Assembly: GCF_003610995.1 (NCBI RefSeq)
Contig: NZ_CP032543.1
Location: 2,356,001-2,420,000 of the forward strand
Direction of reading: 5' to 3'
DNA: 64,000 bases
Source of the DNA: Streptomyces griseus subsp. griseus
GTDB taxonomy: Bacteria > Actinomycetota > Actinomycetes > Streptomycetales > Streptomycetaceae
Positions 1-64,000 of the stretch are shown piece after piece. The number at the start of each line of letters is the position of its first letter. Within the stretch, counting starts at the first letter, position 1. Both the position numbers and the translations under genes were made by a program. The notes beneath the pieces were generated by a model. It saw only the letters and a list, made by a program, of their open reading frames with translations. It searched no databases and was not told the DNA's origin.

Positions 1-2
1 CC

Positions 3-731
3 TACCTCACGCTCCTCCAGCGCCAGCGCGCCGCCGCGGTCGTCCTCACCGGCGGCGCGGTGGAGAGCCCGGACCACCAGGCCGCCATGTCCGTGAAGCT
101 GGCCAAGATGGCGGACGCGGGCACCCGGATCGTCTTCTGCGGGCGGCCCCCGCTCCCCGACGGGGACGCGCTCGTCGCCGCGCTCGCCTTCGACAACCGG
201 GGCGGCGGGCGGCGGTTGACCGAGCACCTGATCTCGCTGGGCCACCGCAGGATCGGCTACGTCGCCGGGCCGCCCGAACGGACCACCACCCGGCACCGGC
301 TGGAGGGCCACCGCGAGGCCCTGCGGGGCGCCGGACTCGACACGGTGCCCGAGGACGAGGAGCGGCTCACCGTGCACGGGCCCTACGACCGGCGCTCCGG
401 GTACGAGGCCACCCTCGAGATACTGCGCCGCGAACCGGGCGTGACGGCGATCGTCGCCGCCAACGACACCGTGGCGCTGGGCGCTTGCGCCGCCGTACGG
501 GACCAGGGGCTGCGCATCCCGCAGGACATCTCGGTGGCGGGCTTCGACGACCTGCCGTTCTCGGTGGACGCGGTCCCGGCGCTGACGACCGTACGGCTGC
601 CGCTCTTCGAGGCGGGGGCGCGGGCCGGGCGGCTCGCCATGGGCAAGGAGAACCCGCCGCCTGGCGGAATCGCCACCATCGCCGCCGAGTTGATGATCCG
701 GGGGTCGACGGCCCCGCCCCGGGTGGGGTGA
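3..731 (+). CDS. LacI-family transcriptional regulator, C-terminal part (5' end outside window)
   Basis: The visible part is the periplasmic-binding-protein-like sensor domain of a LacI/GalR repressor; the N-terminal helix-turn-helix lies before base 1. Recognisable blocks are the 'FDNRGGGRRLTEHL' type loop, 'LGHRRIGYVAG', the central 'AIVAANDTVALGA' segment, 'VAGFDDLPFS', and the C-terminal 'LMIRGSTAPP' that ends most family members. Such proteins bind a sugar or related ligand and release operator DNA. The target cannot be read from this window; the nearest downstream gene starts 500 bp away and is probably unrelated. The frame is open from base 3. Family assignment is firm; the ligand is unknown. 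Confidence 0.9.
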   Translation, partial: YLTLLQRQRAAAVVLTGGAVESPDHQAAMSVKLAKMADAGTRIVFCGRPPLPDGDALVAALAFDNRGGGRRLTEHLISLGHRRIGYVAGPPERTTTRHRLEGHREALRGAGLDTVPEDEERLTVHGPYDRRSGYEATLEILRREPGVTAIVAANDTVALGACAAVRDQGLRIPQDISVAGFDDLPFSVDAVPALTTVRLPLFEAGARAGRLAMGKENPPPGGIATIAAELMIRGSTAPPRVG

Positions 732-1231
732 GGCCCCCGGGGTGAGTCCCCCTGGGGCGAGGCCTCCGGTCGGGCTCAATCCGCTTCGCCGCGAGGCCGG
801 TTGTCCGCCTTCACGCTACCGCCACGCCTTCCCCCGTCGGTACCTTCACCTGGCCGTCACACACGTGCCAGTCGGGGACCCAGCTCAGGAGCGGGCCGGT
901 CGGAATGAACACCAGACACCTCATGGCCTTCGCAGAAGTCGCCACGTGCCCGGCCCTGGCCCGGGTCTGCGTCACGCTCGCGGCGCGGGGGGAGGCTCTT
1001 GCCCGGGTCTTCGGCCCCGGCGGCCTCTCCTACGGCCGGGATCTGCGGCGCAGAGTCGGCCGGGGCAGGGCTGTCCCCGGACCGCTGAACCAGGCAGGGC
1101 ACTGAGCGCACCCAGCTGGCCCACGGGCCGGGAGCGAAAGATGGGGGCAACTCCCCCATGCGCCAGAGGAGTCCCCCCTCCAGGATGGTTCGTGAGCGGT
1201 CCGGTGGGCCGCTCCCGACCTGGGAGGTGCG
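732..1231. other. Intergenic region upstream of lanM
   Basis: About 500 bp without a convincing gene. A short frame (905-1105, 66 codons) is open but has a weak ribosome site and no family resemblance. The stretch should hold the lanM promoter. A small perfect hairpin lies at 1141-1159, and GGGAGG just before 1232 serves as the lanM ribosome site. Confidence 0.5.
1141..1159 (+). promoter_or_regulatory. Hairpin in lanM leader
   Basis: Perfect 7-bp stem ATGGGGG/CCCCCAT with loop CAACT, about 70 bp before the lanM start. A near-identical stem (GCCCCCA/TGGGGGC, loop CAACA) occurs after the LAL regulator at 7723-7741. It could be a terminator of leader transcripts or a transcript-stabilising hairpin. 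The role is inferred. Confidence 0.3.
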
Positions 1232-4200
1232 ATGGAGAAGGAACTGATCGGCAGCGGCGGTACGGGGGCCGCTGCCCGTCCCGCCCTCCCGGGCACGAAC
1301 GGGTCCGTCGTGTCCGCCCGGTCCGCCGCTGCCGGGTCCCTCGCCTCCTCTCCGTCGGCCGCAGCGGCCGTCACGGCGGCGGAAGCCGCACGTACGAACC
1401 ACCTCCCCACGAACGCGGCGAGCAAGCCGAACGCCACCGGCGCAGGCACCGGCGCTGGCAGCACCACGCCCGGCACCGGCCCCTGGTGGCTCCCCGGCGT
1501 CGTCGGGGAACCGCCCCTGTGCGAGCCCGACTGGGTCGCCTTCGTGCGGGCCGTCATCGCCGACGCGCCGCCCCGGGCCGTCGTCGCCGAGCGGGACTAC
1601 CCCGGCCTCACCGGATTCGCCCTCGTCGTGGCCCCGTTCGCCGAGCGGGCCGCCGGGCGGCTGCTGACCTCACCGTCGAACAACGCCGTACGGGCCGGGA
1701 ACGCCGTCGGGCTCGCCCCCGTACTGGAGGACTTCCGCTCCCACCTGGTCCGGCGGCTGGCCCGGCTCGCGGCCCGGACACTCGTGCTGGAACTGCACAA
1801 GGCGCGGCGGGCGGGACGGCTGGCCGGGGAGGCGCCCGAGGAGCGGTTCCGCGACTTCCTGCGGCGGACGGCGGGGCGGGACGGGCTCGCGGCCTTCCTC
1901 ACCTCCTATCCCGTGCTGGCCCGCATCCTGGCCCGGACGAGCCTGGCCGCCGCCGACGCCTTCACCGAGATGCTCGGCCGGCTCGCCGACGACCGGGAGC
2001 TGCTGGCCGCCTCCGGTGTGCTGGGCGACCGGGGGGCGGAGGGCGCCGGTCGCGGGCCGGTGGCGCTGACCGGGGTCGAGGCCGGTGCGGGCGACAGCCA
2101 CCGCGGGGGCCGCTCGGTGATGCTGCTGCGGTTCACCGACGGCACCCGGCTGGTCTACAAGCCGCGCCCGCTCGCGGCGCACCGGCACTTCAACTCCCTG
2201 GTGGAATGGTTCGGTTCGCTGCCCGGCACACCCGGCCTGCGGGCGCTGCGGGTGCTGGACCGGGGTGACTACGGGTGGGTGGAGTTCGTCGAGGAGCGGC
2301 CCTGCACCTCGACCGCCGAGACCCATCTCTTCTACCGGCGCCAGGGCGCGCTGCTGGCCCTGCTCCATCTGCTGGACGGCACCGATCTGCACCAGGAGAA
2401 CCTGATCGCCTGCGGGTCGCACCCGGTCCTGGTCGATGTGGAGACCCTCTTCCACCCGCCGCTCACCCAGGCGCACTCGGCCGACCCCGCCGCCCGCGCC
2501 CTGCACGACTCGGTCCACCGGGTCGGGCTGCTGCCGCAGCTGCTGGTCGGGGACTCGGCGGCTCTCGACGTCTCCGCGATCGGCGGTGGCCGGGCCGCCT
2601 CCTCCCCGATCGAAACCGCCGACTGGGCGGACGCGGGCACGGACACGATGCGGCTGGTACGGCGCTCCGCGCGGTTCACCGAGTCCGCCAACCGGCCCCG
2701 GCTGGACGGGGTTCCCGCCGACCCGTCGGCGTACACCGACTCCCTCTGCGAGGGGTTCCGCGTCGGCTACACCGCCATCAGCGACTACCGCGACGAACTG
2801 CTCGGCAAGCGCGGCCTGTTGACGGACTTCGCGGGCGACGAGGTACGGGTCGTGCCCCGGCCGACCTGGGCCTACACCACGCTGCTGGACGAGTCGACCC
2901 ACCCCGACCTGATGCGGGACGCCACCGAACGCGACCAGGTCCTCTCCCTGTTGCGCACCCCCGCCCTGGGCGTGCCGGCGCTGCCCGGGCTGGAGGACGA
3001 GGAGATCGAGGAGCTGTGGAACGGCGATGTGCCGGTCTTCCTCACCCGGCCCGGCTCCAGCGATCTGTGGAGCGGCACCGGGCGCGGGGTGCCCGTCGCA
3101 CCCGGCCCCACCGGGCTCGCCCGGGTCGAAGAGAAGGTGCGGGCCATGGACTCGGTGGACCGCCAGGACCAGGAGCGGATCATCCGGGCCGCCATGGTGT
3201 CCACCTCCCCCGAACCGCCGCACCGGGCGGAGGACGGCACGCGGGCCCGTACGGCCGCGACGGCCCCCGAGCCGGAGCAACTCCTCTCCGCCGCACGCTC
3301 GGTGGGTGACCAGCTCGTCTCGCTCGCCTACCGGCACGAGACCCGCACCAACTGGATCGGCCTGGAGCTGCTGGGCGAGCGCTACTGGCGGCTCGCACCG
3401 ATGGCGGCCGACCTCGCCGGCGGCTACACCGGTCCCGCGCTCTTCCTCGCCCAGCTGGCCGCCCTCTCCGGCGCCGAGCGGTACGCCGAGGCGGCCCGCG
3501 AGGCGCTGGCCCCGGTGCCCGGGCTGCTGGACGCGCTGCACGGCCGGGTGGACGACCTCGCGGTGCTGGGTTCGGGGGCCTTCGCGGGCCTCGGCGGCAT
3601 CGCGTACGCCCTGGCCGAGGTGGGCTCGCTCCTCGACGACCTCACGGTCCTGGAGCTGGCGGGTCCGGCGACCCGGCTGGCCTGCGCGGCGGGCGCCGCC
3701 GAGAACGGGTACGGGGTGCGCGGCGGCGCGGCCGGCGGGCTGGTCTCGCTGCTCGCGGTGCACCGCACCACCGGCCGGGCCGAGGCCTGGCGGGGCGCCG
3801 AGCGCTGCGCCGAACGGCTCGCCGTCGCACCGCTCCCGGCCTCCGGGGGCTTCGCGGAGGGGGCCGCGGGCATCGGCTGGGCGCTGCTGCGCTTCTCCGC
3901 GGCGGGCGGCGGTGAGCAGTACCGTACGGCGGGACTGCGGGCCCTGCGCCGGGCGACCGTCGAGGTGACGGGGGGCCGGGCCTGGTGCGAGGGGGCCGCG
4001 GGAGTGGCCCTCGCCGTCGCGGACAGCCCGGACGCGCTCGCCGACCCGGACCTGTCCGGCTGGCTGGCGGAGCGGGCCGGAGAGCTGGCGGACTGCGCGC
4101 CGCTCGCCGACGACAGCCTCTGCCACGGCGAGCTCGGCCTGCTGGAGCTGCTCGGCCACCCGGCGCTGACCGGTGACCGCGCCCCGTGGGTGCGCCGGGC

Positions 4201-4378
4201 CGGGACGCTGCTGGCCGCCGCCGACCGGGAGGGGCCGCGCTGCGGGACCCCCGGACACGTACCGCACCCGGGGCTGCTCACCGGCCTCTCGGGCATCGGG
4301 CACGGACTGCTGCGGGCGGGGTTCCCCGACCGGATCGGCTCCGCACTGCTCCTCCACCCGTCCGCGGGGGTCGCCTAG
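1232..4378 (+). CDS. lanM: Class II lanthipeptide synthetase LanM
   Basis: Bifunctional enzyme that phosphorylates and eliminates Ser/Thr in a precursor peptide, then catalyses cyclisation. It has 1048 aa, normal for LanM. The first ~95 residues are Ala/Ser/Thr/Gly-rich and look disordered. The dehydratase domain (about 150-650) shows LVYKPR (Lys310), DGTDLHQENLI (His387, Glu389, Asn390) and VLVDVETLFHP (Asp402, Glu404), the kinase-like active-site set of the family. The LanC-like cyclase (about 690-1040) keeps all three zinc ligands: Cys919 in AWCEGAAG and Cys964-His965 in LCHGELG. ATG follows TGGGAGGTGCG. The enzyme looks intact, yet the peptide encoded 150 bp downstream has no cysteine, so its true substrate or product type is open. 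Confidence 0.95.
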   Translation: MEKELIGSGGTGAAARPALPGTNGSVVSARSAAAGSLASSPSAAAAVTAAEAARTNHLPTNAASKPNATGAGTGAGSTTPGTGPWWLPGVVGEPPLCEPDWVAFVRAVIADAPPRAVVAERDYPGLTGFALVVAPFAERAAGRLLTSPSNNAVRAGNAVGLAPVLEDFRSHLVRRLARLAARTLVLELHKARRAGRLAGEAPEERFRDFLRRTAGRDGLAAFLTSYPVLARILARTSLAAADAFTEMLGRLADDRELLAASGVLGDRGAEGAGRGPVALTGVEAGAGDSHRGGRSVMLLRFTDGTRLVYKPRPLAAHRHFNSLVEWFGSLPGTPGLRALRVLDRGDYGWVEFVEERPCTSTAETHLFYRRQGALLALLHLLDGTDLHQENLIACGSHPVLVDVETLFHPPLTQAHSADPAARALHDSVHRVGLLPQLLVGDSAALDVSAIGGGRAASSPIETADWADAGTDTMRLVRRSARFTESANRPRLDGVPADPSAYTDSLCEGFRVGYTAISDYRDELLGKRGLLTDFAGDEVRVVPRPTWAYTTLLDESTHPDLMRDATERDQVLSLLRTPALGVPALPGLEDEEIEELWNGDVPVFLTRPGSSDLWSGTGRGVPVAPGPTGLARVEEKVRAMDSVDRQDQERIIRAAMVSTSPEPPHRAEDGTRARTAATAPEPEQLLSAARSVGDQLVSLAYRHETRTNWIGLELLGERYWRLAPMAADLAGGYTGPALFLAQLAALSGAERYAEAAREALAPVPGLLDALHGRVDDLAVLGSGAFAGLGGIAYALAEVGSLLDDLTVLELAGPATRLACAAGAAENGYGVRGGAAGGLVSLLAVHRTTGRAEAWRGAERCAERLAVAPLPASGGFAEGAAGIGWALLRFSAAGGGEQYRTAGLRALRRATVEVTGGRAWCEGAAGVALAVADSPDALADPDLSGWLAERAGELADCAPLADDSLCHGELGLLELLGHPALTGDRAPWVRRAGTLLAAADREGPRCGTPGHVPHPGLLTGLSGIGHGLLRAGFPDRIGSALLLHPSAGVA

Positions 4379-4527
4379 ACCGGCACCCTGCGACTGTTAT
4401 CAGCCGTTCCGGCTCTTCACCGCGGACCGGCACCTTTACCCAACCCGTTGTCGACCTACTGTCAGAAACCCTTCTTTCAGCGTTCATTCGGTTCAGAATT
4501 CACTACTCGGCAGAGAATGAGGCAGAG

Positions 4528-4722
4528 ATGACGCACATCAGCGAATCGGCGATGCAGGGATCCGGCACGTCCGCCCACGAGGGCGCTTACGACCACCCGG
4601 CCGGGCAGATATCCCTGGGTATCGGCGGCGGGCTGGGGATGCGCAGCAGACTCCTCAGCGCCTCGGAGGGCGAGGCCGGCAACACCATCGACCTTCCGTG
4701 GACCACCATGATTCCCCTTTAA
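4528..4722 (+). CDS. Candidate LanM precursor peptide, cysteine-free
   Basis: Short gene of 64 codons between lanM and the LAL regulator, preceded by an AT-richer 150-bp segment that probably holds its promoter. The start has a GAGGCAG ribosome site. The peptide begins MTHISESAMQGSG, has a Gly-rich middle (LGIGGGLGM) that could be a leader cleavage zone, and ends GNTIDLPWTTMIPL. It holds many Ser and Thr but no Cys. Position and size are those of a LanM substrate, but thioether rings cannot form within it; it might be only dehydrated, or be modified with another nucleophile. It could alternatively be an unrelated small protein. Assignment as precursor is inferred from context only. Confidence 0.6.
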   Translation: MTHISESAMQGSGTSAHEGAYDHPAGQISLGIGGGLGMRSRLLSASEGEAGNTIDLPWTTMIPL

Positions 4723-4794
4723 CCACTGTTCTGGGCCGCATTGTGACGTATTGAGCCACTGCCGGATGAGTTACGACTCAAGTAGCCTGCGGCC

Positions 4795-7710
4795 ATGCGT
4801 GCCACTTCGCCGGTCATCGTCGGGCGGGACGAGGAGATCGGCCTGCTGAGCAGCGCCCTGGACGCCGTGCAACGGCGTTCAGGGCGCGCCTTGTTCTTCC
4901 TCGGCGAGGCGGGGATCGGCAAATCCCGGCTGGTGGGTGAGTGCGCCTACCGGGCCTACGGGCTGAACATGCCGGTGCTGCGCGGCCGTGCCACGTCGAC
5001 CGGGCTCGTGGTCCCTTTCCGGCCACTCGTGGAAGCCCTCTCCTCCCGCTTCCGGGCCGCCGGCACCCCGACCGACCCCGAGCTGGCCCCGTACCACCCG
5101 GCGCTGGCCCGGCTGGTCCCCGAATGGCGCCAGGAGGCCTCCCCCGGCTATCCGGAGACCGTCGTGGAGCTGGCGGAGGCGTTGCTGCGGCTGCTGTCCG
5201 TGCTGGGCCGGGAGTCCGGCTGCGCGATCCTGCTGGAGGACCTGCACGACAGCGACACGGAGACCGTCGCGGTGGTCGAGTACGTCATCGACAACCTGGC
5301 CGACCTGCCGATCCTGCTCCTGGGGACGCTGCGCCCGGAGCCGGGGGCCGCACTCGATCTCGTACGGTCCGCGGAGCGCCGCCAGGCCGCCACCGTCAAG
5401 GAGCTGAAGCCGCTCGCCGAGGATCAGATGCGGGCGCTGACCGGTGCGTGCCTGGAGGCGGCGCCCGAGGAGATACCCCCGGTGGTGCACCAGCGGTTGG
5501 CCGAACGCGCGGGGGGCAACCCGTACTTGGTGGAAGTCCTGCTGGCCGACCTGCTGGACACCGATCAGTTGCGCCGGGCGGACGGCGGCTGGGAGGCGGC
5601 CGACGATCCCGGCGGGCCGGTCCCCTCAGGGATCGTACGGAGCTGGACGCGCAGACTCGACCGGCTGGACGAGCCGGTCCGGGAGCTGTTACTCGCGGCG
5701 GCCACCCTGGGCGGCCAGTTCTCGGTCTCCGTGCTCCAGACCGTCACCGGTTTCGAGGACCGGGCGCTCTTCACCCATCTGCGGTCCGCCGTCGAGGCGG
5801 GTGTGATCGCCCCCGACGGCGCCGCCCCCGACCGGTACGCCTTCCGCCACTCGCTGACCGCCGAGGCCCTGATCTCCTCGCTCGCCCCGGCCGAGCGCGC
5901 CTCGCTCGCCCGCCGCGCCGCCGTGGCGGTGGAGCACTCCGGGCACCCGCTCGACGAGGACGGGCAGCAGCTCGTCGCCTCCCTCCATCTGGCCGCGGGC
6001 AACCGCTCGGGCGCGGCCCTGCGGTTCGCGGAGGCCGGGAGACGGATGCTCGCCTCAGGGGCCCACGGTTCGGCCGTGGTGCTGCTGGAGCGGGCCTGCC
6101 CCCTGGCCGCCGACGCCGACCGGGCCGCCATCGCCGAGTCCCTGGCGGTCGCCCGGGCCGAGGGCGGCGACCTGGACGCCGCGCTGGAGCTGGCCGAGAC
6201 GCTGCCTCCGGTGCCCGCGCGCACCGAGGCCGCCGACCGGCGCGGCGAGGTCCACGTCAAGATCGCCTGGGTGGCGGTGATGGCCGAGCGGGCGGCCGAC
6301 GCGGCCCGTCAGATCGACGCCGCCCGCACCCTGCTCGGCCATGAGCCGGCGCCCGGCCGCCGGGCCGCGCTCGCCGTCGCCGACGCCCACCTGGCCCTGC
6401 TCCCCGGGCAGGAGCACCGATGCCCCTCGGAGACCGAGCGGGCCGCCCGCGAGGCTGCGGAGATCGCCGAGGCCGAAGGGCTGCCCGTGGTGGCCTGCCA
6501 GGCCTGGCAGCTGCTGGCGCTGCTGCTGCGCGAGAAGGGGTTCGACGAGGCGGACGCCTGTCTGGAGCGGATGCTCGCGCTCTCCACCGATCACGATCTG
6601 CCCGTCTGGCGGGTGGAGGCCCTGGTGCGGCTCGGGGCCAACGCCTTCATGCGGACCGGGGACGCCTCCCGGCTGCGCTCGGCGCGGGCGGCGGCCACCG
6701 AGCTGGGCGCGCTGCTGCTGACCCAGACGGTGGACGGGCTGCTCGCCATGAACACGGTGCTGTGCGCCCGTTGGGACGAGGCGCAGGAGATCATCGACCG
6801 TTCGCTGGAGGCCAGCGCCCGGGTCGGCAACCTCTCCGCCCACCGCTATCTGCTGCTCTCCGCCGCCACGATGGCCGCGCACCGGGGACGGCGGCGGGAC
6901 ATGGACCGCGCACTGGCCGCGTTCCGGCGGGCAGGCGGCGAGCAATCGCTTCTCGTGCCGCACCAGTTGGGGCTGTGCAAGGCGATCGGCGCGCTGCTGG
7001 AGGAGGACCGCGGGCGGGCGCTGGAGGGGCTGGACGCGGTGCAGGCCTGGGAGCGGGACCACCCCAGCTACTTCTACCTGAGCGGGAGTTACGGGCTGCG
7101 CCCCTTCCTGCGGGTGCTGGCCGGGGCGGCGGACCGGGAGGAGTACGAGGCCGTACGTGCCTCGCCGGGGGCCGGGCTGGCCTGGAACGGGCAGTTCCTG
7201 GAGCTGGCCGACGCGGTGCTGCTGGGCCGCTCCGGCGACCGGGCCGGGGCGGCCCGCCTGGTGGACGCCTTCGACACCCGCTCCACCCCCTTCCCGGTCG
7301 CCCGCCACCTCGGCCTGCGGCTGGTCGCGGACGCGGCCCAAGCCGACGGGTGGGGCGAGCCGGTCGCCTGGCTGCGGCGGGCCGAGGAGTTCTTCTACGG
7401 GGTCGGGGCGCAGGTGGTCGCCTCCGCGTGCCGGGCGGCGCTGCGGCAGGCCGGGGCGAGCGTCACCCAGCACCGGGGCGGCTGGGACCGCATCCCGCTG
7501 TCGCTGCGGACCAGCGGGGTGACTCCGCGCGAGTACGAGGTGTTCGTGCTGCTCCCGGAGCGGCCCGGCAACCAGCAGATCGCCCGGCGGCTCTCCATCT
7601 CGCCGCGCACGGTGGAGAAGCACATGGCCAGCCTGCTCAGCAAGACCGGGCGCGCGGACCGCTCGGCGCTGTGCGAGTTCGCGGCGGAGTGCGCGGTGGA
7701 GCCGGCCTGA
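4795..7710 (+). CDS. LAL-type LuxR transcriptional regulator with AAA/STAND ATPase domain
   Basis: 971-aa large ATP-binding LuxR regulator. It opens with PVIVGRDEEIGLL and a Walker A motif GEAGIGKSR (Lys43), followed by Walker B-like AILLEDLHDSD, a long TPR-like helical middle, and a C-terminal LuxR helix-turn-helix at about 905-960 (GVTPREYEVFVLL, NQQIARRLSISPRTVEKHM). Proteins of this class commonly act as cluster-situated activators of specialised metabolism. The gene lies 72 bp after the candidate precursor and before a SARP gene, so a role in the lanthipeptide genes is likely but not shown. No good ribosome site precedes the ATG; a leaderless transcript is possible. A terminator-like hairpin follows at 7723. 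Confidence 0.92.
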   Translation: MRATSPVIVGRDEEIGLLSSALDAVQRRSGRALFFLGEAGIGKSRLVGECAYRAYGLNMPVLRGRATSTGLVVPFRPLVEALSSRFRAAGTPTDPELAPYHPALARLVPEWRQEASPGYPETVVELAEALLRLLSVLGRESGCAILLEDLHDSDTETVAVVEYVIDNLADLPILLLGTLRPEPGAALDLVRSAERRQAATVKELKPLAEDQMRALTGACLEAAPEEIPPVVHQRLAERAGGNPYLVEVLLADLLDTDQLRRADGGWEAADDPGGPVPSGIVRSWTRRLDRLDEPVRELLLAAATLGGQFSVSVLQTVTGFEDRALFTHLRSAVEAGVIAPDGAAPDRYAFRHSLTAEALISSLAPAERASLARRAAVAVEHSGHPLDEDGQQLVASLHLAAGNRSGAALRFAEAGRRMLASGAHGSAVVLLERACPLAADADRAAIAESLAVARAEGGDLDAALELAETLPPVPARTEAADRRGEVHVKIAWVAVMAERAADAARQIDAARTLLGHEPAPGRRAALAVADAHLALLPGQEHRCPSETERAAREAAEIAEAEGLPVVACQAWQLLALLLREKGFDEADACLERMLALSTDHDLPVWRVEALVRLGANAFMRTGDASRLRSARAAATELGALLLTQTVDGLLAMNTVLCARWDEAQEIIDRSLEASARVGNLSAHRYLLLSAATMAAHRGRRRDMDRALAAFRRAGGEQSLLVPHQLGLCKAIGALLEEDRGRALEGLDAVQAWERDHPSYFYLSGSYGLRPFLRVLAGAADREEYEAVRASPGAGLAWNGQFLELADAVLLGRSGDRAGAARLVDAFDTRSTPFPVARHLGLRLVADAAQADGWGEPVAWLRRAEEFFYGVGAQVVASACRAALRQAGASVTQHRGGWDRIPLSLRTSGVTPREYEVFVLLPERPGNQQIARRLSISPRTVEKHMASLLSKTGRADRSALCEFAAECAVEPA

Positions 7711-7722
7711 GGCCGCACCCGT

Positions 7723-7741
7723 GCCCCCACAACATGGGGGC
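7723..7741 (+). terminator. Hairpin after LAL regulator
   Basis: Perfect 7-bp GC-rich stem (GCCCCCA/TGGGGGC) with a CAACA loop, 13 bp after the stop codon of the LAL gene. There is no T run, which is usual for Streptomyces terminators. Confidence 0.5.
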
Positions 7742-7874
7742 TCGGGGCGCTTTCGGTCGGGTCTACCGGCGGAACATGCGGGCTGTCCCCCGATGTGCCG
7801 GTCTGCGTACGGCTCCAGGATCGAAGGGTACGTACGGCAGTCTGCCGCCCGTCCCCGCTTCCGGAGGCCCGCTG

Positions 7875-9725
7875 ATGATCCGACCTCCCGCCCGCCCGGC
7901 CCCCGGTGCGGTGTACTTCTCGCTCCTCGGTCCGCTCACCGCCGTACGGGACGGCCGTCCGCTCCCGCTCGGGCCGCGCAAACAGCGCCTCGTCCTCGCC
8001 ACCTTGCTCGCGCGCCCCAACACCCCTGTGCCCGTCGACGTGTTGACCGACGCGGTGTGGCCCGACGACCCGCCGCGCACCGCGCGCAAGAACCTCCAGG
8101 TGTACGTGAGCGCCGCCCGCGCCCTGCTCGGCGGCGACGGACGGGACCGGGTCGTCCACGGCTGCGGCGGCTACCGGCTCACCATCGACGAGGGCGAGCT
8201 GGACACCCTGCGCTTCCGCTCGCTGGCCCGGGCCGGGCGGGCCGCCGGTGAACGCGGCGACCTGCGGAGCGCCGCCCGGCTGCTGCGGGAGGCGCTGGAC
8301 CTGTGGGAGGGGCCGCCCCTGAACGACCTGCGGGACTCCACCGGGGTGGCGGAGGAGGCCGAGCGGCTGGAGGCCCGCTGTCTGACCGTGTACGAGGACT
8401 GGGCCGAGACCGAGATCGAACTCGGCCGGGCCGGCGTCGCGGTGGACGGCCTGCGCGATCTGGTGGAGCGCCACCCGCTGCGGGAGCGGCTGCGGGTGGC
8501 CTGGATGAACTCGCTGCACCAGTCGGGGCGGCAGGCCGAGGCGCTGGCGGTCTACGACGACTACCGGCAGCTGCTGGCACGGGAGTTAGGCCTGGAGCCG
8601 AGTCCGGCGATGGCGGCCCTGTACCGGGCGATGCTGGGCCGGGGCCGCACCGCCCGGCCCCAGGCGGCCGGCCGGGACACCGCGCACGGCACGGCACTGC
8701 CCGCCGCGCCCCGGCACTTCACCGGCCGCCGCGAGGAACTGCGGGAACTGCTGACCCTGTTGGGCTCCCCGGACGAGCGGGTGGTGGTCGTCTCGGGGCC
8801 CGCCGGGTCCGGTAAGTCGGCGCTGGCGCTCCGGGCGGCCCATCTGCTCGGTGACGGCTTCCCCGACGGGCGCTTCCACGTCCGGGTCCGGCGCGAGGAC
8901 GGCTCGGCCCGCACCCCGGCCGAAGTCCTGGGCGAGCTGGGCCGGTCGTGCGGGGTGCGGGTCCCGACGGTTCCGGCGGTGCCGGCCGGTCCGGAGAGCG
9001 GCCCGGCGGCGGTGTCGCAGGGCGCGGAGGACGCCTGGCAGCTCTGGCTGTCGCTGCACCGGGCGCTGGTCGTCCTCGACGACGTACCGGACGAGGCTTT
9101 CGTACGGGGGCTGCTGCCCCGGTCCGGGCCGTCCTCGGTGGTGCTCACGGCACGCGGTCAGCTGGCGGGCCTGGCTCCCGTGCACCGGATCGCCCTGGCG
9201 GCCCTGGCGGACGGCGAGGCGCTGGAGCTGCTGGGCAAGCTGATCGGCCCCGGGCGGCTGCGGACCGACCCGGCGGCGGCCCTGCGGATCGTCCGGGCCT
9301 GCGGGGCGCTGCCGTTGGCGGTCGGGGTGAGCGGGATGCGGCTGGCGGTGCTGCGCCATCTGCCGCTCGCGGAGTACGCGGACCGGCTCGGCGATCCGTC
9401 GGCGGCCCTGGACGAACTGGTCGCCGGGGACGTCTCCGTACGGCTGCGGATGGCGTCCGGCTGGGAGGACCTGTCGCCGGACGGCCGGCGGGCGCTGGGG
9501 CGGCTGGCCGGGCCCGCGCAGGAGGGCGGCTTCACCCTGCACGGGGCGATAGAGGCGCTGGGGTGCGGGGAGCGGGCCGCGATCCGCACCGTCGAGTCGC
9601 TGATCGACGCGGGGGCGGTGACCTCGCCGACCGGCGAGGTCACCGCCCATGCCGCGCTCTACGAGGTGCCGCGGCTGCTCTGTCTGTACGCGCGCGAGCG
9701 CGAGGGGGCGCTCATCCCAGAGTGA
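7875..9725 (+). CDS. SARP-family regulator with NB-ARC ATPase domain (AfsR-like)
   Basis: 616-aa SARP. Residues about 15-105 form an OmpR-like winged helix (FSLLGPLTAVRDGRPLPLG, RKNLQVYVSAARALLGG). Residues about 110-255 form the bacterial transcriptional activation domain (LDLWEGPPLNDL, HPLRERLRVAWMNSLHQSG, RELGLEPSPAM). An NB-ARC ATPase follows with P-loop SGPAGSGKSALALR near residue 313 and an RVVVLDD-like Walker B (ALVVLDDVPDE). It lacks the TPR tail of full AfsR. The start is supported by GGAGG seven bases upstream. Its 3' end overlaps the convergent lanKC by 14 bp. SARPs bind direct heptamer repeats with 11-bp period; such a repeat occurs at 14250-14267. It is a likely pathway activator. 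Confidence 0.93.
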   Translation: MIRPPARPAPGAVYFSLLGPLTAVRDGRPLPLGPRKQRLVLATLLARPNTPVPVDVLTDAVWPDDPPRTARKNLQVYVSAARALLGGDGRDRVVHGCGGYRLTIDEGELDTLRFRSLARAGRAAGERGDLRSAARLLREALDLWEGPPLNDLRDSTGVAEEAERLEARCLTVYEDWAETEIELGRAGVAVDGLRDLVERHPLRERLRVAWMNSLHQSGRQAEALAVYDDYRQLLARELGLEPSPAMAALYRAMLGRGRTARPQAAGRDTAHGTALPAAPRHFTGRREELRELLTLLGSPDERVVVVSGPAGSGKSALALRAAHLLGDGFPDGRFHVRVRREDGSARTPAEVLGELGRSCGVRVPTVPAVPAGPESGPAAVSQGAEDAWQLWLSLHRALVVLDDVPDEAFVRGLLPRSGPSSVVLTARGQLAGLAPVHRIALAALADGEALELLGKLIGPGRLRTDPAAALRIVRACGALPLAVGVSGMRLAVLRHLPLAEYADRLGDPSAALDELVAGDVSVRLRMASGWEDLSPDGRRALGRLAGPAQEGGFTLHGAIEALGCGERAAIRTVESLIDAGAVTSPTGEVTAHAALYEVPRLLCLYAREREGALIPE

Positions 9726-12342
9726 GGAGCTCCAGCAGTCCCGAGCCGCCGATTCCGGCCACCTCGCCCGTCCGGCCCGCCCCGCCTGTTCCGCCTGTTC
9801 CGCCTGTTCCGTCTGTTCCGCTCGACAGGAAGTCCAGGGACAGCAGCAGTCCGGCCGCGCCCGTCGCCAGGTCGGCGGAGCAGCGCCGCAGGGTGGCGCC
9901 CGGGACGAGCAGCCGGTCCTCGTCGGCGATCAGGTGCCAGGTCAAGTTGGTCACGGAGGCCAGGACTTCGGGCCCCGTACGGCCGTCCGGTGACAGCTGG
10001 CCCGCCGCGGCGGCCAGTCCCGCGCGCCCGGTGAACAACCCCGGCTCGCGGACGAACTCCATGGCGCAGCCCGCCCGTACCCCGGGGATCAGGGCGCTCA
10101 GGGCGGGGTGTTCGTGCCGGGCCGTGTACGCCTGGGCCACCAGCGCGACGCCCGAGCTGCCCTGGTTCAGATAGAGCAGATGGCGTCGGCCGTCCCGCAC
10201 CTGGATCGTGCCGTCGTCCATGGTGACCAGATGTCCGGCCTCCCGCTCCAGGGCGGTCCGTGCCGCCTCGCGCAGCCACGACTCACCGGTCAGCGCGTGC
10301 AGTTCCAGGTGGAGCAGGGCGGCTCCGCTCAGCCCGCGCAACAGCCCCGCCGACTCCGGCAGGCGCATCCCGTCCACCGATCCGCCCCGCGCCAGCCGGT
10401 CCAGGTCCCGGGCGGTGCGCAGGGCGGCGTCGACCAGTCCGGTGCCGGGGGCCGTGGGGCCGCCGGCCCGGGCCAGGCGCAGCGCGGCGAGGGCGAGGCC
10501 CGCGCGCCCGTCGAACAGGTCGGCCGACGCGGGCGGCGGCGCGGCGGACATCGCCCGGTCCCACAGCTCCCGGCCCGCCTCGGCGCGGCCGAGCAGCGTG
10601 AGCACCAGGGCCGTGCCGGGCAGCCCGTCGAAGAGACCGCCCGCCTCGGCGGGGTCCCTGCGGTACGCGGCGTCGGCGAGCCAGTCGGTCCACTCGACGG
10701 GGACGGGGGCGCCGGTGCGGTGGAGGGCGTACAGGACACCGGCCGCGCCGTGGGCGAGGTCGGTCCCGCCGGTGGCGAAGAGGCCGGGAGCGCCCGGGAA
10801 GAGGCGGTCCGTCCGCTCGGGGGTGGCCCCGGCGTGGATCCCGGCGAGCAGGCGGGCGCGGATCTCCGCCCAGTCCACGTGCGGCTCGAACAGGGCGGCC
10901 ACCTCGGCCTCGCGCCGCCGTGAGGCGTCCAGGCCGTGCAGCAGGGCGGGCCTGGCCGGACCCGCGTCGGCGGAGAGTCCGTACCTGCGGCGGGCCCAGC
11001 TCTCCAGCGTGAGTGCCTTGGCCCGCTCAAGGCCGGCCATCTCGGTGAGTGGCATCAGCATGGTGAGCCAGGTCGCCCAGAGCGCGTACGCGTCGGCCTC
11101 GGCGCCGGGGGTGCCGGGGGGTGCCTGGAGGCCCTGGGCACCGGCGAGCGGGGTGTCCTGGTCGTCCAGCCCGGTGGCGTACTCGAAGTCGACGAGGGCG
11201 ATACGGCCGTCGGGCCGGACGATGATGTTGGAGGGGTGCAGATCGCCGAAGCGCAGCCCGCGCGCGTGGATCGCGTCCAGCGCCCGGGAGAGCTCGCCCG
11301 TCATCGCCTCGGTCCAGGCGACGTAGGGCGCGAGGTCGTCGGCGGTCACCGCCCCGCGTACGAGGGCGAAGCGGGCGACGATCTCGTCCAGGAGGGTGTG
11401 CCCCTCGATGTGCTCCTCGATCAGGAAGTGGTGCTCCCAGACCGTCCGTACGCCGTACACCCGCGGAACGCAGTCCAGCCCGGCCAGCGCCGTCAGCGCC
11501 CGGTGCTCGCGGTGCAGTCGGGTGACCGCGTCGTCGCCCGCGCCGTCGAGGCCGCAGTGCGGACGGGCCTCCCGCAGCACCACGCGGCGGCCCGTGTCCC
11601 GGTCCTCGGCCAGGTAGATCCCGCCCGCGTTGGAGAACTGGAGGGCCTCGGTGACCGTGTAGGGGAAGGTGTCGTCGCGGGCGGCGGCGCGCGCGGCGAG
11701 GTGCGGGCGCAGGAACGGCGGCACCTCGACCCAGGAGGGCGTGCGGAAGACGACGCCGCGTTCGTCGGGAACCAGGTTCCCGGAGGGGTCGCGCAGGGCG
11801 AGGACCCGGCCGCCCTCGCCGTCGTCGCACCAGCGGGGCACATAGGCGCCGTAGCGCGTGTACACCGGGGCGTCGCCGATGCGCAGGTCGCTGAGGATGT
11901 ACGGGCCGCTGCGCCCGGCGAGGGCCCTGGAGAGTTCGTCGGCCAGGGCCAGGAAGGCCGCTTCGTCGGGCGGGTAGACGGCGATGAACTTGCCCGCGCC
12001 GCTGCGGTTCATGTGCTTGTCCGCCATCAGCGACAACGCCCGCGCGCTGCGCAGGAATTTGAACGGTACGCCGTGGCGCAGACAGATCCGGGCGGTGTCC
12101 CGCAGAGTGGCCTCGGCCTCGTCGGGGACCGTGGAGACATGGATCTTCCAGCCCTGCTCGGCGAGTCGGGTGTGCTCGGGCACCAGGGAGGTCCACAGGC
12201 CCGCGGCCGACCGGCGCCAGCCGGCGGGGGGCGGGTCGGTGTCGAGGCGGTAGCGGGAGTCCGCGTCGGGCAGCCGGTCCGGGGTGTCGTAGTACGTGCG
12301 GTCGGCGAGGCAGTAGAGCTGGGTTTCCTGGACGGCTGGCAC
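9712..12342 (-). CDS. lanKC: Class III lanthipeptide synthetase LanKC
   Basis: 876-aa three-domain enzyme: N-terminal phospho-Ser/Thr lyase (about 1-210; ICLRHGVPFKFLRSARAL, DKHMNRSGAGKFIAVYP), Ser/Thr kinase (about 230-500; FGDLHPSNIIV with Asp367, ALVDFEYATG with Asp385) and C-terminal LanC-like domain. Where class II/IV enzymes carry zinc ligands, this one reads YLNQGSSGVALV and GLFTGRAGLAAA, so the ligands are absent, which defines class III. It should phosphorylate, eliminate and cyclise the peptide encoded at 13959-14117. The GTG start follows AGAGAGAG-rich sequence; upstream codons in frame lack a ribosome site. The C-terminus contains a Gly/Thr run encoded by a 9-bp tandem repeat. It lies downstream of the exporter gene with a 56-bp gap. 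Confidence 0.93.
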   Translation of the reverse strand: MPAVQETQLYCLADRTYYDTPDRLPDADSRYRLDTDPPPAGWRRSAAGLWTSLVPEHTRLAEQGWKIHVSTVPDEAEATLRDTARICLRHGVPFKFLRSARALSLMADKHMNRSGAGKFIAVYPPDEAAFLALADELSRALAGRSGPYILSDLRIGDAPVYTRYGAYVPRWCDDGEGGRVLALRDPSGNLVPDERGVVFRTPSWVEVPPFLRPHLAARAAARDDTFPYTVTEALQFSNAGGIYLAEDRDTGRRVVLREARPHCGLDGAGDDAVTRLHREHRALTALAGLDCVPRVYGVRTVWEHHFLIEEHIEGHTLLDEIVARFALVRGAVTADDLAPYVAWTEAMTGELSRALDAIHARGLRFGDLHPSNIIVRPDGRIALVDFEYATGLDDQDTPLAGAQGLQAPPGTPGAEADAYALWATWLTMLMPLTEMAGLERAKALTLESWARRRYGLSADAGPARPALLHGLDASRRREAEVAALFEPHVDWAEIRARLLAGIHAGATPERTDRLFPGAPGLFATGGTDLAHGAAGVLYALHRTGAPVPVEWTDWLADAAYRRDPAEAGGLFDGLPGTALVLTLLGRAEAGRELWDRAMSAAPPPASADLFDGRAGLALAALRLARAGGPTAPGTGLVDAALRTARDLDRLARGGSVDGMRLPESAGLLRGLSGAALLHLELHALTGESWLREAARTALEREAGHLVTMDDGTIQVRDGRRHLLYLNQGSSGVALVAQAYTARHEHPALSALIPGVRAGCAMEFVREPGLFTGRAGLAAAAGQLSPDGRTGPEVLASVTNLTWHLIADEDRLLVPGATLRRCSADLATGAAGLLLSLDFLSSGTDGTGGTGGTGGAGRTGEVAGIGGSGLLELLTLG
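9785..9820. repeat. 9-bp tandem repeat inside lanKC 3' end
   Basis: Four units of CCTGTTCCG (the last begins TC) in a row. In lanKC they encode a Gly-Gly-Thr-type low-complexity run near the C-terminus, so copy-number change would keep frame. Confidence 0.8.
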
Positions 12343-12398
12343 GCTCGGCTCTCTCTTCTCGAAGGGGGCGAAGGCCTCTCGAAGGGGGTCGGGAGGGG

Positions 12399-13670
12399 TC
12401 AGGTCCCGGGGGTGGCGTGCTTGGCCGCGGGCGCCACCGGCTCGGTCGGCTCCGGCTCGTGGGCCGGAGGCGCCGGTTCCGTACGGGCCGAGGCGGCGAA
12501 GGTGACCACGAGCGCCGACACGGCCAGGACGCACCCGGTCAGGGTGAAGGCCCAGCGGGCGCCGAACGCCATCAGCAGCGCACCACCGGCCAGCGGCCCG
12601 AACGGCTGGACCATGGAGGACAGGAACCCGGCCGCGCTCTGCACCCGGCCCACCTTCTCCTCCGGGGTCACCACCAGCAGCTTCGACAGGAACCCGATGC
12701 TGGCGACCGTCGACAGGAACATGCACAGCGCGCACATCAGCCCGGCCACCAGGGGCCGGCTGAGCCACGCCATCACGCCGGCGGCGGCCACACAGGTCCA
12801 GCAGGTGGCGACGATCAGCACCCGGGAGTGCCGGGCGGGTTTGATCCTCGGCGCGAACAGCGCCCCGGCCAGGGCCCCGGCGGAGACACAGCTGATGACG
12901 AAGCCGCCGCCGATCCCGGAGCGGCCTCCGTCGGAGAAGGCGGTCAGCGCGATGAAGGTGAGGGAGCCGAAGGCGAAGTTCATGCCCAGGCCGAAGATGA
13001 GCAGGACCGTCCGCAGGTAGGGAATCTGCCACAGGAACGTGAGGCCTGCCGTGAGTTCGCGCTTGCTGAACGCGGAGCCCGCCGCCGTCCTGGCCCGCGA
13101 GCGGGTGCGTACGAGAGCCACGCAGACGGTCGACGCGAGCAGGCCGAGCGCCTCGACGGCGAACGGCAGCGCCGGGTGGAGGCCGAAGAGCGCACCCCCG
13201 ACGAGCGGCCCGACCAGCCGGGCCGTCTGGGTGCGCGCCTGGAGCCGTGCGGTGGCGGTGCCCATCTGGTCGGCCGGGACGACCGCGCGCATCAGGCCGA
13301 AGACGGCGGGCGCGTAGACGCTGCTGATCACCGCACCCGCCGCGGCGACGAGCAGGACGAGCGCCATGGGGGCGTGCCCGTACAGGACGGCGATGGTCAG
13401 GGCGGTGACGACGGTCAGGCTGCCGACGTCGCACAGCCTCATCAGCCGGCGGCGTTCGATGCGGTCCGCCATCACCCCGCCGGGCAGCATGGTGATCAGG
13501 ACGGCTCCCACGGACACCGTCCCGACAGCACCGGCCTGCACCGGGGAGCCGGTCTCCTTGAGGACCAGCAGGGGAAGGGCCAGGGCACTCATCTGCCCGC
13601 CGAGGACCGCGAAGAGGCCGCTCAGCCAGAGCAGCCGGAAGTCCCGGTTTTCGCGTAGCGGCTTGGTCAT
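12399..13670 (-). CDS. MFS exporter, probable lanthipeptide or drug efflux
   Basis: 423-aa major facilitator with 12 predicted membrane helices. Near the N-terminus is NRDFRLLWLSGLFAVLGGQM, and between helices 2 and 3 is the family loop GGVMADRIERRRLM. Its sequence type (DHA3-like, related to macrolide efflux proteins) is common beside class III lanthipeptide genes, where it would export or give self-protection against the mature peptide. It lies between the class III precursor and lanKC, all on the minus strand, so the three genes probably form one transcriptional unit. The C-terminal ~35 residues are Pro/Glu/Ala-rich and cytosolic. Substrate is inferred from context. Confidence 0.88.
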   Translation of the reverse strand: MTKPLRENRDFRLLWLSGLFAVLGGQMSALALPLLVLKETGSPVQAGAVGTVSVGAVLITMLPGGVMADRIERRRLMRLCDVGSLTVVTALTIAVLYGHAPMALVLLVAAAGAVISSVYAPAVFGLMRAVVPADQMGTATARLQARTQTARLVGPLVGGALFGLHPALPFAVEALGLLASTVCVALVRTRSRARTAAGSAFSKRELTAGLTFLWQIPYLRTVLLIFGLGMNFAFGSLTFIALTAFSDGGRSGIGGGFVISCVSAGALAGALFAPRIKPARHSRVLIVATCWTCVAAAGVMAWLSRPLVAGLMCALCMFLSTVASIGFLSKLLVVTPEEKVGRVQSAAGFLSSMVQPFGPLAGGALLMAFGARWAFTLTGCVLAVSALVVTFAASARTEPAPPAHEPEPTEPVAPAAKHATPGT

Positions 13671-13720
13671 CGTGGTCTCCCGGTGGTGGGCGGGGGGGTC
13701 GGTCGGTGGTCCGTTCGGCG

Positions 13721-13799
13721 GGGTGGTGTCCCGGGGGTGGTGTCCGGGGGTTCCGGGGGGTGGTGTCCGGGGGTTCCCGGGGGTGGTGTCCGGGGGGGG
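13721..13799. repeat. G-rich tandem repeats between class III precursor and exporter
   Basis: Four copies of GGTGGTGTC start at 13722, 13736, 13759 and 13782, separated by runs of four to six G; the last three have a 23-bp period. On the plus strand this is a dense series of G runs that could form G-quadruplexes. On the coding (minus) strand the mRNA would be C-rich. It sits in the 288-bp spacer between precursor and exporter. Confidence 0.8.
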
Positions 13800-13958
13800 T
13801 GACTTCTCCTGAGGTGCCGTTCGGGTGGGCGGGCGCGGGCCGGAATCGACGGCGGGGCGGCTCCGTCGTGACGGAACCGCCCCACATCACCGGCCGGCCG
13901 GGCGCCACGGCGGGGAGAGCTGTCTCAGCCTCCGTGGCGCCGCCCCGGTGCGGCCCGG

Positions 13959-14117
13959 TCAGTTCTCCATGACGACGCTGAGCACGCTGACGCAGCTGCC
14001 CGGCGCCACGACCTTGTCGACGGACGTCTCCTGGAGGTCCAGCACGGAGTGCGCCTCGACCTCGGCGGACTCGTTCTCGTTGTTCTCGTCGGCGGCGGGC
14101 TTCGTGTTCTCGGACAT
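13959..14117 (-). CDS. Class III lanthipeptide precursor peptide
   Basis: 52-aa peptide. The leader is acidic and Asn/Glu-rich (begins MSENTKPAADENN) and carries LDLQ at residues 26-29, the conserved leader motif recognised by class III LanKC enzymes. The C-terminal part contains VAPGSCVSVLSVVMEN with one Cys (42) and Ser 41, 44 and 47, plus Thr31 and Ser32 just after the motif. The usual labionin pattern Ser-x2-Ser-x(2-5)-Cys is not present, so ring topology is not obvious. GGAG lies seven bases before the ATG. It is first in a minus-strand unit with the exporter and lanKC. Too short for ordinary gene callers; found by reading the minus strand. Confidence 0.85.
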   Translation of the reverse strand: MSENTKPAADENNENESAEVEAHSVLDLQETSVDKVVAPGSCVSVLSVVMEN

Positions 14118-14457
14118 GGTGGTCTCCGTCCACTCGTCACTGCTGGACCCGGAATCCGTGGGATGCGTACCGCGGTCTCCGGTGCGGCGGGCCGGTGCCT
14201 GCCGTTGCCGAGAAAGTTAGGAGCGCCGGCCTCGAAGACGCTTCGGCGCCGGTATGGCGGCGGTATGGGGCCAGCTCGCCGGCCGTGGACCCGTGCGCCG
14301 GGCCCGCCTGGCGGGTCCCCGCCCCCTCCCTGACCTGCGCCCATACCGTCGCCGAAGCATCCGCAGACCGCCGGTGAACCGGTACGTCGCAGCCTGGGCG
14401 GGCGCGCACCGGCCCCTGGAGTACGGGCGCGCCCCGGCCCCGAAGGAGGCGGCCCGT
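14118..14457. promoter_or_regulatory. Divergent control region between class III precursor and radical SAM operon
   Basis: A 340-bp region with no gene, which must hold promoters for both directions. It contains the palindrome CGAAG-ACG-CTTCG (14233-14245), the CGGTATG direct repeat described separately, and one inverted copy (CATACCG) at 14342-14348. AAGGAGG precedes the radical SAM start. Confidence 0.6.
14250..14267 (+). promoter_or_regulatory. SARP-like direct heptamer repeat
   Basis: CGGTATG-GCGG-CGGTATG: two identical heptamers separated by 4 bp, giving an 11-bp period. This is the architecture of known SARP binding sites (direct heptamers on one DNA face). A third copy in opposite orientation lies at 14342-14348. 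A SARP gene is encoded 5 kb away at 7875-9725. Binding is inferred. Confidence 0.45.
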
Positions 14458-15537
14458 ATGGAACTCGCCGAACTCGTCGGACTGCGGCCCTTCCCGGCCG
14501 CCGGTCTGCTGCTCGGCCTCACCCGCCGCTGCCCCCTGCGGTGCGGGCACTGCTCCACCGGGTCGGACCTGACCGTGCGGGAGGAGCCGGACGCGGACCG
14601 GCTCCTGCGTTTCGTCGGCTCGTTCACCTCCGAGAACCGCCCGGACGTCGTCATGCTGACGGGCGGGGAGCCGCTGCTCCTGCCGACGCTCGCCGGCGAG
14701 CTGAGCTTCCTCGCGCGCCGCGCCGGATCGCGTACGGCGGTGCTGAGCGGCATGTTCTTCGCCCGCTCCAAGGAGATCCCGCCCGCGATCCTGCGCGCGA
14801 TCGCCCAGGTCGACCACTTCTCCGCGAGCCTGGACGTGCACCATGAGCGGGAGGTGGCGCGCGCCGACGTGTTCCGGGCGCTGCACCGCATCCGCGAGTC
14901 GGGTGTCTCCGTCAGCTTCCACCTCACGGGGACCGGGGCGGACGATCCGTATCTGGCCGACATCACCCGCGCCATCGACCAGGAGTTCGGCGGCCGGGTG
15001 CCGTCGCTGGTCAACGAGGTGCGGCCGTTCGGCCGGGCCGCCTCCTGGGCCCGGCCCGCACGCGGCGGCCCCGACCCGTCGGCGGCGGCGCCGTGCTCCA
15101 TGGCCGCCTGGCCGGTGGTCGCCTTCGACGGTACGGTGCTGGCCTGCTGCAACCAGGACACGGTGGACCGGCGCCCCGCCCCCGCCCATCTGGACCTCGG
15201 GCACATCGGCTCCGACGACTGGGAGACGGTACGCCGACGGGCCCTGGAATCACCGGTGTTGCGGATGATCCGCACGGTCGGGCCCGCCCATCTGGCCGCC
15301 CGCTCAGGCGCCGCACCCCGGCCGGGCTCCTACTGCGACGGCTGCCGGGCGCTGGGCGGGGACGAGGCGGTGGCGGCCGGGGCCCGGGCGGTGGCGGCCG
15401 GACCGGCGGGCGCGCTGCTGGACCTGGCCGCCGCGCAGCGCGGTGCGCTGGGCGGGCCGGAGGGGGTCGTCCGGCGGCACGGCTGCTCGGCGTACGCCCC
15501 GCTGGTCGGAGCCCGGGGCGCGGGGAGCACCCGGTGA
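14458..15537 (+). CDS. Radical SAM protein with SPASM-like C-terminus, putative RiPP maturase
   Basis: 359-aa enzyme. The 4Fe-4S/SAM motif CPLRCGHC (Cys25, Cys29, Cys32) lies near the N-terminus, followed by the SAM-binding block VVMLTGGEPLLLP. The C-terminal part has a Cys-rich region (PCSMAAWPVVAFDG, LACCNQD, YCDGC) like the SPASM auxiliary-cluster domains of peptide-modifying radical SAM enzymes. Start is set by AAGGAGG ten bases upstream; upstream codons in the same frame have no support. Its last codons overlap the next gene by GTGA, showing translational coupling with the diiron protein and, after it, a small peptide gene. No known RiPP recognition element was identified. Function as a peptide maturase is inferred from domains and operon. 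Confidence 0.85.
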   Translation: MELAELVGLRPFPAAGLLLGLTRRCPLRCGHCSTGSDLTVREEPDADRLLRFVGSFTSENRPDVVMLTGGEPLLLPTLAGELSFLARRAGSRTAVLSGMFFARSKEIPPAILRAIAQVDHFSASLDVHHEREVARADVFRALHRIRESGVSVSFHLTGTGADDPYLADITRAIDQEFGGRVPSLVNEVRPFGRAASWARPARGGPDPSAAAPCSMAAWPVVAFDGTVLACCNQDTVDRRPAPAHLDLGHIGSDDWETVRRRALESPVLRMIRTVGPAHLAARSGAAPRPGSYCDGCRALGGDEAVAAGARAVAAGPAGALLDLAAAQRGALGGPEGVVRRHGCSAYAPLVGARGAGSTR

Positions 15538-16307
15538 GCATCACCTGGACGAGCACCTCCGCATCGACCGCCACAGCCGCGAACACCGCCACCGCGACCG
15601 TCTCGACGCGCCTGCGCACCAAACTCCTGCTCCTGGAACCGGAGTTCCGAGGCGCCACCACCCATATGTGGCGCGCTGAGGGGCTGGTGGACCGCTACCG
15701 GACCTACCTGTCCACCATGCACGCCGTGATCCGGGCCTCCGTACCGCTGATGGAACTGGCCCTGTGGCGCGCCTCCGACGACCCCGGTGACCCGCTGTCG
15801 GAACCGCTGTCCGCCTACCTGGTGGAGCACATCCGCGAGGAGGCCGGGCACGACGCCTGGCTGCTGGAGGATCTGGTCGCGGCGGGCGCGACAGCCGGGG
15901 ACGCGCCCGGCCCGTTGCCACCGCCGGACGTGGCCACCCTCGTCGGCCCCCAGTTCTACTGGATCGAGAACCACCACCCGGTGACCCTGCTCGGCTATAT
16001 CGCGGTGCTGGAGGGGTACGCCCCCGCCCCCGGGCTGACCGACCGCATCGCTTCCCTGACCGGGCTGCCCGCCGCCGCCCTGCGGACCGTACGGGAGCAC
16101 GCGGCACTCGACACGGACCATCTGGACGAGCTGTACGCGCTGCTGGACCGGCTGCCGCTGACCCGGGACCAGGAAGCGGCCGTCGCGGTCAGCGCGCTGC
16201 ACTCCCTCGACGCGCTCACCCGGCTGTTCGTCCGGCTCGGGCGCTCCGCACCGGCGCCGTCGCTGCGGGGAGCCGGACCCACCTCACCGACGGGAGTCAC
16301 CCCATGA
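15534..16307 (+). CDS. Heme-oxygenase-like iron-containing redox enzyme family protein
   Basis: 257-aa all-helical protein of the heme-oxygenase-like diiron oxidase type (TENA/PqqC-like fold). Candidate metal ligands are in LMELALWRA, VEHIREEAGHDAWLL (His, Glu, His) and HAALDTDHLDELY (Asp, His). Such enzymes use a diiron centre to oxidise amino acid or fatty acid-like substrates, including steps in natural product pathways. The GTG start overlaps the radical SAM stop, and the stop overlaps the next ATG, so the three genes are one coupled unit. The first ~25 residues are Thr/Ala-rich. The substrate is unknown; oxidation of the small peptide encoded next is a testable guess. Confidence 0.8.
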   Translation: MSITWTSTSASTATAANTATATVSTRLRTKLLLLEPEFRGATTHMWRAEGLVDRYRTYLSTMHAVIRASVPLMELALWRASDDPGDPLSEPLSAYLVEHIREEAGHDAWLLEDLVAAGATAGDAPGPLPPPDVATLVGPQFYWIENHHPVTLLGYIAVLEGYAPAPGLTDRIASLTGLPAAALRTVREHAALDTDHLDELYALLDRLPLTRDQEAAVAVSALHSLDALTRLFVRLGRSAPAPSLRGAGPTSPTGVTP

Positions 16308-16534
16308 CCGGACCGCCGCAACCACCGCCCACCGATCCCGAACAGCTGCCCACGGAAGCCGTGTTGTACGAGGCGGGGTTCCCCGTGGACCTCCTCACCG
16401 AGGAGCAGCGCCAGGTGCTCGGCGAGCTGTCACCGCAGGAGCTGACCCTGCTGCTGGACGTCAAGAGCCGGCTGGACGCGGTGGGCCCCGAGGTCCAGGC
16501 CCACGGCGAGATCGCGGGTGGCGCGCTGTTCTAG
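16304..16534 (+). CDS. Small peptide coupled to radical SAM enzyme, candidate RiPP precursor
   Basis: 76-aa peptide starting inside the stop of the diiron protein gene (ATGA overlap). The N-terminus is Pro-rich (GPPQPPPTDPEQLP). The rest reads EAVLYEAGFPVDLLTEEQ, then SPQELTLLLDVKSRLDAV and ends HGEIAGGALF. This layout resembles short proteins named, from memory, 'aroma-sacti cluster domain' in actinomycete genomes, which accompany radical SAM genes. It has no Cys, so a thioether sactipeptide cannot arise from it; modification of the C-terminal Gly-Gly-Ala-Leu-Phe tail, or a chaperone/adaptor role, is possible. Two strong hairpins follow the stop codon. Confidence 0.7.
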   Translation: MTGPPQPPPTDPEQLPTEAVLYEAGFPVDLLTEEQRQVLGELSPQELTLLLDVKSRLDAVGPEVQAHGEIAGGALF

Positions 16535-16542
16535 GGGCTTCC

Positions 16543-16578
16543 GTCCGGATCGGCCCGCGAGCCCGGCCTGATCCGGAC
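16543..16578 (+). terminator. Inverted repeat after the radical SAM operon
   Basis: GTCCGGATC (16543-16551) and GATCCGGAC (16570-16578) form a perfect 9-bp outer stem, with further GGCC pairing inside. It begins nine bases after the stop of the small peptide gene and precedes a second, longer hairpin. Confidence 0.7.
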
Positions 16579-16595
16579 GAGAGGCCCGGCCCGCG

Positions 16596-16642
16596 CCGGG
16601 GGCGCCCGCGCCAGGACGGGGGTCCGGCGCGGGCGCCCCCGG
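16596..16642 (+). terminator. Strong 17-bp hairpin terminator
   Basis: Perfect 17-bp stem between 16596-16612 and 16626-16642 with a 13-base loop that can pair further (GGAC/GTCC). Two hairpins in tandem separate the radical SAM operon from the cyclase operon. No T run follows, as usual in Streptomyces. Confidence 0.8.
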
Positions 16643-16705
16643 GACCGGATCAGCCACCGCCCCCTCTTCCGGGGCGAGTTGGACCAGGAGAGTTGAGGAC
16701 CCGCC

Positions 16706-19700
16706 ATGACCTGCCCCTCGTGCCGACAGGAGCTTCCCTCCACGGCCCGGTTCTGCTCGTCCTGCGGGACGCCGTGCGCCGGTCCGGCCGCTGCCGCCCC
16801 CGCACCCGTCCCGCCTCCGGCCGAGGACGAACGCAAGCCGGTGACCGTGCTGTTCTGCGATCTGGTGGGCTCCACCGCCCTGTCCGGGGTGCTGGACCCG
16901 GAGACCCTGCGCACGGTGACCCTGCGGTACTTCGAGGCGATGAGCGCGCAGATCGTGGCGCGCGGCGGCACCCCGGAGAAGTTCATCGGGGACGCGGTCA
17001 TGGCGGTGTTCGGCGTGCCGGTGGTCCGTGAGGACGACGCCCGGCGGGCCCTGGCGGCGGCGCTCGGGATGCGCCGGGCGCTGGACGCCCTCAACGAGGA
17101 GCTGGACGCCTCGCTCGGCATCCGGCTCACCACCCGGGTCGGGGTCAACACCGGTCAGGTGGTGGCGGGTTCGGATGCCACCGCCCGGCAGGCCCTGGTC
17201 TCCGGGGAGGTCGTCAACATCGCCGCCCGCCTTGAGCAGAACGCGGGTCCCGGCGAGATCCTCATCGGCCCGCAGACCCTCCTCGCCGCCGGCCCCACGG
17301 TGCAGGCCGAGCCCACCGGCCCGCTGCGGCTCAAGGGCAAGCGGGAGAGCGTGCAGGCGTACCGGCTGCTGGCGCTCGGGGCGGACGACCCCGAGCTGCT
17401 GCGCCGCTTCGACGCCCCCTTCGTCGGCCGCACCACCGAACTGGACGCGCTGAGAAGGGCGTTGGCCGAGACCGTACAAGAGGACCGCCCGGGTCTGCTG
17501 CGGGTGACCGGCGAGGCGGGCATCGGCAAGACCCGGCTGGTACGGGAGTGGCTGACGCGCCACGGCGGCGCGGGCGCCTTCGCGTACGGGGCGGGCCGCT
17601 GCCGCACCTACGGGGACCACGGCACGCTGGCGCCCCTCGCCGACGCCGTACGCTCGCTGCTCCCGCCCGCCCTCGCCGCCGGGGACGAGGCGGTCGACGA
17701 CGCGATGGCCCTGCTCACCGGGGGTCTGCTCCGCGACGGCACCCCCAACGCGCCCTTCGAGGACATGTGCGCCGCGCTGACCGTCGTCCTGACCCGGACG
17801 GGCCGGGAGCGGCCGGTGGTCCTGGTCCTCGACGACTGGCATGCGGCGGCGCCCCTGCTGGTCCGGACGGTGGACCGGCTGACGGGCGCGGCCGGGCCCG
17901 CGCGCACCCTGGTGATCTGCGCGGGCCGGCCGGAGGAGGACCGGGGTGCGGGCGCGGCGGGCGGGCGGCGGGGGCACCTCCAGCTCACCGGCCTCCCCCG
18001 CGAGGCGGCGGCCCGGCTCGCCGCCGGTCTGGCACAGCTCGACGGCCGTCCCGTCCCCGCCGACGACCGGCTCCTGGCCCGCTCGGAGGGCAATCCGCTC
18101 TATCTGGAGCAGCTGCTCGTCGGCGACCGGGCCGCCGCCCCGACTCCGGAAGGGGAGCTTCCGCCCACCCTCCAGGCCCTGCTGGGGGCCCGGATCGGGG
18201 CGCTGGCCCGGGCCGAGCGCGGGGTGGTGGACCTGGCCGCCGTGATCGGCCGGGAGTTCGCGGCGGCGGAGCTGGTGCGGCTGGAGCTGGCGGTACGGAC
18301 GGCGGAGCGGCCGGACGCCCCCGGCCCCCGGGATCTCGGCGGCGTCGACGAGGCGCTCGCCGCGCTGGCCCGGCGGCGGCTGGTGGAGCCCGCGCCCTCC
18401 GGGGCCGGGGAGTCGTCGGCGTACCGCTTCAGCAGTGGTCTGGTGCACGAGGTCGCCTACGCCTCGCTCTCCAAGCGGGCCAAGGCGGAGCGCCACGCGT
18501 GGGCGGCCGAGCTGCCGAGCGTGGAGCGGACCGGGGACGGCGCGGTCGGCGGCCATCTGGAGCGCGCCTACCGCTACCGCGCCGAGCTGGGGCTGCTGGA
18601 CGACCGGGCCCGGGCGCTGCGGGACCGCGCCGCCGCCGCGCTCGGCCGGGCCGGGGCGCAGGCCGCCGCCCGGTCCGACCTGCACTGGGCGCACGGGCTG
18701 CTGGAGCGGGCGGTGGAGCTGCGGCCGGAGGCGGCGCGGGCGGTGCTGGGGCTCGGTGAGGTACGGGTGGCGCTCGGCCGGACCGAGGAGGGTGCCGAAC
18801 TGCTGCGCACGGTCAGGGACTTGGCCACCACCCCCGTGGAGTCCGCGCACGCCCGCCTGGCGCTGGCGGTGCTGGACCCGGCGGCGAGCCCTGGCCCCGC
18901 CGCCACGGCCCGGGCGGTGCTGCCGGTCTTCGAGGCGGCCGGGGACGCGATCGGCCGGGCCCGCGCCCATCTCCGCCTCGCCCAGCAGCTCCAGCAGTCG
19001 GGCCGCCACGAGGAGGCGGAGCGCGACCACGCGCGGGCCCTGGAGCACGCGGTGGCGGCCGGGGCGGAGCCGGAGCGGGCCGGGGCGCTGGGCGCGATCG
19101 GGATCTCACTCTGGCGCGGGCCCGTCCCGGTGCCGGAGGCGGTGGAGCGGTGCCGCGCCCTGCTGGCGGCGCACGGTTCGGGCCGGCCGACGGTCCGGGT
19201 GACGCTCAACTGCCCGCTGGCCGTGCTGTACGGGCTCCAGGACCGGCCCGACGAGGCGTACGCCTGCCTGGCCGAGGCCGAACGGCTGGCCGGGAAGCTG
19301 GGGTTCGCGGAGGCGGAGGTCTTCCTGCCGGTGTTCCGGGCGACGGTGGAGGCGCTGCTCGGCCGGGACGCGGAGGCCCTGGAGCTGCTGGCCAGGGCGG
19401 ACACGGCGGCCCGGCGCATGGGGGCCGCGGGGATGCGGACGGCGCTCGCGCTGGACGCGGCCCGGCTGGAGCTGGACGCGGGCCGGGCCGACCGGGCGGT
19501 GGAGTGGCTGGCGGGCATCGGTGGCGCGTCGGGGCTGAGCCGCGCGGACGCCGTCGACCTGGAGGGGTTGCGGGCCCGGCTGGCGGCCCCGGACCGCCCG
19601 GACGAGGCGCTGCACCACGCCGACAGGGCCGTACGCGCATCCCTGCTCACCGACTCACCGCTGGTCCAGGCCTCCGCCGAACTGGACCGGGCCCGCACGC

Positions 19701-19870
19701 TCGCCGCGCTGCACCGCACGGCCGACGCGGTGGCGGCGGCCCGGAGCGCCGGGGAGCACTTCGCGCACAAGGGCCACCTGCCGGGGACCCGCCGGGTGGC
19801 GGCCTTCCTCGGAGCGCAGACAGGACCCCCGGCCATGGCCACGACGAGCACGACGAGGGAAGGGAGCTGA
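16706..19870 (+). CDS. Zinc ribbon-adenylate cyclase-STAND ATPase regulator
   Basis: 1054-aa signalling protein. Residues 3-20 hold a zinc ribbon (CPSC...CSSCG). Residues about 40-215 form a class III nucleotide cyclase: metal Asp52 (FCDLVGST) and Asp96 (EKFIGDAVMAVFG), with the Lys of EKF typical for ATP, and the Asn/Arg pair in VVNIAARLEQ. The catalytic set looks complete, so cAMP production is likely. A STAND/AAA ATPase follows (GEAGIGKTRLVRE, Lys275), then a long TPR-like helical region. Proteins of this layout are thought to be ligand-sensing switches. The ATG has GGAGAGTTGAGGA upstream. Three bases separate it from the protease gene, so the two are co-transcribed. Output and ligand are unknown. 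Confidence 0.88.
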   Translation: MTCPSCRQELPSTARFCSSCGTPCAGPAAAAPAPVPPPAEDERKPVTVLFCDLVGSTALSGVLDPETLRTVTLRYFEAMSAQIVARGGTPEKFIGDAVMAVFGVPVVREDDARRALAAALGMRRALDALNEELDASLGIRLTTRVGVNTGQVVAGSDATARQALVSGEVVNIAARLEQNAGPGEILIGPQTLLAAGPTVQAEPTGPLRLKGKRESVQAYRLLALGADDPELLRRFDAPFVGRTTELDALRRALAETVQEDRPGLLRVTGEAGIGKTRLVREWLTRHGGAGAFAYGAGRCRTYGDHGTLAPLADAVRSLLPPALAAGDEAVDDAMALLTGGLLRDGTPNAPFEDMCAALTVVLTRTGRERPVVLVLDDWHAAAPLLVRTVDRLTGAAGPARTLVICAGRPEEDRGAGAAGGRRGHLQLTGLPREAAARLAAGLAQLDGRPVPADDRLLARSEGNPLYLEQLLVGDRAAAPTPEGELPPTLQALLGARIGALARAERGVVDLAAVIGREFAAAELVRLELAVRTAERPDAPGPRDLGGVDEALAALARRRLVEPAPSGAGESSAYRFSSGLVHEVAYASLSKRAKAERHAWAAELPSVERTGDGAVGGHLERAYRYRAELGLLDDRARALRDRAAAALGRAGAQAAARSDLHWAHGLLERAVELRPEAARAVLGLGEVRVALGRTEEGAELLRTVRDLATTPVESAHARLALAVLDPAASPGPAATARAVLPVFEAAGDAIGRARAHLRLAQQLQQSGRHEEAERDHARALEHAVAAGAEPERAGALGAIGISLWRGPVPVPEAVERCRALLAAHGSGRPTVRVTLNCPLAVLYGLQDRPDEAYACLAEAERLAGKLGFAEAEVFLPVFRATVEALLGRDAEALELLARADTAARRMGAAGMRTALALDAARLELDAGRADRAVEWLAGIGGASGLSRADAVDLEGLRARLAAPDRPDEALHHADRAVRASLLTDSPLVQASAELDRARTLAALHRTADAVAAARSAGEHFAHKGHLPGTRRVAAFLGAQTGPPAMATTSTTREGS

Positions 19871-19873
19871 CCG

Positions 19874-20791
19874 ATGGGCACCACGGAAGCGACGGCGACA
19901 GCCGGGACGAGGGCCGCGCCCGGGCAGGGCCTCACCTGGAGTCTGCGCGGGCGCGGCCCCGAGGACGTGCCGGTACTGGGCGATCCGGGGCCGCCGGGCG
20001 GGCAGCCCGCCGGGCCCGCCCTGGGGCGCGGCGTCCGCGTCTGCGTGGTGGACTCGGGGGTGGAGCGCGACCATCCGCTGGTCGGCGAACCGGCCGCCTC
20101 CTGGGTGGTCGTCAAGGACGCGGAGAGCGGCGAGATCACGGTGGAACCGACGACCACCGGCGATACCTGCGGCCACGGCACCGCGTGCGCGGGCATCATC
20201 CGCCGGACCGCGCCGGAGTGCGAGATCCACAGCGTACGGGTGCTGGGTGAGCGGTTCTCCGGGACCGGGGACATCCTGATGGCGGGGCTGCGGTGGGCGG
20301 TGGAGCAGCGGTTCGACGTGGTGAACCTGAGCCTGTCGACGACCCGCACCCGGTTCGCGCAGGAGCTGCACTCCCTCGCGGACTCCGCCTACTTCGCCCG
20401 TACGGTGATCGTCGCCTCGGCCCACAACACCCCGGTGGAGAGCTTCCCGTGGCGGTTCGCCTCGGTGATCTCCGTCGGCAGCCACCAGGAGGACGACCCC
20501 GACCTCCACCTCTACAACCCACAGCCGCCCGTGGAGTTCTTCGGGCCGGGCCAGAACGTCACCGTGCCGTGGCTGGGCGGCCGGACGATCCGCACCACCG
20601 GGAACAGCTTCGCCACGCCGTACGTCGCCGGGCTCTGCGCACGCATCCTCTCGGCGCACCCCCGGATGACGGCCTTCCAGCTCAAGAACGCCCTTTATCT
20701 GTCGGCGGCCAACGTGCGGCACGAGCCCGCCGCCGCACACCCGCGTCCCTCAACAGCGGCAGGAGATACCCGCGATGACTCCGAAGACTGA
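19874..20791 (+). CDS. Subtilisin-like (S8) serine protease without signal peptide
   Basis: 305-aa subtilase. The triad is visible: Asp60 (CVVDSGVERDH), His101 (CGHGTACAG) and Ser245 (TGNSFATPYVAG), with oxyanion-hole Asn185 (SAHNTP). There is no signal peptide and no evident propeptide domain; the first ~40 residues are Ala/Gly/Pro-rich. It is therefore probably a cytosolic processing protease. S8 proteases in RiPP operons often remove leader peptides, which fits its position one operon after the radical SAM/small peptide genes, but the link is inferred. The GAF gene starts inside its 3' end (17-bp overlap). Confidence 0.88.
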   Translation: MGTTEATATAGTRAAPGQGLTWSLRGRGPEDVPVLGDPGPPGGQPAGPALGRGVRVCVVDSGVERDHPLVGEPAASWVVVKDAESGEITVEPTTTGDTCGHGTACAGIIRRTAPECEIHSVRVLGERFSGTGDILMAGLRWAVEQRFDVVNLSLSTTRTRFAQELHSLADSAYFARTVIVASAHNTPVESFPWRFASVISVGSHQEDDPDLHLYNPQPPVEFFGPGQNVTVPWLGGRTIRTTGNSFATPYVAGLCARILSAHPRMTAFQLKNALYLSAANVRHEPAAAHPRPSTAAGDTRDDSED

Positions 20792-21365
20792 ATCCGCCCC
20801 CGCCCCCTTCACTCCTGCCGACGCGCCCCGCGGCGAACTGCTCCAGTCGGTCGTCGACGTGGCCCGGGCCATCTTCGGCGCTGCGGCCAGCTCGGTCCTC
20901 CTGCTGGACGAGGAGGCGGACGAGCTGGTGTTCCAGGCGGTGTCCGGGGAGGGCCAGGAGTTCCTGGTGGGCCGCCGGTTCCCGGCCGGGCGCGGCATCG
21001 CCGGCTGGGTGGCGACCTCCGGCGAGCCGATGGTGGTGGACGACCTGGCCGACGACCCGTCCTTCGACCGCTCACTGGCGGAGTCGACGGCGTACGTCCC
21101 GAACTCCCTGATGGCGGCCCCGCTGATCAGCGACGCGCGCGTCCTCGGCGTCCTGGAGGTGCTGGACGCGTCACCGCAGGCCCGGAGCAGCGTGCGGGAG
21201 CTGGACCTGCTGGCGATGTTCGCCCGGCAGGCGGCGGCGGCCCTGCGGGTGATCACCCCGGAGCCGGTGGCGGTCTCCGCCGGTCGGGTGCTGGACGGCG
21301 CGGAGCGCGAGGACGCGCTGCGGCTGCTCGGTAGCCTGGAGCAGGTGCTGCGGGGCACCGCATAG
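20775..21365 (+). CDS. GAF domain protein
   Basis: 196-aa protein made almost entirely of one GAF sensor domain (about 20-160): LDEEADELVFQAVSGEG, GRRFPAGRGIAGWVATSG, AAPLISDARVLGVLEVLD. GAF domains bind small molecules such as cyclic nucleotides or tetrapyrroles. There is no output domain, so it may act as a partner protein. It overlaps the protease gene by 17 bp and has AGGAGA before its start. Being co-transcribed with an adenylate cyclase, it is a candidate cAMP or ligand receptor for that system; this is a guess. Confidence 0.82.
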   Translation: MTPKTESAPAPFTPADAPRGELLQSVVDVARAIFGAAASSVLLLDEEADELVFQAVSGEGQEFLVGRRFPAGRGIAGWVATSGEPMVVDDLADDPSFDRSLAESTAYVPNSLMAAPLISDARVLGVLEVLDASPQARSSVRELDLLAMFARQAAAALRVITPEPVAVSAGRVLDGAEREDALRLLGSLEQVLRGTA

Positions 21366-21441
21366 GGGCCCGCACGGTGGGCAGGAGCCGGGAGAAGGCG
21401 CCGGACCCGCTCCCGCGCGGCCACGATGGAAGGACAGGCAC

Positions 21442-22230
21442 GTGAAGCTCGCTTTCTCCACTCTCGGGGTGCCGGGGATGCCGGTGGCCGAGGTCGTACG
21501 GCTCGCCGCCGAGCACGGTTACCGGGGCGTGGAGCTGCGCGCCCACCCCGAGGAGCCCGTGCACCTGGGCCTCTCCTCCCTCGAACGGGCCGATGTCGTC
21601 GAGGTGTTCAAGGCGGCCGGGGTGGAGATCCTGACCGTGGCCGGGTACGTCCAGGTGGCCTCCGAGGGCGACGACGAGGCGATCTCCGCCGAACTGGCCG
21701 AGCTGGTGAAGCTCGCCCGGGACCTGGGCGCCCGCTACGTCCGCGTCTTCCCCGGCGGCGGCGACCAGGACCCGGCGGACGCCGACGCGACGGCCGCCCG
21801 CCGCCTGGGTTCCGCCGCCCCGGCCGCCGCCGACATAGGCGTCACCATCCTGCTGGAGACCCACGACACGCACCGCGCGGGCGCCGACGTGGCCCGGATC
21901 GTGGGCACCGTCGGCCACCCCAGGATCGGCGCCATCTGGGATGTCCTGCACACCTGGCTGTCCGGCGAGGACCCCACCGCGAGCCACGCGGTGCTGGCCC
22001 CGCACCTCGGCTACGTACAGGTGAAGGACGTCGCATCGGCGGACGACCTCACCCCGCTGCCCCTGGGCGCGGGGGTGCTGCCGCTGGCCGCCTGCCTGGA
22101 GCCGCTGGGCCCGGAGACATGGGTGTGCTGGGAGTACGAGAAGCGCTGGCACCCGGACGCGGCGGACCTCCCGGGGCTGCTGGGCGCGGGCCGGGAGCAT
22201 CTGCTGCGGGTGGGGGCACCGAAGGGGTAG
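21442..22230 (+). CDS. Sugar phosphate isomerase/epimerase family (TIM barrel)
   Basis: 262-aa xylose isomerase-like TIM barrel (AP-endonuclease 2 family). Conserved blocks include KLAFSTLGVPGM at the N-terminus, GYRGVELR, ARYVRVFPGG, ILLETHDTH, IGAIWDVLHTW, GYVQVKDVAS and VCWEYEKRW, giving the Glu/Asp/His/Glu metal-binding pattern of the fold. Members isomerise or epimerise sugars, inosose or hydroxypyruvate. GTG start with GGAAGGA upstream. It lies 76 bp after the GAF gene and could be in the same transcript or under its own promoter. The substrate is not deducible. Confidence 0.85.
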   Translation: MKLAFSTLGVPGMPVAEVVRLAAEHGYRGVELRAHPEEPVHLGLSSLERADVVEVFKAAGVEILTVAGYVQVASEGDDEAISAELAELVKLARDLGARYVRVFPGGGDQDPADADATAARRLGSAAPAAADIGVTILLETHDTHRAGADVARIVGTVGHPRIGAIWDVLHTWLSGEDPTASHAVLAPHLGYVQVKDVASADDLTPLPLGAGVLPLAACLEPLGPETWVCWEYEKRWHPDAADLPGLLGAGREHLLRVGAPKG

Positions 22231-22309
22231 GGGCCGCGAGCGGCGGCTGCGAAGCGGTAGGGCGTACGGAGCCGGGCGCCGCAGGGGTGACGGCCCGGCG
22301 CCCGCCTGT

Positions 22310-22692
22310 CGGCCTGGTCAGCGCCACCCCGCCGACCAGCAGCACCGCCGCGCGCCGCCGCAGTGGGCTCACCGGCTCGCCCAGGAACAGGGCGGCCGAA
22401 GACATCCCGACGACCGGGACCGGCAGGCATAACGGGGCGACGGACGAGGCCGGGTGGTGGCGGGGCGGGAAGCCCCAGGCGCCGAAGCCGAACACCGTAC
22501 TGACCCAGGCGATGAACGGGATGATCGCCACCCCGCTCCAGTCCAGCGCGGCCAGAGCCGCCACGTCGCGGCCCCAGCCCTCGATGAGGAGCGAGAGGCC
22601 GAGCAGCGGTAGGACGGGCACGGTCGAGGCCCGGACCGTGAAGGCGAGCACGCCCGGCGATCACGGCGGCGGTCTCCGCGCTCCAGGCCCAT
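22310..22692 (-). pseudogene. EamA/DMT-family transporter remnant
   Basis: On the minus strand the second half of an EamA-type drug/metabolite transporter can be read: after a WAWSAETAAVIAG segment the frame shifts near 22650 to RASTVPVLPLLGLSLLIEG, VAIIPFIAWVSTVFGFGAWG, HPASSVAPLCLPVPVVGM and GEPVSPLRRRAAVLLVGG. The first half of the transporter (about five helices) is missing and the two remaining pieces are in different frames. It is therefore a decayed gene. It lies between the isomerase and the GH3 hexosaminidase. Confidence 0.75.
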
Positions 22693-22784
22693 GGGGCGGC
22701 GGCCGGGCCGGAGCGAGCCCCGGGGCCCGTCCCAGGTGGACCACCCCTTCGCGCGCGTGTCGTTCCCGGTGCACTCCCGCCCTC

Positions 22785-22835
22785 TTGACCGAAAGTTACT
22801 TTCCCTATATCCGTATCATCTTGGAAGTTTCTTTC
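22785..22835 (+). promoter_or_regulatory. Promoter/operator region of the GH3 gene
   Basis: AT-richer than its surroundings. TTGACC (22785-22790) may be a -35 box. Next is the palindrome GAAAGT-T-ACTTTC (22791-22803), then GGAAGTTTCTTTC (22823-22835), a similar half-symmetric element. They resemble GAAA-N-TTTC type operators described before Streptomyces xylanase genes. GGAAGGAG before 22855 is the ribosome site. Confidence 0.4.
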
Positions 22836-22854
22836 AGTCAGGGAAGGAGCTCAC

Positions 22855-24687
22855 GTGCCCCATCGCACCTCACGACGCACCCTCCTCACCGCCACCGCCG
22901 CCGCCACGGCCGCCGCGGCCACCGGCGTCCTCTCCGCCGCCGGCACCGCGGCCGCGCACCCCACGAACCCCTCCACCGACCGTCGGCTGCGGCGGATCAT
23001 CGCCGGGATGAGCCTGGAGGAGAAGGTCGGCCAGCTCTTCGTGATGCGGGTGTACGGGCACTCCGCCACCGACCCCGACCAGGCCGACATCGACGCGAAC
23101 CTCCAGGAGATCGGGGTCCGTACCGCCGCCGAGCTGGTCTCGGCGTACCACGTCGGCGGGATCATCTACTTCTCCTGGGCCCACAACACCCGCGACCCGC
23201 ACCAGATCGCCAGCCTCTCCAACGGCATCCAGCAGGCCGCCCTCACCACCCGCTCCCGTGTGCCGCTGCTCATCTCCACCGACCAGGAACACGGCATCGT
23301 CTGCCGCGTCGGCGCGCCCGCCACGCTGCTGCCGGGTGCGATGGCGCTCGGCGCGGGCGGCTCGCGCTCCGACACCCGGCGGGCGGCCTGGATCGCGGGC
23401 GCCGAGCTGGCCGCGCTCGGCATCAACCAGAACTACGCGCCGGACGCCGACGTCAATGTGAACCCGGCCAATCCGGTCATCGGCGTACGCTCCTTCGGCT
23501 CCGACCCCGAGTCGGTGGCCGAGCTGGTCGCGGCGCAGGTGAAGGGGTATCAGAGCGCCGGGGTCGCGGCCACCGCCAAGCACTTCCCTGGCCACGGCGA
23601 CACCAGCACCGACAGCCACACCGGGCTGCCGGTCATCGAGCACACCCGGCGGGAGTGGGAGGAGCTGGACGCGCCGCCGTTCCGGGCCGCGATCCGGGCC
23701 CGCATCGATTCGGTCATGACCGCGCACATCGTGGTCCCGGCCCTCGACCCGTCCGGGGACCCGGCCACCCTCTCCCGGCCGATCCTCACCGGCATCCTCC
23801 GCGAGGAGCTGGGCTACGACGGGGTGGTGGTCACCGACTCGCTGGGCATGGAGGGGGTGCGGACGAAGTACGGTGACGACCGCGTCCCGGTCCTCGCGCT
23901 GCTCGCGGGCGTGGACCAGCTGCTCAACCCGCCGGATCTGTCCGTCGCCTGGAACGCGGTGCTGGAGGCGGTCCGGGGCGGCGAGATCAGCGAGGCGCGG
24001 ATCGAGGAGTCCGTGCTGCGCATCCTGCGGCTCAAGACCCGACTGGGTCTGTTCCGCGACCCGTTCGTCAGCGGCCGGGGGGTCGACCGCACGGTCGGCA
24101 TCCGCAAGCACCTCCTGGACGCCGACCGGATCACCGAGCGCACGACGACCCTGCTCGCCGACCCCGGCGCTCTCCTCCCGCTCTCCCGCCGCAGCCGGCG
24201 CCGACTGCTCGTGGTGGGTGCCGACCCGGCCTCCCCGTCCGGTACGACGGGCCCGCCGACCACCACTCTGGCGGGCGCCTTCACCGAACTGGGCTTCGGC
24301 ACCACGGCGTTGTCCACCGGCACGGCCCCGAACCGGGCGAGGATCGCCGAGGCCGTCGCCGCCGCACAGGGCAGGGACGCGGTGGTCGTGGCCACGTACA
24401 ACATCACGGCGGGCAGCGCCCAACTGGCCCTCGTCGACGCCCTCGTGGCGACCGGCGTCCCGGTGGTGGCGGTCGCGATCCGCAACCCGTACGACGCCGC
24501 CCACCTCACCGGCCGGGGCGTCGCCGCGGTCCTGGCGTCCTACTCCTGGACGGATGTCGAACTCCGCGCCGCCGCACGGGTGATCGCGGGCCGCGCCAGG
24601 CCGGAGGGCCGGCTGCCGGTGCCGGTCCAGCGGGCGGACGACCCGGCGCGGGTGCTGTACCCGGTGGGCCACGGGCTGTCGTACTGA
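22855..24687 (+). CDS. Secreted GH3 beta-N-acetylhexosaminidase (NagZ-like)
   Basis: 610-aa glycoside hydrolase family 3 enzyme. The N-terminus has a Tat signal (RRTLL after RTS, then an Ala-rich hydrophobic stretch ending near AAAHP), so it is exported folded. The N-acetylglucosaminidase motif KHFPGHGDTSTDSH (Lys242, general acid His255) and the nucleophile Asp328 (VVVTDSLGM) are present. A C-terminal Rossmann-like domain (about 430-600) follows, as in longer members. It probably releases GlcNAc from chitin or peptidoglycan fragments outside the cell. GTG start with an excellent GGAAGGAG site. The upstream palindromes may bind a sugar-responsive repressor. A bidirectional terminator follows. 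Confidence 0.92.
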   Translation: MPHRTSRRTLLTATAAATAAAATGVLSAAGTAAAHPTNPSTDRRLRRIIAGMSLEEKVGQLFVMRVYGHSATDPDQADIDANLQEIGVRTAAELVSAYHVGGIIYFSWAHNTRDPHQIASLSNGIQQAALTTRSRVPLLISTDQEHGIVCRVGAPATLLPGAMALGAGGSRSDTRRAAWIAGAELAALGINQNYAPDADVNVNPANPVIGVRSFGSDPESVAELVAAQVKGYQSAGVAATAKHFPGHGDTSTDSHTGLPVIEHTRREWEELDAPPFRAAIRARIDSVMTAHIVVPALDPSGDPATLSRPILTGILREELGYDGVVVTDSLGMEGVRTKYGDDRVPVLALLAGVDQLLNPPDLSVAWNAVLEAVRGGEISEARIEESVLRILRLKTRLGLFRDPFVSGRGVDRTVGIRKHLLDADRITERTTTLLADPGALLPLSRRSRRRLLVVGADPASPSGTTGPPTTTLAGAFTELGFGTTALSTGTAPNRARIAEAVAAAQGRDAVVVATYNITAGSAQLALVDALVATGVPVVAVAIRNPYDAAHLTGRGVAAVLASYSWTDVELRAAARVIAGRARPEGRLPVPVQRADDPARVLYPVGHGLSY

Positions 24688-24715
24688 GCGCGGAACGCGC
24701 CCGCGGCACAGCACG

Positions 24716-24759
24716 GTGCCCGCCGGCTCTCCTCCGTACGAAGGGGAGCCGGCGGGCAC
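24716..24759. terminator. Bidirectional terminator
   Basis: Perfect 14-bp stem: 24716-24729 (GTGCCCGCCGGCTC) with 24746-24759 (GAGCCGGCGGGCAC). It sits between the convergent GH3 and peptidase genes and can serve both. Confidence 0.85.
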
Positions 24760-24775
24760 AAGCGTCTCCAGGCCG

Positions 24776-26263
24776 CTACGGGCGCAGGATGCCCTCCCCG
24801 CGCTCCACCTCGCCGTTCAGCTGGTCCAGCCGGGTGTCGAACTTCGCCAGCGGCTTCGCCTTGCCCGGGTCCGCCTGAACGGCCGCCGGGGCGACGCCCG
24901 CCCAGCGCTGGACCGCGGCGGTGGCCTTCGCCCTCTGGTCGTCGGTCAGGCCGGAGATGCGGGCGCCGTGGTTGCCGCCCGGCACGGTGTAGATGTAGCT
25001 GTCCTTGGCGCCGCGCCCCAGGTGGAAGGGTTCCGCGCGCCAGGGGTCGTTCTCCCCGTAGACGTACAGCATCTGGTGGGCGTTGTTCCGGACCCAGCTG
25101 TCCACGTCCCGCATCGCGCCCCGGTCGAACTTCATCGGGATGGAGCGGGGCACGAAGTTGCGCGGGGCCTGGTAGCCGTAACGGCTCAGATCGCCGAGCC
25201 AGGGCTGCTTGATGTCCGGCGATCCGAGCTGGGTGCCCGCCTGGTAGTAGTACGGGGTGTACGTCTCCAGGTCCTGGTCGGAGTAGAAGGAGAAGCCGGA
25301 GACCGCGTCGACGGCGTCCCAGATCACCTCGTCGGTGGCGTTCTTGGCGTCGGCCGGGATCTCCGCGCAGTCCGCGAGCATGCTGTACTGCCAGAACGCC
25401 CAGATGTAGTCCATGACGGCGGCCTCGTAGGCCCGGTCGAGGGAGCCCAGGGTGTTGAAGGTGAGGCCGTTGGCGGCGGCGTACTCCTCGAACTTCTTCT
25501 GGAGCGGGGCCCGGCGGATCAGCGCCTCGCGCTGCACCGTCTGGAGCTTGTCACGGCACTCCTTGGTTCCGACGTTCCGCAAGAACCGGTCGTACGCGGA
25601 GTCCTCGTGGTCGACGACGTCGTTGGGCGCGACGTACGCGACGACCCCGTCCATGTCCTTCGGGTAGAACCGCTCGAAGTACGTGGCGGTCATGCCGCCC
25701 TTGGAGCCGCCGGTGGCCAGCCACTTCTTCGGGTAGATCTTCTTGAGTGCCGTGAACACCCGGTGCTGGTCACTGGCCGCCTGCCAGATGTCCAGCTTGG
25801 TCCAGTCGGCGGGCGCCGGGCGGGACGGGGTGAAGTACCGGTACTCCAGGGAGACCTGGTTCCCGTCGACGATCTGCGTCGGCTCGCTGCGGCTGGGGTT
25901 GGTGGAGACGTGGTAGCCGCTGGTGGCGAAGACCGTGGGACGGGCGGTGTCCTTGTGCAGTACGGTGATCCGCTGCTGGAACGTGCCCTTGGACGGGCGC
26001 CGGTGGTCGACCGGCTGGGTGTAGTTGAGGACGAAGTAGCGGTATCCGGCGTAGGGCTTCTCCTCGATCAGGCTCATCCCCGGGATCGCCAGGATGCGGT
26101 CCTTGATGTCCTCGGTGCCCGCCTCGCCGCCCCGTACGGCGGCGGCACCCCCCTGCTTCGCGTCCGGCTCCGCGGCGGTGGCCGCACCGGCCGAGGCTCC
26201 CGCCGCTCCCACCGTGCCGATCAGCACCGCGAGCGAGAGAACCCCTGTGAGCGCCTTGCGCAT
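24776..26263 (-). CDS. Secreted S37/S28-type serine aminopeptidase
   Basis: 495-aa alpha/beta hydrolase peptidase related to Streptomyces PS-10/tripeptidyl aminopeptidases (families S37/S28). Signal peptide: MRKALTGVLSLAVLIGTVG with Ala-rich cleavage zone near residue 30. Catalytic Ser lies in ATGGSKGGMTA, the Asp in YVYGENDPW and the His in PGGNHGA. The TQPVDH segment near the N-terminus is typical. It would remove short peptides from the N-termini of extracellular proteins. GGGGAGGG lies just before the ATG. Monocistronic, convergent with the GH3 gene. Confidence 0.88.
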   Translation of the reverse strand: MRKALTGVLSLAVLIGTVGAAGASAGAATAAEPDAKQGGAAAVRGGEAGTEDIKDRILAIPGMSLIEEKPYAGYRYFVLNYTQPVDHRRPSKGTFQQRITVLHKDTARPTVFATSGYHVSTNPSRSEPTQIVDGNQVSLEYRYFTPSRPAPADWTKLDIWQAASDQHRVFTALKKIYPKKWLATGGSKGGMTATYFERFYPKDMDGVVAYVAPNDVVDHEDSAYDRFLRNVGTKECRDKLQTVQREALIRRAPLQKKFEEYAAANGLTFNTLGSLDRAYEAAVMDYIWAFWQYSMLADCAEIPADAKNATDEVIWDAVDAVSGFSFYSDQDLETYTPYYYQAGTQLGSPDIKQPWLGDLSRYGYQAPRNFVPRSIPMKFDRGAMRDVDSWVRNNAHQMLYVYGENDPWRAEPFHLGRGAKDSYIYTVPGGNHGARISGLTDDQRAKATAAVQRWAGVAPAAVQADPGKAKPLAKFDTRLDQLNGEVERGEGILRP

Positions 26264-26386
26264 GCACCCTCCCCTTGATTCACAACAGTCGCCGTGAACT
26301 TAGCGAGGGCGATGCGCCGAGCGCCAGACCCCGTTGCGCGTGTCCCTGTTCCTCACGCGTTTCCCTTACGGGGTCCTACGGTGCGC

Positions 26387-26824
26387 TCAGCACAGGATCC
26401 AGCCGGTGGAGGCCGACTTCCCGGCGACCGTCCCGGTGGCCCGGACGCAGCGGTTGAGGGCGTTCACCGTCACCGGACCGGCCATCTGCGTGAACGAGCC
26501 GCTGTCCCGGACCACATGTCCGCCGCGCGGCTGGAGCGTGACGCTCATCGCCCGCCGTTTGCCCGGCTTCTTGGCGACGGCGACGGCACACGCGTGGGCG
26601 CGGCTCTTGTAGACGCGCAGCTCCCCCGTCGCGAACGCGACGGTCTTCGCCGGGCGGCCGGAGCAGCCGGGCGCGGCCTGGGCCGCGGTGGCCGGGGCGC
26701 CGATGAGGAGCACGAGACCGGCCAGCAACGGTACGACGAGGAGACGCGCCGCCGCCCCCTCGCGCCGGGACCGCCGCCGTGCTGTCCAGGTCCCCGCCGC
26801 CGCGTCGAACACTTTTGCCCCCAC
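26387..26824 (-). CDS. Small secreted protein of unknown function
   Basis: 145-aa protein. A basic N-terminus (RRRSRREGAAARLL) is followed by a hydrophobic helix (VVPLLAGLVLLIGAPA) and an Ala-rich signal cleavage zone near AAQAAPG. The mature part of about 95 residues has four Cys (in GCSG, HACAV, RCVRA and the C-terminal WILC), which could form two disulfides. No family was recognised. The start is uncertain: GTG at 26824 or an internal GTG four codons later. It stands alone between the peptidase promoter and the ABC exporter end. Confidence 0.7.
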   Translation of the reverse strand: MGAKVFDAAAGTWTARRRSRREGAAARLLVVPLLAGLVLLIGAPATAAQAAPGCSGRPAKTVAFATGELRVYKSRAHACAVAVAKKPGKRRAMSVTLQPRGGHVVRDSGSFTQMAGPVTVNALNRCVRATGTVAGKSASTGWILC

Positions 26825-26908
26825 CTGACATCCGTACCCACCTGAGCGTCCCTGGCTACGACGCGGCAGACCGCCGCAAGGTTGCGCGGGCGGGCTCGAA
26901 GGGCCGGT

Positions 26909-29900
26909 TCAGACGCCCGCCGGCTCGTCCTCCCCTATGCCCTCGCCGATGTCCTCCCCGATGAAGGTGCGCCACAGCCGGGCGTACCGGCCGTCCCTGG
27001 CCAGCAGCTCCTCGTGCGTGCCGTCCTCGGCGACGCGGCCCTGGTCCATCACCACGACCCGGTCGGCGCGGGCGGCGGTGGTCAGCCGGTGGGCGACCAC
27101 CAGCGTGGTGCGGCGGCCGGTGAGCCGGTCGGTGGCCTGGTTGACCAGGGCCTCGCTGGCGAGGTCCAGGGCGGCGGTGGCCTCGTCGAGGAGCAGAATG
27201 TCCGGGTCGACGAGCTCGGCGCGGGCGAGCGCGATGAGCTGACGCTGCCCGGCGGAGAGGTTGCGGCCGCGCTCGGCGACCTCGTGGAGGTAGCCGTCCT
27301 CCAGGGTGGCGATCATGTCGTGCGCGCCGACCGCGCGGGCGGCGGCCTCCACCCGGGCGTCGGTGGCGTCGGGCAGCCCGTAGGCGATGGCGTCGCGGAC
27401 CGTACCGGGGAAGAGGTACGCCTCCTGGGGGACGACGCCGAGGCGGTGGCGGTAGGCGGTCATGTCGAGGCGGCGCAGATCGGTGCCGTCGGCGGTGACG
27501 CGCCCGCTGGTGGGGTCGTAGAACCGGGCGACCAGCTTGACCAGGGTGGACTTGCCCGCGCCGGTCTCGCCGACGAAGGCGACGGTCTGGCCGGCCGGGA
27601 TGCGCAGGTCGACGCCGGTGAGGGCCTCCTCCTCGTCCCCGTACGCGAAGGAGACGTCCTCGAAGGCGATCTCGCCGCGCAGGGAGAGCACGTCCAGCGG
27701 CTCGTCCGGGTCGGCGGTGGAGGTGGGCTCGCGCAGCAACTCCTGGATGCGGCCGAGGGAGACGGTGGCCTGCTGGTAGCCGTCGAAGACCTGGGAGAGC
27801 TGCTGGACGGGGGCGAAGAACAACTCGATGTAGAGGAGGTAGGCGACCAGGGCGCCGACGGTCAGCGTGCCGTTGTCGACCCGGCCCGCGCCGACGATGA
27901 TCACGGCGGCCGCGGCGGCCGAGGCCAGCAGCTGGACGAACGGGAAGTAGACCGAGATCAGCCACTGGCCGCGTACCCGGGCCTGGCGGTAGCTGTCGCT
28001 CCGCTCGGCGTAGCGGGCGGCGCCGTCGTGCTCGCGGCCGAAGGCCTGGACGATACGGAGACCGGAGACGGACTCCTGGAGGTCGGCGTTGACCCCGCTG
28101 ATGCGCTCACGGGCCAGTTCGTACGCCTTGACGCTGCTGCGGCGGAAGAAGAAGGTGCCGACGATCAGTACGGGCAGTGTCGCGAACACGACCAGGGCGA
28201 GCTGGATGTCCAGGACCAGCAGGGCGACCATGATGCCGAAGAAGGTGACGACGGAGACGAACGCGGTGACCAGGCCGGTCTGGAGGAACGAGGAGAGCGC
28301 GTCCACGTCCGTGGTCATCCGGGTCATGATCCGGCCGGTCAGCTCGCGCTCGTAGTAGTCGAGGCCGAGCCGCTGGAGCTGGGCGAAGATCTTCAGCCGG
28401 AGCGAGTAGAGGGCCCGTTCACCGGTGCGGCCGGTCATCCGGATCTCGCCGGTCTGGGCCACCCACTGGACGAGCACGACGGCCAGGGCGATCCCGGAGG
28501 CCGCCCACACCGCGCTCATCGCCACCTGGTTGACGCCCTCGTCGATCCCGTACCGGATCAGGACCGGCAGCAGCAGGCCCATCCCGGCGTCGACGGCGAC
28601 GAGCCCCAGGCTGATGAGCAGGGCTCCGCCGAAGCCGCGCAGCAGCCGGCGCAGCCCGTAGGAGTCCTCGGGCCGCACGGCCCGCGCCTCGTCGACCTGC
28701 GGGGTGTCCGTGGCGGGCGGCAGGGCCTCGACCTGGGCGAGCAGCTCGGGGCTCGCGGGCATCCCGGCGACGGAGGCGTCCCGCTCCTCCTCCTTGCGGA
28801 TCCACAGCTCGGGCGTGATGCCGCGCTCGGCGTCGAACTCGGCGTCCAGCTCCCGCTGGAGGGCCCGGTCGCCGTCGGGGTCGGCCTCGCCGCGCGCCGG
28901 GCGGTGGCCCGGGGACGTGCCGCCGAGCTCGTCGGGGTCGGTGAGCAGACGGCGGTAGAGCGGGGAGGTGCGCTCCAGCTCGGCGTGGGTGCCGAGCGCG
29001 GCGAGCTTCCCGCCGTCCAGCACGGCGATGCGGTCGGCGAGCTGGAGGGTGGAGCGGCGGTGGGCGATGAGGAGCGTCGTGCGGCCCTCCATCACCTGCT
29101 TGAGGGCCTCGTGGATCTCGTGCTCCACACGGGCGTCGACGGCCGAGGTGGCGTCGTCCAGGAGGAGGAGCCGGGGGTCGGTGAGGATGGCGCGGGCGAG
29201 GGCGACGCGCTGGCGCTGGCCGCCGGAGAGGGTGAGGCCGTGCTCGCCGACGGTGGTGTCGTACCCCTGGGGCAGCTCGGTGATGAACCCGTGCGCCTGG
29301 GCGGCGCGGGCGGCCTGTTCGATCTGGTCCTGGGTGGCGTCGGGGAAGCCGTAGGCGATGTTGGCGCGGACGGTGTCGGAGAAGAGGAAGCTGTCCTCGG
29401 GACGAGCCCGATGGCGGAGCGCAGGGACGCCTGGGTCAGCTCGCGGACGTCGTGGCCGCCGATGAGGACGGCGCCGTGGGAGACGTCGTAGAAGCGGGGC
29501 AGCAGGAGCGAGACGGTGGACTTGCCGCTGCCGGAGGCGCCGACGATCGCGAGGGTCTCCCCGGGTTCGACGGTGAGCGAGAACCCGTCGAGGACCGGCC
29601 GCTCCTCGTCGTAGCCGAACCGTACGTCGTCGAACTCGATCCCGGCCGGGGCGTCGGCCGGCAGCACCTTCGTACCGTCCGTCATGGAGGGCTCGGTGTC
29701 GATCAGCTCCAGGACGCGCTCCACACCGGCACGGGCCTGCTGGCCGACGGTGAGGACCATGGCGAGCATCCGGACCGGGCCGACGAGCTGGGCGAGGTAG
29801 GTGGAGAAGGCGACGAACGTGCCGAGCGTGATCTCGCCCCGGGTGGCCAGCCAGCCGCCGAGGGCGAGCATGGCGACCTGGCCGAGGGCGGGCACGGCCT

Positions 29901-30651
29901 GGAGGGCGGGGGTGTAGCGGGAGTTCAGCCGGATGGTGCGCAGCCGCCCGGCGAAGAGCCTGCGGCTGACCTCGCGGAGCTTCCCGGTCTCCTGGTCCTC
30001 CTGCCCGAACCCCTTGACGACCCGGACCCCGGAGACGGCCCCGTCCACGACCCCGGCGACGGCGGCGGCCTGGCCCTGGGCGTACCAGGTGGAGGGGAAG
30101 AGGCGCTTGCGGGAGCGGCGGGCGATGGCCCAGAGGGCGGGAGCGACGGCGAGGGCGACGAGGGTGAGCGGCAGGGAGAGCCACGCCATGATCACCAGGG
30201 ACATGAGGAAGAGCAGGACGTTCCCGATGGTCATCGGGAGCATGAACAGCAGCCCTTGGATGAGCTGGAGGTCGCTGGTGGCGCGGCCGACGACCTGCCC
30301 GGTGGAGAGCTCGTCCTGCCGTTTGCCGTCCAGCCCGGTGATCGTGGTGTACATGTCCGTACGCAGGTCGTGCTGGACGTCCAGGGCGAGCCGGCCGCCG
30401 TAGTAGCGGCGGATGTAGGTGGCGATGTAGACGAGGACGGCGGCGCCGAGGAGGAGGCCGGTCCAGACGGCGAGCGAGCGGGTGTGGTCGGTGACGACGT
30501 CGTCGATGATCACCTTGGTGATCAGCGGGACGAGCGCCATGACGGCCATCCCGGCGAGCGAGGAGCCGAGCGCGAGCACGACGTTGCGCCGGTACCGCCA
30601 CGCGTACCCGGTCAGCCGTCGGCCCCACCCCTGCTGCTCCGCACCCGTCAC
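26909..30651 (-). pseudogene. Fused double ABC exporter (two TMD-NBD halves), one frameshift
   Basis: Two complete ABC-exporter halves in one gene, about 1247 aa if one base is restored. First half: six helices, Walker A GASGSGKST, signature LSGGQRQRVALARA, Walker B ending LLLLDDATSAVD (Asp in place of the catalytic Glu), H-loop IAHRRST. Second half: Walker A GETGAGKST, signature LSAGQRQLIALARA, Walker B ILLLDEATAALD, H-loop VAHRLTT. This asymmetry is that of heterodimer-type exporters with one degenerate site, here fused. At about 29397-29402 the frame changes: GLVP should continue EDSFLFSDT, but one C (plus strand) is missing, so the first half ends early. Everything else is conserved, so it is either a recent mutation or a sequencing error. 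GTG start at 30651 with GGGAGG upstream. Confidence 0.85.
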
Positions 30652-30791
30652 GCGATTGCCTCCCGGCCTGTCCGCTGATCCGCCTGTTGCACCTGGTCTT
30701 CCGGAAGGCACCAACACGGCGGGAGGCGGATTTCATCCCTCCGCAACAAACGGGGCGCCCCCGGAACCCACGACAACCGCCGAGGGGAGTC

Positions 30792-30983
30792 GCGACCCGG
30801 ATTCCCTACTGGCTCGCACCGGATCGCCGAATCGTTCTGCTCACCGTCTTCCGCAAGACCCGGCGGCGGGAGACGGCCGAGGTCGCCCGTGCCAAGCGCG
30901 CCGAGGTGGTCTGCCAGACCGAGCACGCACCGGCTCACGATGCGTACACCCGCACAGCCGACGAGGATAAGGAGAAGCGGTAA
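30792..30983 (+). pseudogene. RelE/HigB-like toxin, C-terminal remnant
   Basis: The reading frame contains IPYWLAPDRRIVLLTVFRKT followed by RRRETAEVARAKRAEVV, the C-terminal half of phage Gp49-like/RelE-family toxins, ending four codons after DEDK. The first ~55 residues of a full toxin, with the start of the RelE fold, are missing; sequence upstream does not resemble the family. The stop overlaps the antitoxin start (TAATG), the usual toxin-antitoxin coupling. The toxin is therefore probably inactive. Confidence 0.7.
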
Positions 30984-31399
30984 TGGTCAGCCACGCACGC
31001 TGGAAGCCCGCCCGCGACGAAGAGGTCGCCCAGGGGATCGCCGAGGATCCCGAGGTGGAGCGGCGGCGCGAGGAGGTCTCCTTCGCGTTCGACCTCGGAC
31101 AGGCCGTGCACGACCGGCGGGTCGCCCTCGGCCTCTCGCAGACCGAGCCGGCCCGGCGCGCCGGTATGACACAGCCGCAGCTCTCGAAGCTGGAGCTCGG
31201 CGGTACGGTTCCCACCCCGCCGCTGCCGGCACGGCTCGCCCGTGCCATGGACGCGGTGTTCCGGATGGAACTGTTCGGGAGCAGCATCCGCGCGACGTTC
31301 ACCGACCTCGACGGAACCGCACCGGAGGACGCCGCCACGGAGCCCGCGTCCGCCCCCGGGGCGGACGCGGGCGCGGAGAGGACGGCGGCCACGGGGTGA
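30983..31399 (+). CDS. HigA-like antitoxin with helix-turn-helix (XRE family)
   Basis: 138-aa XRE/Cro-type DNA-binding protein. The helix-turn-helix is at about 45-95 (VALGLSQTEPARRAGMTQPQ, LSKLELGG). A basic and acidic N-terminal segment precedes it, and the C-terminal ~35 residues are Ala/Asp/Pro-rich. Genes like this follow RelE/Gp49-like toxins and act as antitoxin and autorepressor. Here the toxin is truncated, so the protein may remain as a plain DNA-binding regulator or antitoxin against related toxins. GGAG lies upstream. Confidence 0.82.
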   Translation: MVSHARWKPARDEEVAQGIAEDPEVERRREEVSFAFDLGQAVHDRRVALGLSQTEPARRAGMTQPQLSKLELGGTVPTPPLPARLARAMDAVFRMELFGSSIRATFTDLDGTAPEDAATEPASAPGADAGAERTAATG

Positions 31400-31414
31400 G
31401 GCAGCCGCGCCCGC

Positions 31415-31437
31415 GGCCGGGGGGTCCGTCCCCGGCC
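31415..31437. terminator. Terminator hairpin between convergent genes
   Basis: GGCCGGGG (31415-31422) and CCCCGGCC (31430-31437) form a perfect 8-bp stem with a 7-base loop, between the antitoxin stop and the 3' end of the TPP enzyme gene. Confidence 0.7.
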
Positions 31438-31484
31438 CCCACGGACCCGCGGCCTGCCGATGCGCGGGCCCACGGGTGCGCGGC

Positions 31485-33167
31485 CTACAGATGCGTCGGC
31501 TCGAACATCCGCAGCAGGGCCGGGAGCACGACGACCGACGGCCCCGGGGCCGCCAGCGCCTTGCCCAGGTCCGCGGCGAGCGACTCCGGTGTCGTACGGA
31601 GGGCCGGTACGCCGAAGGACTCGGCCAGGGCGACGAAGTCCGGGCGGGACAGCTCGGTGCCGGTCGTCTCGCCGAAGGCGCCCGTCATGTACTCGCGCAG
31701 GATGCCGTAGCCCCCGTCGTCGACGATCAGCCACGTCAGCGGCAGGTCGTACTGGCGCGCGGTGGCCAGCTCCGCGATGGAGTACATCGCGCCGCCGTCC
31801 CCGGATACCGCGAGCACCGGCGTCGTCGGGTCGGCGGAGGCGGCGCCGATGGCCGCCGGGAAGCCGTAGCCGAGGCCGCCCGCGCCCTGGGCGGAGTGCA
31901 TGGTGTTGGGGCGCCGCGCGTCGAACGCGGACCAGGCCCAGTAGGCCAGGATCGTCATGTCCCAGAAGCTGGGCGACCCGTCGGGCAGCGCCTCGCGTAC
32001 GGCGTCGAGGACCTGCCGCTCCAGGGTCAGCTCCTGGGCGTCGATCCGGGCCCGTACCTTCTCCAGCACCGTGCCGACGCGCTCCGCCGCCCCCGCGTCC
32101 TGGCGCCGCTCCACGGCCTCCAGCAGGTCGGACAGCGCCTCGCGGGCGTCGGAGTGGATGCCGAGCGCGGGGTGGTTGGACTCCAGCTTCCCGGCGTCCG
32201 CCTCGATCTGGATGACCCGGCCGCGCGGGCGGAAGGTGTGGTAGTTCGAGGAGAGCTCGCCGAGCCCCGAGCCGACGACGAGCAGGACGTCCGCGTCCTC
32301 CAGGAAGTCGGTGGTGTGCCGGTCCTCCAGCCAGGAGCGCAGCGAGAGCGGGTGCTCCCAGGGGAAGGCGCCCTTGCCGCCGAAGGTGGTGACGACCGGC
32401 GCCTCGATCTTCTCGGCCAGCGCCCGCAGCTTGCCGGACGCGTCGGAGCGGACGACTCCGCCGCCCGCGATGATCACGGGCCGCTCGGCGTTCGACAGCA
32501 GATGGGCGGCGGCGATGGTCAGCTCGGGGCGCGGGTAGAGCTCGCGCGGGGTGGCGTCCATGGCGCTGACGACGGGAAGGGTCGTCTCCGCGAGCAGTAC
32601 GTCCTGCGGGATCTCCACCCAGACCGGCCCGTGCGGGGCGGTCAGCGCGGACTCCCAGGCGGCGGCGATCGCGGACGGAATCTGCGAGGCCGCGCGCACG
32701 GTGTGCACGGACTTCACGATGTCCCGGACGGATGCCTGCTGGTCGCGCAGCTCGTGCAGATACCCGTGGCGCCCGCCGCCGAGGCCCGCCGTGGGGATCT
32801 GGCTGGAGATCGCGAGGACGGGCGCGGAGGCGGCGGCCGCCTCCTGGAGCGCGGCGAGCGAGGTGAGCGCCCCGGGCCCGGTGGAGAGGAGCAGCGGCGC
32901 CACCTCCCCCGTGATCCGGCCGTACGCGTCGGCGGCGAACCCGGCGTTGTTCTCGACGCGGAGTCCGACGTACCGCAGCGAGGAGCGGCGCAGCGCGTCG
33001 AACATGCCGAGCGCGTGCTGGCCGGGCAGGCCGAAGACGGTGGTCGCGCCGAGCCCCTGGAGGGACTCGACGACGAGGTCACCGCCGTTGCGTCCGGCCG
33101 GCGGGTTCAGTACGGCGGCGGCCTGCGCGGCGGTGAGCTGCGGCCGGTCGTCGTGGTCGTGGCTCAC
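31485..33167 (-). CDS. TPP-dependent enzyme, acetolactate synthase-like; possible 2-ketoarginine decarboxylase
   Basis: 560-aa thiamine diphosphate enzyme with the three-domain acetolactate synthase layout: PYR domain with the catalytic Glu ([15 protein letters not shown]), central domain, and PP domain with [10 protein letters not shown] as the TPP/metal motif. Its stop-to-start overlap (4 bp) with the ureohydrolase gene and the transporter upstream argue against a housekeeping acetolactate synthase. In the pseudomonad arginine transaminase route, AruI, a protein of this family, decarboxylates 2-ketoarginine to 4-guanidinobutyraldehyde, and a guanidinobutyrase follows. The gene pair here matches that logic, so the enzyme may be AruI-like. 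This is inference; other 2-oxo acids are possible. Confidence 0.85.
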
Positions 33168-34144
33168 TTGGCGTCCTCGGTCTGCTTCTCCGCCGCGATC
33201 TGGCGGGACATGATCGTCGTCAGCTCGTACGCGGTGTGCGAGGCGGCCACGGAGGTGATCTCGGCGTGGTCGTACGCGGGCGCCACCTCGACCAGGTCGG
33301 CGGAGACCAGGCGGCAGGAGGAGAGGCCGCGCAGGATCTCCAGCAGCTCGCGGGAGGTGAGGCCGCCGGCCTCGGGGGTGCCGGTGCCGGGGGCGTGCGC
33401 CGGGTCCAGGACGTCGATGTCGATGGAGATGTAGAGCGGCCGGTCCCCGATGCGCCGGCGGAGCTGGTCGGCGATCTCGTCGACGCCGCGCCGCATGACG
33501 TCGGCGGAGGTGACGATGCCGAAGCCCATCTTCTCGTCGTCGGTCAGGTCCTGCTTGCCGTAGAGCGGGCCGCGGGTGCCGACGTGGGAGAGGGCGGAGG
33601 TGTCGAGGATGCCCTCCTCGACGGCCCGGCGGAAGGGGGTGCCGTGGGTGTACTCGGCGCCGAAGTAGGTGTCCCAGGTGTCCAGGTGCGCGTCGAAGTG
33701 GAGCAGGGCGACGGGCCCGTGCTTCTTGGCGACGGAGCGCAGGAGGGGCAGGGCGATGGTGTGGTCGCCGCCGAGGGTCATCAGGCGGGCGCCGGTGTTC
33801 AGCAGGTCGTCGGCGGCGGCCTCGACGGTCTCGACGGCCTCGTTGATGTTGAACGGGTTGGCCGCGATGTCCCCGGCGTCCGCGACCTGCGCGAGGGCGA
33901 ACGGGGAGGCGTCCTGGGCCGGGTTGTAGGGGCGCAGCAGCCGGGAGGCCTCACGGATGGCGTTGCCGCCGAAGCGGGCGCCGGGCCGGTAGGAGACCCC
34001 GCTGTCGAAGGGCACGCCGACGACGGCGACGTCGGCCCGCCCGACCTCGTCGAGCCGGGGCAGCCGGGCGAACGTCGCGGGCCCGGCGTACCGCGGGACG
34101 CGGGAGGAGTCGACGGGGCCGCGCGGCGATTCGGTGCTGCTCAT
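33164..34144 (-). CDS. Agmatinase/guanidinobutyrase-type ureohydrolase
   Basis: 326-aa arginase-superfamily enzyme that hydrolyses a guanidino compound to an amine and urea. All dimanganese motifs are present: [22 protein letters not shown], and [22 protein letters not shown]. Usual annotation is agmatinase (speB); linkage to a TPP decarboxylase-like enzyme and a sodium symporter suggests 4-guanidinobutyrate or a related acid instead of agmatine. It is translationally coupled to the TPP gene downstream (4-bp overlap), and lies 125 bp after the transporter gene in the same direction. Confidence 0.9.
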
Positions 34145-34269
34145 GGAGGGTGTGCCTTTCCTTCGGTTTCGTACGTGTCAAGTGTGCGGGGTCCGGTGGG
34201 CGAACCCGGTCCGTCCGGCGGTCGAGGACATCTTCTGCGCCCGCCGGCCCCGGAGCGGGGGTTCCGCCC

Positions 34270-35745
34270 TCAACCGCCGGACGAGCTGGTGGTGGAGGCG
34301 CCGGACGGGCTGGATCCGCGCCCCGCCAACCGCTCGCGCCAGGCGGCCAGCACAGCCGCGTCCGTAGGCGGCGTGGCCAGCGACACGACCACGTACACGG
34401 CCAGCGACGACAGCAGCCCGTAGTAGATCGGCTGGTTGGCGAGGATCCCGTGGTACGCCATCAGCCCGACCACCGTGAGACCCCCCACGCACACCGCCGA
34501 CAGCGCCCCCGCCGCCGTACCGCGACGCCACAGCAACCCGCCCAGGATCGGCACGAGCAGCCCGCCGACCAGCAGGTTGTACGCGACGGTCAACGCCTCC
34601 ACCACATCGTTCAGGGCGATGGCGATGAGGATGACCGCGATCCCCATGATGAGGATGAACGCCCGGTTCCCCTTGACCTCGTCATGCGGCTCATCACCGC
34701 CCCCGCTCCGCACCACGGCCCCCCGCAGCCGCGACCAGATGTCGTTGTTGGCGACGGTCGCGCAGGCGATCAGCGCACCGGACGACGTCGACATCACGGC
34801 GGCCAGGGCCGCGGCCAGCACCAGCCCCCGCACCCCCATCGGCAGCTCGTCCTTGACGATGGTCGCGAAGGCGGCGTCCGAGCTCGCCAGGTCCGGGTAC
34901 ATCACCTTGGCCGCGGTGCCGATGACCGCTCCGGCGATGGCGTACACGAGGCAGTACGTCCCCGCCACCGTCCCGCCCCACCGCGCCGTGCGGTCGCTGC
35001 GCGCGGTGAACACGCGCTGCCAGATGTCCTGCCCGATGAGCATGCCGAACGTGTAGATGAGCACGTACGTGAAGATCGTCTCGCCGCCGATGCCGAGCGG
35101 GTCGAAGTATTCGGTGGGCAGTTGCGCCTTCATCTCGCTGAAGCCGCCCGCCTTGACCACCGCGATGGGCAGCAGGAGCAGCAGCACCCCGATGGTCTTG
35201 ACGACGAACTGGACCATGTCCGTCAGCGTGATCGACCACATGCCGCCGAGCGTCGAGTACGCGACGACGATGGTGCCGCCGAGGACGATGGCCACCGTGC
35301 GGTTCACGTCGAAGAGGACGTCGAAGATGGTGGCGTAGGCGATGGTCGAGGTGACCGCGAGCATGAGGGTGTACGCCCACATGACGACGCCGGAGATGAT
35401 CCCGGCCCGTCCGCCGTAGCGCAGGTCGAGCATCTCGGAGACGGTGTAGACCTTCAGCCGGGCGATGCGGGCGGAGAAGAAGACGGAGAGCGCGAGGAGC
35501 CCGAGGCCGATGGTGAGGACCATCCAGGCCCCGGAGAGGCCGTACTTGTAGCCGAGCCCGACGCCGCCGATGGTGGACGCGCCGCCGAGGACGATGGCGG
35601 CCATGGTGCCGGAGTACATCCCCGGCCCGAGACGGCGGCCCGCGACCAGGAATTCACTCTTGGACTTGGCGCGGCGCATGCCCCACCAGCCCATGGCGAG
35701 CATGCCGGCCAGGTAGACGACGATCACGGCGTAGTCGACAGCCAT
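34270..35745 (-). CDS. Sodium:solute symporter (SSS family)
   Basis: 491-aa sodium symporter with about 13 membrane helices; the N-terminus reads AVDYAVIVVYLAGMLAMGWW. Conserved elements include GGASTIGGVGLGYKYG, TVSEMLDLRYGG and the ALAAVMSTSSGALIACAT segment carrying Ser/Thr residues of the Na2 site. The family takes up substrates such as proline, urea, pantothenate or sugars. As the first gene of an operon with a ureohydrolase and a TPP enzyme, it probably imports a guanidino acid or another arginine-derived substrate. GGAGGGAAG precedes the ATG. It is divergent from a PucR regulator. Confidence 0.9.
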   Translation of the reverse strand: MAVDYAVIVVYLAGMLAMGWWGMRRAKSKSEFLVAGRRLGPGMYSGTMAAIVLGGASTIGGVGLGYKYGLSGAWMVLTIGLGLLALSVFFSARIARLKVYTVSEMLDLRYGGRAGIISGVVMWAYTLMLAVTSTIAYATIFDVLFDVNRTVAIVLGGTIVVAYSTLGGMWSITLTDMVQFVVKTIGVLLLLLPIAVVKAGGFSEMKAQLPTEYFDPLGIGGETIFTYVLIYTFGMLIGQDIWQRVFTARSDRTARWGGTVAGTYCLVYAIAGAVIGTAAKVMYPDLASSDAAFATIVKDELPMGVRGLVLAAALAAVMSTSSGALIACATVANNDIWSRLRGAVVRSGGGDEPHDEVKGNRAFILIMGIAVILIAIALNDVVEALTVAYNLLVGGLLVPILGGLLWRRGTAAGALSAVCVGGLTVVGLMAYHGILANQPIYYGLLSSLAVYVVVSLATPPTDAAVLAAWRERLAGRGSSPSGASTTSSSGG

Positions 35746-35877
35746 GGGCTTCCCTCCGTCTCGCGCAACAGGTGCAGTGCGGGTGGTGCAGGTGCGAGGA
35801 AGACGGTAGGTGGCCGAAAGGCGGCATTGAAGTGTACGTTTCCTCCACTCTCACCACCGAGAACGGACGAACCATCC
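35746..35877. promoter_or_regulatory. Divergent promoter region, symporter/PucR
   Basis: 132-bp divergent region between the symporter operon and the PucR gene. It has the imperfect direct repeats GTGCAGTGCG and GTGCAGGTGCG (about 35773-35794) and a less GC-rich stretch TTGAAGTGTACGTTTCC near 35827. A PucR regulator probably binds here; no defined operator was recognised. Confidence 0.35.
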
Positions 35878-37473
35878 ATGCCGACGCCTCCCGCGCACTC
35901 CCCCGGCCCTCCCGCCCCGCCGATCCCCCTCGCCGAACTCCTGGCTAGCAAGGACCTGGGCCTGCGCCGGATCGCGGGCCCGGCCGATGCCGAGCTGCTC
36001 TGGGTGCACACCTCGGAGATGGCCGACCCCTACCCGTACCTCCTCGGCGGTGAGCTGCTGCTGAGTGCCGGGGTGCTGCTGACGGACCCGGACCACTACG
36101 TCGGCCGGCTGGTGGAGGCGGGGGCGGCGGCGCTGGGCTTCGGGGTGCGGCCGGTGCACGAGACGGTGCCGGAAGCGCTGATCGTGGCGTGCGACCGGCA
36201 CGGGCTGCCGTTGCTGGAGGTGCCGCCTCAGACCCCGTTCATGACGATCGCGCGGGCGGTGTGGCGGCTGATGGCGGAGGCCCGCCACCGGGAGCTGCGC
36301 CGGGTGACCCGCGCCCAGCAGGCCCTGGCGACGGCGGCGGCCCGCCCCGACCCCGTACCGGCGGTCCTCCACCAGCTCGCCACGCAGCTGAGCGGCCGAG
36401 CGGTGCTGCTGACGGCACGGGGCGAGGAGGTCCACGCGGCGGGCCGCCGCCCGCCCCCGGAGACGGCGGCAGCACTGGCACGCCTGGCCCGCGTGGTGGC
36501 CCGCGAACGCCCCGGCTCCCCCGCGTCGGCCACGGACACCCACGGCGACACACACCTGTCGGCGTACGCACTGGGCGGCGGCGAGGGCCTCGCCCTGGCT
36601 CTGGCGACCTCACACCGGGCGGCGGGCGACCACACGGTGGCGGGCATCGCGGTGGTCCTGCTCTCCCTGCTCACCGCCCCGCACCAGGGCGCGGACGCGG
36701 CGGACCGCTCGGCGGCGCTGGTACGACTGCTGCTCGGCGCGACGCCTGCCGAGGTGACCCCCCTGCTGGACGGAGGCGGCACGGCCGGCACTCCAGGGAC
36801 CGGCGCCCCCTGGACGGTGATCCACGCCCGCCGCACGGACGGCACGAAGGCGGACGCCCTGACGGCGGCGGCGCTGGGAGCGTCGCTGGGCTCGGCGCTG
36901 GTGGACGCGGGCCGGGAGGACGACGACACGGTACGGGTGCTGCTCCCGGCAACCACCCGGGAGACGCCCCGGCAACCGGGCGGCGGCAAGGGGCCCCAGA
37001 ACCCCCGGGACCCGGCCGCCGGCGGCAAGGCCCCCCGCGAGGAGCCCCCGGCATCCCCGCGGCCCCCCGCCGTGCCCCCACAACCGGGCTGGACCCTGGG
37101 CATCTCCACCCCCACCCCACCGTCGGCCCTCACCACCGCCGACCTCGGAGCGGCCCGCGCCCTGTCCCACGCGGAGGCGACCCGCACCCCCCTGAAGATG
37201 GACACCCCCGTCACCGGCCTGGCCGCCCTGATCCCACCCGACCAGGCCGCCGCCCACGCCCGCACCCTCCTGGCCCCCCTCACCCCACCCCTGGCCGACA
37301 CCCTGCGCTGCTGGCTCTCCCTGCACGGCAGCTGGGACCGCACGGCGGTGGCCCTGGCCGTCCACCGCAACACGGTCCGCCAGCGCATCGGGCGGTGCGC
37401 GGAGTTGCTGGACATGGACCTGAACGACATGGATGTGCGGGCGGAGTTGTGGTTCGCACTGCGGCGGGAGTAG
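35878..37473 (+). CDS. PucR-family transcriptional regulator
   Basis: 531-aa regulator. The N-terminal PucR domain (about 15-125: IPLAELLASKDLGLRRIAG, YLLGGELLLSAGVLLTD, HGLPLLEVP) is followed by a poorly conserved middle with a Pro/Gly-rich insert (about 360-410). The C-terminal helix-turn-helix of the PucR/CdaR type is at about 475-531 (LRCWLSLHGSWDRTAVALAV, HRNTVRQRIGRC). PucR proteins sense nitrogen-rich metabolites and control neighbouring catabolic genes. Its divergent position suggests control of the symporter-ureohydrolase-TPP operon. The upstream continuation of the frame has no start signal; ATG at 35878 fits the domain start. Confidence 0.9.
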   Translation: MPTPPAHSPGPPAPPIPLAELLASKDLGLRRIAGPADAELLWVHTSEMADPYPYLLGGELLLSAGVLLTDPDHYVGRLVEAGAAALGFGVRPVHETVPEALIVACDRHGLPLLEVPPQTPFMTIARAVWRLMAEARHRELRRVTRAQQALATAAARPDPVPAVLHQLATQLSGRAVLLTARGEEVHAAGRRPPPETAAALARLARVVARERPGSPASATDTHGDTHLSAYALGGGEGLALALATSHRAAGDHTVAGIAVVLLSLLTAPHQGADAADRSAALVRLLLGATPAEVTPLLDGGGTAGTPGTGAPWTVIHARRTDGTKADALTAAALGASLGSALVDAGREDDDTVRVLLPATTRETPRQPGGGKGPQNPRDPAAGGKAPREEPPASPRPPAVPPQPGWTLGISTPTPPSALTTADLGAARALSHAEATRTPLKMDTPVTGLAALIPPDQAAAHARTLLAPLTPPLADTLRCWLSLHGSWDRTAVALAVHRNTVRQRIGRCAELLDMDLNDMDVRAELWFALRRE

Positions 37474-37559
37474 CGGCGCGGCGGGCCGCACCGAAAGGGG
37501 CCCTGAGGTGTACGGCTCGCTCGGCCATGCCTTATGTTGCAGTGGCAAAGGGGGATCGC

Positions 37560-37829
37560 ATGGCAAGGGATTACGACAGCCAGCTGCTGGAGTCCGTGGG
37601 GGTACGCCGGCGCCGGATGCGGGACGCCCTGCTGTTCGGCGTGGAGCGCGCGCGGCGGACGGCGGACGAGCGGCTCGGCAAGGTATTCGCGGGGATCGCG
37701 ATCACGGCCGTGCTCTGTGCGGGGTGCGTGGGGTGGTCCTTCCTCCAGCACACCCTGGACAAGCAGAAGGCCGAGCAGCAGAAACAGCAGCAGCGACAGG
37801 CTCAGCAGTACGGCCAGACGCCGCATTAG
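37560..37829 (+). CDS. Small membrane protein at the start of the ESX locus
   Basis: 89-aa protein. A basic N-terminal half (RRRRMRDALLFGVERARR) precedes one membrane helix (VFAGIAITAVLCAGCVGWSFL) and a Gln/Lys-rich coiled tail (DKQKAEQQKQQQRQAQQYGQ). AAAGGGGG upstream favours the ATG at 37560 over an ATG 33 bases earlier that lacks a ribosome site. The same kind of small protein is found in Streptomyces ESX loci. Its role is unknown; it might be an accessory subunit of the membrane complex. Confidence 0.75.
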   Translation: MARDYDSQLLESVGVRRRRMRDALLFGVERARRTADERLGKVFAGIAITAVLCAGCVGWSFLQHTLDKQKAEQQKQQQRQAQQYGQTPH

Positions 37830-37868
37830 GGCGTGCCCGGAAGATCCTTCGGCGAGCACCGCACCGCA

Positions 37869-37888
37869 TTCCCTATCAGGGATAGGAA
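37869..37888. promoter_or_regulatory. tetO-like palindrome upstream of eccD
   Basis: CCTATC-AGG-GATAGG (37872-37886) is a perfect inverted repeat; the wider TCCCTATCAGGGATAGGAA matches the classical tet operator at 16 of 19 positions by eye. It sits about 75 bp before the eccD start in an AT-richer stretch that also holds TTGGTCAATTGG. It probably binds a TetR-family regulator controlling the ESX operon; no such gene is adjacent. Confidence 0.45.
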
Positions 37889-37960
37889 AGAGCGCACAGT
37901 GCCTTATTGGTCAATTGGCCCGAAAGCTCGGAAAATCGCGATGATAGGTTTCCGTAAGTG

Positions 37961-39316
37961 GTGAGCACAGCAATGACGTCCCGCTCGGAACTGAGCCGCG
38001 TGACCCTGGTCGGTGAGCGGCGCCGGGCCGACATCGTGCTGCCGTCGGACACTCCCATCGGCCAACTACTGCCGGACATCCTGCAGTTGCTGGACGACCG
38101 GGCCGCCTCGCGGCCGCTGACCAGGCAGTTGATCACCTCCGACGGCTCAGCCCTGCCGCAGGAGAGCACCCTGGCCTCGGCGGGCATCAGCGACGGCGCC
38201 GTGCTCCGGCTGGTCAGGATCCACGCCGCTCCGCCCGCCCCGGTGGTGCACGACGTCACGGACCAGGTGGCGGACACCCTCGATCTGCAGGCCTGGCGCT
38301 GGCGGCCGGCCGCGCGCAGGGTCGCCGCGGGGGCGTCGACCGTGACGTTCTCGGTGGTCGCCGCGCTGCTGGCCCGGCGCGAGTTCCCGCTGGACACCTT
38401 GGCCGGTGCGCTGGCGGCCGTCACCGCCGTCCTTGTCGTGGGGGGCGCGCTCTGCGCCCGGATCGGCACGGGCAACCGCGGGCTGGCGACCGCGCTGCTG
38501 TTCGTCTCCGGTGGCCTCGGCATTCTCACGGCCTGGACCGCCGCCGACGCCTTTGGCTGGTCGGGCCCGGCCCGACTGGCGGCGGTGGCGGCCTCGGTGG
38601 CCCTGGCGCTGTTGTTGCTGGGGCTCTTCTCCCCGCTGGGCCGCGGCGGCCTCATCGGGGCCGGGGCCACGGGCGTTGTCACCGCCGTGTGGGAGGCCGT
38701 CGCCGCGGTGGAGTCGGATCCTGCCCGGCTGGGCGCGGTGATGGCCGTCCTCTCCGTGGCGCTGCTCGGCCTGCTGCCCCGGCTCGCGCTGATGGCGTCC
38801 GGGCTCACCGCGCTCGACGACCGGCGGTCGGGCGGGGTGTCGGTCAGCCGCCACGACGTCTCCAACGCACTGGCCGCCACGCACCGCGGTCTCGCCCTCG
38901 CGACCGTGGTCACCGCGGTCTCGGCGACCGCGGCGGGCTGGCTGCTCACCCTGTCCGCGCGGCCGACCGTGTGGACGGTGCTGCTGCCCTCGGTGGTCGC
39001 GGTGGTCCTCCTGTCGAGGGCCCGCGCGTTCCCTCTGGTGGCCGAGGTGGTGGCCCTGTTCGCCGCTGCGGCGGTCCTCGTCGTCCGGCTTGTGATGCTG
39101 TGGATGGAGCAGGCCGCCGGGGGCGCGGGGCCGGTGGTCGTCCTCGGGGTGGCGGCGCTGCTGCCCCTGCTGGCCCTTTCCGTGGAGCCGCCCGAGCATG
39201 TACGGGTGCGGCTGCGGCGCACCGCCGATCTGGTCGAGTCCATCGGCATGGTGGGGCTGTTCCCGCTCGCGGTCGGGGTGTTCGGCGTGTACGGCCAGTT
39301 GCTCGACAAGTTCTGA
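37961..39316 (+). CDS. eccD: Type VII secretion membrane protein EccD
   Basis: 451-aa core membrane component of ESX/type VII secretion. An N-terminal ubiquitin-like domain (about 8-88: SRVTLVGERRRADIVLPSD, DGAVLRLV) is followed by about 11 hydrophobic helices from residue 115 to the end. In mycobacteria EccD dimers form the central membrane vestibule of the secretion complex. Consecutive GTG codons at 37958 and 37961 and an ATG at 37973 are all possible starts; the second GTG is chosen arbitrarily. It begins the main ESX operon after a palindromic operator-like sequence and is followed after 55 bp by a MinD-like ATPase gene. Confidence 0.9.
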   Translation: MSTAMTSRSELSRVTLVGERRRADIVLPSDTPIGQLLPDILQLLDDRAASRPLTRQLITSDGSALPQESTLASAGISDGAVLRLVRIHAAPPAPVVHDVTDQVADTLDLQAWRWRPAARRVAAGASTVTFSVVAALLARREFPLDTLAGALAAVTAVLVVGGALCARIGTGNRGLATALLFVSGGLGILTAWTAADAFGWSGPARLAAVAASVALALLLLGLFSPLGRGGLIGAGATGVVTAVWEAVAAVESDPARLGAVMAVLSVALLGLLPRLALMASGLTALDDRRSGGVSVSRHDVSNALAATHRGLALATVVTAVSATAAGWLLTLSARPTVWTVLLPSVVAVVLLSRARAFPLVAEVVALFAAAAVLVVRLVMLWMEQAAGGAGPVVVLGVAALLPLLALSVEPPEHVRVRLRRTADLVESIGMVGLFPLAVGVFGVYGQLLDKF

Positions 39317-39371
39317 GACGGGTGCGCGCGTGCTCCGGTTCGGGGCAGCGCGGCGGAGGAGAAAGGCAGAC

Positions 39372-40514
39372 ATGCCGAACGGGGACAACTGGCAGGGCGA
39401 TGTACTGCGCGACCTGAGGGGCGCGTCCGGGCCGCCCGCGGCGGGCCCCGGCGGCCCATCGGCGCCCGTACCACCCGCTCCACCCACGGCGGAGGCCTCC
39501 GGAGCGGAACGCATACCCGCGCCGGCCTCCACGCCCCAGCAGGCACCCGTGCTCCGGCGGAAACCCGCACCGCCTCGCCCCCGCCGCCCCTCGGCTCCCG
39601 ATTCGCGAGCCGTGGTGGACAGCATGCTGAGCGGTACGGCACGCCGCCCGCAGCGGGGTGAGCCGGTCGCCGTACGGGCCACCCGGGCGGTGCGCCGGAT
39701 CGTTTCCTCCTCGGCGGCGCGCGAGGTCGCCGAGCTGACCCGGACCGCCGGGACGCTCCAGCAGCCGGTCACGACCGGGCGGCAGATCGCCGTCACCTCC
39801 ATCCGGGGCGGCGCGGGCAAGACCACGGTGGCGGCCCTGCTCGGCACGGCGTACGCGCACTACCGGCAGGACCCGGTCCTCCTGGTCGAGGCCGACCCGG
39901 CGCTCGGTTCACTGCCGCTGCGGCTGGGCGCCGAGACGCTGCGCTGGACCACGGCCGATCTGGCGGACATCGTGGAGCCTCAGATGTCGCTGCTCGACGT
40001 CACCGGCTACCTGGTCCAGCTCCCCGAGAACGCCTGGCTCCTGCCGGGAAGCCAGGGACAGATCGGGGCGATGCTGGACACGTCGGCGTACGAACGGGTC
40101 ATGGTGGCGCTGCGCCGCTACTTCGGGGTGACGGTCGTCGACTGCGAGACGCTGCCCGCCGAGGTCGCCCGGGTCGCGCTCTCCGCCTCCCAGGCCCGGG
40201 TGCTGGCCGCGCCGGCGACCCTCGACGGCGTCACGAGCACGTACGCCGTACTGCAATGGATGCAGGGGCTCCCCCGCCACATGATCGACGGAACGGTCGT
40301 CGTGCTCTCCAGCACGGTCGCACGCCCGGGGATCGACGTCGAGGCGGCCGCCGAGAAGCTCCGGTCCACCGGCGCGGGCGTCCATGTCCTGCCGTACGAC
40401 CGGCACTTGGCCGCCGGTGGCGTCCTGCGGACCGAACTGCTCGCCCGGCCGACGCGGCTGGCCGCCACCCGGCTCGCCGCCGAGGTCTTCCAGCTCTCCC
40501 AGAAACGCCGGTGA
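39372..40514 (+). CDS. MinD/ParA-like ATPase, ESX-associated (EspI-like)
   Basis: 380-aa protein. The first ~120 residues are Pro/Ala-rich and disordered. The P-loop domain follows with a deviant Walker A SIRGGAGKTTVAALL (about residue 140-154) and a switch-like VVDCETLPAE, as in MinD/ParA ATPases. Proteins with a Pro-rich head and this domain occur in ESX loci (EspI in mycobacteria) and influence secretion. ATG has GGAGGAGAAAGG upstream. It sits between eccD and eccC. Confidence 0.85.
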   Translation: MPNGDNWQGDVLRDLRGASGPPAAGPGGPSAPVPPAPPTAEASGAERIPAPASTPQQAPVLRRKPAPPRPRRPSAPDSRAVVDSMLSGTARRPQRGEPVAVRATRAVRRIVSSSAAREVAELTRTAGTLQQPVTTGRQIAVTSIRGGAGKTTVAALLGTAYAHYRQDPVLLVEADPALGSLPLRLGAETLRWTTADLADIVEPQMSLLDVTGYLVQLPENAWLLPGSQGQIGAMLDTSAYERVMVALRRYFGVTVVDCETLPAEVARVALSASQARVLAAPATLDGVTSTYAVLQWMQGLPRHMIDGTVVVLSSTVARPGIDVEAAAEKLRSTGAGVHVLPYDRHLAAGGVLRTELLARPTRLAATRLAAEVFQLSQKRR

Positions 40515-40590
40515 CCCCGATGCCGTCGAGGAACCACGTCGTGAACCGCGCTACGAACCACGTGCCGACCGCGAACGCCGGACGAGGCCG

Positions 40591-43500
40591 ATGAGCACCC
40601 GCCTGATCCACCGCCCCGCCCGGACCACCCGCCCCCCGGCCGCGTCCACGCCCCGCACCATCGAGGCCCCGCCGAACCTCCCCGAGGGGAAGGCGGGCAA
40701 CATCGCGATGTCGCTGCTGCCGGTCGCCGGGGTCATGTCGTCCGTCGTGATGATGACGGTCGTCCGCAACAGCCAGTTCGCCGCGCTGGGCGCGCTCATC
40801 CTCGTGGTCACCGTCATCGGTTCCGTGGCCCTGCTCTTCTCGCAGCGGGGCAAGGCCCAGCGCACCCGGCGTACGCAGCGCGAGGCCTATCTCTCCTATG
40901 TGGAGGATCTGCGCGAGGAGTTGTCGGCGGAGGAGCGGGAGCGACGCGAGCGGGCGGACGTGCTGAACCCGCCGCCGTACGCCCTGTACGACATCGTGCG
41001 CGACCCCGCGCGCCTCTGGGAGCGGCGGCGGGTCGACGACGACTTCCTGCGGGTGCGGGTCGGCACGGGCGAGATGCCCGTACGTGATCTGCAGATAGCC
41101 GAACCGGGGTCGTCGGTGCTCACGCCGCCCGACCTGTTCATGCTCAACGAAGCATCGGCGCTGGTGAAGCGGTTCCGCAACGGCACCGAACTGCCGCTCA
41201 CCGTCCCGCTGGACCGGATCGGCAACGTCAGCGTGATCGGGCCCCGCGAGGACTGCCTGCGGGTGGCCCGCGCGCTGATCGTCCAGACCGCCGCGCTGCA
41301 CGCCCCCGATGATGTGGCCATCGCCCTGGCGGCGCCCGGCGACCGGATGGGCGACTGGGAGTGGGCGAAGTGGCTGCCGCATCTGCTCGACACCGAGCAG
41401 TCCGACGGCCCGGTCGCCGCCCGCCGGATCGCCCCGTCGGCCCCTCAGCTTGCCCGGCAGCTCGGCCCGGAGCTGCGCCGTCGGGCCTCCTACGCGGCCG
41501 AGGTCCGCCGCGGCCTGGCGGGGCGGGACGCGCTCTCCCTGAACTCCCGGCTGGTCGTCGTCACCGACGGGCACGGGGACGACGCCGTCGACCTGCCGCG
41601 CCCGGACGACGCCGTCGGCCTGAGCGAGATGGGCGTCACCGTGCTGCACCTGCTGGAGCAGCGGGTGCAGGAGCCGGGGCAGGTGAGCGTACGGATCACC
41701 GTCGACGGCACCGACGTGGCCATCGAGGACCTCAGAGCGCCGGAACCGCTGGAGGCGCATGGCACGGTGGACGAGGCAGGGATCCCGTTCGCCGAGGGGC
41801 TGGCCAGGATGCTCGCGCCGCTGCGGCTCTCCGCCGAGTCACTGGCCGACGCGCCGCTCTCCGGGCCGGTGGAGTTCGCGGCGATGCTCGGCATCGACGA
41901 CGTGGCCCGCCTCGATCTGGACCGGCTGTGGGCGCCCCGTGGTGAACGTGCCTTCCTCCGTGTCCCGATCGGCATCAGCGACTCCCACGAGCCGGTGCTC
42001 CTGGACCTCAAGGAATCCTCCGAGCTGGGGATGGGCCCGCACGGTCTCTGTGTCGGCGCGACCGGTTCGGGAAAGTCGGAGCTGCTGCGCACCCTGGTCC
42101 TCGCCCTGGTGACCACGCATCCGCCGGAGGACCTGGCGCTGGTGCTGGTCGACTACAAGGGCGGGGCGACGTTCGCACCGTTCGCCGACCTGCCGCACGT
42201 GGCGGGGGTCATCACCAACCTGGAGAACCAGGCGGGGCTCGTCGAGCGGGTCCACTCCTCCCTCGCAGGTGAGGTCAAGCGCCGACAGCAGGCGTTGAAG
42301 GACGCGGGGAACGTCGCCGACATCGGGGACTACGCGGCCCTGCGGGCCGAGAAGCGGCCGGACCTCGACCCGTTGCCGCACCTGTTCGTGGTGATCGACG
42401 AGTTCGGTGAACTGCTCACCGCCAAGCCGGACTTCATCGACCTGTTCCTCTCGGTCGGCCGCATCGGCCGGTCCATCGGCGTCCACCTCCTCCTCTCCAG
42501 CCAGCGCATCGAGGGCGGCAAGCTCAAGGGGCTGGACACTTACCTCTCGTACCGGCTCGGGCTGCGGACCTTCTCCGCCGACGAGTCACGTACGGTGCTG
42601 GACACCACGGACGCCTTCCACCTCCCTCCGCTGCCCGGCTTCGGCTATCTGAAGGTCGACACGAGCCACTACGCCCGCTTCAAGGCCGGTTACGTGTCCG
42701 GGGGTTACCGCGGTCCGGTGCGCAGGACCGCGGCCGAGGAGACCGGCCCGCTCGCGCTGCCGTACGAGGCGTTCAACACCCTGGCCGGACCGGACGAGGT
42801 GCGGCACACCGCGGAACCGGCCTCGCGCCGCCGCGAGACGGGCCCGACGGAACTCGGCGTCATGGTAGACCAGTTGACCGGCACCGCACCGCCCGTACGA
42901 AGCATCTGGCTGCCCCCGCTGCCGACCGCCACCGCCCTGGACACCGTCGCGGGACCGCTGGACATCGGCCCGCGCGGCATGCGGCTCGCGGGGGCCGGAT
43001 CATCGGGCAGGCCCCTGCGCGTCCCGGTCGGCCTCCTCGACGACCCGGCCAGGCAGTGGCAGGGCCAGTGGTTCCTGGACCTCACGGTGGCGGGCGGCCA
43101 CGCGGCCGTGATCGGCGGCCCGCAGTCCGGGAAGACGACGCTCCTGCGCTCCCTCGTCCTCTCCCTCGCCCTGACCCACACCCCGCGCGAGGTCGGCGTC
43201 TACGGCCTCGACCTCGTCGGCGGCGGTCTCCAGGCGCTCTCGGGGCTCCCGCACGTCGGCGGCATCGCGGGCCGCGCAGACCGGGAGCGGGCGGCCCGCA
43301 CCGTCGAGGAGGTCCGCACCATGCTCGCGCTTCGCGAAGACCTCTTCCGGGAGCACGGCATCGACTCGGTCGAGCAGCTGCGCACCCTGCACGCGGCCGG
43401 CCGGCTGCCCGAGCTGGCGTCGGCCGAGATCCTGCTCGTCATCGACGGATTCGGCGCGCTGCGCGACGACTTCGACGAGCTGGACGACGCGATCGCCGAC

Positions 43501-44577
43501 ATCCTCAAGCGCGGTGGCGGTTACGGCGTCCACGTGGTCGCGGGCATGCTGCGCTGGAACGACGTACGGATCGCCACCCAGTCGAACTTCGGCACCCGCG
43601 TCGAGCTCCGGCTGAACGACCCCAGCGAGTCCAGCATCGACCGCAAGCTCGCCGAGACCCTGTCGCCCGACGAGCCCGGCCGCGTCCTCACCGACGGCAA
43701 GCTCTTCGCCCAGGTGGCCCTCCCGCGTACGGACGGGGTCGCGGACACGGCGGATCTCGGGGCGGTTCTGGAACGCACGGCTCGCTCGGTGCGGGCCACT
43801 TGGAGCGGCGAAGTGGCACAGCCCGTCAGGGTGTTGCCGCACATTCTGGAGCCCCACTCGCTGCCGGGCCCGGCAGCAGAGCCCACCCGCGTACCGATCG
43901 GGCTCGACCAGTCGGCGCTCGCGCCCGTAACGCTCGACCTGTTCCAGCACGACCAGCACCTGTTGGTGCTGGGGGACAGTGAATGCGGCAAGACGAACCT
44001 GCTGCGGACCGTGGCGCACGGCCTCGTCGACCGTTACGGCGAGGACGAGTTGGTGTTCGCGGTGATGGACCCGCGGCGCTCGCTGCGCGGCGTGGTCCCG
44101 GAGGAGTTCAACGGGGGATATGCCTACAACCCCAAGCTGTGCATGGGCCTTTCGACGGGCATCGCCACCGAGCTGGAGAAGCGGCTGCCCGACGAGAACG
44201 CCCGCCTGGAGGACCTGGAGCCCGGCAACTGGGGCAAGGGGCCGCGGATCGTCGTGCTGGTCGACGACTACGACGTCCTCACGACCGCCGGACAGTCCCC
44301 GCTGGCAGCGTTCCTCCCGTACATCCCCTCGGCGGTCGACATCGGCCTCCACTTCGTCCTGACGCGCCGGGTCGCCGGTGCGTCACGGGGTATGTACGAG
44401 CCACTGGTGCAGGGGCTGCGGGAGTCGGGCGCCTCGGCGCTGCTGATGACGGGCGACCGCAGCGAGGGGCAGCTGTTCCCGGGCGTCTACGCCTCCCAAC
44501 AGGCTCCGGGCCGAGGTGTGTTCGTCCGCAGAGGGCAGCCCAATCGCCTGATCCAGACGGTGTACGCGCCGAGATGA
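40591..44577 (+). CDS. eccC: Type VII secretion ATPase EccC
   Basis: 1328-aa motor of the ESX system and substrate receptor. Two membrane helices (about 35-85: LLPVAGVMSSVVMMTVV, GALILVVTVIGSVALLF) are followed by a DUF-type stalk and three FtsK/SpoIIIE ATPase modules with Walker A motifs GATGSGKSE (Lys about 493), GGPQSGKTT (about 848) and GDSECGKTN (about 1134). The EccCa and EccCb halves, separate in some mycobacterial loci, are fused here. Module 1 keeps VVIDEFGEL. It recognises C-terminal signals on WXG100 dimers and drives export. ATG chosen at the membrane-proximal start; ribosome site weak (ACGAGG). Confidence 0.94.
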   Translation: MSTRLIHRPARTTRPPAASTPRTIEAPPNLPEGKAGNIAMSLLPVAGVMSSVVMMTVVRNSQFAALGALILVVTVIGSVALLFSQRGKAQRTRRTQREAYLSYVEDLREELSAEERERRERADVLNPPPYALYDIVRDPARLWERRRVDDDFLRVRVGTGEMPVRDLQIAEPGSSVLTPPDLFMLNEASALVKRFRNGTELPLTVPLDRIGNVSVIGPREDCLRVARALIVQTAALHAPDDVAIALAAPGDRMGDWEWAKWLPHLLDTEQSDGPVAARRIAPSAPQLARQLGPELRRRASYAAEVRRGLAGRDALSLNSRLVVVTDGHGDDAVDLPRPDDAVGLSEMGVTVLHLLEQRVQEPGQVSVRITVDGTDVAIEDLRAPEPLEAHGTVDEAGIPFAEGLARMLAPLRLSAESLADAPLSGPVEFAAMLGIDDVARLDLDRLWAPRGERAFLRVPIGISDSHEPVLLDLKESSELGMGPHGLCVGATGSGKSELLRTLVLALVTTHPPEDLALVLVDYKGGATFAPFADLPHVAGVITNLENQAGLVERVHSSLAGEVKRRQQALKDAGNVADIGDYAALRAEKRPDLDPLPHLFVVIDEFGELLTAKPDFIDLFLSVGRIGRSIGVHLLLSSQRIEGGKLKGLDTYLSYRLGLRTFSADESRTVLDTTDAFHLPPLPGFGYLKVDTSHYARFKAGYVSGGYRGPVRRTAAEETGPLALPYEAFNTLAGPDEVRHTAEPASRRRETGPTELGVMVDQLTGTAPPVRSIWLPPLPTATALDTVAGPLDIGPRGMRLAGAGSSGRPLRVPVGLLDDPARQWQGQWFLDLTVAGGHAAVIGGPQSGKTTLLRSLVLSLALTHTPREVGVYGLDLVGGGLQALSGLPHVGGIAGRADRERAARTVEEVRTMLALREDLFREHGIDSVEQLRTLHAAGRLPELASAEILLVIDGFGALRDDFDELDDAIADILKRGGGYGVHVVAGMLRWNDVRIATQSNFGTRVELRLNDPSESSIDRKLAETLSPDEPGRVLTDGKLFAQVALPRTDGVADTADLGAVLERTARSVRATWSGEVAQPVRVLPHILEPHSLPGPAAEPTRVPIGLDQSALAPVTLDLFQHDQHLLVLGDSECGKTNLLRTVAHGLVDRYGEDELVFAVMDPRRSLRGVVPEEFNGGYAYNPKLCMGLSTGIATELEKRLPDENARLEDLEPGNWGKGPRIVVLVDDYDVLTTAGQSPLAAFLPYIPSAVDIGLHFVLTRRVAGASRGMYEPLVQGLRESGASALLMTGDRSEGQLFPGVYASQQAPGRGVFVRRGQPNRLIQTVYAPR

Positions 44578-44647
44578 CGTGCCCCGCCGCCGGGACCACG
44601 ACCGCCCACCACCGACCCAGAACCACGAAGGACCGGACGACCACCCC

Positions 44648-46072
44648 ATGACCAAGGACGTCATCGCCCTCACCTCCAAGATGCCCGACCCGTGGGCCGT
44701 ACTGGCGGGCCTGCTCTCCGGCGGCTCGGACAAGCTGGTGGGCGCCCGCGGGGAGGGCGCGGTGATCCAGCTCTGCGACCCCGAGGGCCGGCCGCTCGTC
44801 TCCGTGGAGGCGCCGCTGCTGGTCTCTGTCGAGGGCGAGGCCGAGCGGCTGCTCGGGACCACGGCGCCCCCGGTCCCGTACTGGTGGACGGAGGCACGGG
44901 CGACCACGGGCGTCGCGGAGGCGGAAGCGCTCGCGGGCACGTTCGCGGCCCGGCTCGCCTCACTGGTGGGCGGCTCCGCCTGGCCTCCGGACGCGGCCGG
45001 CTCGCTCGCCGTGGTCAGGACGGACGGCGTGGGCGTCGCGCCGGAGCCCGCCGCCGCGCAGCCCGCGATCGACGTCCTCACCGAGCGGGTCGCGGTCGTC
45101 ATCCAGGACCGCCCGGTGGTGGCGATGACGGCATGGCTCTCCGACGCGTTCCGGGCGGCGGCCGAGGCGGGCCTCGGGCTCCAGATCGTCAGCCCGGCGG
45201 GTGCCACGCTCTCCCCCGCCGTACAGGACACTCTGGGCGGCTGGCCGTCGCGCTGGATCGTGCGGGACGAGCGGGACGGTTACTACGACGGCCTCACCGG
45301 CGCCGTGCTCCGCTGGCAGGACGGCATGTTCGCCCCGGTCGCCTCGCCCGACGCGACGGAGGACGACCCGCGCACTCCGGTGGCGGCCACCTTCCAGGAG
45401 GTCCACGACACCGGCGAACGCCAACTCGCCCTGACCTTCCGCATGGTGCACCCGGCGGACGACCGGCTGGTGCTGGGCGGCGGGCTGGAGACGGTGTGGC
45501 GGGAGCTGACGGGCGCACCGCCGGCCGGCTGGGGCACGTCGGAGCCGGCGACCCTTCCGTGGTCGCCCCGTCGGCTGACCGATATGGCGCACGAGCGGGC
45601 ACCGGAGCCGACCTGGTTCGTCGTCGTCGGCAACCGGGACCGGCCGGGCATCGCCACCGTGCGGATCACGCGTACGGAGGCGGGGGTGGAGGAACACGTC
45701 ACGCTCGCGTTCGGCTACGGCTCCGGCTCCGGCGAGGAACTGCCCCTGGACGCCCTGCCCGCCGCCGCCGAGGCGCTCGCCACCCGCCACCACCTCCAGT
45801 CGATGCTCGTACAGCTTCGCAAAGCGCGACGCGATGTGGCCGTTCCGCCGCGCTTCGAGGGACCCGGGGTTCCGCTGGCCTTCGTGCTCGGCGCGGAGGA
45901 GGTCCGCACGCTGCCGGGAGACCGGGCCCGCCGCACACCGCTGGCCGAACAGCCGGTGACGCTGGGCCCGAGGACCCGGCCGGCGCTGTACTACCCGCTG
46001 CCGGGCGACCCTTCGGACCTGTCGGGCTGGCAGGAGTACGAACGGCTGATGCGCCACCTCAAGGGTGCGTAG
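44648..46072 (+). CDS. Conserved ESX-associated protein (DUF6177-like)
   Basis: 474-aa soluble protein with no signal peptide or membrane segment. Regions include KDVIALTSKMPDPWAVLAGL at the N-terminus, RVAVVIQDRPVVAMTAWLSD in the middle and WQEYERLMRHL at the C-terminus. From memory it corresponds to a Streptomyces family known only from ESX loci (DUF6177); this naming was not checked. It follows eccC by 70 bp and precedes the secreted WXG-size proteins. A chaperone or cytosolic accessory role, like EspG in mycobacteria, is possible but unsupported by recognisable similarity. Confidence 0.75.
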   Translation: MTKDVIALTSKMPDPWAVLAGLLSGGSDKLVGARGEGAVIQLCDPEGRPLVSVEAPLLVSVEGEAERLLGTTAPPVPYWWTEARATTGVAEAEALAGTFAARLASLVGGSAWPPDAAGSLAVVRTDGVGVAPEPAAAQPAIDVLTERVAVVIQDRPVVAMTAWLSDAFRAAAEAGLGLQIVSPAGATLSPAVQDTLGGWPSRWIVRDERDGYYDGLTGAVLRWQDGMFAPVASPDATEDDPRTPVAATFQEVHDTGERQLALTFRMVHPADDRLVLGGGLETVWRELTGAPPAGWGTSEPATLPWSPRRLTDMAHERAPEPTWFVVVGNRDRPGIATVRITRTEAGVEEHVTLAFGYGSGSGEELPLDALPAAAEALATRHHLQSMLVQLRKARRDVAVPPRFEGPGVPLAFVLGAEEVRTLPGDRARRTPLAEQPVTLGPRTRPALYYPLPGDPSDLSGWQEYERLMRHLKGA

Positions 46073-46203
46073 GACGAGGTGTTCGATGTCATGGGTTGGC
46101 CATAACTCCACTCTGGCCGATTGCAGATTGCAGTCGTGACGCAAGGATTGATAGACATGAATCCGAACACTCATGCGTTCGTTCGAGGTGTTGGGGGAAG
46201 ACG
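46073..46203 (+). promoter_or_regulatory. Probable promoter/leader of the secreted-substrate operon
   Basis: 131-bp gap, less GC-rich than neighbours, with the direct repeat GATTGCAGATTGCA near 46119-46132 and GGGGGAAG before the next start. It probably separates transcription of the secretion machinery from that of the abundant WXG substrates. No clear -35/-10 pair was identified. Confidence 0.35.
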
Positions 46204-46536
46204 ATGAAGTTCGACATGGGGACCTCGGTCCTTTCCACGCTGATCTCGCATTCACAGGGCGCGAGCACGGACCTGGGGACGCTGATCCGGCAGCTCATCG
46301 CGGCGGCTGAGCCGCTGGAGGGCAAGTTCAACGGAGCGGGGAAGGTCGCGTTCGACGACTTCAAGAACCGCTCCGACGAGATCACCGCGGCGCTCAACGC
46401 CTCGCTGTCCGGGATCCTGGGCGGCCAGGCCGGGATGGACGCGGCGTTCGGCTCGGGCGACCAGGAGCAGGGCGAGAACGCCAAGACGCAGATGGCTTCG
46501 GCCAATTTCGACGCGGCGCGTTTCGGCGGCCGTTGA
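46204..46536 (+). CDS. esxB: WXG100-size ESX protein, WXG motif not canonical
   Basis: 110-aa, helical, acidic, no Cys. Size, place and a helix-turn-helix hairpin pattern match ESX WXG100 proteins. At the turn where WXG is expected it reads KFNGAGKVAFDDF, that is Phe-Asn-Gly, a plausible variant of the motif. Its C-terminus (NFDAARFGG) could carry the export signal. It lies directly upstream of a second WXG100 gene, as in EsxB-EsxA pairs that form heterodimers. The gene symbol is positional, not proven. Confidence 0.75.
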   Translation: MKFDMGTSVLSTLISHSQGASTDLGTLIRQLIAAAEPLEGKFNGAGKVAFDDFKNRSDEITAALNASLSGILGGQAGMDAAFGSGDQEQGENAKTQMASANFDAARFGGR

Positions 46537-46585
46537 GCCTGCCGGACCACAGAATTTCGGATTTCACCACGGGGAGTGATGGTTG

Positions 46586-46894
46586 ATGGGCAGCACGGAC
46601 CGGCGTTCGTACGACACGGGCGCCTCGACGGAGGTCCAGGGCAACATCCAGCTGGTGATCGCCCAGCTGGAGCAGGTGATCACGGCACGTGACACGCAGG
46701 TGAAGGCGGCGATGAATGACTTCGCAGCCGACGGCGTGGCCGATGAGTACCACGGCAAGGAACTGCGGTGGAACGCGACCTCGCAGGAGGTCAAGAACAT
46801 CATCCAGCTGCTGCGTACGACGCTGGAGAAGAACGACGGCACCGCCTCGCAGACGCTGGCGCGCGCGAAGGCGGCGGTCGACGGCATCGGCTGA
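46586..46894 (+). CDS. esxA: WXG100-family ESX protein
   Basis: 102-aa all-helical protein. The first helix contains VQGNIQLVIAQLEQVITARD, the turn has DEYHGKELRWNATSQEV and the second helix ends LLRTTLEKND. Here the turn motif is Tyr-His-Gly, an accepted WXG variant with large aromatic first residue. It should pair with the upstream 110-aa protein and be exported by EccC. Alternative starts GTG/TTG a few bases upstream exist; ATG at 46586 with GGGGAG nine bases earlier is preferred. Symbol assigned by position. Confidence 0.8.
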   Translation: MGSTDRRSYDTGASTEVQGNIQLVIAQLEQVITARDTQVKAAMNDFAADGVADEYHGKELRWNATSQEVKNIIQLLRTTLEKNDGTASQTLARAKAAVDGIG

Positions 46895-46972
46895 CGCTGA
46901 GCCGGTGTGAGCCGGTGACGGGTGGTCCGGAGCCTGTTCCAGGGAACCAGGAAGTACGGGGGTGGGGCGTCG

Positions 46973-47398
46973 GTGACGGCGTGGGATATCAAGCCGCAGG
47001 GTGTGCAGGGTCAGTTGAAGGTCGTCGGCACGCACGCCGGTGACCTGGAGAAGGCGCTCAACGCGTTCATGACGGACCTGTCCGAGGCGGCGCAGGCTGC
47101 GGGGACGGCGGTGCCGGGCACCGCGGCGAGTGCACCGCTGCAGGGTCCGGTGGCACCGGGGCAGGCGCCGTTGTCCCAGGCCGCGATGGGCCCGGTGGCG
47201 GCCGCTCTGGGGCAGTACGCGCAAGCGCGGCAGGGTCAGTTGAAGTCGATGGCGGAGCGGATCCAGGCGGCGGTGCTCGGGGCGGCGACAGCAACCAACG
47301 AGTACGTCGAGGGTGACCTCGACACGGCCAAGCAGGCGCAGGACGCGGCGAGATCGGTCCGTCTGGACCTGCTCAAGGACATGAGGGCCGGCAAGTGA
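46973..47398 (+). CDS. ESX-associated small protein (DUF6507-like)
   Basis: 141-aa helical protein. It begins VTAWDIKPQGVQGQLKVVG, has an Ala/Pro/Gly-rich linker (about 50-75) and a C-terminal helix ending DLLKDMRAGK. It resembles small proteins encoded directly before large ESX toxins in Streptomyces (DUF6507 from memory), comparable to the LXG/WXG-like targeting partners of such toxins. Its stop overlaps the toxin start (GTGA), so it is made in a fixed ratio with the toxin. Probably it dimerises with the toxin N-terminus to form the export signal; inferred. Confidence 0.75.
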   Translation: MTAWDIKPQGVQGQLKVVGTHAGDLEKALNAFMTDLSEAAQAAGTAVPGTAASAPLQGPVAPGQAPLSQAAMGPVAAALGQYAQARQGQLKSMAERIQAAVLGAATATNEYVEGDLDTAKQAQDAARSVRLDLLKDMRAGK

Positions 47399-50361
47399 GC
47401 GAGAACCAACCGGTCAACCTGGAGGGCATACCGGTCTTCACCGGGAATCTCGCGCTGCTGGACACGAAAGTGACCGAGCTGGCCCGGGACGGGGAGAAGA
47501 TCTCCTCGGCGGCGGCCGACGTCCACAGCAGCTTCGGTGGCCTACAGGCCTTCTACCAGGCGCCCGAGGCCGACCAGCTGTTCGCGACGACGAAACCGGT
47601 CGCCGACCGCGGTGCCTCGCTCAAGTCGGACCTGGCCACCATCACCAGCGCCCTGAGTACCTATTCGGACGACGCCCACCCCTTGGTCGAGAAGCTGAAG
47701 CAGCTCAAGCGGGACGCGGGCGCCTTCCTCGTCAAGGTGAACGCGGACGACAAGTGGCGCGAGGACGGTGACCTGGTCGAGGAGAACAACAACCGCCGCG
47801 CGGAGATCGCCGAGACCTGGGCGGCGTTCCAGGCGGTGGAGCGCGCCTGTCACAACAAGATCGTCTCCTTGGTGCCGGGCGGCACGCAGCTCAAGGTGGA
47901 CGACGGCTCCGGCGGCAAGGGCATGTACGGCTACGACGCCGAGGCCCTGAAGCACGCCAAGGGTCTGCCCTGGGGCGACCCGGTCAAGGAGTCGACGCCC
48001 TGGTATCACATCCACGAACATCTCTGGGACTTCGGCAAGGGCCTCGTCGTCGACGGCGTCTGGGGCACGATCAAGGGCCTGGGCACCCTGGTCGGCACCG
48101 ACGGCTGGGACGCCATGAAGCAGGCCTGGACGGGCCTGGCCAAGCTGGGCACAGGCCTCCTGATCTCCAGCACCCCTCTGGCTGGGGCGTTCTGGCTGAC
48201 GCCTGAGGACAAGCTGCCCTCGTGGCTGAGGGACTCGCGCACCGCGATGAAGGAGACCGGCAAGGCGCTGCTGGCCTGGGACCAGTGGAGCGAGAACCCC
48301 TCGCGCGCGGCGGGCGCGGTCACGTTCAACGTGGTGACCACCGTCTTCACCGGCGGCACGGGCGGCGCTGTCGCGGGCGGCGGCAAGGCGGCGCTCGCGG
48401 CGAAGGCCCTCTCCTTCGCGGGCAAGGCGGGCCGGGTCATCGACCCGATGACGTACCTCTTCAAGGGCGCGGGCGCAGGCCTGACGAAGATCAGCGATGT
48501 GATGGCCGGCCTCAAGGGCATGGGCAACATCGAGATCCCCACCCTTCCGCCCGGCTCGATCACGCTCCCGGACGGCGGCTTCAAGCTGGCCGACGGCACC
48601 CTGCACCTGCCCGAGGGCGCGGCGGTCCCGGACGGCGCGTTCGAGGTCCCGAAGGGCGCGGTCAAACTTCCCGCCGGTATGGACGTCCCCGCCGGAGCGG
48701 TCGACCTGGGCGACGGCGTGGTCCGCCTCCCCGACGGCATGGCCCCGCCCGCAGGCTCCCTGCCGATCCCCGAGGGCGCCCTCAAACTCCCCGAGGGCAC
48801 CACCGCGCTGCCGGAAGGCACCCTCCGCGGCACCGACCAGGACGGCAACCTCGTCCACCTCGACCGCGAGGGCAACATCCTCAAGGAAGACGGCACCCTC
48901 AAACAGCACCACTCCGCCGCTCCCGACGGGACCCCGACCGACGGCGCCCCCGTCAGGACCGACACGGACACCCCGCTGCCCCGCACGCCCGCCGAGGAGT
49001 CGGCGCTGGTCGGTGCGGGCGCCCACACCGGCGGCGGGGACAGCATCCGCCTGGGCTCCGACTTCGCCGACGCGGGACGGCTCGGCGACGACGCGGGCCG
49101 TACGGGCGGGGAGACCATGGGCGCGGACAAGACTCCGGGCGGAAAAGGCAACCACCTTCCGGGCGGATCGGCCCCGGACAACCTGCCGGCCAACAGCCTG
49201 GACCACAGCACACCTGGCGGCTTCCCGCGCGGCCCGGGCGACCATCTTCCGACGAACAACCTGGACAACGGAACGCCCGGTTCACCCCGCCCGGACGGTA
49301 CTGGTACCGGCGGCAGCCGGTCGGAAGTCCCCTCGACAGAGCACAGCCATGGCTCGCCGGACAGCTCCACAGCCGATGGCTGGGCCCCCGGCGCAGTGGG
49401 AGCGGATACCGGTGCACGTAGCAGCGACATCCCCGCCCGAACTCCTGAGGAGAGTGCGGCGATCGCGGAGTTCGAGGCGGCTCGTGACGTACCTCCCGGT
49501 GAGCGAACTCCTGAGCAGCGTGCGGCGATCACTCGCGAGCACGTACGACTGGCGAACGAAGGCGGATCTTGGTTCAAGGCGAACTACGACGAGATAGGCC
49601 GTCGAGAGAATTCTCGTCGGGAGGTCGACGGGCAGCTTCTGCCCAAGCTCGCCCGACGGCAAGGGGGCGGCTGGATGGCAGCGGACGACCTGCCGTACGC
49701 CAATCCGGAGAGCTACCGACTGGAGCCCGCCCACCGAGGACGTGACACCGTCGGTCGCGACGACCTCAACCACTTGGACGACGTTTCGGCGAAGCGCCGG
49801 GCAGGCATGGAGCTCACCGCCGCCAAGGAGAACTACAAGGTCGACACCTCCGTGGACAACGCCCGTGAACTCTCCGACGCACAGGCGAGGTTCGATGCGA
49901 CGGTCGGGGAAGGAGTGCCGAACAACAGCAAGCTCGGGGAAGCCCTGGGCGAGGAGGCAGCCCGCCGCCACATGATGCTCCAGGAGTTCCCAGGGGCTCG
50001 GGAGGTCACCGACCTTCCCAGCACCCCCAACGGCTCCAAGAGGTTCGACCAACTCTGGCGGACCGAAGACGGCAAACTGGTCGTCGTCGAGGCGAAGGGC
50101 CCGAAGGGCGACCTGGACTGGCGCCGAGGAAACGGCGATCTCGACAGTGGCACCATGGTGAGGCAGGGCACCCTGGAATACGTCCGTACCATCGTCGCCG
50201 ACATGGAGTCGCGCGCCCTGACTTCACCGGTCGACGCCAAGTACGCCCAGGAGATACGCACAGCAATCAAGAATAAGACCTTGCAGTACGTTCTCGTTCA
50301 AGCCTCAGAAAACCCGGGCAAGTATGCTGGGGCCCAGATGAAATATTTCAAGATCTTCTGA
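47395..50361 (+). CDS. ESX-exported polymorphic toxin with C-terminal PD-(D/E)XK-like nuclease
   Basis: 988-aa protein. The N-terminal ~150 residues are helical and WXG/LXG-like (VNLEGIPVFTGNLALLDTKV). A Gly-rich hydrophobic middle (about 220-370) follows, then a repeat block (about 383-478) of short units such as LPEGAAVPDGAFEVPKGAV, likely a beta-solenoid, and a disordered Gly/Pro/Asp linker (about 480-680). The C-terminal module (about 690-988) contains RFDQLW (Asp885) and VVVEAKGPKG (Glu899-x-Lys901), the core of restriction-nuclease-fold toxins. The last 900 bases are less GC-biased than the rest, suggesting module exchange. The next gene encodes its probable immunity protein. Confidence 0.85.
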   Translation: MSENQPVNLEGIPVFTGNLALLDTKVTELARDGEKISSAAADVHSSFGGLQAFYQAPEADQLFATTKPVADRGASLKSDLATITSALSTYSDDAHPLVEKLKQLKRDAGAFLVKVNADDKWREDGDLVEENNNRRAEIAETWAAFQAVERACHNKIVSLVPGGTQLKVDDGSGGKGMYGYDAEALKHAKGLPWGDPVKESTPWYHIHEHLWDFGKGLVVDGVWGTIKGLGTLVGTDGWDAMKQAWTGLAKLGTGLLISSTPLAGAFWLTPEDKLPSWLRDSRTAMKETGKALLAWDQWSENPSRAAGAVTFNVVTTVFTGGTGGAVAGGGKAALAAKALSFAGKAGRVIDPMTYLFKGAGAGLTKISDVMAGLKGMGNIEIPTLPPGSITLPDGGFKLADGTLHLPEGAAVPDGAFEVPKGAVKLPAGMDVPAGAVDLGDGVVRLPDGMAPPAGSLPIPEGALKLPEGTTALPEGTLRGTDQDGNLVHLDREGNILKEDGTLKQHHSAAPDGTPTDGAPVRTDTDTPLPRTPAEESALVGAGAHTGGGDSIRLGSDFADAGRLGDDAGRTGGETMGADKTPGGKGNHLPGGSAPDNLPANSLDHSTPGGFPRGPGDHLPTNNLDNGTPGSPRPDGTGTGGSRSEVPSTEHSHGSPDSSTADGWAPGAVGADTGARSSDIPARTPEESAAIAEFEAARDVPPGERTPEQRAAITREHVRLANEGGSWFKANYDEIGRRENSRREVDGQLLPKLARRQGGGWMAADDLPYANPESYRLEPAHRGRDTVGRDDLNHLDDVSAKRRAGMELTAAKENYKVDTSVDNARELSDAQARFDATVGEGVPNNSKLGEALGEEAARRHMMLQEFPGAREVTDLPSTPNGSKRFDQLWRTEDGKLVVVEAKGPKGDLDWRRGNGDLDSGTMVRQGTLEYVRTIVADMESRALTSPVDAKYAQEIRTAIKNKTLQYVLVQASENPGKYAGAQMKYFKIF

Positions 50362-50371
50362 GGAGAAGCAC

Positions 50372-51229
50372 GTGACGGCCACCATTTCCCGCCACCCCTT
50401 TCCAACAGAAAATGCAGCAGCGGGACTCTCCGTGCTTGAGAACAGCTCGGAATCATTGATCGAGGGACTGGAGGCTGACTCCACCCGGCTGGGCGACGCT
50501 TTTCAACTGTCGCTCACCCTCGCGAAGTCACACTGCCTCTTGGACACCGAGGCATCCCAGCTGTCCACCTGGAAGGCGTGGGTGAACGCCATGCAGGTCG
50601 GCTCTGCAGTTTTTGCCACCGCGACGGCGACGGATGGCGAAGTCAGCTGCCGCATCGCGGAGAAGGACCGGGCGCTACAAGCCACGGGGCCACAAGCCTA
50701 TGCACACGCAGGCACATGGCTGACGGCCTTCTACCTCTCGGTGGTCTGCAGGGAGAAGGAGCGACTGACTGCGCTGTGCCAGGTGCCGGTGTCCCTGCTC
50801 AGGGAGTCCGGGGCGCCCTACGACGAATTCGTCTACTCCTGGGTGGAAACGCTGCAAACATACTGGCTCGGGGGCCCTGACCTGGGTGCCACGTTGGTGG
50901 CAGCGATCGATGGCACGGATCCCCGAAGGGACAGCATCGGCGCCCCTGAGACGGTGGCAAAACTCCTCTATCCGCCCATGGAAATGTTTCACCGCCTTGT
51001 CCGTGAAGATCGCGTCGGCTTCAACAGGGCCATGACTGATGCCGTCCAATGGCACAAGGATTACTGGAGCACAGAGGACAATGCTCTCCAGGCAACCGGC
51101 CTGGTTGCCCTTCCGCCTCTGGCCGTGGCATGTCTGGCATACGACGCCTCTTTCCCTGTGGAGGTGGAGTCCGAATACCTTCCGATTGCCCTTCTGGAAC
51201 GGGATTGGCCGGGCGAGTTTCCTACATGA
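50372..51229 (+). CDS. Imm49-like immunity protein
   Basis: 285-aa soluble helical protein encoded 10 bp after the nuclease toxin. It resembles the Imm49 family of polymorphic-toxin immunity proteins in Streptomyces (segments TWLTAFYLSVVCREKERLTA, EFVYSWVETLQTYW, AVQWHKDYWS, VALPPLAVACLAYD). It would bind and block the toxin in producing and kin cells. Codon use has more A/T at third positions than neighbouring genes, like the toxin tip, so both probably moved together. GTG start with GAGGAGAAG. Confidence 0.8.
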   Translation: MTATISRHPFPTENAAAGLSVLENSSESLIEGLEADSTRLGDAFQLSLTLAKSHCLLDTEASQLSTWKAWVNAMQVGSAVFATATATDGEVSCRIAEKDRALQATGPQAYAHAGTWLTAFYLSVVCREKERLTALCQVPVSLLRESGAPYDEFVYSWVETLQTYWLGGPDLGATLVAAIDGTDPRRDSIGAPETVAKLLYPPMEMFHRLVREDRVGFNRAMTDAVQWHKDYWSTEDNALQATGLVALPPLAVACLAYDASFPVEVESEYLPIALLERDWPGEFPT

Positions 51230-51420
51230 CCAGAAGTCGCGTCATTTCATATCTGATTGGCGGCGCCTGATACCCGGCCCATGCCTTGAGTGAGGAAAAA
51301 GGAGCCTAGGCGCCGGAGACGATCACCTCGGCGCTCGTCTCCAGATACTCACGGGGGCCGGGCGGGTCGCCTCATTGGATCTGCCGGACGTGACTGCCGG
51401 CGTTCGTCCGGTACAGCTCA
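51230..51420. other. Intergenic, nothing recognised
   Basis: About 190 bp between the immunity gene and an M1 peptidase remnant. The first part is AT-richer, continuing the composition of the immunity gene. No gene or clear terminator was seen. Confidence 0.4.
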
Positions 51421-51657
51421 CGTTGCCCATAGCCCTGAGAGGTCGAGGTCGAAGCGGCTCAGGTCCTGGGTGGCCCGTGCGGTGATGACAGCCGCGCCCT
51501 TCAGGTAGTTGGCCTCGGGCACGCCATGCAGGGTCAGGCCGTAGCGCGCCATGTCGTAGCCGCCGTCGCCCAGCGCCGGGAACAGCCGGTCGCCCCCTTC
51601 GGCCGCGCCGCACCTCGGGGCCGTCGCGGCGTTTTCCCCGATACGGAACCGGTGCAC
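51421..51657 (-). pseudogene. M1-family aminopeptidase N-terminal remnant
   Basis: On the minus strand an open frame of 79 codons contains DRLFPALGDGGYDMARYGLT and AAVITARATQDLSRFDLDLS, the characteristic N-terminus of Streptomyces M1 metallopeptidases (PepN-like), but it stops right after LSGLWAT. The catalytic HEXXH domain (about 700 more residues) is absent from the neighbourhood. It is a fragment left after deletion, just beyond the toxin-immunity pair. Confidence 0.75.
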
Positions 51658-51845
51658 GAGTTCGTCAGGGCGAGGAGCAAGGCCGCAGCCGGGCCCAGCG
51701 GGACGGACGGAGCGGGTCGGCGGCCCTCAGTACATGGGGGCTCTGCTCCGCGTGGGTTTCGTCTCGTGTCTCCGAGTCGTTCAGGGAACGCGAGCCGTAA
51801 GAAATCCTTCGGTGCGTCCTGGTTGCCTCTCGATCGGCTCAACAA

Positions 51846-51886
51846 CGGGCGGGGCGGGACGCGATGTTCGCGTCCCGCCCCGCCCG
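51846..51886 (-). terminator. Strong terminator of the PRC-barrel gene
   Basis: Perfect 18-bp GC-rich inverted repeat (51846-51863 with 51869-51886) around a 5-base loop ATGTT, 19 bp beyond the stop codon of the PRC-barrel gene. Confidence 0.9.
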
Positions 51887-51905
51887 TGCGGCTTATGCCG
51901 TCGGA

Positions 51906-52259
51906 TCAGACCCGACGGTGACGGCCGTAGTACTCACCCGTCGTGCGGTGGAAGTCCGCGTCGCCGACGTGCTTGTCCTTGTCGAACTCCGGGGCGTCCT
52001 TGATCTGGTCCTTCGTGAGGTCGATGTAGACCTTCTGGTCCTCGGCGTCGATCCGGCTCACCGTGCCCGCCGGGAGCAGGACGTGCTTGCCGAAGATCCA
52101 TACGCCGGTGTCGACCACCAGGTACGAGGACGTGACGTCGTCGGAGTGCTTGTCGACCTTGCCGATGCTGCCGTCCGTCGCCTCGACCTTGTAACCGATC
52201 AGGTCGGTGCCAACGGTGTGGCCGGCAGTCGGCTGGTAGCCCCACAGGTTCTCGCTCAT
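51906..52259 (-). CDS. PRC-barrel domain protein
   Basis: 117-aa protein with one PRC-barrel domain (about 18-85: GTDLIGYKVEATDGSIGKVD, YLVVDTGVWIFGKHVLLPAG, KVYIDLTKDQI) and a charged C-terminal tail (EYYGRHRRV). PRC-barrels are small beta folds found in photosynthetic, RNA-processing and stress proteins; in Streptomyces this type is common and often stress-induced. AAGGAG precedes the ATG, which excludes a longer upstream frame. It is a single-gene transcript ending in a strong terminator. Confidence 0.88.
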   Translation of the reverse strand: MSENLWGYQPTAGHTVGTDLIGYKVEATDGSIGKVDKHSDDVTSSYLVVDTGVWIFGKHVLLPAGTVSRIDAEDQKVYIDLTKDQIKDAPEFDKDKHVGDADFHRTTGEYYGRHRRV

Positions 52260-52725
52260 GGAAAGCTCCTTCGTTCGGTTCGTTACCTGGCAAACATGAC
52301 AAATGACGTTATGTGCGGCCCGCTCGCCTCCGAAGGCGCGCATTCCACCGTGCCCCATTCGGAATTCCGGATGACCGGGCGCTACGTGCTGGGCAGGGTG
52401 ACCTGTGATCCCGGCGAGCTGCCCTTTCCCTGAGCAACCGCTGACAGCCTCGTGCCCTGGCCTGCTCGGCGTATGTCCAGGAAGTGGGGTGTTTTTTGGG
52501 TCGTTTCGCGGGAATTCGATATGCCCGCGCGCCCCGGAGGCGCGGACCTGGGTGCAGACCTTCGAGGGCCGTTCGAGGGCTGAAGGAAAGTCGGGGGTTT
52601 CGGAGCGCGATTTGCGTGAACGCTAGGAAAAGACGTGCTCTGAGCTGCGCCGCCGCCGTGCTGGACGAGGCGACGCGGTTCGGGAGCGTTGCAAGCAGAC
52701 CGAGTTCGACCAAGGGTGTTCCAGC
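52260..52725. other. Divergent intergenic region PRC-barrel/MarR
   Basis: 466 bp with no convincing gene. On the minus strand CATTTGTCATGTTTGCCAGG is followed by TAACG about 25 bp before the PRC-barrel start; this could be an alternative-sigma (SigB-like) promoter, but the match is weak. AAGGGTG precedes the MarR start. Confidence 0.3.
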
Positions 52726-53493
52726 ATGGGCACAGAGCACTCCGGCCACGACAGGAAGCTCCATGACGTGGCGCGGGCCATGCGTGGGGTCATCGAGCTG
52801 CTGGAGGTCTACTGGACACGCGTTCCCGACGCGTCGTTCGCGGCTTCGGTGTCCGCCCCGCAGCTGCGCGTGCTGTACGTACTGGAGCAGCGTGACGGCA
52901 TCAACCTGCGGCAGCTCGGCGCGGAACTTGCCGCGGCCCCTTCGTCGGTGAGCCGGCTGTGCGACCGGCTGGAAGCCATCGGTTTCGTACGGAGATCCTC
53001 CAGCGCCGCCAGCCGGCGCGAGGTGGAGCTGCGCCTCACCCCGCAGGGGCGGGCGCACCTCGATCGGCTGCGATTTCTGCGCGAGGAGCGGCTGGTGCTC
53101 GTCCTGGCACGGATCACTCCGGAAGCACGGAGCCGGCTCGCCGACGCCATGGAGGCCATCCGGTCGGCGCTCCTGGCCCTGCGCGCCGATGGTGCGCCGC
53201 CGAAGTCCCGGCTGCGAGACCACCTCACTCCGCGCAGGCGGAGCCGACCGGGGCGGCGGGGCCGCAGCGCCGACGATCCACCGGACGGCGGCCGGGGACA
53301 CCCGGGCTGGCCCGCACCGGACCGGAGCTCCGCAGAACCGCCGGCCTCGGACTCCGGCGAAGAGGCCTCAGGACACCCGGACCCCGGGGACACCGAACCG
53401 CTCGACTCCGGCCGACACGCCCCCGAGGCGCCCTCCACGGACCGGCGCGACTCCGAGGCACCGCCCGGCAGCGCGTACTGGGACTCGGCATGA
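52726..53493 (+). CDS. MarR-family transcriptional regulator with disordered tail
   Basis: 255 aa. Residues about 10-150 form a MarR winged helix (SAPQLRVLYVLEQRDGINLR, AAPSSVSRLCDRLEAIGFV, ASRREVELRLTPQG). The remaining ~95 residues are rich in Arg, Pro, Asp, Ser and Gly and look disordered, which is long for the family. The gene ends within a four-copy 7-bp repeat containing its TGA. Targets are unknown; the divergent PRC-barrel gene shares its upstream region. Confidence 0.88.
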   Translation: MGTEHSGHDRKLHDVARAMRGVIELLEVYWTRVPDASFAASVSAPQLRVLYVLEQRDGINLRQLGAELAAAPSSVSRLCDRLEAIGFVRRSSSAASRREVELRLTPQGRAHLDRLRFLREERLVLVLARITPEARSRLADAMEAIRSALLALRADGAPPKSRLRDHLTPRRRSRPGRRGRSADDPPDGGRGHPGWPAPDRSSAEPPASDSGEEASGHPDPGDTEPLDSGRHAPEAPSTDRRDSEAPPGSAYWDSA

Positions 53494-53518
53494 GGACTGA
53501 GGACTGAGGACTGAGGAC
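53491..53518 (+). repeat. 7-bp tandem repeat at the MarR stop codon
   Basis: Four perfect copies of TGAGGAC in a row. The first TGA is the MarR stop; because the unit is 7 bp, later copies provide stops in the other frames too, so slippage would not extend the protein far. Confidence 0.85.
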
Positions 53519-53570
53519 CCTACCCGCGCCCGGCGCCGGTTCCCACTCGCCGCGCCCCCGGCAGCCGGCC

Positions 53571-53912
53571 TCACCACTCCCGGGCCGCGATCAGCTCCTC
53601 CGCGTCCGCGTCCTCGAAGCCGTACGCCTGCGCGATGAACCAGAACGCCTCGCCTATCTCCTCGCGCGCCACCGTCTCGATCTCGCTGCCCGCCGCCTCG
53701 AACTCCGCCTCCAGGGCGTTGAACTCCTCCGTCGCCCCCTCCGTCAGCCGGTACAGCGCCGCCAGGTCCGTCGGCCGCTCGGCCTCGATCCGCTCGCACA
53801 GGCGCACCAGCACCGCCCTGCCCCGGTCCAGGACCTGGTCCGGGAAGTAGTCGTCCTCGTACAGCGCAAGCAGGAACGGGTACTCCGCCACCTGCCGGTT
53901 CGCGATCGCCAC
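53571..53912 (-). CDS. DUF5713-like small acidic protein
   Basis: 113-aa soluble helical protein (VAEYPFLLALYEDDYFPDQV, LVRLCERIEAERPTDLAALY, EFNALEAEFEAAGSEIETVA, EEIGEAFWFIAQAYGFED). It resembles a conserved uncharacterised family (DUF5713 from memory). GTG start chosen because AGGAGG lies ten bases upstream and the preceding codons are not conserved-looking. No operon partner. Function unknown. Confidence 0.75.
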   Translation of the reverse strand: MAIANRQVAEYPFLLALYEDDYFPDQVLDRGRAVLVRLCERIEAERPTDLAALYRLTEGATEEFNALEAEFEAAGSEIETVAREEIGEAFWFIAQAYGFEDADAEELIAAREW

Positions 53913-54065
53913 GACGGCCCCACCTCCTGTGCCCGTGCGCTCTCCCCGACGCACTGACACGATCCTCCCCCACTCCACTGACAACGCCCCCGTCCGGCCC
54001 GCTCCCGCGTGCTCAGCATCACCCTGGACAGCTCCGTGACCGACCGGTAACTTCGAAGGGGAATG

Positions 54066-54079
54066 AGCAAGCGCTTAGC
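54066..54079. promoter_or_regulatory. Palindromic operator candidate upstream of the acyl-CoA dehydrogenase
   Basis: AGCAAGCGCTTAGC has a perfect central 8-bp palindrome AAGCGCTT (54069-54076), 60 bp before the start codon. Palindromes of this type (AGCAAGCGCTTGCT-like) are typical TetR-family operators near fatty-acid degradation genes. No TetR gene is adjacent, so control would be in trans. Confidence 0.4.
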
Positions 54080-54139
54080 CATGCCCGGTGAGCGCAGACG
54101 TCCGCCGACGAACACTTCAGCCGATCGAGGAGGCACCCC

Positions 54140-55297
54140 GTGCGCCGTACGGTATTCAACGAGGACCACGAGGCGTTCCGGGAGACCATCCGCGCCTTCA
54201 TCGCCGCCGAGGTCGTGCCGGTGTACGACGAGTGGTTCGCCGCGGGTCAGGTGCCGCGCGAGTTCTACCTCAAACTCGGTGAGCTGGGCATCTTCGGCAT
54301 CGAGGTGGACGAGGAGTACGGCGGCGCGGGCATCGACTCGCACAAGTACGAGGCCGTCATCTACGAGGAGACGGCCCGCGCCGGTGTCTCCTTCGGCGGC
54401 TCCGGCGTCCACACGCTGCTCGGCCTCCCGTACGTCAAGATGCTCGCCACCGACGAGCAGAAGAAGCGCTGGCTGCCGAAGTTCGCGACGGGCGAGGAGA
54501 TGTGGGCCCTCGCGATGACCGAGCCCGGCACCGGCTCCGACGTCGCGGGCATGAAGACCACCGCCAAGCTCTCCGAGGACGGCACGCACTACGTCCTCAA
54601 CGGCGCCAAGACCTTCATCACCGGTGGCGTCCACGCCGACCGCGTGATCGTCTGCGCCCGTACCGCCGCCCCGCGCGAGGACGACCGCCGCTTCGGCATC
54701 TCCCTCTTCGCCGTCGACACCAAGTCCGAGGGCTACTCGGTCGGCCGCAAGCTGGACAAGCTCGGCCTGAAGACCTCCGACACCGCCGAGCTGGCGTTCG
54801 TCGACGTCAAGGTCCCGGCCGAGGACCTCCTCGGCGAGGAGAACAAGGGCTTCGGCTACCTCGGCACCAACCTGGCCTCCGAGCGCTGGGGCATCGCCTT
54901 CGGTGCGTACGCACAGGCCGCGGCCGCCGTCCGGTTCGCCAAGGAGTACGTCCAGGAGCGCACGGTCTTCGGCAAGACCGTCGCCTCCTTCCAGAACACC
55001 AAGTTCGAGCTGGCCGCCTGCCAGGCCGAGGTGGACGCGGCCCAGGCCGTCGCCGACCGCGCGCTGGAGGCGCTGGACGCCGGTGAGCTGACGGCGGCCG
55101 AGGCCGCCTCCGCCAAGCTGTTCTGCACCGAGGTCGCGCACCGCGTGATCGACCGCTGCCTCCAGCTCCACGGCGGCTACGGCTTCATGAACGAGTACCC
55201 GATCGCCCGCCTGTACGCGGACAACCGCGTCAACCGCATCTACGGCGGCACCAGCGAGGTCATGAAGTCGATCATCGCCAAGTCGATGGGGCTGTGA
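54140..55297 (+). CDS. Acyl-CoA dehydrogenase
   Basis: 385-aa flavoenzyme for the first step of beta-oxidation or branched-chain acyl-CoA breakdown. Signatures are present: ALAMTEPGTGSDVAGMKTTA (FAD/substrate loop), GLKTSDTAEL, and the C-terminal HRVIDRCLQLHGGYGFMNEY and VNRIYGGTSEVMKSIIAKSM containing the catalytic Glu of the GGTSE type. GTG start with GAGGAGGC upstream. A thioesterase gene follows after 40 bp in the same direction, so free acid release may be linked. Exact chain-length preference unknown. Confidence 0.93.
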   Translation: MRRTVFNEDHEAFRETIRAFIAAEVVPVYDEWFAAGQVPREFYLKLGELGIFGIEVDEEYGGAGIDSHKYEAVIYEETARAGVSFGGSGVHTLLGLPYVKMLATDEQKKRWLPKFATGEEMWALAMTEPGTGSDVAGMKTTAKLSEDGTHYVLNGAKTFITGGVHADRVIVCARTAAPREDDRRFGISLFAVDTKSEGYSVGRKLDKLGLKTSDTAELAFVDVKVPAEDLLGEENKGFGYLGTNLASERWGIAFGAYAQAAAAVRFAKEYVQERTVFGKTVASFQNTKFELAACQAEVDAAQAVADRALEALDAGELTAAEAASAKLFCTEVAHRVIDRCLQLHGGYGFMNEYPIARLYADNRVNRIYGGTSEVMKSIIAKSMGL

Positions 55298-55337
55298 ACA
55301 CTTCAACAGCCGCTTCGGTAAGGACTACGTTCTCTCC

Positions 55338-56225
55338 ATGAGCGCAGCACTCGATTCCCTTCTCGATCTCCTCGACCTGGAGCCGATCGAGCGGGACATC
55401 TTCCGGGGCACGAGCCGCAGCGCGGTCGTGCCCCGGGTGTTCGGCGGGCAGGTCGCGGCCCAGGCGCTGGTCGCCGCGGGCCGGACGGTCCCGGCGGACC
55501 GGGGTGCCCACTCCCTGCACGCGTACTTCCTGCGCGCCGGGGACCCGGGCGCGCCCATCGTCTACAGCGTCGACCGCATCCGCGACGGGAAGTCCTTCAC
55601 CACCCGCCGGGTCGTCGCCGTCCAGCACGGGCAGCCGATCTTCCATCTCTCCGCGTCCTTCCAGACGTACGAGGAAGGGCTGGAGCACCAGGCGGACATG
55701 CCGGCCTCCCCCGATCCGGAGACGCTGCCCACGGCCGCCGAGATGCTGCCCCGGTACGCGGACCGCTTCAGCGATCCGGGGATGGTGGACCGGCTGGTCG
55801 AGGCGCGGGCCGCCGTCGACCTGCGGTATGTGGACGCGCCGCCGTTCGGCACGGTGGGCCAGGCGCGCGAGCCGCGTTCGCAGGTCTGGTTCCGGACCAA
55901 CGGCAAGCTCGCGGACGACCCGCTGCTGCACGTCTGCATGGCCACGTACGTCTCCGACATGACACTGCTGGACTCGGTGCTCCTGGCCCATGGGCGGGGC
56001 GGCTGGGCGGTCGGGGACGTGGTCGGGGCGAGCCTGGACCACGCGATGTGGTTCCACCGGCCGTTCCGGGCGGACGAGTGGCTGCTGTACGACCAGGAGT
56101 CGCCGTCGGCCTCCGGCGGGCGGGGCCTGGGCCAGGCCCGGATCTACACCGCCGACGGGCGCCTCGCGATCACCGTCATCCAGGAGGGTGTCGTCCGGGT
56201 TCCCCGGGGACCGGCGGCGGGATGA
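55338..56225 (+). CDS. tesB: Acyl-CoA thioesterase II
   Basis: 295-aa double hot-dog thioesterase that hydrolyses acyl-CoA to free acid and CoA. Conserved blocks: FRGTSRSAVVPRVFGGQVAA, SLHAYFLRAGDPGAPIVY, VVAVQHGQPIFHLSASFQ, MTLLDSVLLAHG, ASLDHAMWFHRPFRADEWLL (catalytic Asp). Length is typical for TesB. It follows the acyl-CoA dehydrogenase and precedes a metal transporter whose start is 17 bp after its stop, so the three may share a transcript. Confidence 0.93.
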   Translation: MSAALDSLLDLLDLEPIERDIFRGTSRSAVVPRVFGGQVAAQALVAAGRTVPADRGAHSLHAYFLRAGDPGAPIVYSVDRIRDGKSFTTRRVVAVQHGQPIFHLSASFQTYEEGLEHQADMPASPDPETLPTAAEMLPRYADRFSDPGMVDRLVEARAAVDLRYVDAPPFGTVGQAREPRSQVWFRTNGKLADDPLLHVCMATYVSDMTLLDSVLLAHGRGGWAVGDVVGASLDHAMWFHRPFRADEWLLYDQESPSASGGRGLGQARIYTADGRLAITVIQEGVVRVPRGPAAG

Positions 56226-56242
56226 GCCTCGCCTGAGGCCGC

Positions 56243-57241
56243 ATGTCGGACATACTCCCCACCATGAGTGACGCGAAAGCCACGAGCGGGACCGGCGGCG
56301 GGGAGTCCACCTCCACGGTGATCGTGGCGGCCCTCGCCAACCTCGGCATCGCCGTGGCGAAGGCCGTGGCCGGGCTGATCAGCGGGTCCAGCGCGATGCT
56401 CTCCGAGGCCGCCCACTCGGTCGCGGACACCGTCACCGAGGTCATGCTCCTCACCGCGCTCAAGCGGAGCGAGAAGCCGGCCGACGAGGACCACCCCCTC
56501 GGTTACGGCCCCGAGCGGTACATCTGGGCCATGCTCGCCTCCATCGCCACCTTCGTCGGCGGTGCCGTCTTCTCGATCTACGACGGGGTGCACACCCTGG
56601 TCACGGGCGAGGAGCTGGGCGACCCCCTGGTCTCGTACATCGTCCTCGGCGTGGCCTTCCTGCTGGAGGGGTACTCCCTGCGCACCGGCGTCAAACAGGT
56701 GCGGCGCGAGGCGTCGCGGCTTCGGGTGCCGGACGCGTACTACCTGCGCCACACCCCCGACACCGCCGTGAAGGCCGTCGTCATGGAGGACTCGGCGGCC
56801 CTGGTCGGGCTGCTGCTGGCGGCGGGCGGGCTGCTCGGCGGGCAGCTGACGGGGTCCGGGGTCTGGGACGGGATCGCGTCCTGCCTGATCGGCCTGCTGC
56901 TGGTGTACGTGGCCTGGGTGCTCGGCCGGTCCAACGCGCAGCTGCTCATCGGGCGGCCGCTGCCCCCGGCGGTGCGGGCGGGGGTGCGCGAGGAGCTGAA
57001 GTCGGTCCCGCACATCGTCGACGTACTGGAACTGACCACGCTCATCCAGGGGCCGGCCGAGATCCTGATCGCGGCGAAGGTCGATTTCCGGGACATGGCG
57101 ACCGCCGAGGAGGTCGAGTGGGCCTGCGAGGAGGCGGAGGCGCGGCTGAGAGAGCGGTTCCCGTCGGTGCGGCGGGTGTATCTGGACCCGACCCCGGGGC
57201 GCGAACAGCGGGAGCGGCGGGAGCGGCGCGGCGGGCCCTGA
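56243..57241 (+). CDS. Cation diffusion facilitator (CDF) metal efflux transporter
   Basis: 332-aa transporter with six membrane helices and a C-terminal cytosolic metal-binding domain (about 225-310). Metal-site features include SEAAHSVADTVTEV and the HPLGYGPERYIW loop (HxxxD-like pairs of the CDF site). It exports divalent cations such as zinc, iron or manganese in exchange for protons. Two ATG codons (56243, 56264) are possible; the first has TGAGG upstream. The last 15 residues are Arg/Glu-rich. Confidence 0.9.
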   Translation: MSDILPTMSDAKATSGTGGGESTSTVIVAALANLGIAVAKAVAGLISGSSAMLSEAAHSVADTVTEVMLLTALKRSEKPADEDHPLGYGPERYIWAMLASIATFVGGAVFSIYDGVHTLVTGEELGDPLVSYIVLGVAFLLEGYSLRTGVKQVRREASRLRVPDAYYLRHTPDTAVKAVVMEDSAALVGLLLAAGGLLGGQLTGSGVWDGIASCLIGLLLVYVAWVLGRSNAQLLIGRPLPPAVRAGVREELKSVPHIVDVLELTTLIQGPAEILIAAKVDFRDMATAEEVEWACEEAEARLRERFPSVRRVYLDPTPGREQRERRERRGGP

Positions 57242-57400
57242 GGCGGCCTTGACGCCCTACGGCCCCTGACGCACGACAGGTTCTGACACCCCGCGCCCCG
57301 ACGTGCTACCGCCCTGACCGCCCTCTCCTGCCCGTCACGTCCTTCACGCCCTGCGGCGTCCGCTCCGCCACCGCCTTCGTCTTCACGGCGGTCCCGTTCC

Positions 57401-58222
57401 CTACGCGGCGGGCTCCTCGGCGGACACCGACGGGGGCTCGTCCTCGAGCAGCCCGGCCGCGTGCAGCAGGTAGTCCGTCATCGGGTCGTAGAAGCGCGGG
57501 TCGGTGACGTGGTCGTCCAGCGGGACGGTGACCTGGAGGGTGCCCTCCGACTCGCCGAGGAAGAGGGCGGGGTCGTTGCAGTCCGCGTAACCGATCGCGT
57601 CCACTCCACGCTGGCCCGCACACCCCGCCCAGCCGTGGTCCGCGACGACGAGGCCGGGCAGCGGGCGGCCCAGGTGGGCCATGGCGTCGAGGATGGCCGC
57701 CATCGGGGCCGGGGAGTGGGTGTGCCAGAGCGTCGCCCCGCGCTCCAGCATCGCGACGTCGGCGAACTGGACGACCAGCCCCTCGTCCGCGATCAGCCCG
57801 GAGGGGATGCGGACGATCTCGCAGCCCGCCCGGCGCAGGGCGTCCGCCGTCTGCCGGTGCACATCCAGCAGGCCGCCGGGGTGTCCGGTGGCGAAGAGGA
57901 CCCGCTCGCGACCTTCGGCGGCCTTGCGCAGGCGGGCCGCCATCCGCTCCAGCGCGTCGACCGTCAGCTCGGGGTCGATGGTGTCCTGGCCCGTACGGTG
58001 CGCCGGGTCGTCGTTCACTCCGCAGCGCTCGGCCATCACCGCGAGCACGTCCTGCTCGTCGGTCCACCGGTCGCCGAGCTCCAGGCCCAGCCAGTAGTGG
58101 CGGTCGCCGTTGGCGAGCTTGCGGTAGTGGGAGAGGTTGTTGTCGCGCGGGGTGGCGACGTCCCCCGCGATACGCGAACGGACGAGGTGGTCGACGAGGG
58201 CGGCGCGGCTGGGTATCGGCAT
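57401..58222 (-). CDS. Conserved protein of the actinomycete 'phosphatase'-annotated family
   Basis: 273-aa soluble protein. It starts PIPSRAALVDHLVRSRIAG and contains NNLSHYRKLANGDRHYWLGL, RVLFATGHPGGLLDVHRQTA, GLVVADHGWAGCAGQRGVDA and GYADCNDPALFL. Streptomyces genomes carry this family as 'phosphatase', but I cannot point to a proven catalytic site; the ATGHPGG and ADHGWAG loops are likely ligand or metal sites. The start ATG has no clear ribosome site; a continuing upstream frame is low-complexity and built on a tandem repeat, so it was left out. Monocistronic. Confidence 0.7.
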   Translation of the reverse strand: MPIPSRAALVDHLVRSRIAGDVATPRDNNLSHYRKLANGDRHYWLGLELGDRWTDEQDVLAVMAERCGVNDDPAHRTGQDTIDPELTVDALERMAARLRKAAEGRERVLFATGHPGGLLDVHRQTADALRRAGCEIVRIPSGLIADEGLVVQFADVAMLERGATLWHTHSPAPMAAILDAMAHLGRPLPGLVVADHGWAGCAGQRGVDAIGYADCNDPALFLGESEGTLQVTVPLDDHVTDPRFYDPMTDYLLHAAGLLEDEPPSVSAEEPAA

Positions 58223-58270
58223 GAACCCATTGTGCCGCCCGGGGTGCGGGGCGTGCCTGCTGTCCCGTAC

Positions 58271-58342
58271 GCCGGACGGTTCTCTCCTCGGCCCCGCAAG
58301 CCTTCCGCCGGACGGTTCCCTCCTCGGCCCCGCAAGTCTTCG
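58271..58342. repeat. 36-bp tandem duplication upstream of the phosphatase-like gene
   Basis: Two adjacent 36-bp units (58271-58306 and 58307-58342), each beginning GCCGGACGGTTC and containing CTCGGCCCCGCAAG; they differ at three positions. They lie between the divergent phosphatase-like and glycosyltransferase genes, before the DasR-like sites. Confidence 0.85.
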
Positions 58343-58413
58343 GGGACTGTTCACCCCCACGTGACCTGGTCCTTCCTCGTCCGGACAGGGCGGCGGCTCG
58401 AATGGGAGCACCC

Positions 58414-58429
58414 AGAGGTCTGGACCAAT
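58414..58429. promoter_or_regulatory. DasR-like operator (dre), distal copy
   Basis: AGAGGTCTGGACCAAT matches the dre consensus AGTGGTCTAGACCACT at 13 of 16 positions by eye, including both GGTCT and GACC half-site cores. It lies about 145 bp before the glycosyltransferase start. Confidence 0.5.
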
Positions 58430-58480
58430 CGAACCACGCCAATCCCTGTCTCAATCCGCCCGTTGTCGCGGTCTCGCGCA

Positions 58481-58496
58481 AGTGGTCTATACCTTT
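58481..58496. promoter_or_regulatory. DasR-like operator (dre), proximal copy
   Basis: AGTGGTCTATACCTTT matches the dre consensus at 13 of 16 positions by eye, with a perfect AGTGGTCTA left part. It is 67 bp downstream of a second dre-like site and about 80 bp before the glycosyltransferase start, where a repressor would block transcription. DasR is the GlcNAc-responsive GntR regulator of Streptomyces. Confidence 0.55.
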
Positions 58497-58573
58497 GGCG
58501 CTAGGGTGGGCCACCTGGATCGAGTGCCGAAACAGGCATGGAAACGGGTATATGTGCAGCCGTGGGGGGCTTC

Positions 58574-60283
58574 ATGACCGTGCACCACCTTCCGCAACCA
58601 CCGTCCGACGACGAGCTCTACTGGTACTTCGGGCCGCAGCGCCGCTGGGTCCTGGTGAGCAGTTCGCTGGCGTTCGTCTTCACCGCGGCCACCATGTTCG
58701 CCTTCGCGTTACGGACTCCGGCCCTGTGGGCGTTCCTCGCGATCCTCGGGCTCAACGTCGTGGCGCTGGCGCTCTCCTCGGTGAACAGCCTGCGTCAGCG
58801 CCGGCTGACCCGGGCGTCGCACGAGGTCCTCGTCCACGCCTGGGCCCCCGCCGAACTCCCCACCGTGGACCTGTACTTGCCGACCTGCGGCGAACCGCTC
58901 CCGGTCCTCGCCAACGCCTACCGCGCGGTCCGTGCCGTGGAGTGGCCGGGTGCGCTGACCGTCTGGGTGCTGGACGACGGCGACCGGCCCGAGGTCGCGG
59001 CACTGGCCGCCTCGTACGGCTACGAGTACGCCGTCCGGCCCGACCGGGGGCACCTGAAGAAGGCGGGCAACCTCAACCACGCTCTGACGCTGAGCAGTTC
59101 GGAGTTCATCGCGATCCTGGACGCGGACTTCGCGCCCCGCCCGGACTTCCTGCGCCACCTCGTTCCGTATCTCTCCGACCCCGCCGTCGGCATCGTGCAG
59201 AGCCCCCAGTGCTTCGACACCGACGAGTCGATGGGGTGGATCCAGCGCGCCGCCGGCTCGGCGCAGGAGTGGTTCTTCCGCTGGATACAGCCGTCCCGGG
59301 ACGCCAGCGACGCGGCCATCTGCTGCGGCTCCAACGCCGTCTACCGGCGCCGCGCGATCGACCTGGCGGGCGGCTTCGCCCGCCTCGACCACAGCGAGGA
59401 CCTGTACACCGGACTCGCCCTGCACGAGCGGGGGTTCCGCACCCAGTACGTCCCCGTCCTGGTCGCCAAGGGCACCTCGCCCGACGAGGTCACCTCCTTC
59501 GTCAACCAGCAGTACCGGTGGGCGATGGGCAACCTGCACCTCCTCGGTACGCCCGTGCTGAAGCGGATGCGCGCGCCCTGGCGGATGCGGCTCTGCTTCT
59601 ACGAGGGTGTCGTCGGGTACCTCACCACGGCCGTGAACACCTTCGCCGCGCCGCTGCCGCCGCTGGTGATGATGTTCTGGTATCCGGACCACATCCGGCC
59701 CTGGCACGTGCTGCCGCTGCTCGCCCCGCTCTGGCTCTGGCACGTCCTGCTGCCCCGGGTCAGCCGGACCCGGTGGCGGGTCGAGGTGGTCCGGGCCAAC
59801 GTCCTCACCAGCGTGGCCGCAGCGACCGCGTTCTGGCACACCCTGCGGGGGCGCAGCGCCGCCTGGGTGCCCACGGGGGTCCGGAGCAAGGGGAGTTCGG
59901 GCGGGATGGCCCGCCGGGTGGTGGGCGTCTCGCTGGCCTGGCTCGTCCTCTCCAACGGGGCGGCGGCGGCCGGGATCGCGCTGGCGGTGGCCCGTAACGG
60001 GTGGGGTCCCAACTGGGGGCTCTTCCTCTACCTGTTGGTGCAGCTCCAGATCAATGTGCCGTTGGTACGTGATCTCTCGGCCGAGCTGCGGCCGGGGGCG
60101 CGGGACGAGGACGTCCCGAAGCCGCGCGGCGCGGGTGTCCGCGTCTTCCTGGCGGGCCTGCCCTCCCCCGCCGGCATGCTGCCCCGCCGCTGGCCCGAGA
60201 CCCTCGCCGCCTCCGCCGTCCTCCTGCTCACCGGTCTGCTCGCCTCGGGATGGGTCAACCCCATGCTCCCCTGGTCGGGTTGA
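58574..60283 (+). CDS. Cellulose-synthase-like family 2 glycosyltransferase
   Basis: 569-aa processive membrane glycosyltransferase. Two N-terminal helices are followed by the GT-A domain with VLDDGDRPE (Asp134/135), AILDADFAP (Asp183, Asp185), a TED-like SEDLYTG (about 275) and QQYRWAMG (Gln-x-x-Arg-Trp, about 313-317), the full D,D,D,QxxRW set. Four to five C-terminal helices form the export channel. It should polymerise and extrude a beta-linked glycan from a UDP-sugar. No PilZ domain was seen. ATG at 58574 follows GTGGGGGGC; an ATG at 58538 is an alternative. It is followed after 24 bp by an acyltransferase-GH16 fusion gene, so both act on one polymer. Confidence 0.9.
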   Translation: MTVHHLPQPPSDDELYWYFGPQRRWVLVSSSLAFVFTAATMFAFALRTPALWAFLAILGLNVVALALSSVNSLRQRRLTRASHEVLVHAWAPAELPTVDLYLPTCGEPLPVLANAYRAVRAVEWPGALTVWVLDDGDRPEVAALAASYGYEYAVRPDRGHLKKAGNLNHALTLSSSEFIAILDADFAPRPDFLRHLVPYLSDPAVGIVQSPQCFDTDESMGWIQRAAGSAQEWFFRWIQPSRDASDAAICCGSNAVYRRRAIDLAGGFARLDHSEDLYTGLALHERGFRTQYVPVLVAKGTSPDEVTSFVNQQYRWAMGNLHLLGTPVLKRMRAPWRMRLCFYEGVVGYLTTAVNTFAAPLPPLVMMFWYPDHIRPWHVLPLLAPLWLWHVLLPRVSRTRWRVEVVRANVLTSVAAATAFWHTLRGRSAAWVPTGVRSKGSSGGMARRVVGVSLAWLVLSNGAAAAGIALAVARNGWGPNWGLFLYLLVQLQINVPLVRDLSAELRPGARDEDVPKPRGAGVRVFLAGLPSPAGMLPRRWPETLAASAVLLLTGLLASGWVNPMLPWSG

Positions 60284-60307
60284 GCCGTGCTGAAAGGCCG
60301 AACCACC

Positions 60308-63300
60308 ATGCCCTTCCTCCTTGCTCCCGGACCGCGCCGGAAGGCTCCCGGGCCGGTGCACCGAAAGCGCTCAGCACCGGCGTCCGCGCCACCGCCCGCG
60401 CCGCCCGCCCGCCGTTCCGGCGACGAGTCCGGGCCCAGCCCGCACCGGTCCACGTTCCGGCCCGACATCGAGGGGCTGCGCGCGGTCGCCGTCCTCGCGG
60501 TCCTCGCCTTCCACGCCGAAATCCCGGGCCTGGCCGGCGGGTTCGTCGGGGTGGACGTCTTCTTCGTCATCTCCGGCTACCTGATCACCGGCCTGCTGGC
60601 CCGTGAGGCCATCAGCACCGGCCGGATCCGGCTCGGTGACTTCTTCTCCCGCCGGGCCCGGCGCCTGCTGCCCTCCGCCGCCGTGGTGCTCGCGGTGGCC
60701 GGGGCCTGGCTGACCGTACCGCTGCGCCGCACGGACCTGGAGTACGACGTCCTCGCGGCGGCGCTCTCGCTCGCCAACTGGCGTTTCGTCTCCCAGCAGA
60801 CGGACTACCTCGCGGCCGGACACGACCAGAGCCCGCTGCTGCACTTCTGGTCGCTCGCCGTGGAGGAGCAGTTCTACCTGGTCTGGGCCCCGCTCCTCGC
60901 GGTGGTGGCCCTCTGCGCCACGGGTGCGGTCCGTCGGGGGCGGGCGGTGCGGTCGGTGGTGGCGCTGGTCACCGGGGTGCTGGTCCTCGGCTCGTTCGCG
61001 CTGTCGCTGCACTGGACGGAGCACTCGGTCTCGCTCGCGTACCTCGGAACGCCGTCGCGCGTCTGGCAGTTCGGCGTGGGGGCGCTGCTCGCGCTGCTGC
61101 CGTGGCACCTGCTGAGCGGGCCGCGTCCGCTGCGGCTGCTGTGTGGCTGGGGCGGGGCGGTGGCGATCGGCTGGTGCGTGGTGGCGTACGACCCCTCGAC
61201 GCCGTACCCCGGCTACGCGGCGCTCGTCCCGACCCTGGCCACCGCCGCCGTGATCCTCGCGGCGATACCGGGACGGGGCGAGCGGAACGCCCAGGGTGCG
61301 TACGGGGTCGGGCGGCTGCTGGCCGGGCGCGCGCCCCGGGCGGTGGGGCGGCTCTCGTACAACCTGTACCTGTGGCACTGGCCGGTGCTCGTCCTCGCCG
61401 AGGCCCGGCTCGGCACACTCGGCTGGCCGGCGAGGACCGCGCTCACCCTGGCCGCCGTGGCGCCCGCACTCGCCACGATGCGCTGGGTGGAACAGCCGCT
61501 GCGTCGCAGCCGTACGGTCTCCGAACTCCCGCGCCGCGGCTTGGCGGTGGGCGTCTGCGCCATCGTGCTGCCGGTCGCGCTGGCCCTGGTGGTGGGCACG
61601 GCGACGCTGCACCTGATGGGCCCCGACACCCCGGTCGACGTCAAGGGGCTCCCGCCCGGCGCCACCTCCGGGCCCTCGCTGCTCGCGACCGCCGCAGGGG
61701 ACGGGCCGGTGGTGCCGAACCCGGCCCAGGCCCGGAGGAACTTCCCGCCGGACCGGAACTGCCAGGTCGCCCCGGAGGTGACCCACAGCCCGAAATGCCT
61801 GTTCGGCGCGGTGGCGAGCCCGGACCGGATCGTGCTGCTCGGCGACTCGCACGCGGGCCAGTGGTTCTCGCCGCTGCTGGCACTGGCCGCCCAACGGGGC
61901 TGGGCGCTCCAGGAGTTGGTCAAGCAGGGTTGCCCTCTGCCGCAGTTGGCGGTGGACAGCCCGCAACTGGGCCGCGCCTACCGCGAGTGCGACGTCTGGC
62001 GTGCGGACGCCCTGGACCGTCTCCGTACGGGGCCCAAGCCCCGGCTCATCGTGATCGCCTCGCTCAACCGCTACACCACCGACCGCCAGCTCCTCGCCGC
62101 CGCATGGGAGAGGACCCTCAAGCCGCTGCGGGAGACCGGTGCCCCGATCGTGTACATCGAGGACACCCCCGTACCCGGTACGGACATCCCGGCGTGTGTC
62201 TCGGGCGCTCCGGACGATGCGGCCGCCTGTGCGTTCAAGCGGGCGGAGGCGGTTCCGGCCGATCCGCTGGCGCGGAGGATCGCGGCGGGGGCGGTGCCGG
62301 GCGTACGGTCGATCAGCGTGAACCCGGTCCTCTGCCCGGGCGACGGCCCGGCCTGCCCGGCCGTACGGGAGCGCATCCTGCTCTACCGGGACGACGCCCA
62401 CCTCACCGATGTCGCGGCCATCGTGCTGACCCCGAGGCTGGAGCGGCTGCTGACGGAGGCGGGCGCACTGCCGGCGGCCGCGACCCCGTCGGCCCCCGGA
62501 GCCGACGGCTGGACCGAGCTGCTGCGGGACGACTTCGAGGGCCCGGCGGGCAGCCGCCCCTCCCCCGCCGACTGGCAGTACGACGTGGGGACCTGCTACC
62601 CCGGCTGCCCGGCCCCGCAGTGGGGCACCGGCGAGATCGAGACCATGACCGACTCGACGGACAACGTCCGCCTCGACGGGAAGGGCGCACTGGAGATCGT
62701 CCCCACCAGGGAAGGCGGGCAGTGGAGTTCGGGCCGGATCGAGACCGTACGTTCCGACTTCGCACCGCCGCCCGGCGGAGTGCTGCGGATCGAGGCGTCG
62801 ATCGCGCTGCCGGATGTGACCGGGCCGGAGGCGGCGGGGTACTGGCCCGCGTTCTGGACCCTGGGCGCCCCGCTCCGCGACGGGTACACGGGGTGGCCGG
62901 GCGTCGGCGAGCTGGACATCATGGAGTCCGTCAACGGCCGGGACACCGTGTTCGGTTCGATGCACTGCGGGGTGCTGGAGGGCGGGCCGTGCGAGGAGCC
63001 GGTGGGCCTGACGTCGGGCCCGCGGGCGTGCGCGACCTGCCGTACGGAGTTCCACGCGTACGCGGTGGAGGTGGACCTCGGGGCGGGTGAGGTGCGCTGG
63101 TATCTGGACGGCCGCGCGTACCACCGGGTGACCGCCGGGCAGATGGACGCCGGGACCTGGAAGCGGGCGGTGGACCACGGGGTGTTCCTGATCCTGAACG
63201 TGGCGATCGGCGGCGAGCTGCCGGCCGCGGACGGCGCGACGGCAGGGCCGGAGACGGAGCCGGGGCGTGCGATGCGGGTCGATCGGGTGAGGGTGTCGGC

Positions 63301-63388
63301 GAAGGGATCGGGGTTGGGATCGGTCAGCGGATCGGGGCCGGTCAGCGGCCCGGACCCGGACTCGGGCCCGGTCGGCCGCTCGGGCTGA
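60308..63388 (+). CDS. Trimodular acyltransferase-SGNH-GH16 fusion protein
   Basis: 1026-aa membrane protein. Residues about 50-430 are an acyltransferase-3 (OafA-like) domain with FRPDIEGLRAVAVLAVLAFH, GVDVFFVISGYLITGLLARE, SLAVEEQFYLVWAP and about 10-11 helices. Residues about 490-715 form an extracellular SGNH domain (VLLGDSHAGQW, Ser514; RDDAHLTD, His about 698). Residues about 735-990 are a GH16 glycanase with the catalytic motif ELDIME (nucleophile Glu868, acid/base Glu873). The first two domains would O-acylate a surface glycan; the third would cut or transfer a beta-glucan chain. I know AT3-SGNH fusions, but the added GH16 is unusual. ATG with AAAGG upstream; coupled to the GT2 gene. 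Confidence 0.9.
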   Translation: MPFLLAPGPRRKAPGPVHRKRSAPASAPPPAPPARRSGDESGPSPHRSTFRPDIEGLRAVAVLAVLAFHAEIPGLAGGFVGVDVFFVISGYLITGLLAREAISTGRIRLGDFFSRRARRLLPSAAVVLAVAGAWLTVPLRRTDLEYDVLAAALSLANWRFVSQQTDYLAAGHDQSPLLHFWSLAVEEQFYLVWAPLLAVVALCATGAVRRGRAVRSVVALVTGVLVLGSFALSLHWTEHSVSLAYLGTPSRVWQFGVGALLALLPWHLLSGPRPLRLLCGWGGAVAIGWCVVAYDPSTPYPGYAALVPTLATAAVILAAIPGRGERNAQGAYGVGRLLAGRAPRAVGRLSYNLYLWHWPVLVLAEARLGTLGWPARTALTLAAVAPALATMRWVEQPLRRSRTVSELPRRGLAVGVCAIVLPVALALVVGTATLHLMGPDTPVDVKGLPPGATSGPSLLATAAGDGPVVPNPAQARRNFPPDRNCQVAPEVTHSPKCLFGAVASPDRIVLLGDSHAGQWFSPLLALAAQRGWALQELVKQGCPLPQLAVDSPQLGRAYRECDVWRADALDRLRTGPKPRLIVIASLNRYTTDRQLLAAAWERTLKPLRETGAPIVYIEDTPVPGTDIPACVSGAPDDAAACAFKRAEAVPADPLARRIAAGAVPGVRSISVNPVLCPGDGPACPAVRERILLYRDDAHLTDVAAIVLTPRLERLLTEAGALPAAATPSAPGADGWTELLRDDFEGPAGSRPSPADWQYDVGTCYPGCPAPQWGTGEIETMTDSTDNVRLDGKGALEIVPTREGGQWSSGRIETVRSDFAPPPGGVLRIEASIALPDVTGPEAAGYWPAFWTLGAPLRDGYTGWPGVGELDIMESVNGRDTVFGSMHCGVLEGGPCEEPVGLTSGPRACATCRTEFHAYAVEVDLGAGEVRWYLDGRAYHRVTAGQMDAGTWKRAVDHGVFLILNVAIGGELPAADGATAGPETEPGRAMRVDRVRVSAKGSGLGSVSGSGPVSGPDPDSGPVGRSG

Positions 63389-63932
63389 GCCCCTCGACGG
63401 CGAGGGTGAAGAGGCGGTCGGCCTGGATCGCCGGTTCGGTGTGGTGCTCGGTGGCCAGGGCGATGCCGACGGCGAGGGTGATCAGGTCGTGGAAGGTGAC
63501 GCCCGGCCTGACCGTCCCGTCGCGCAGGGCGCGGTGGAGCAGGGGGGCGGCCGCGGCTTCGAGCGCGGCACCGCAGGAGTGCTGCGCGGGGTCATCGGTG
63601 GGGGGCTCGTACGTGAGGGCGTCGGCGAGTCCCCGGGCGGAGACGGCGTATTTCACCAGGTCGTGGAGCCACTCCAGCAGCGCGGCCCGGCTGTCGTCGG
63701 CCCGGGTCAGCTCGTCGGCACGCCGGCAGAGGGCCTGGATGCGTTCCTGGAAGACGGCTTCGAGCAGGGCCTGCCGGGTGGGGAAGTGGCGGCGCACGGT
63801 GGCGGAGCCGACGCCAGCGGTACGGGCGACCTGTTCCAGCGAGGCCGCGGCGCCGTGCCGGGCCACCTCCGCCTCGGCCACGGCGAGGATGCGGCTGTAG
63901 TTGCGGCGGGCGTCCGAGCGCTGACCGGTCAC
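63342..63932 (-). CDS. TetR-family transcriptional regulator
   Basis: 196-aa repressor. The N-terminal helix-turn-helix is at about 12-58 (RILAVAEAEVARHGAAASLE, QVARTAGVGSATVRRHFPTR). The ligand-binding C-domain is helical; the last residues are Pro/Gly-rich. GTG start with GGAGAGGCAGGAGAG upstream. Its 3' end overlaps the convergent acyltransferase-GH16 gene by 47 bp. It probably controls itself and a gene beyond the right edge, where its promoter region points. Confidence 0.9.
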   Translation of the reverse strand: MTGQRSDARRNYSRILAVAEAEVARHGAAASLEQVARTAGVGSATVRRHFPTRQALLEAVFQERIQALCRRADELTRADDSRAALLEWLHDLVKYAVSARGLADALTYEPPTDDPAQHSCGAALEAAAAPLLHRALRDGTVRPGVTFHDLITLAVGIALATEHHTEPAIQADRLFTLAVEGLSPSGRPGPSPGPGR

Positions 63933-64000
63933 GTGCTCTCCTGCCTCTCCTTGCTAAGTGGTGGGCCCCGCCATATCGTAGCGAAGACGAAACGGCGGGC
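63933..64000 (-). promoter_or_regulatory. Promoter region of the TetR gene (cut by the window edge)
   Basis: The 68 bp before the TetR start are less GC-rich. On the minus strand GCTACGATATGG could supply a -10 element, followed by a CACTTAGCAAGG leader. The upstream gene and operator cannot be seen. Confidence 0.3.

Follow-up and report, generated by a model that had tools for sequence, protein, structure and literature searches.

Gene content of the island

The window, by which we mean the whole analysed stretch of 64 000 nucleotides from Streptomyces griseus subsp. griseus (contig NZ_CP032543.1, positions 2,356,001 to 2,420,000 of the forward strand), carries a RiPP island that is a conserved modular unit, with two fixed end blocks flanking an exchangeable middle block. 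Genes were called with a simple GC-frame script, by which small genes may be missed or mis-started, and are listed in the coordinates of the window.

1232–4378, + strand: LanM (TIGR03897, 697 bits; cut-off 304)
4528–4722, + strand: pep64, 64-residue Cys-free LanM precursor (open frame, homologues in other species)
4795–7710, + strand: LAL regulator, AAA_16 and LuxR (domain matches)
7875–9725, + strand: SARP regulator, BTAD and NB-ARC (domain matches)
9712–12342, − strand: LanKC, class III synthetase type A, central cassette (NF038151, 864 bits; cut-off 575)
12399–13670, − strand: MFS exporter, central cassette, the only exporter
13959–14117, − strand: pep52, 52-residue class III-like precursor
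13977–13994, − strand: CVSVLS (CxSxxS), inverted labionin-like motif, pep52 residues 42–47
14049–14063, − strand: EVEAH tag, pep52 residues 19–23, N-terminal of LDLQ
14458–15537, + strand: radical SAM enzyme of the hub (PF04055)
15534–16307, + strand: hub HDO, a haem-oxygenase-like diiron protein (PF14518)
16304–16534, + strand: pep76, 76 residues, Cys-free, NF045560 domain
16490–16504, + strand: EVQAH tag, pep76 residues 63–67, the final residues of the NF045560 match
16505–16531, + strand: GEIAGGALF, presumed pep76 core
16706–19870, + strand: hub protein with nucleotide cyclase, AAA_16 and TPR domains, presumably a regulator
19874–20791, + strand: hub S8 protease, presumed to act as a common leader peptidase
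20775–21365, + strand: GAF-domain protein of the hub

An intact LanM, a LanKC, a radical SAM enzyme with a diiron protein, three peptides, one exporter, a LAL and a SARP had been named in a preliminary description, and all are present in open frames. The third system had been taken to end at 16534; it continues to 21365, since the cyclase/AAA/TPR, S8 protease and GAF genes accompany the radical SAM gene and extend the right-hand system to ∼21.4 kb. All three short ORFs (64, 52 and 76 residues) are genes, because homologues of each occur in other species. The search of the window for RNA elements gave zero matches at the gathering threshold.

The LanM start codon is uncertain, the first ∼83 residues of the ORF being unmatched in most homologues. 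Residues K310, D385, H387, N390, D402 and E404, which we take to be of the kinase/lyase type, were present in all 30 aligned rows (the window protein and its own copy included), and C919, C964 and H965, presumably zinc ligands, in the window protein and 21 of the 30 rows; of the nine rows with an identity of ≤46%, eight had lost the latter three, and one row was truncated there. The neighbouring pep64 has a conserved leader (HPxGxIxLG..GxLGxRSRLL) and the C-terminus DLPWTTM. As had been described, it contains no Cys and pep52 contains one; the last 26 residues were Cys-free in 21 of 25 distinct pep64 relatives matched by pattern. No C39 protease-transporter was found among the identified island genes.

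The middle cassette encodes a LanKC with a RamC_N match of 245 bits (cut-off 27) and the sequence DFE in its kinase, and pep52 carries a VLDLQ motif in its leader. Among 37 distinct pep52-like sequences, gathered by a pattern requiring LDLQ, every one contained exactly one Cys and the motif CxSxxS, with the Cys N-terminal of the Ser pair, and none contained the labionin motif SxxSx(2–5)C.

The closest solved fold and the closest sequence to the radical SAM enzyme were those of the peptide epimerase EpeE/YydG; the fold comparison was positive, with 16–18% identity over the aligned part, and the score lay below the epimerase family cut-off (TIGR04078, 27.4 bits versus 300). Five Cys residues beyond CxxxCxxC are conserved (C213, C230, C231, C293 and C296); in EpeE the H-donor Cys is C223. 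The HDO is a predicted haem-oxygenase-like diiron oxidase by family match (PF14518, 39.7 bits; cut-off 28.9), by fold (Foldseek matches 3dde and UndA) and by its conserved metal-ligand-type residues E103, H106, E160, H189, D193 and H196. The NF045560 domain of pep76 scored 76.4 bits (cut-off 30). Of 155 pep76 relatives found, 120 were compared: GEIAGGALF ended 115 of them and Cys occurred in two. A sactipeptide identity of pep76 was rejected, since a peptide without Cys allows no sactionine; its score was also below the StsA-family cut-off (24 versus 75 bits).

Linkage of the end blocks and exchange of the middle

The comparison sample comprised 197 genomes of the order Streptomycetales. Thirty had NF045560 over the cut-off, and four of these (G033, G109, G183 and G212), whose examined stretches contained no radical SAM–HDO pair, were set aside, leaving 26 hub genomes. 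The hub was present in 18 of the 19 genomes with a LanM at ≥66% identity versus eight of the 178 others (Fisher p = 2 × 10−18, uncorrected for kinship), and in 17 of those 18 the two lay 13–20 kb apart on one contig. Only one of the 16 genomes with a LanM at 45–57% identity had the hub, 2 Mb distant. The hub S8 protease was found in all 19 genomes with the closer LanM and in all 26 hub genomes. Together with the conserved syntenies, this association led us to reject a chance neighbourhood, which the preliminary description had allowed. Separate occurrence of the modules, which it had named as evidence against a single system, does exist (eight of the 26 hub genomes are without this LanM).

A synteny comparison of the three enzymes, as had been suggested there, found LanM, LanKC and the hub radical SAM gene together in 19 of 25 LanKC loci; five of the other six end at contig ends. 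These syntenic loci, mostly from closely related Streptomyces, may reflect plain inheritance. Plain vertical synteny is insufficient alone, as the same flanks enclose different, non-homologous middles in other chromosomal settings with different flanking genes, and the history of the cassette is separate. In other species a different middle lies between LanM–LAL–SARP and the hub, as in G004, G014, G187 and G130 (cassette C) and G189 (cassette D). The LAL travels with LanM, and the SARP with LanM–LAL in hub-linked islands. In AU tests, on sequence sets picked after earlier comparisons had been seen, the flank clade was rejected by the trees for LanKC (p-AU 2 × 10−51) and MFS (4 × 10−5), and the cassette clade by those for LAL (3 × 10−5), SARP (5 × 10−5), S8 (0.007) and radical SAM (0.02). 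The LanKC cassette is thus exchangeable, with different middles inside the same flanks and trees that reject one history for cassette and flanks.

These data also bear on a reading that we hold possible, though doubtful, in which three self-sufficient RiPP pathways were brought together by inheritance, perhaps under joint regulation, and the tag described below is a leader element of a common kind, or a binding site, for which the pathways share no reader. It is consistent with the occurrence of LanM–peptide–LAL blocks on their own, with the hub genomes without this LanM and with the appearance of Streptomyces in the titles of 23 of the 25 LanKC loci; non-homologous middles inside the same flanks in other chromosomal settings argue against it.

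The suggestion that peptides pass between maturases, the pep52 Cys serving pep64, gained no support: LanM–peptide–LAL blocks with Cys-free presumed cores also occur in regions without the hub and without LanKC, the LanM block persists where LanKC is replaced and the LanM peptide does not carry the common tag. A heterodimer in which LanM has joined the pep52 Cys to pep64 dehydrobutyrines would accommodate both the retention of C919, C964 and H965 beside mostly Cys-free pep64-like C-termini and the invariant single Cys of the pep52-like peptides. We consider it very improbable, as LanM blocks exist without LanKC, the hub and LanKC are also found without LanM, and the pep52 Cys sits within its own conserved CxSxxS motif. 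The idea of a composite cluster stands as a description of genome organization: the LanM block and the hub occur together around different middles, and a tag is common to unlike precursors.

The common tag and the hub S8 protease

The motif [E/D][V/I]xAH is common to pep76, to unlike precursors beside the hub and to three orphan cassettes, which sit in the hub genomes G085, G099 and G117; it was not found in pep64. In loci selected by hub, LanKC or LanM matches, [ED][VIL]xAH occurred in 124 of 258 small ORFs (51 pep76-like and 73 others), whereas shuffling 60 sampled ORFs gave it at a mean of 0.66%; of the 73, six were judged to be unrelated (two in L060 and one each in L044, L045, L049 and L050) and three to be of the NF045560 type (L115, L126 and L127). 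The DNA pattern for PEVxAH was noisy, matching 129 of the 197 genomes. Among 30 such loci examined, at least two were judged precursor genes, namely the pep76 gene L201 and the G117 orphan L209; most others fall in long frames, and some in short frames with identical letters in many genomes (e.g. L182, L189 and L191–L193), which we take as putative antisense frames. Matches to the tag in the open-access literature, among those listed, were all unrelated.

The S8 protease has conserved D60, H101 and S245, presumably its catalytic triad. The leader protease QhpE was its best NCBIfam match, below the cut-off (NF049966, 107 bits versus 165). We infer that [E/D][V/I]xAH is the cut site of the hub S8 protease. 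This is weakened by G028, in which a tagged peptide stands beside a SPASM radical SAM enzyme without NF045560, a hub-type S8 or a close match to the hub radical SAM enzyme, and by class III peptides that lie close to some hubs yet carry no tag (L055 and L140 in Streptacidiphilus, L133 in G130). One cut at the pep52 tag would not free the core, because the tag precedes the LDLQ helix. The scheme does not account for leader removal in pep64, which is without the tag and is tied to the hub only by genome organization. Cores outnumber tags by one in L062, L063 and L140, which also speaks against it.

The tag in G028 outside any hub, and the S9 peptidases that several cassettes encode for themselves (two of the three orphans included), again suit self-sufficient pathways; the presence of the tag in unlike precursor families, on different sides of the LxLQ motif in L066 and pep52, does not. 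Alternatively, the tag could be, in place of a protease site, the point at which the radical SAM enzyme and HDO of the hub dock or carry out their modification; they would then alter it or neighbouring residues in every tagged precursor. Both enzymes go with the near-invariant pep76 tail, and in L115 and L126, where cyclase, S8 and GAF genes stand without radical SAM–HDO in the 20 kb examined, the hub-side peptide ends without GEIAGGALF. The same two loci, however, retain a tagged CxC precursor with the S8 protease, which fits a protease better, and tags repeat between cores, as expected of cleavage: six multi-core precursors have three or four tags for three to five cores. We therefore regard a docking site as unlikely.

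Proposed maturation and comparison with known systems

On balance we lean towards a modular RiPP locus of three units, with the S8 protease as common tag reader and a substrate assigned to each enzyme. The left unit comprises LanM, the Cys-free peptide, LAL and SARP, and its LanM probably dehydrates the TT/T residues of the pep64 core, so that the peptide is rich in Dhb and has few rings, if any. The middle unit is a maturation cassette that can be exchanged and that brings its own exporter and tagged precursor; in the window it is LanKC–MFS–pep52, and the unusual CxSxxS core should lead to a class III product. In the right unit, the hub, the radical SAM enzyme (EpeE-like fold) and the HDO would modify the near-invariant pep76 tail GEIAGGALF. 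Reading of the tag by the S8 protease would remove the pep76 leader and make a cut in the cassette precursor, and in multi-core precursors it would cleave beside most cores; common control could run via the cyclase, GAF, LAL and SARP proteins. The scheme thus adds putative roles for the protease, the maturases and the regulators to the observed gene content, synteny, cassette exchange, common motif and fold similarities.

More tentatively, the hub might be a platform that makes a near-invariant nine-residue peptide, possibly a signal, while its S8 protease reads VxAH on swappable cartridges of unlike RiPP classes, either adjacent to it or at other chromosomal sites. The fold matches of the HDO include UndA, a decarboxylase, and the conserved aromatic residue at the C-terminus might be where the HDO acts.

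RiPP pathways are usually viewed as one maturase, one precursor and one protease. A common tag and protease, if confirmed, would explain maturation where a cluster encodes no peptidase of its own, allow partners of orphan cassettes to be predicted and provide a junction at which hybrid RiPP pathways could be built; on the platform reading a strain would gain new products by cartridge swap. Cys-based mining can discard or misread two unusual precursor types, LanM peptides without Cys and class III peptides with the inverted CxSxxS motif; one published pipeline drops candidates without Cys in the estimated core (PMC7268733).

The architecture is not described by any of the titles listed in the open-access literature, to which the search extended. 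Like class II lanthipeptide synthetases, the island LanM exceeds its NCBIfam cut-off and has the kinase/lyase-type residues and zinc ligands; the system differs in its mostly Cys-free precursor core (pep64 lacks the core Cys for lanthionine formation), in having no C39 protease-transporter among its identified genes and in its pairing with LAL and SARP. With the class III systems of labyrinthopeptin, SapB and durhapeptin it shares a LanKC over the cut-off, a VLDLQ leader, one Cys with paired Ser residues and the DFE kinase sequence, which is reported for labionin-type LanKCs; the pep52 Cys precedes the Ser pair (CxSxxS) whereas SxxSxxxC is reported for durhapeptin, and the VxAH tag is an addition. 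The NF045560 'aroma-sacti cluster' peptides, a term not found in the open-access literature searched, have the same domain as pep76, which differs from the StsA-related sactipeptides in lacking Cys and in its score. The radical SAM enzyme is set apart from the epipeptide maturase EpeE/YydG by its low identity and TIGR04078 score and by its pairing with an HDO; we know of no epipeptide cluster with an HDO. Proteases of the S8 family are reported to remove RiPP leaders, class III included, and among QhpE, PatA and other S8 leader proteases QhpE is nearest to the island enzyme, which differs in falling under the family cut-off and in being predicted to serve several RiPP classes via one tag.

Gene content and conservation of the island

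The window is taken from a 7.24 Mb genome on one contig. The island genes listed in the preliminary description were all confirmed; the right-hand system is longer than described. From left to right the genes are:

tail of what we take, from its sequence, to be a LacI-type regulator
LanM
64-aa peptide (pep64)
LAL
SARP
minus strand, middle: LanKC
minus strand, middle: MFS
minus strand, middle: 52-aa peptide (pep52)
plus strand, right: radical SAM
plus strand, right: HDO (haem-oxygenase-like diiron protein)
plus strand, right: 76-aa peptide (pep76, an NF045560 domain peptide)
plus strand, right: cyclase/AAA/TPR protein
plus strand, right: S8 protease
plus strand, right: GAF protein
plus strand, right: xylose-isomerase-like protein

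The right-hand block from the radical SAM to the GAF protein is termed the hub. Elsewhere in the window, a Type VII secretion (ESX-like) locus at 37973-50361 has EccD (PF19053, PF08817), a 1328-aa FtsK/SpoIIIE ATPase and, at 46204-46894, two ∼100-aa ORFs which resemble small substrates and gave no Pfam family match; an arginase-family protein adjoins a thiamine-diphosphate enzyme at 31485-34144.

A LanKC scan with one genome per species yielded 25 loci (23 titled Streptomyces), in 19 of which LanM, LanKC and the hub radical SAM occur together. Five of the remaining six end at contig ends (L041, L048, L056, L057, L058), and one LanKC locus, Streptacidiphilus L055, is arranged differently. Hub genomes were defined by an NF045560 peptide plus radical SAM–HDO (30 over the cut-off, four removed), giving 26 of the 197 genomes of the order. 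LanM identity was measured over a 380-residue piece; counted without account of relatedness, 19 genomes have LanM at ≥66% identity and 18 of these carry the hub, while among 16 genomes with LanM at 45–57% the hub is found in one (G144), ∼2 Mb from LanM. The nineteenth genome, G114, is a fragmented assembly with the S8 gene of the hub on another contig. LanM and the NF045560 peptide lie 13–20 kb apart on one contig in 17 of the 19 and are split in G071 and G114.

Separable modules and the exchangeable middle

Six further LanM regions were fetched: L174, L175, L176, L178, L179 and L177, a short contig of G114. The first five combine LanM with a short peptide and a LAL regulator, lack hub and SARP, and form a wider family of this arrangement; the presumed cores of their peptides are devoid of Cys, and the presumed leaders of the L176 and L178 peptides contain one. 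The cyclase zinc ligands are missing in eight of nine aligned LanMs at ≤46% identity, which suggests that such LanMs are dehydration-only. Conversely, eight of the 26 hub genomes have no window-type LanM, and LanM was not found in the examined stretches of G003 and G023. A single 604-aa frame in L064 (8862-10676) encodes both radical SAM and HDO of the hub, possibly a natural fusion.

G004, G014, G187, G130 and G189 retain LanM–LAL–SARP and the hub as the two flanks of a different middle: a glycosyltransferase, two DUF6895 proteins or homologues, a SPASM radical SAM, an MFS and an S9 peptidase in the first four, and an MFS, a methyltransferase, a glycosyltransferase and a SPASM radical SAM in G189. 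The isomerase neighbour of the window is absent from the examined stretches on the hub side of all five, so the unit is not bound to one chromosomal site.

The middle block (the cassette; LanKC–MFS–pep52 in the window) recombines independently of its flanks. Compared with the window, L117 and L121 show 81–96% identity in flanking proteins and 65–75% in LanKC, MFS and pep52; L035, L037, L052 and L053 tend the opposite way (LanKC and MFS 83–88%, LAL and SARP 76–79%). In trees of 26–28 rows (eight LAL rows under half filled), a clade of the window with L114, L034, L036, L117 and L121 was recovered for radical SAM, SARP, S8 and LAL. This clade was rejected for LanKC (p-AU 2e-51) and MFS (4e-5), and the LanKC/MFS clade was rejected for LAL (3e-5), SARP (5e-5), S8 (0.007) and radical SAM (0.02), the p-values being optimistic as the clade sets were picked after inspection of identities and trees. 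The preliminary observation holds, and its composite reading is correct in part: the locus is conserved and modular with an exchangeable middle. The modules are most likely joined through a common tag and a common protease rather than by action of the peptides on each other.

A tag shared by unlike precursors

pep76 and the precursors of adjoining cassettes have the tag [E/D][V/I]xAH in common, and in most cases the next residue is S, G, A or T. The motif was first spotted by reading peptides and counted afterwards: [ED][VIL]xAH occurs in 124 of 258 small ORFs of the examined loci, 51 of them pep76-like and 73 others (66 distinct; six judged unrelated, three NF045560-type), compared with 0.66% per ORF in shuffled sequences (60 sampled ORFs). 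Because a match to the hub, LanKC or LanM was what brought a locus into this set, and many of the loci are related, the independent evidence lies in how many dissimilar precursor families bear the tag. These comprise type-A and type-B LanKC peptides, L066 peptides, GCIVNNSS peptides, ICGVYDK and ICGVFDK peptides, TPWCGVN multi-core precursors and the CxC peptides of L115 and L126.

The NF045560 match in pep76 stops at residue 67, with the tag as its final residues, and six multi-core precursors carry three or four tags for three to five cores. These features fit a leader end or cleavage site. It follows the LPLQ motif in L066 and precedes LDLQ in pep52, and a LanKC recognition site is unlikely because of this change of side.

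Several loci depart from the common layout. The tagged CxC precursors (L115 14003-14281, L126 16131-16397) adjoin a cyclase–S8–GAF set with no radical SAM–HDO in the examined stretch. L055 has two LanKC genes and three untagged CxSxxS peptides (8548-8694, 14569-14700, 14832-14963); a hub accompanied by tagged multi-core precursors lies ∼10–17 kb away. In L133 (8278-8391; G130) an untagged class III-like peptide and a second LanKC directly adjoin LanM.

The S8 protease as candidate reader

The best candidate for the reader of the tag is the S8 protease of the hub. It is present in all 26 hub genomes and also in L115 and L126, beside tagged peptides without radical SAM–HDO; its catalytic residues are conserved in the alignment, and no signal or propeptide was seen by eye. 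Three hub genomes (G085, G099, G117) carry an additional tagged cassette distant from the island, with an S9 peptidase beside those of G085 and G099 and no peptidase recognised beside that of G117. Fifteen genomes have the SPASM maturase with an E value of 1e-50 or lower, and 11 of them carry the hub; the p-value of 2e-8 is due mostly to the frequent adjacency of these genes. The peptides of the four without a hub are untagged in G026 and G031 and tagged in G028, and the contig of G114 stops before the peptide. The G028 peptide counts against S8 as the exclusive reader, and the untagged class III peptides near hubs (L055, L140, L133) count against a universal tag rule.

Judged by eye, the CxC peptides are StsA-like. 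Among NCBIfam families the S8 protease matches QhpE and mycosin best, followed by PatA/PatG in third place.
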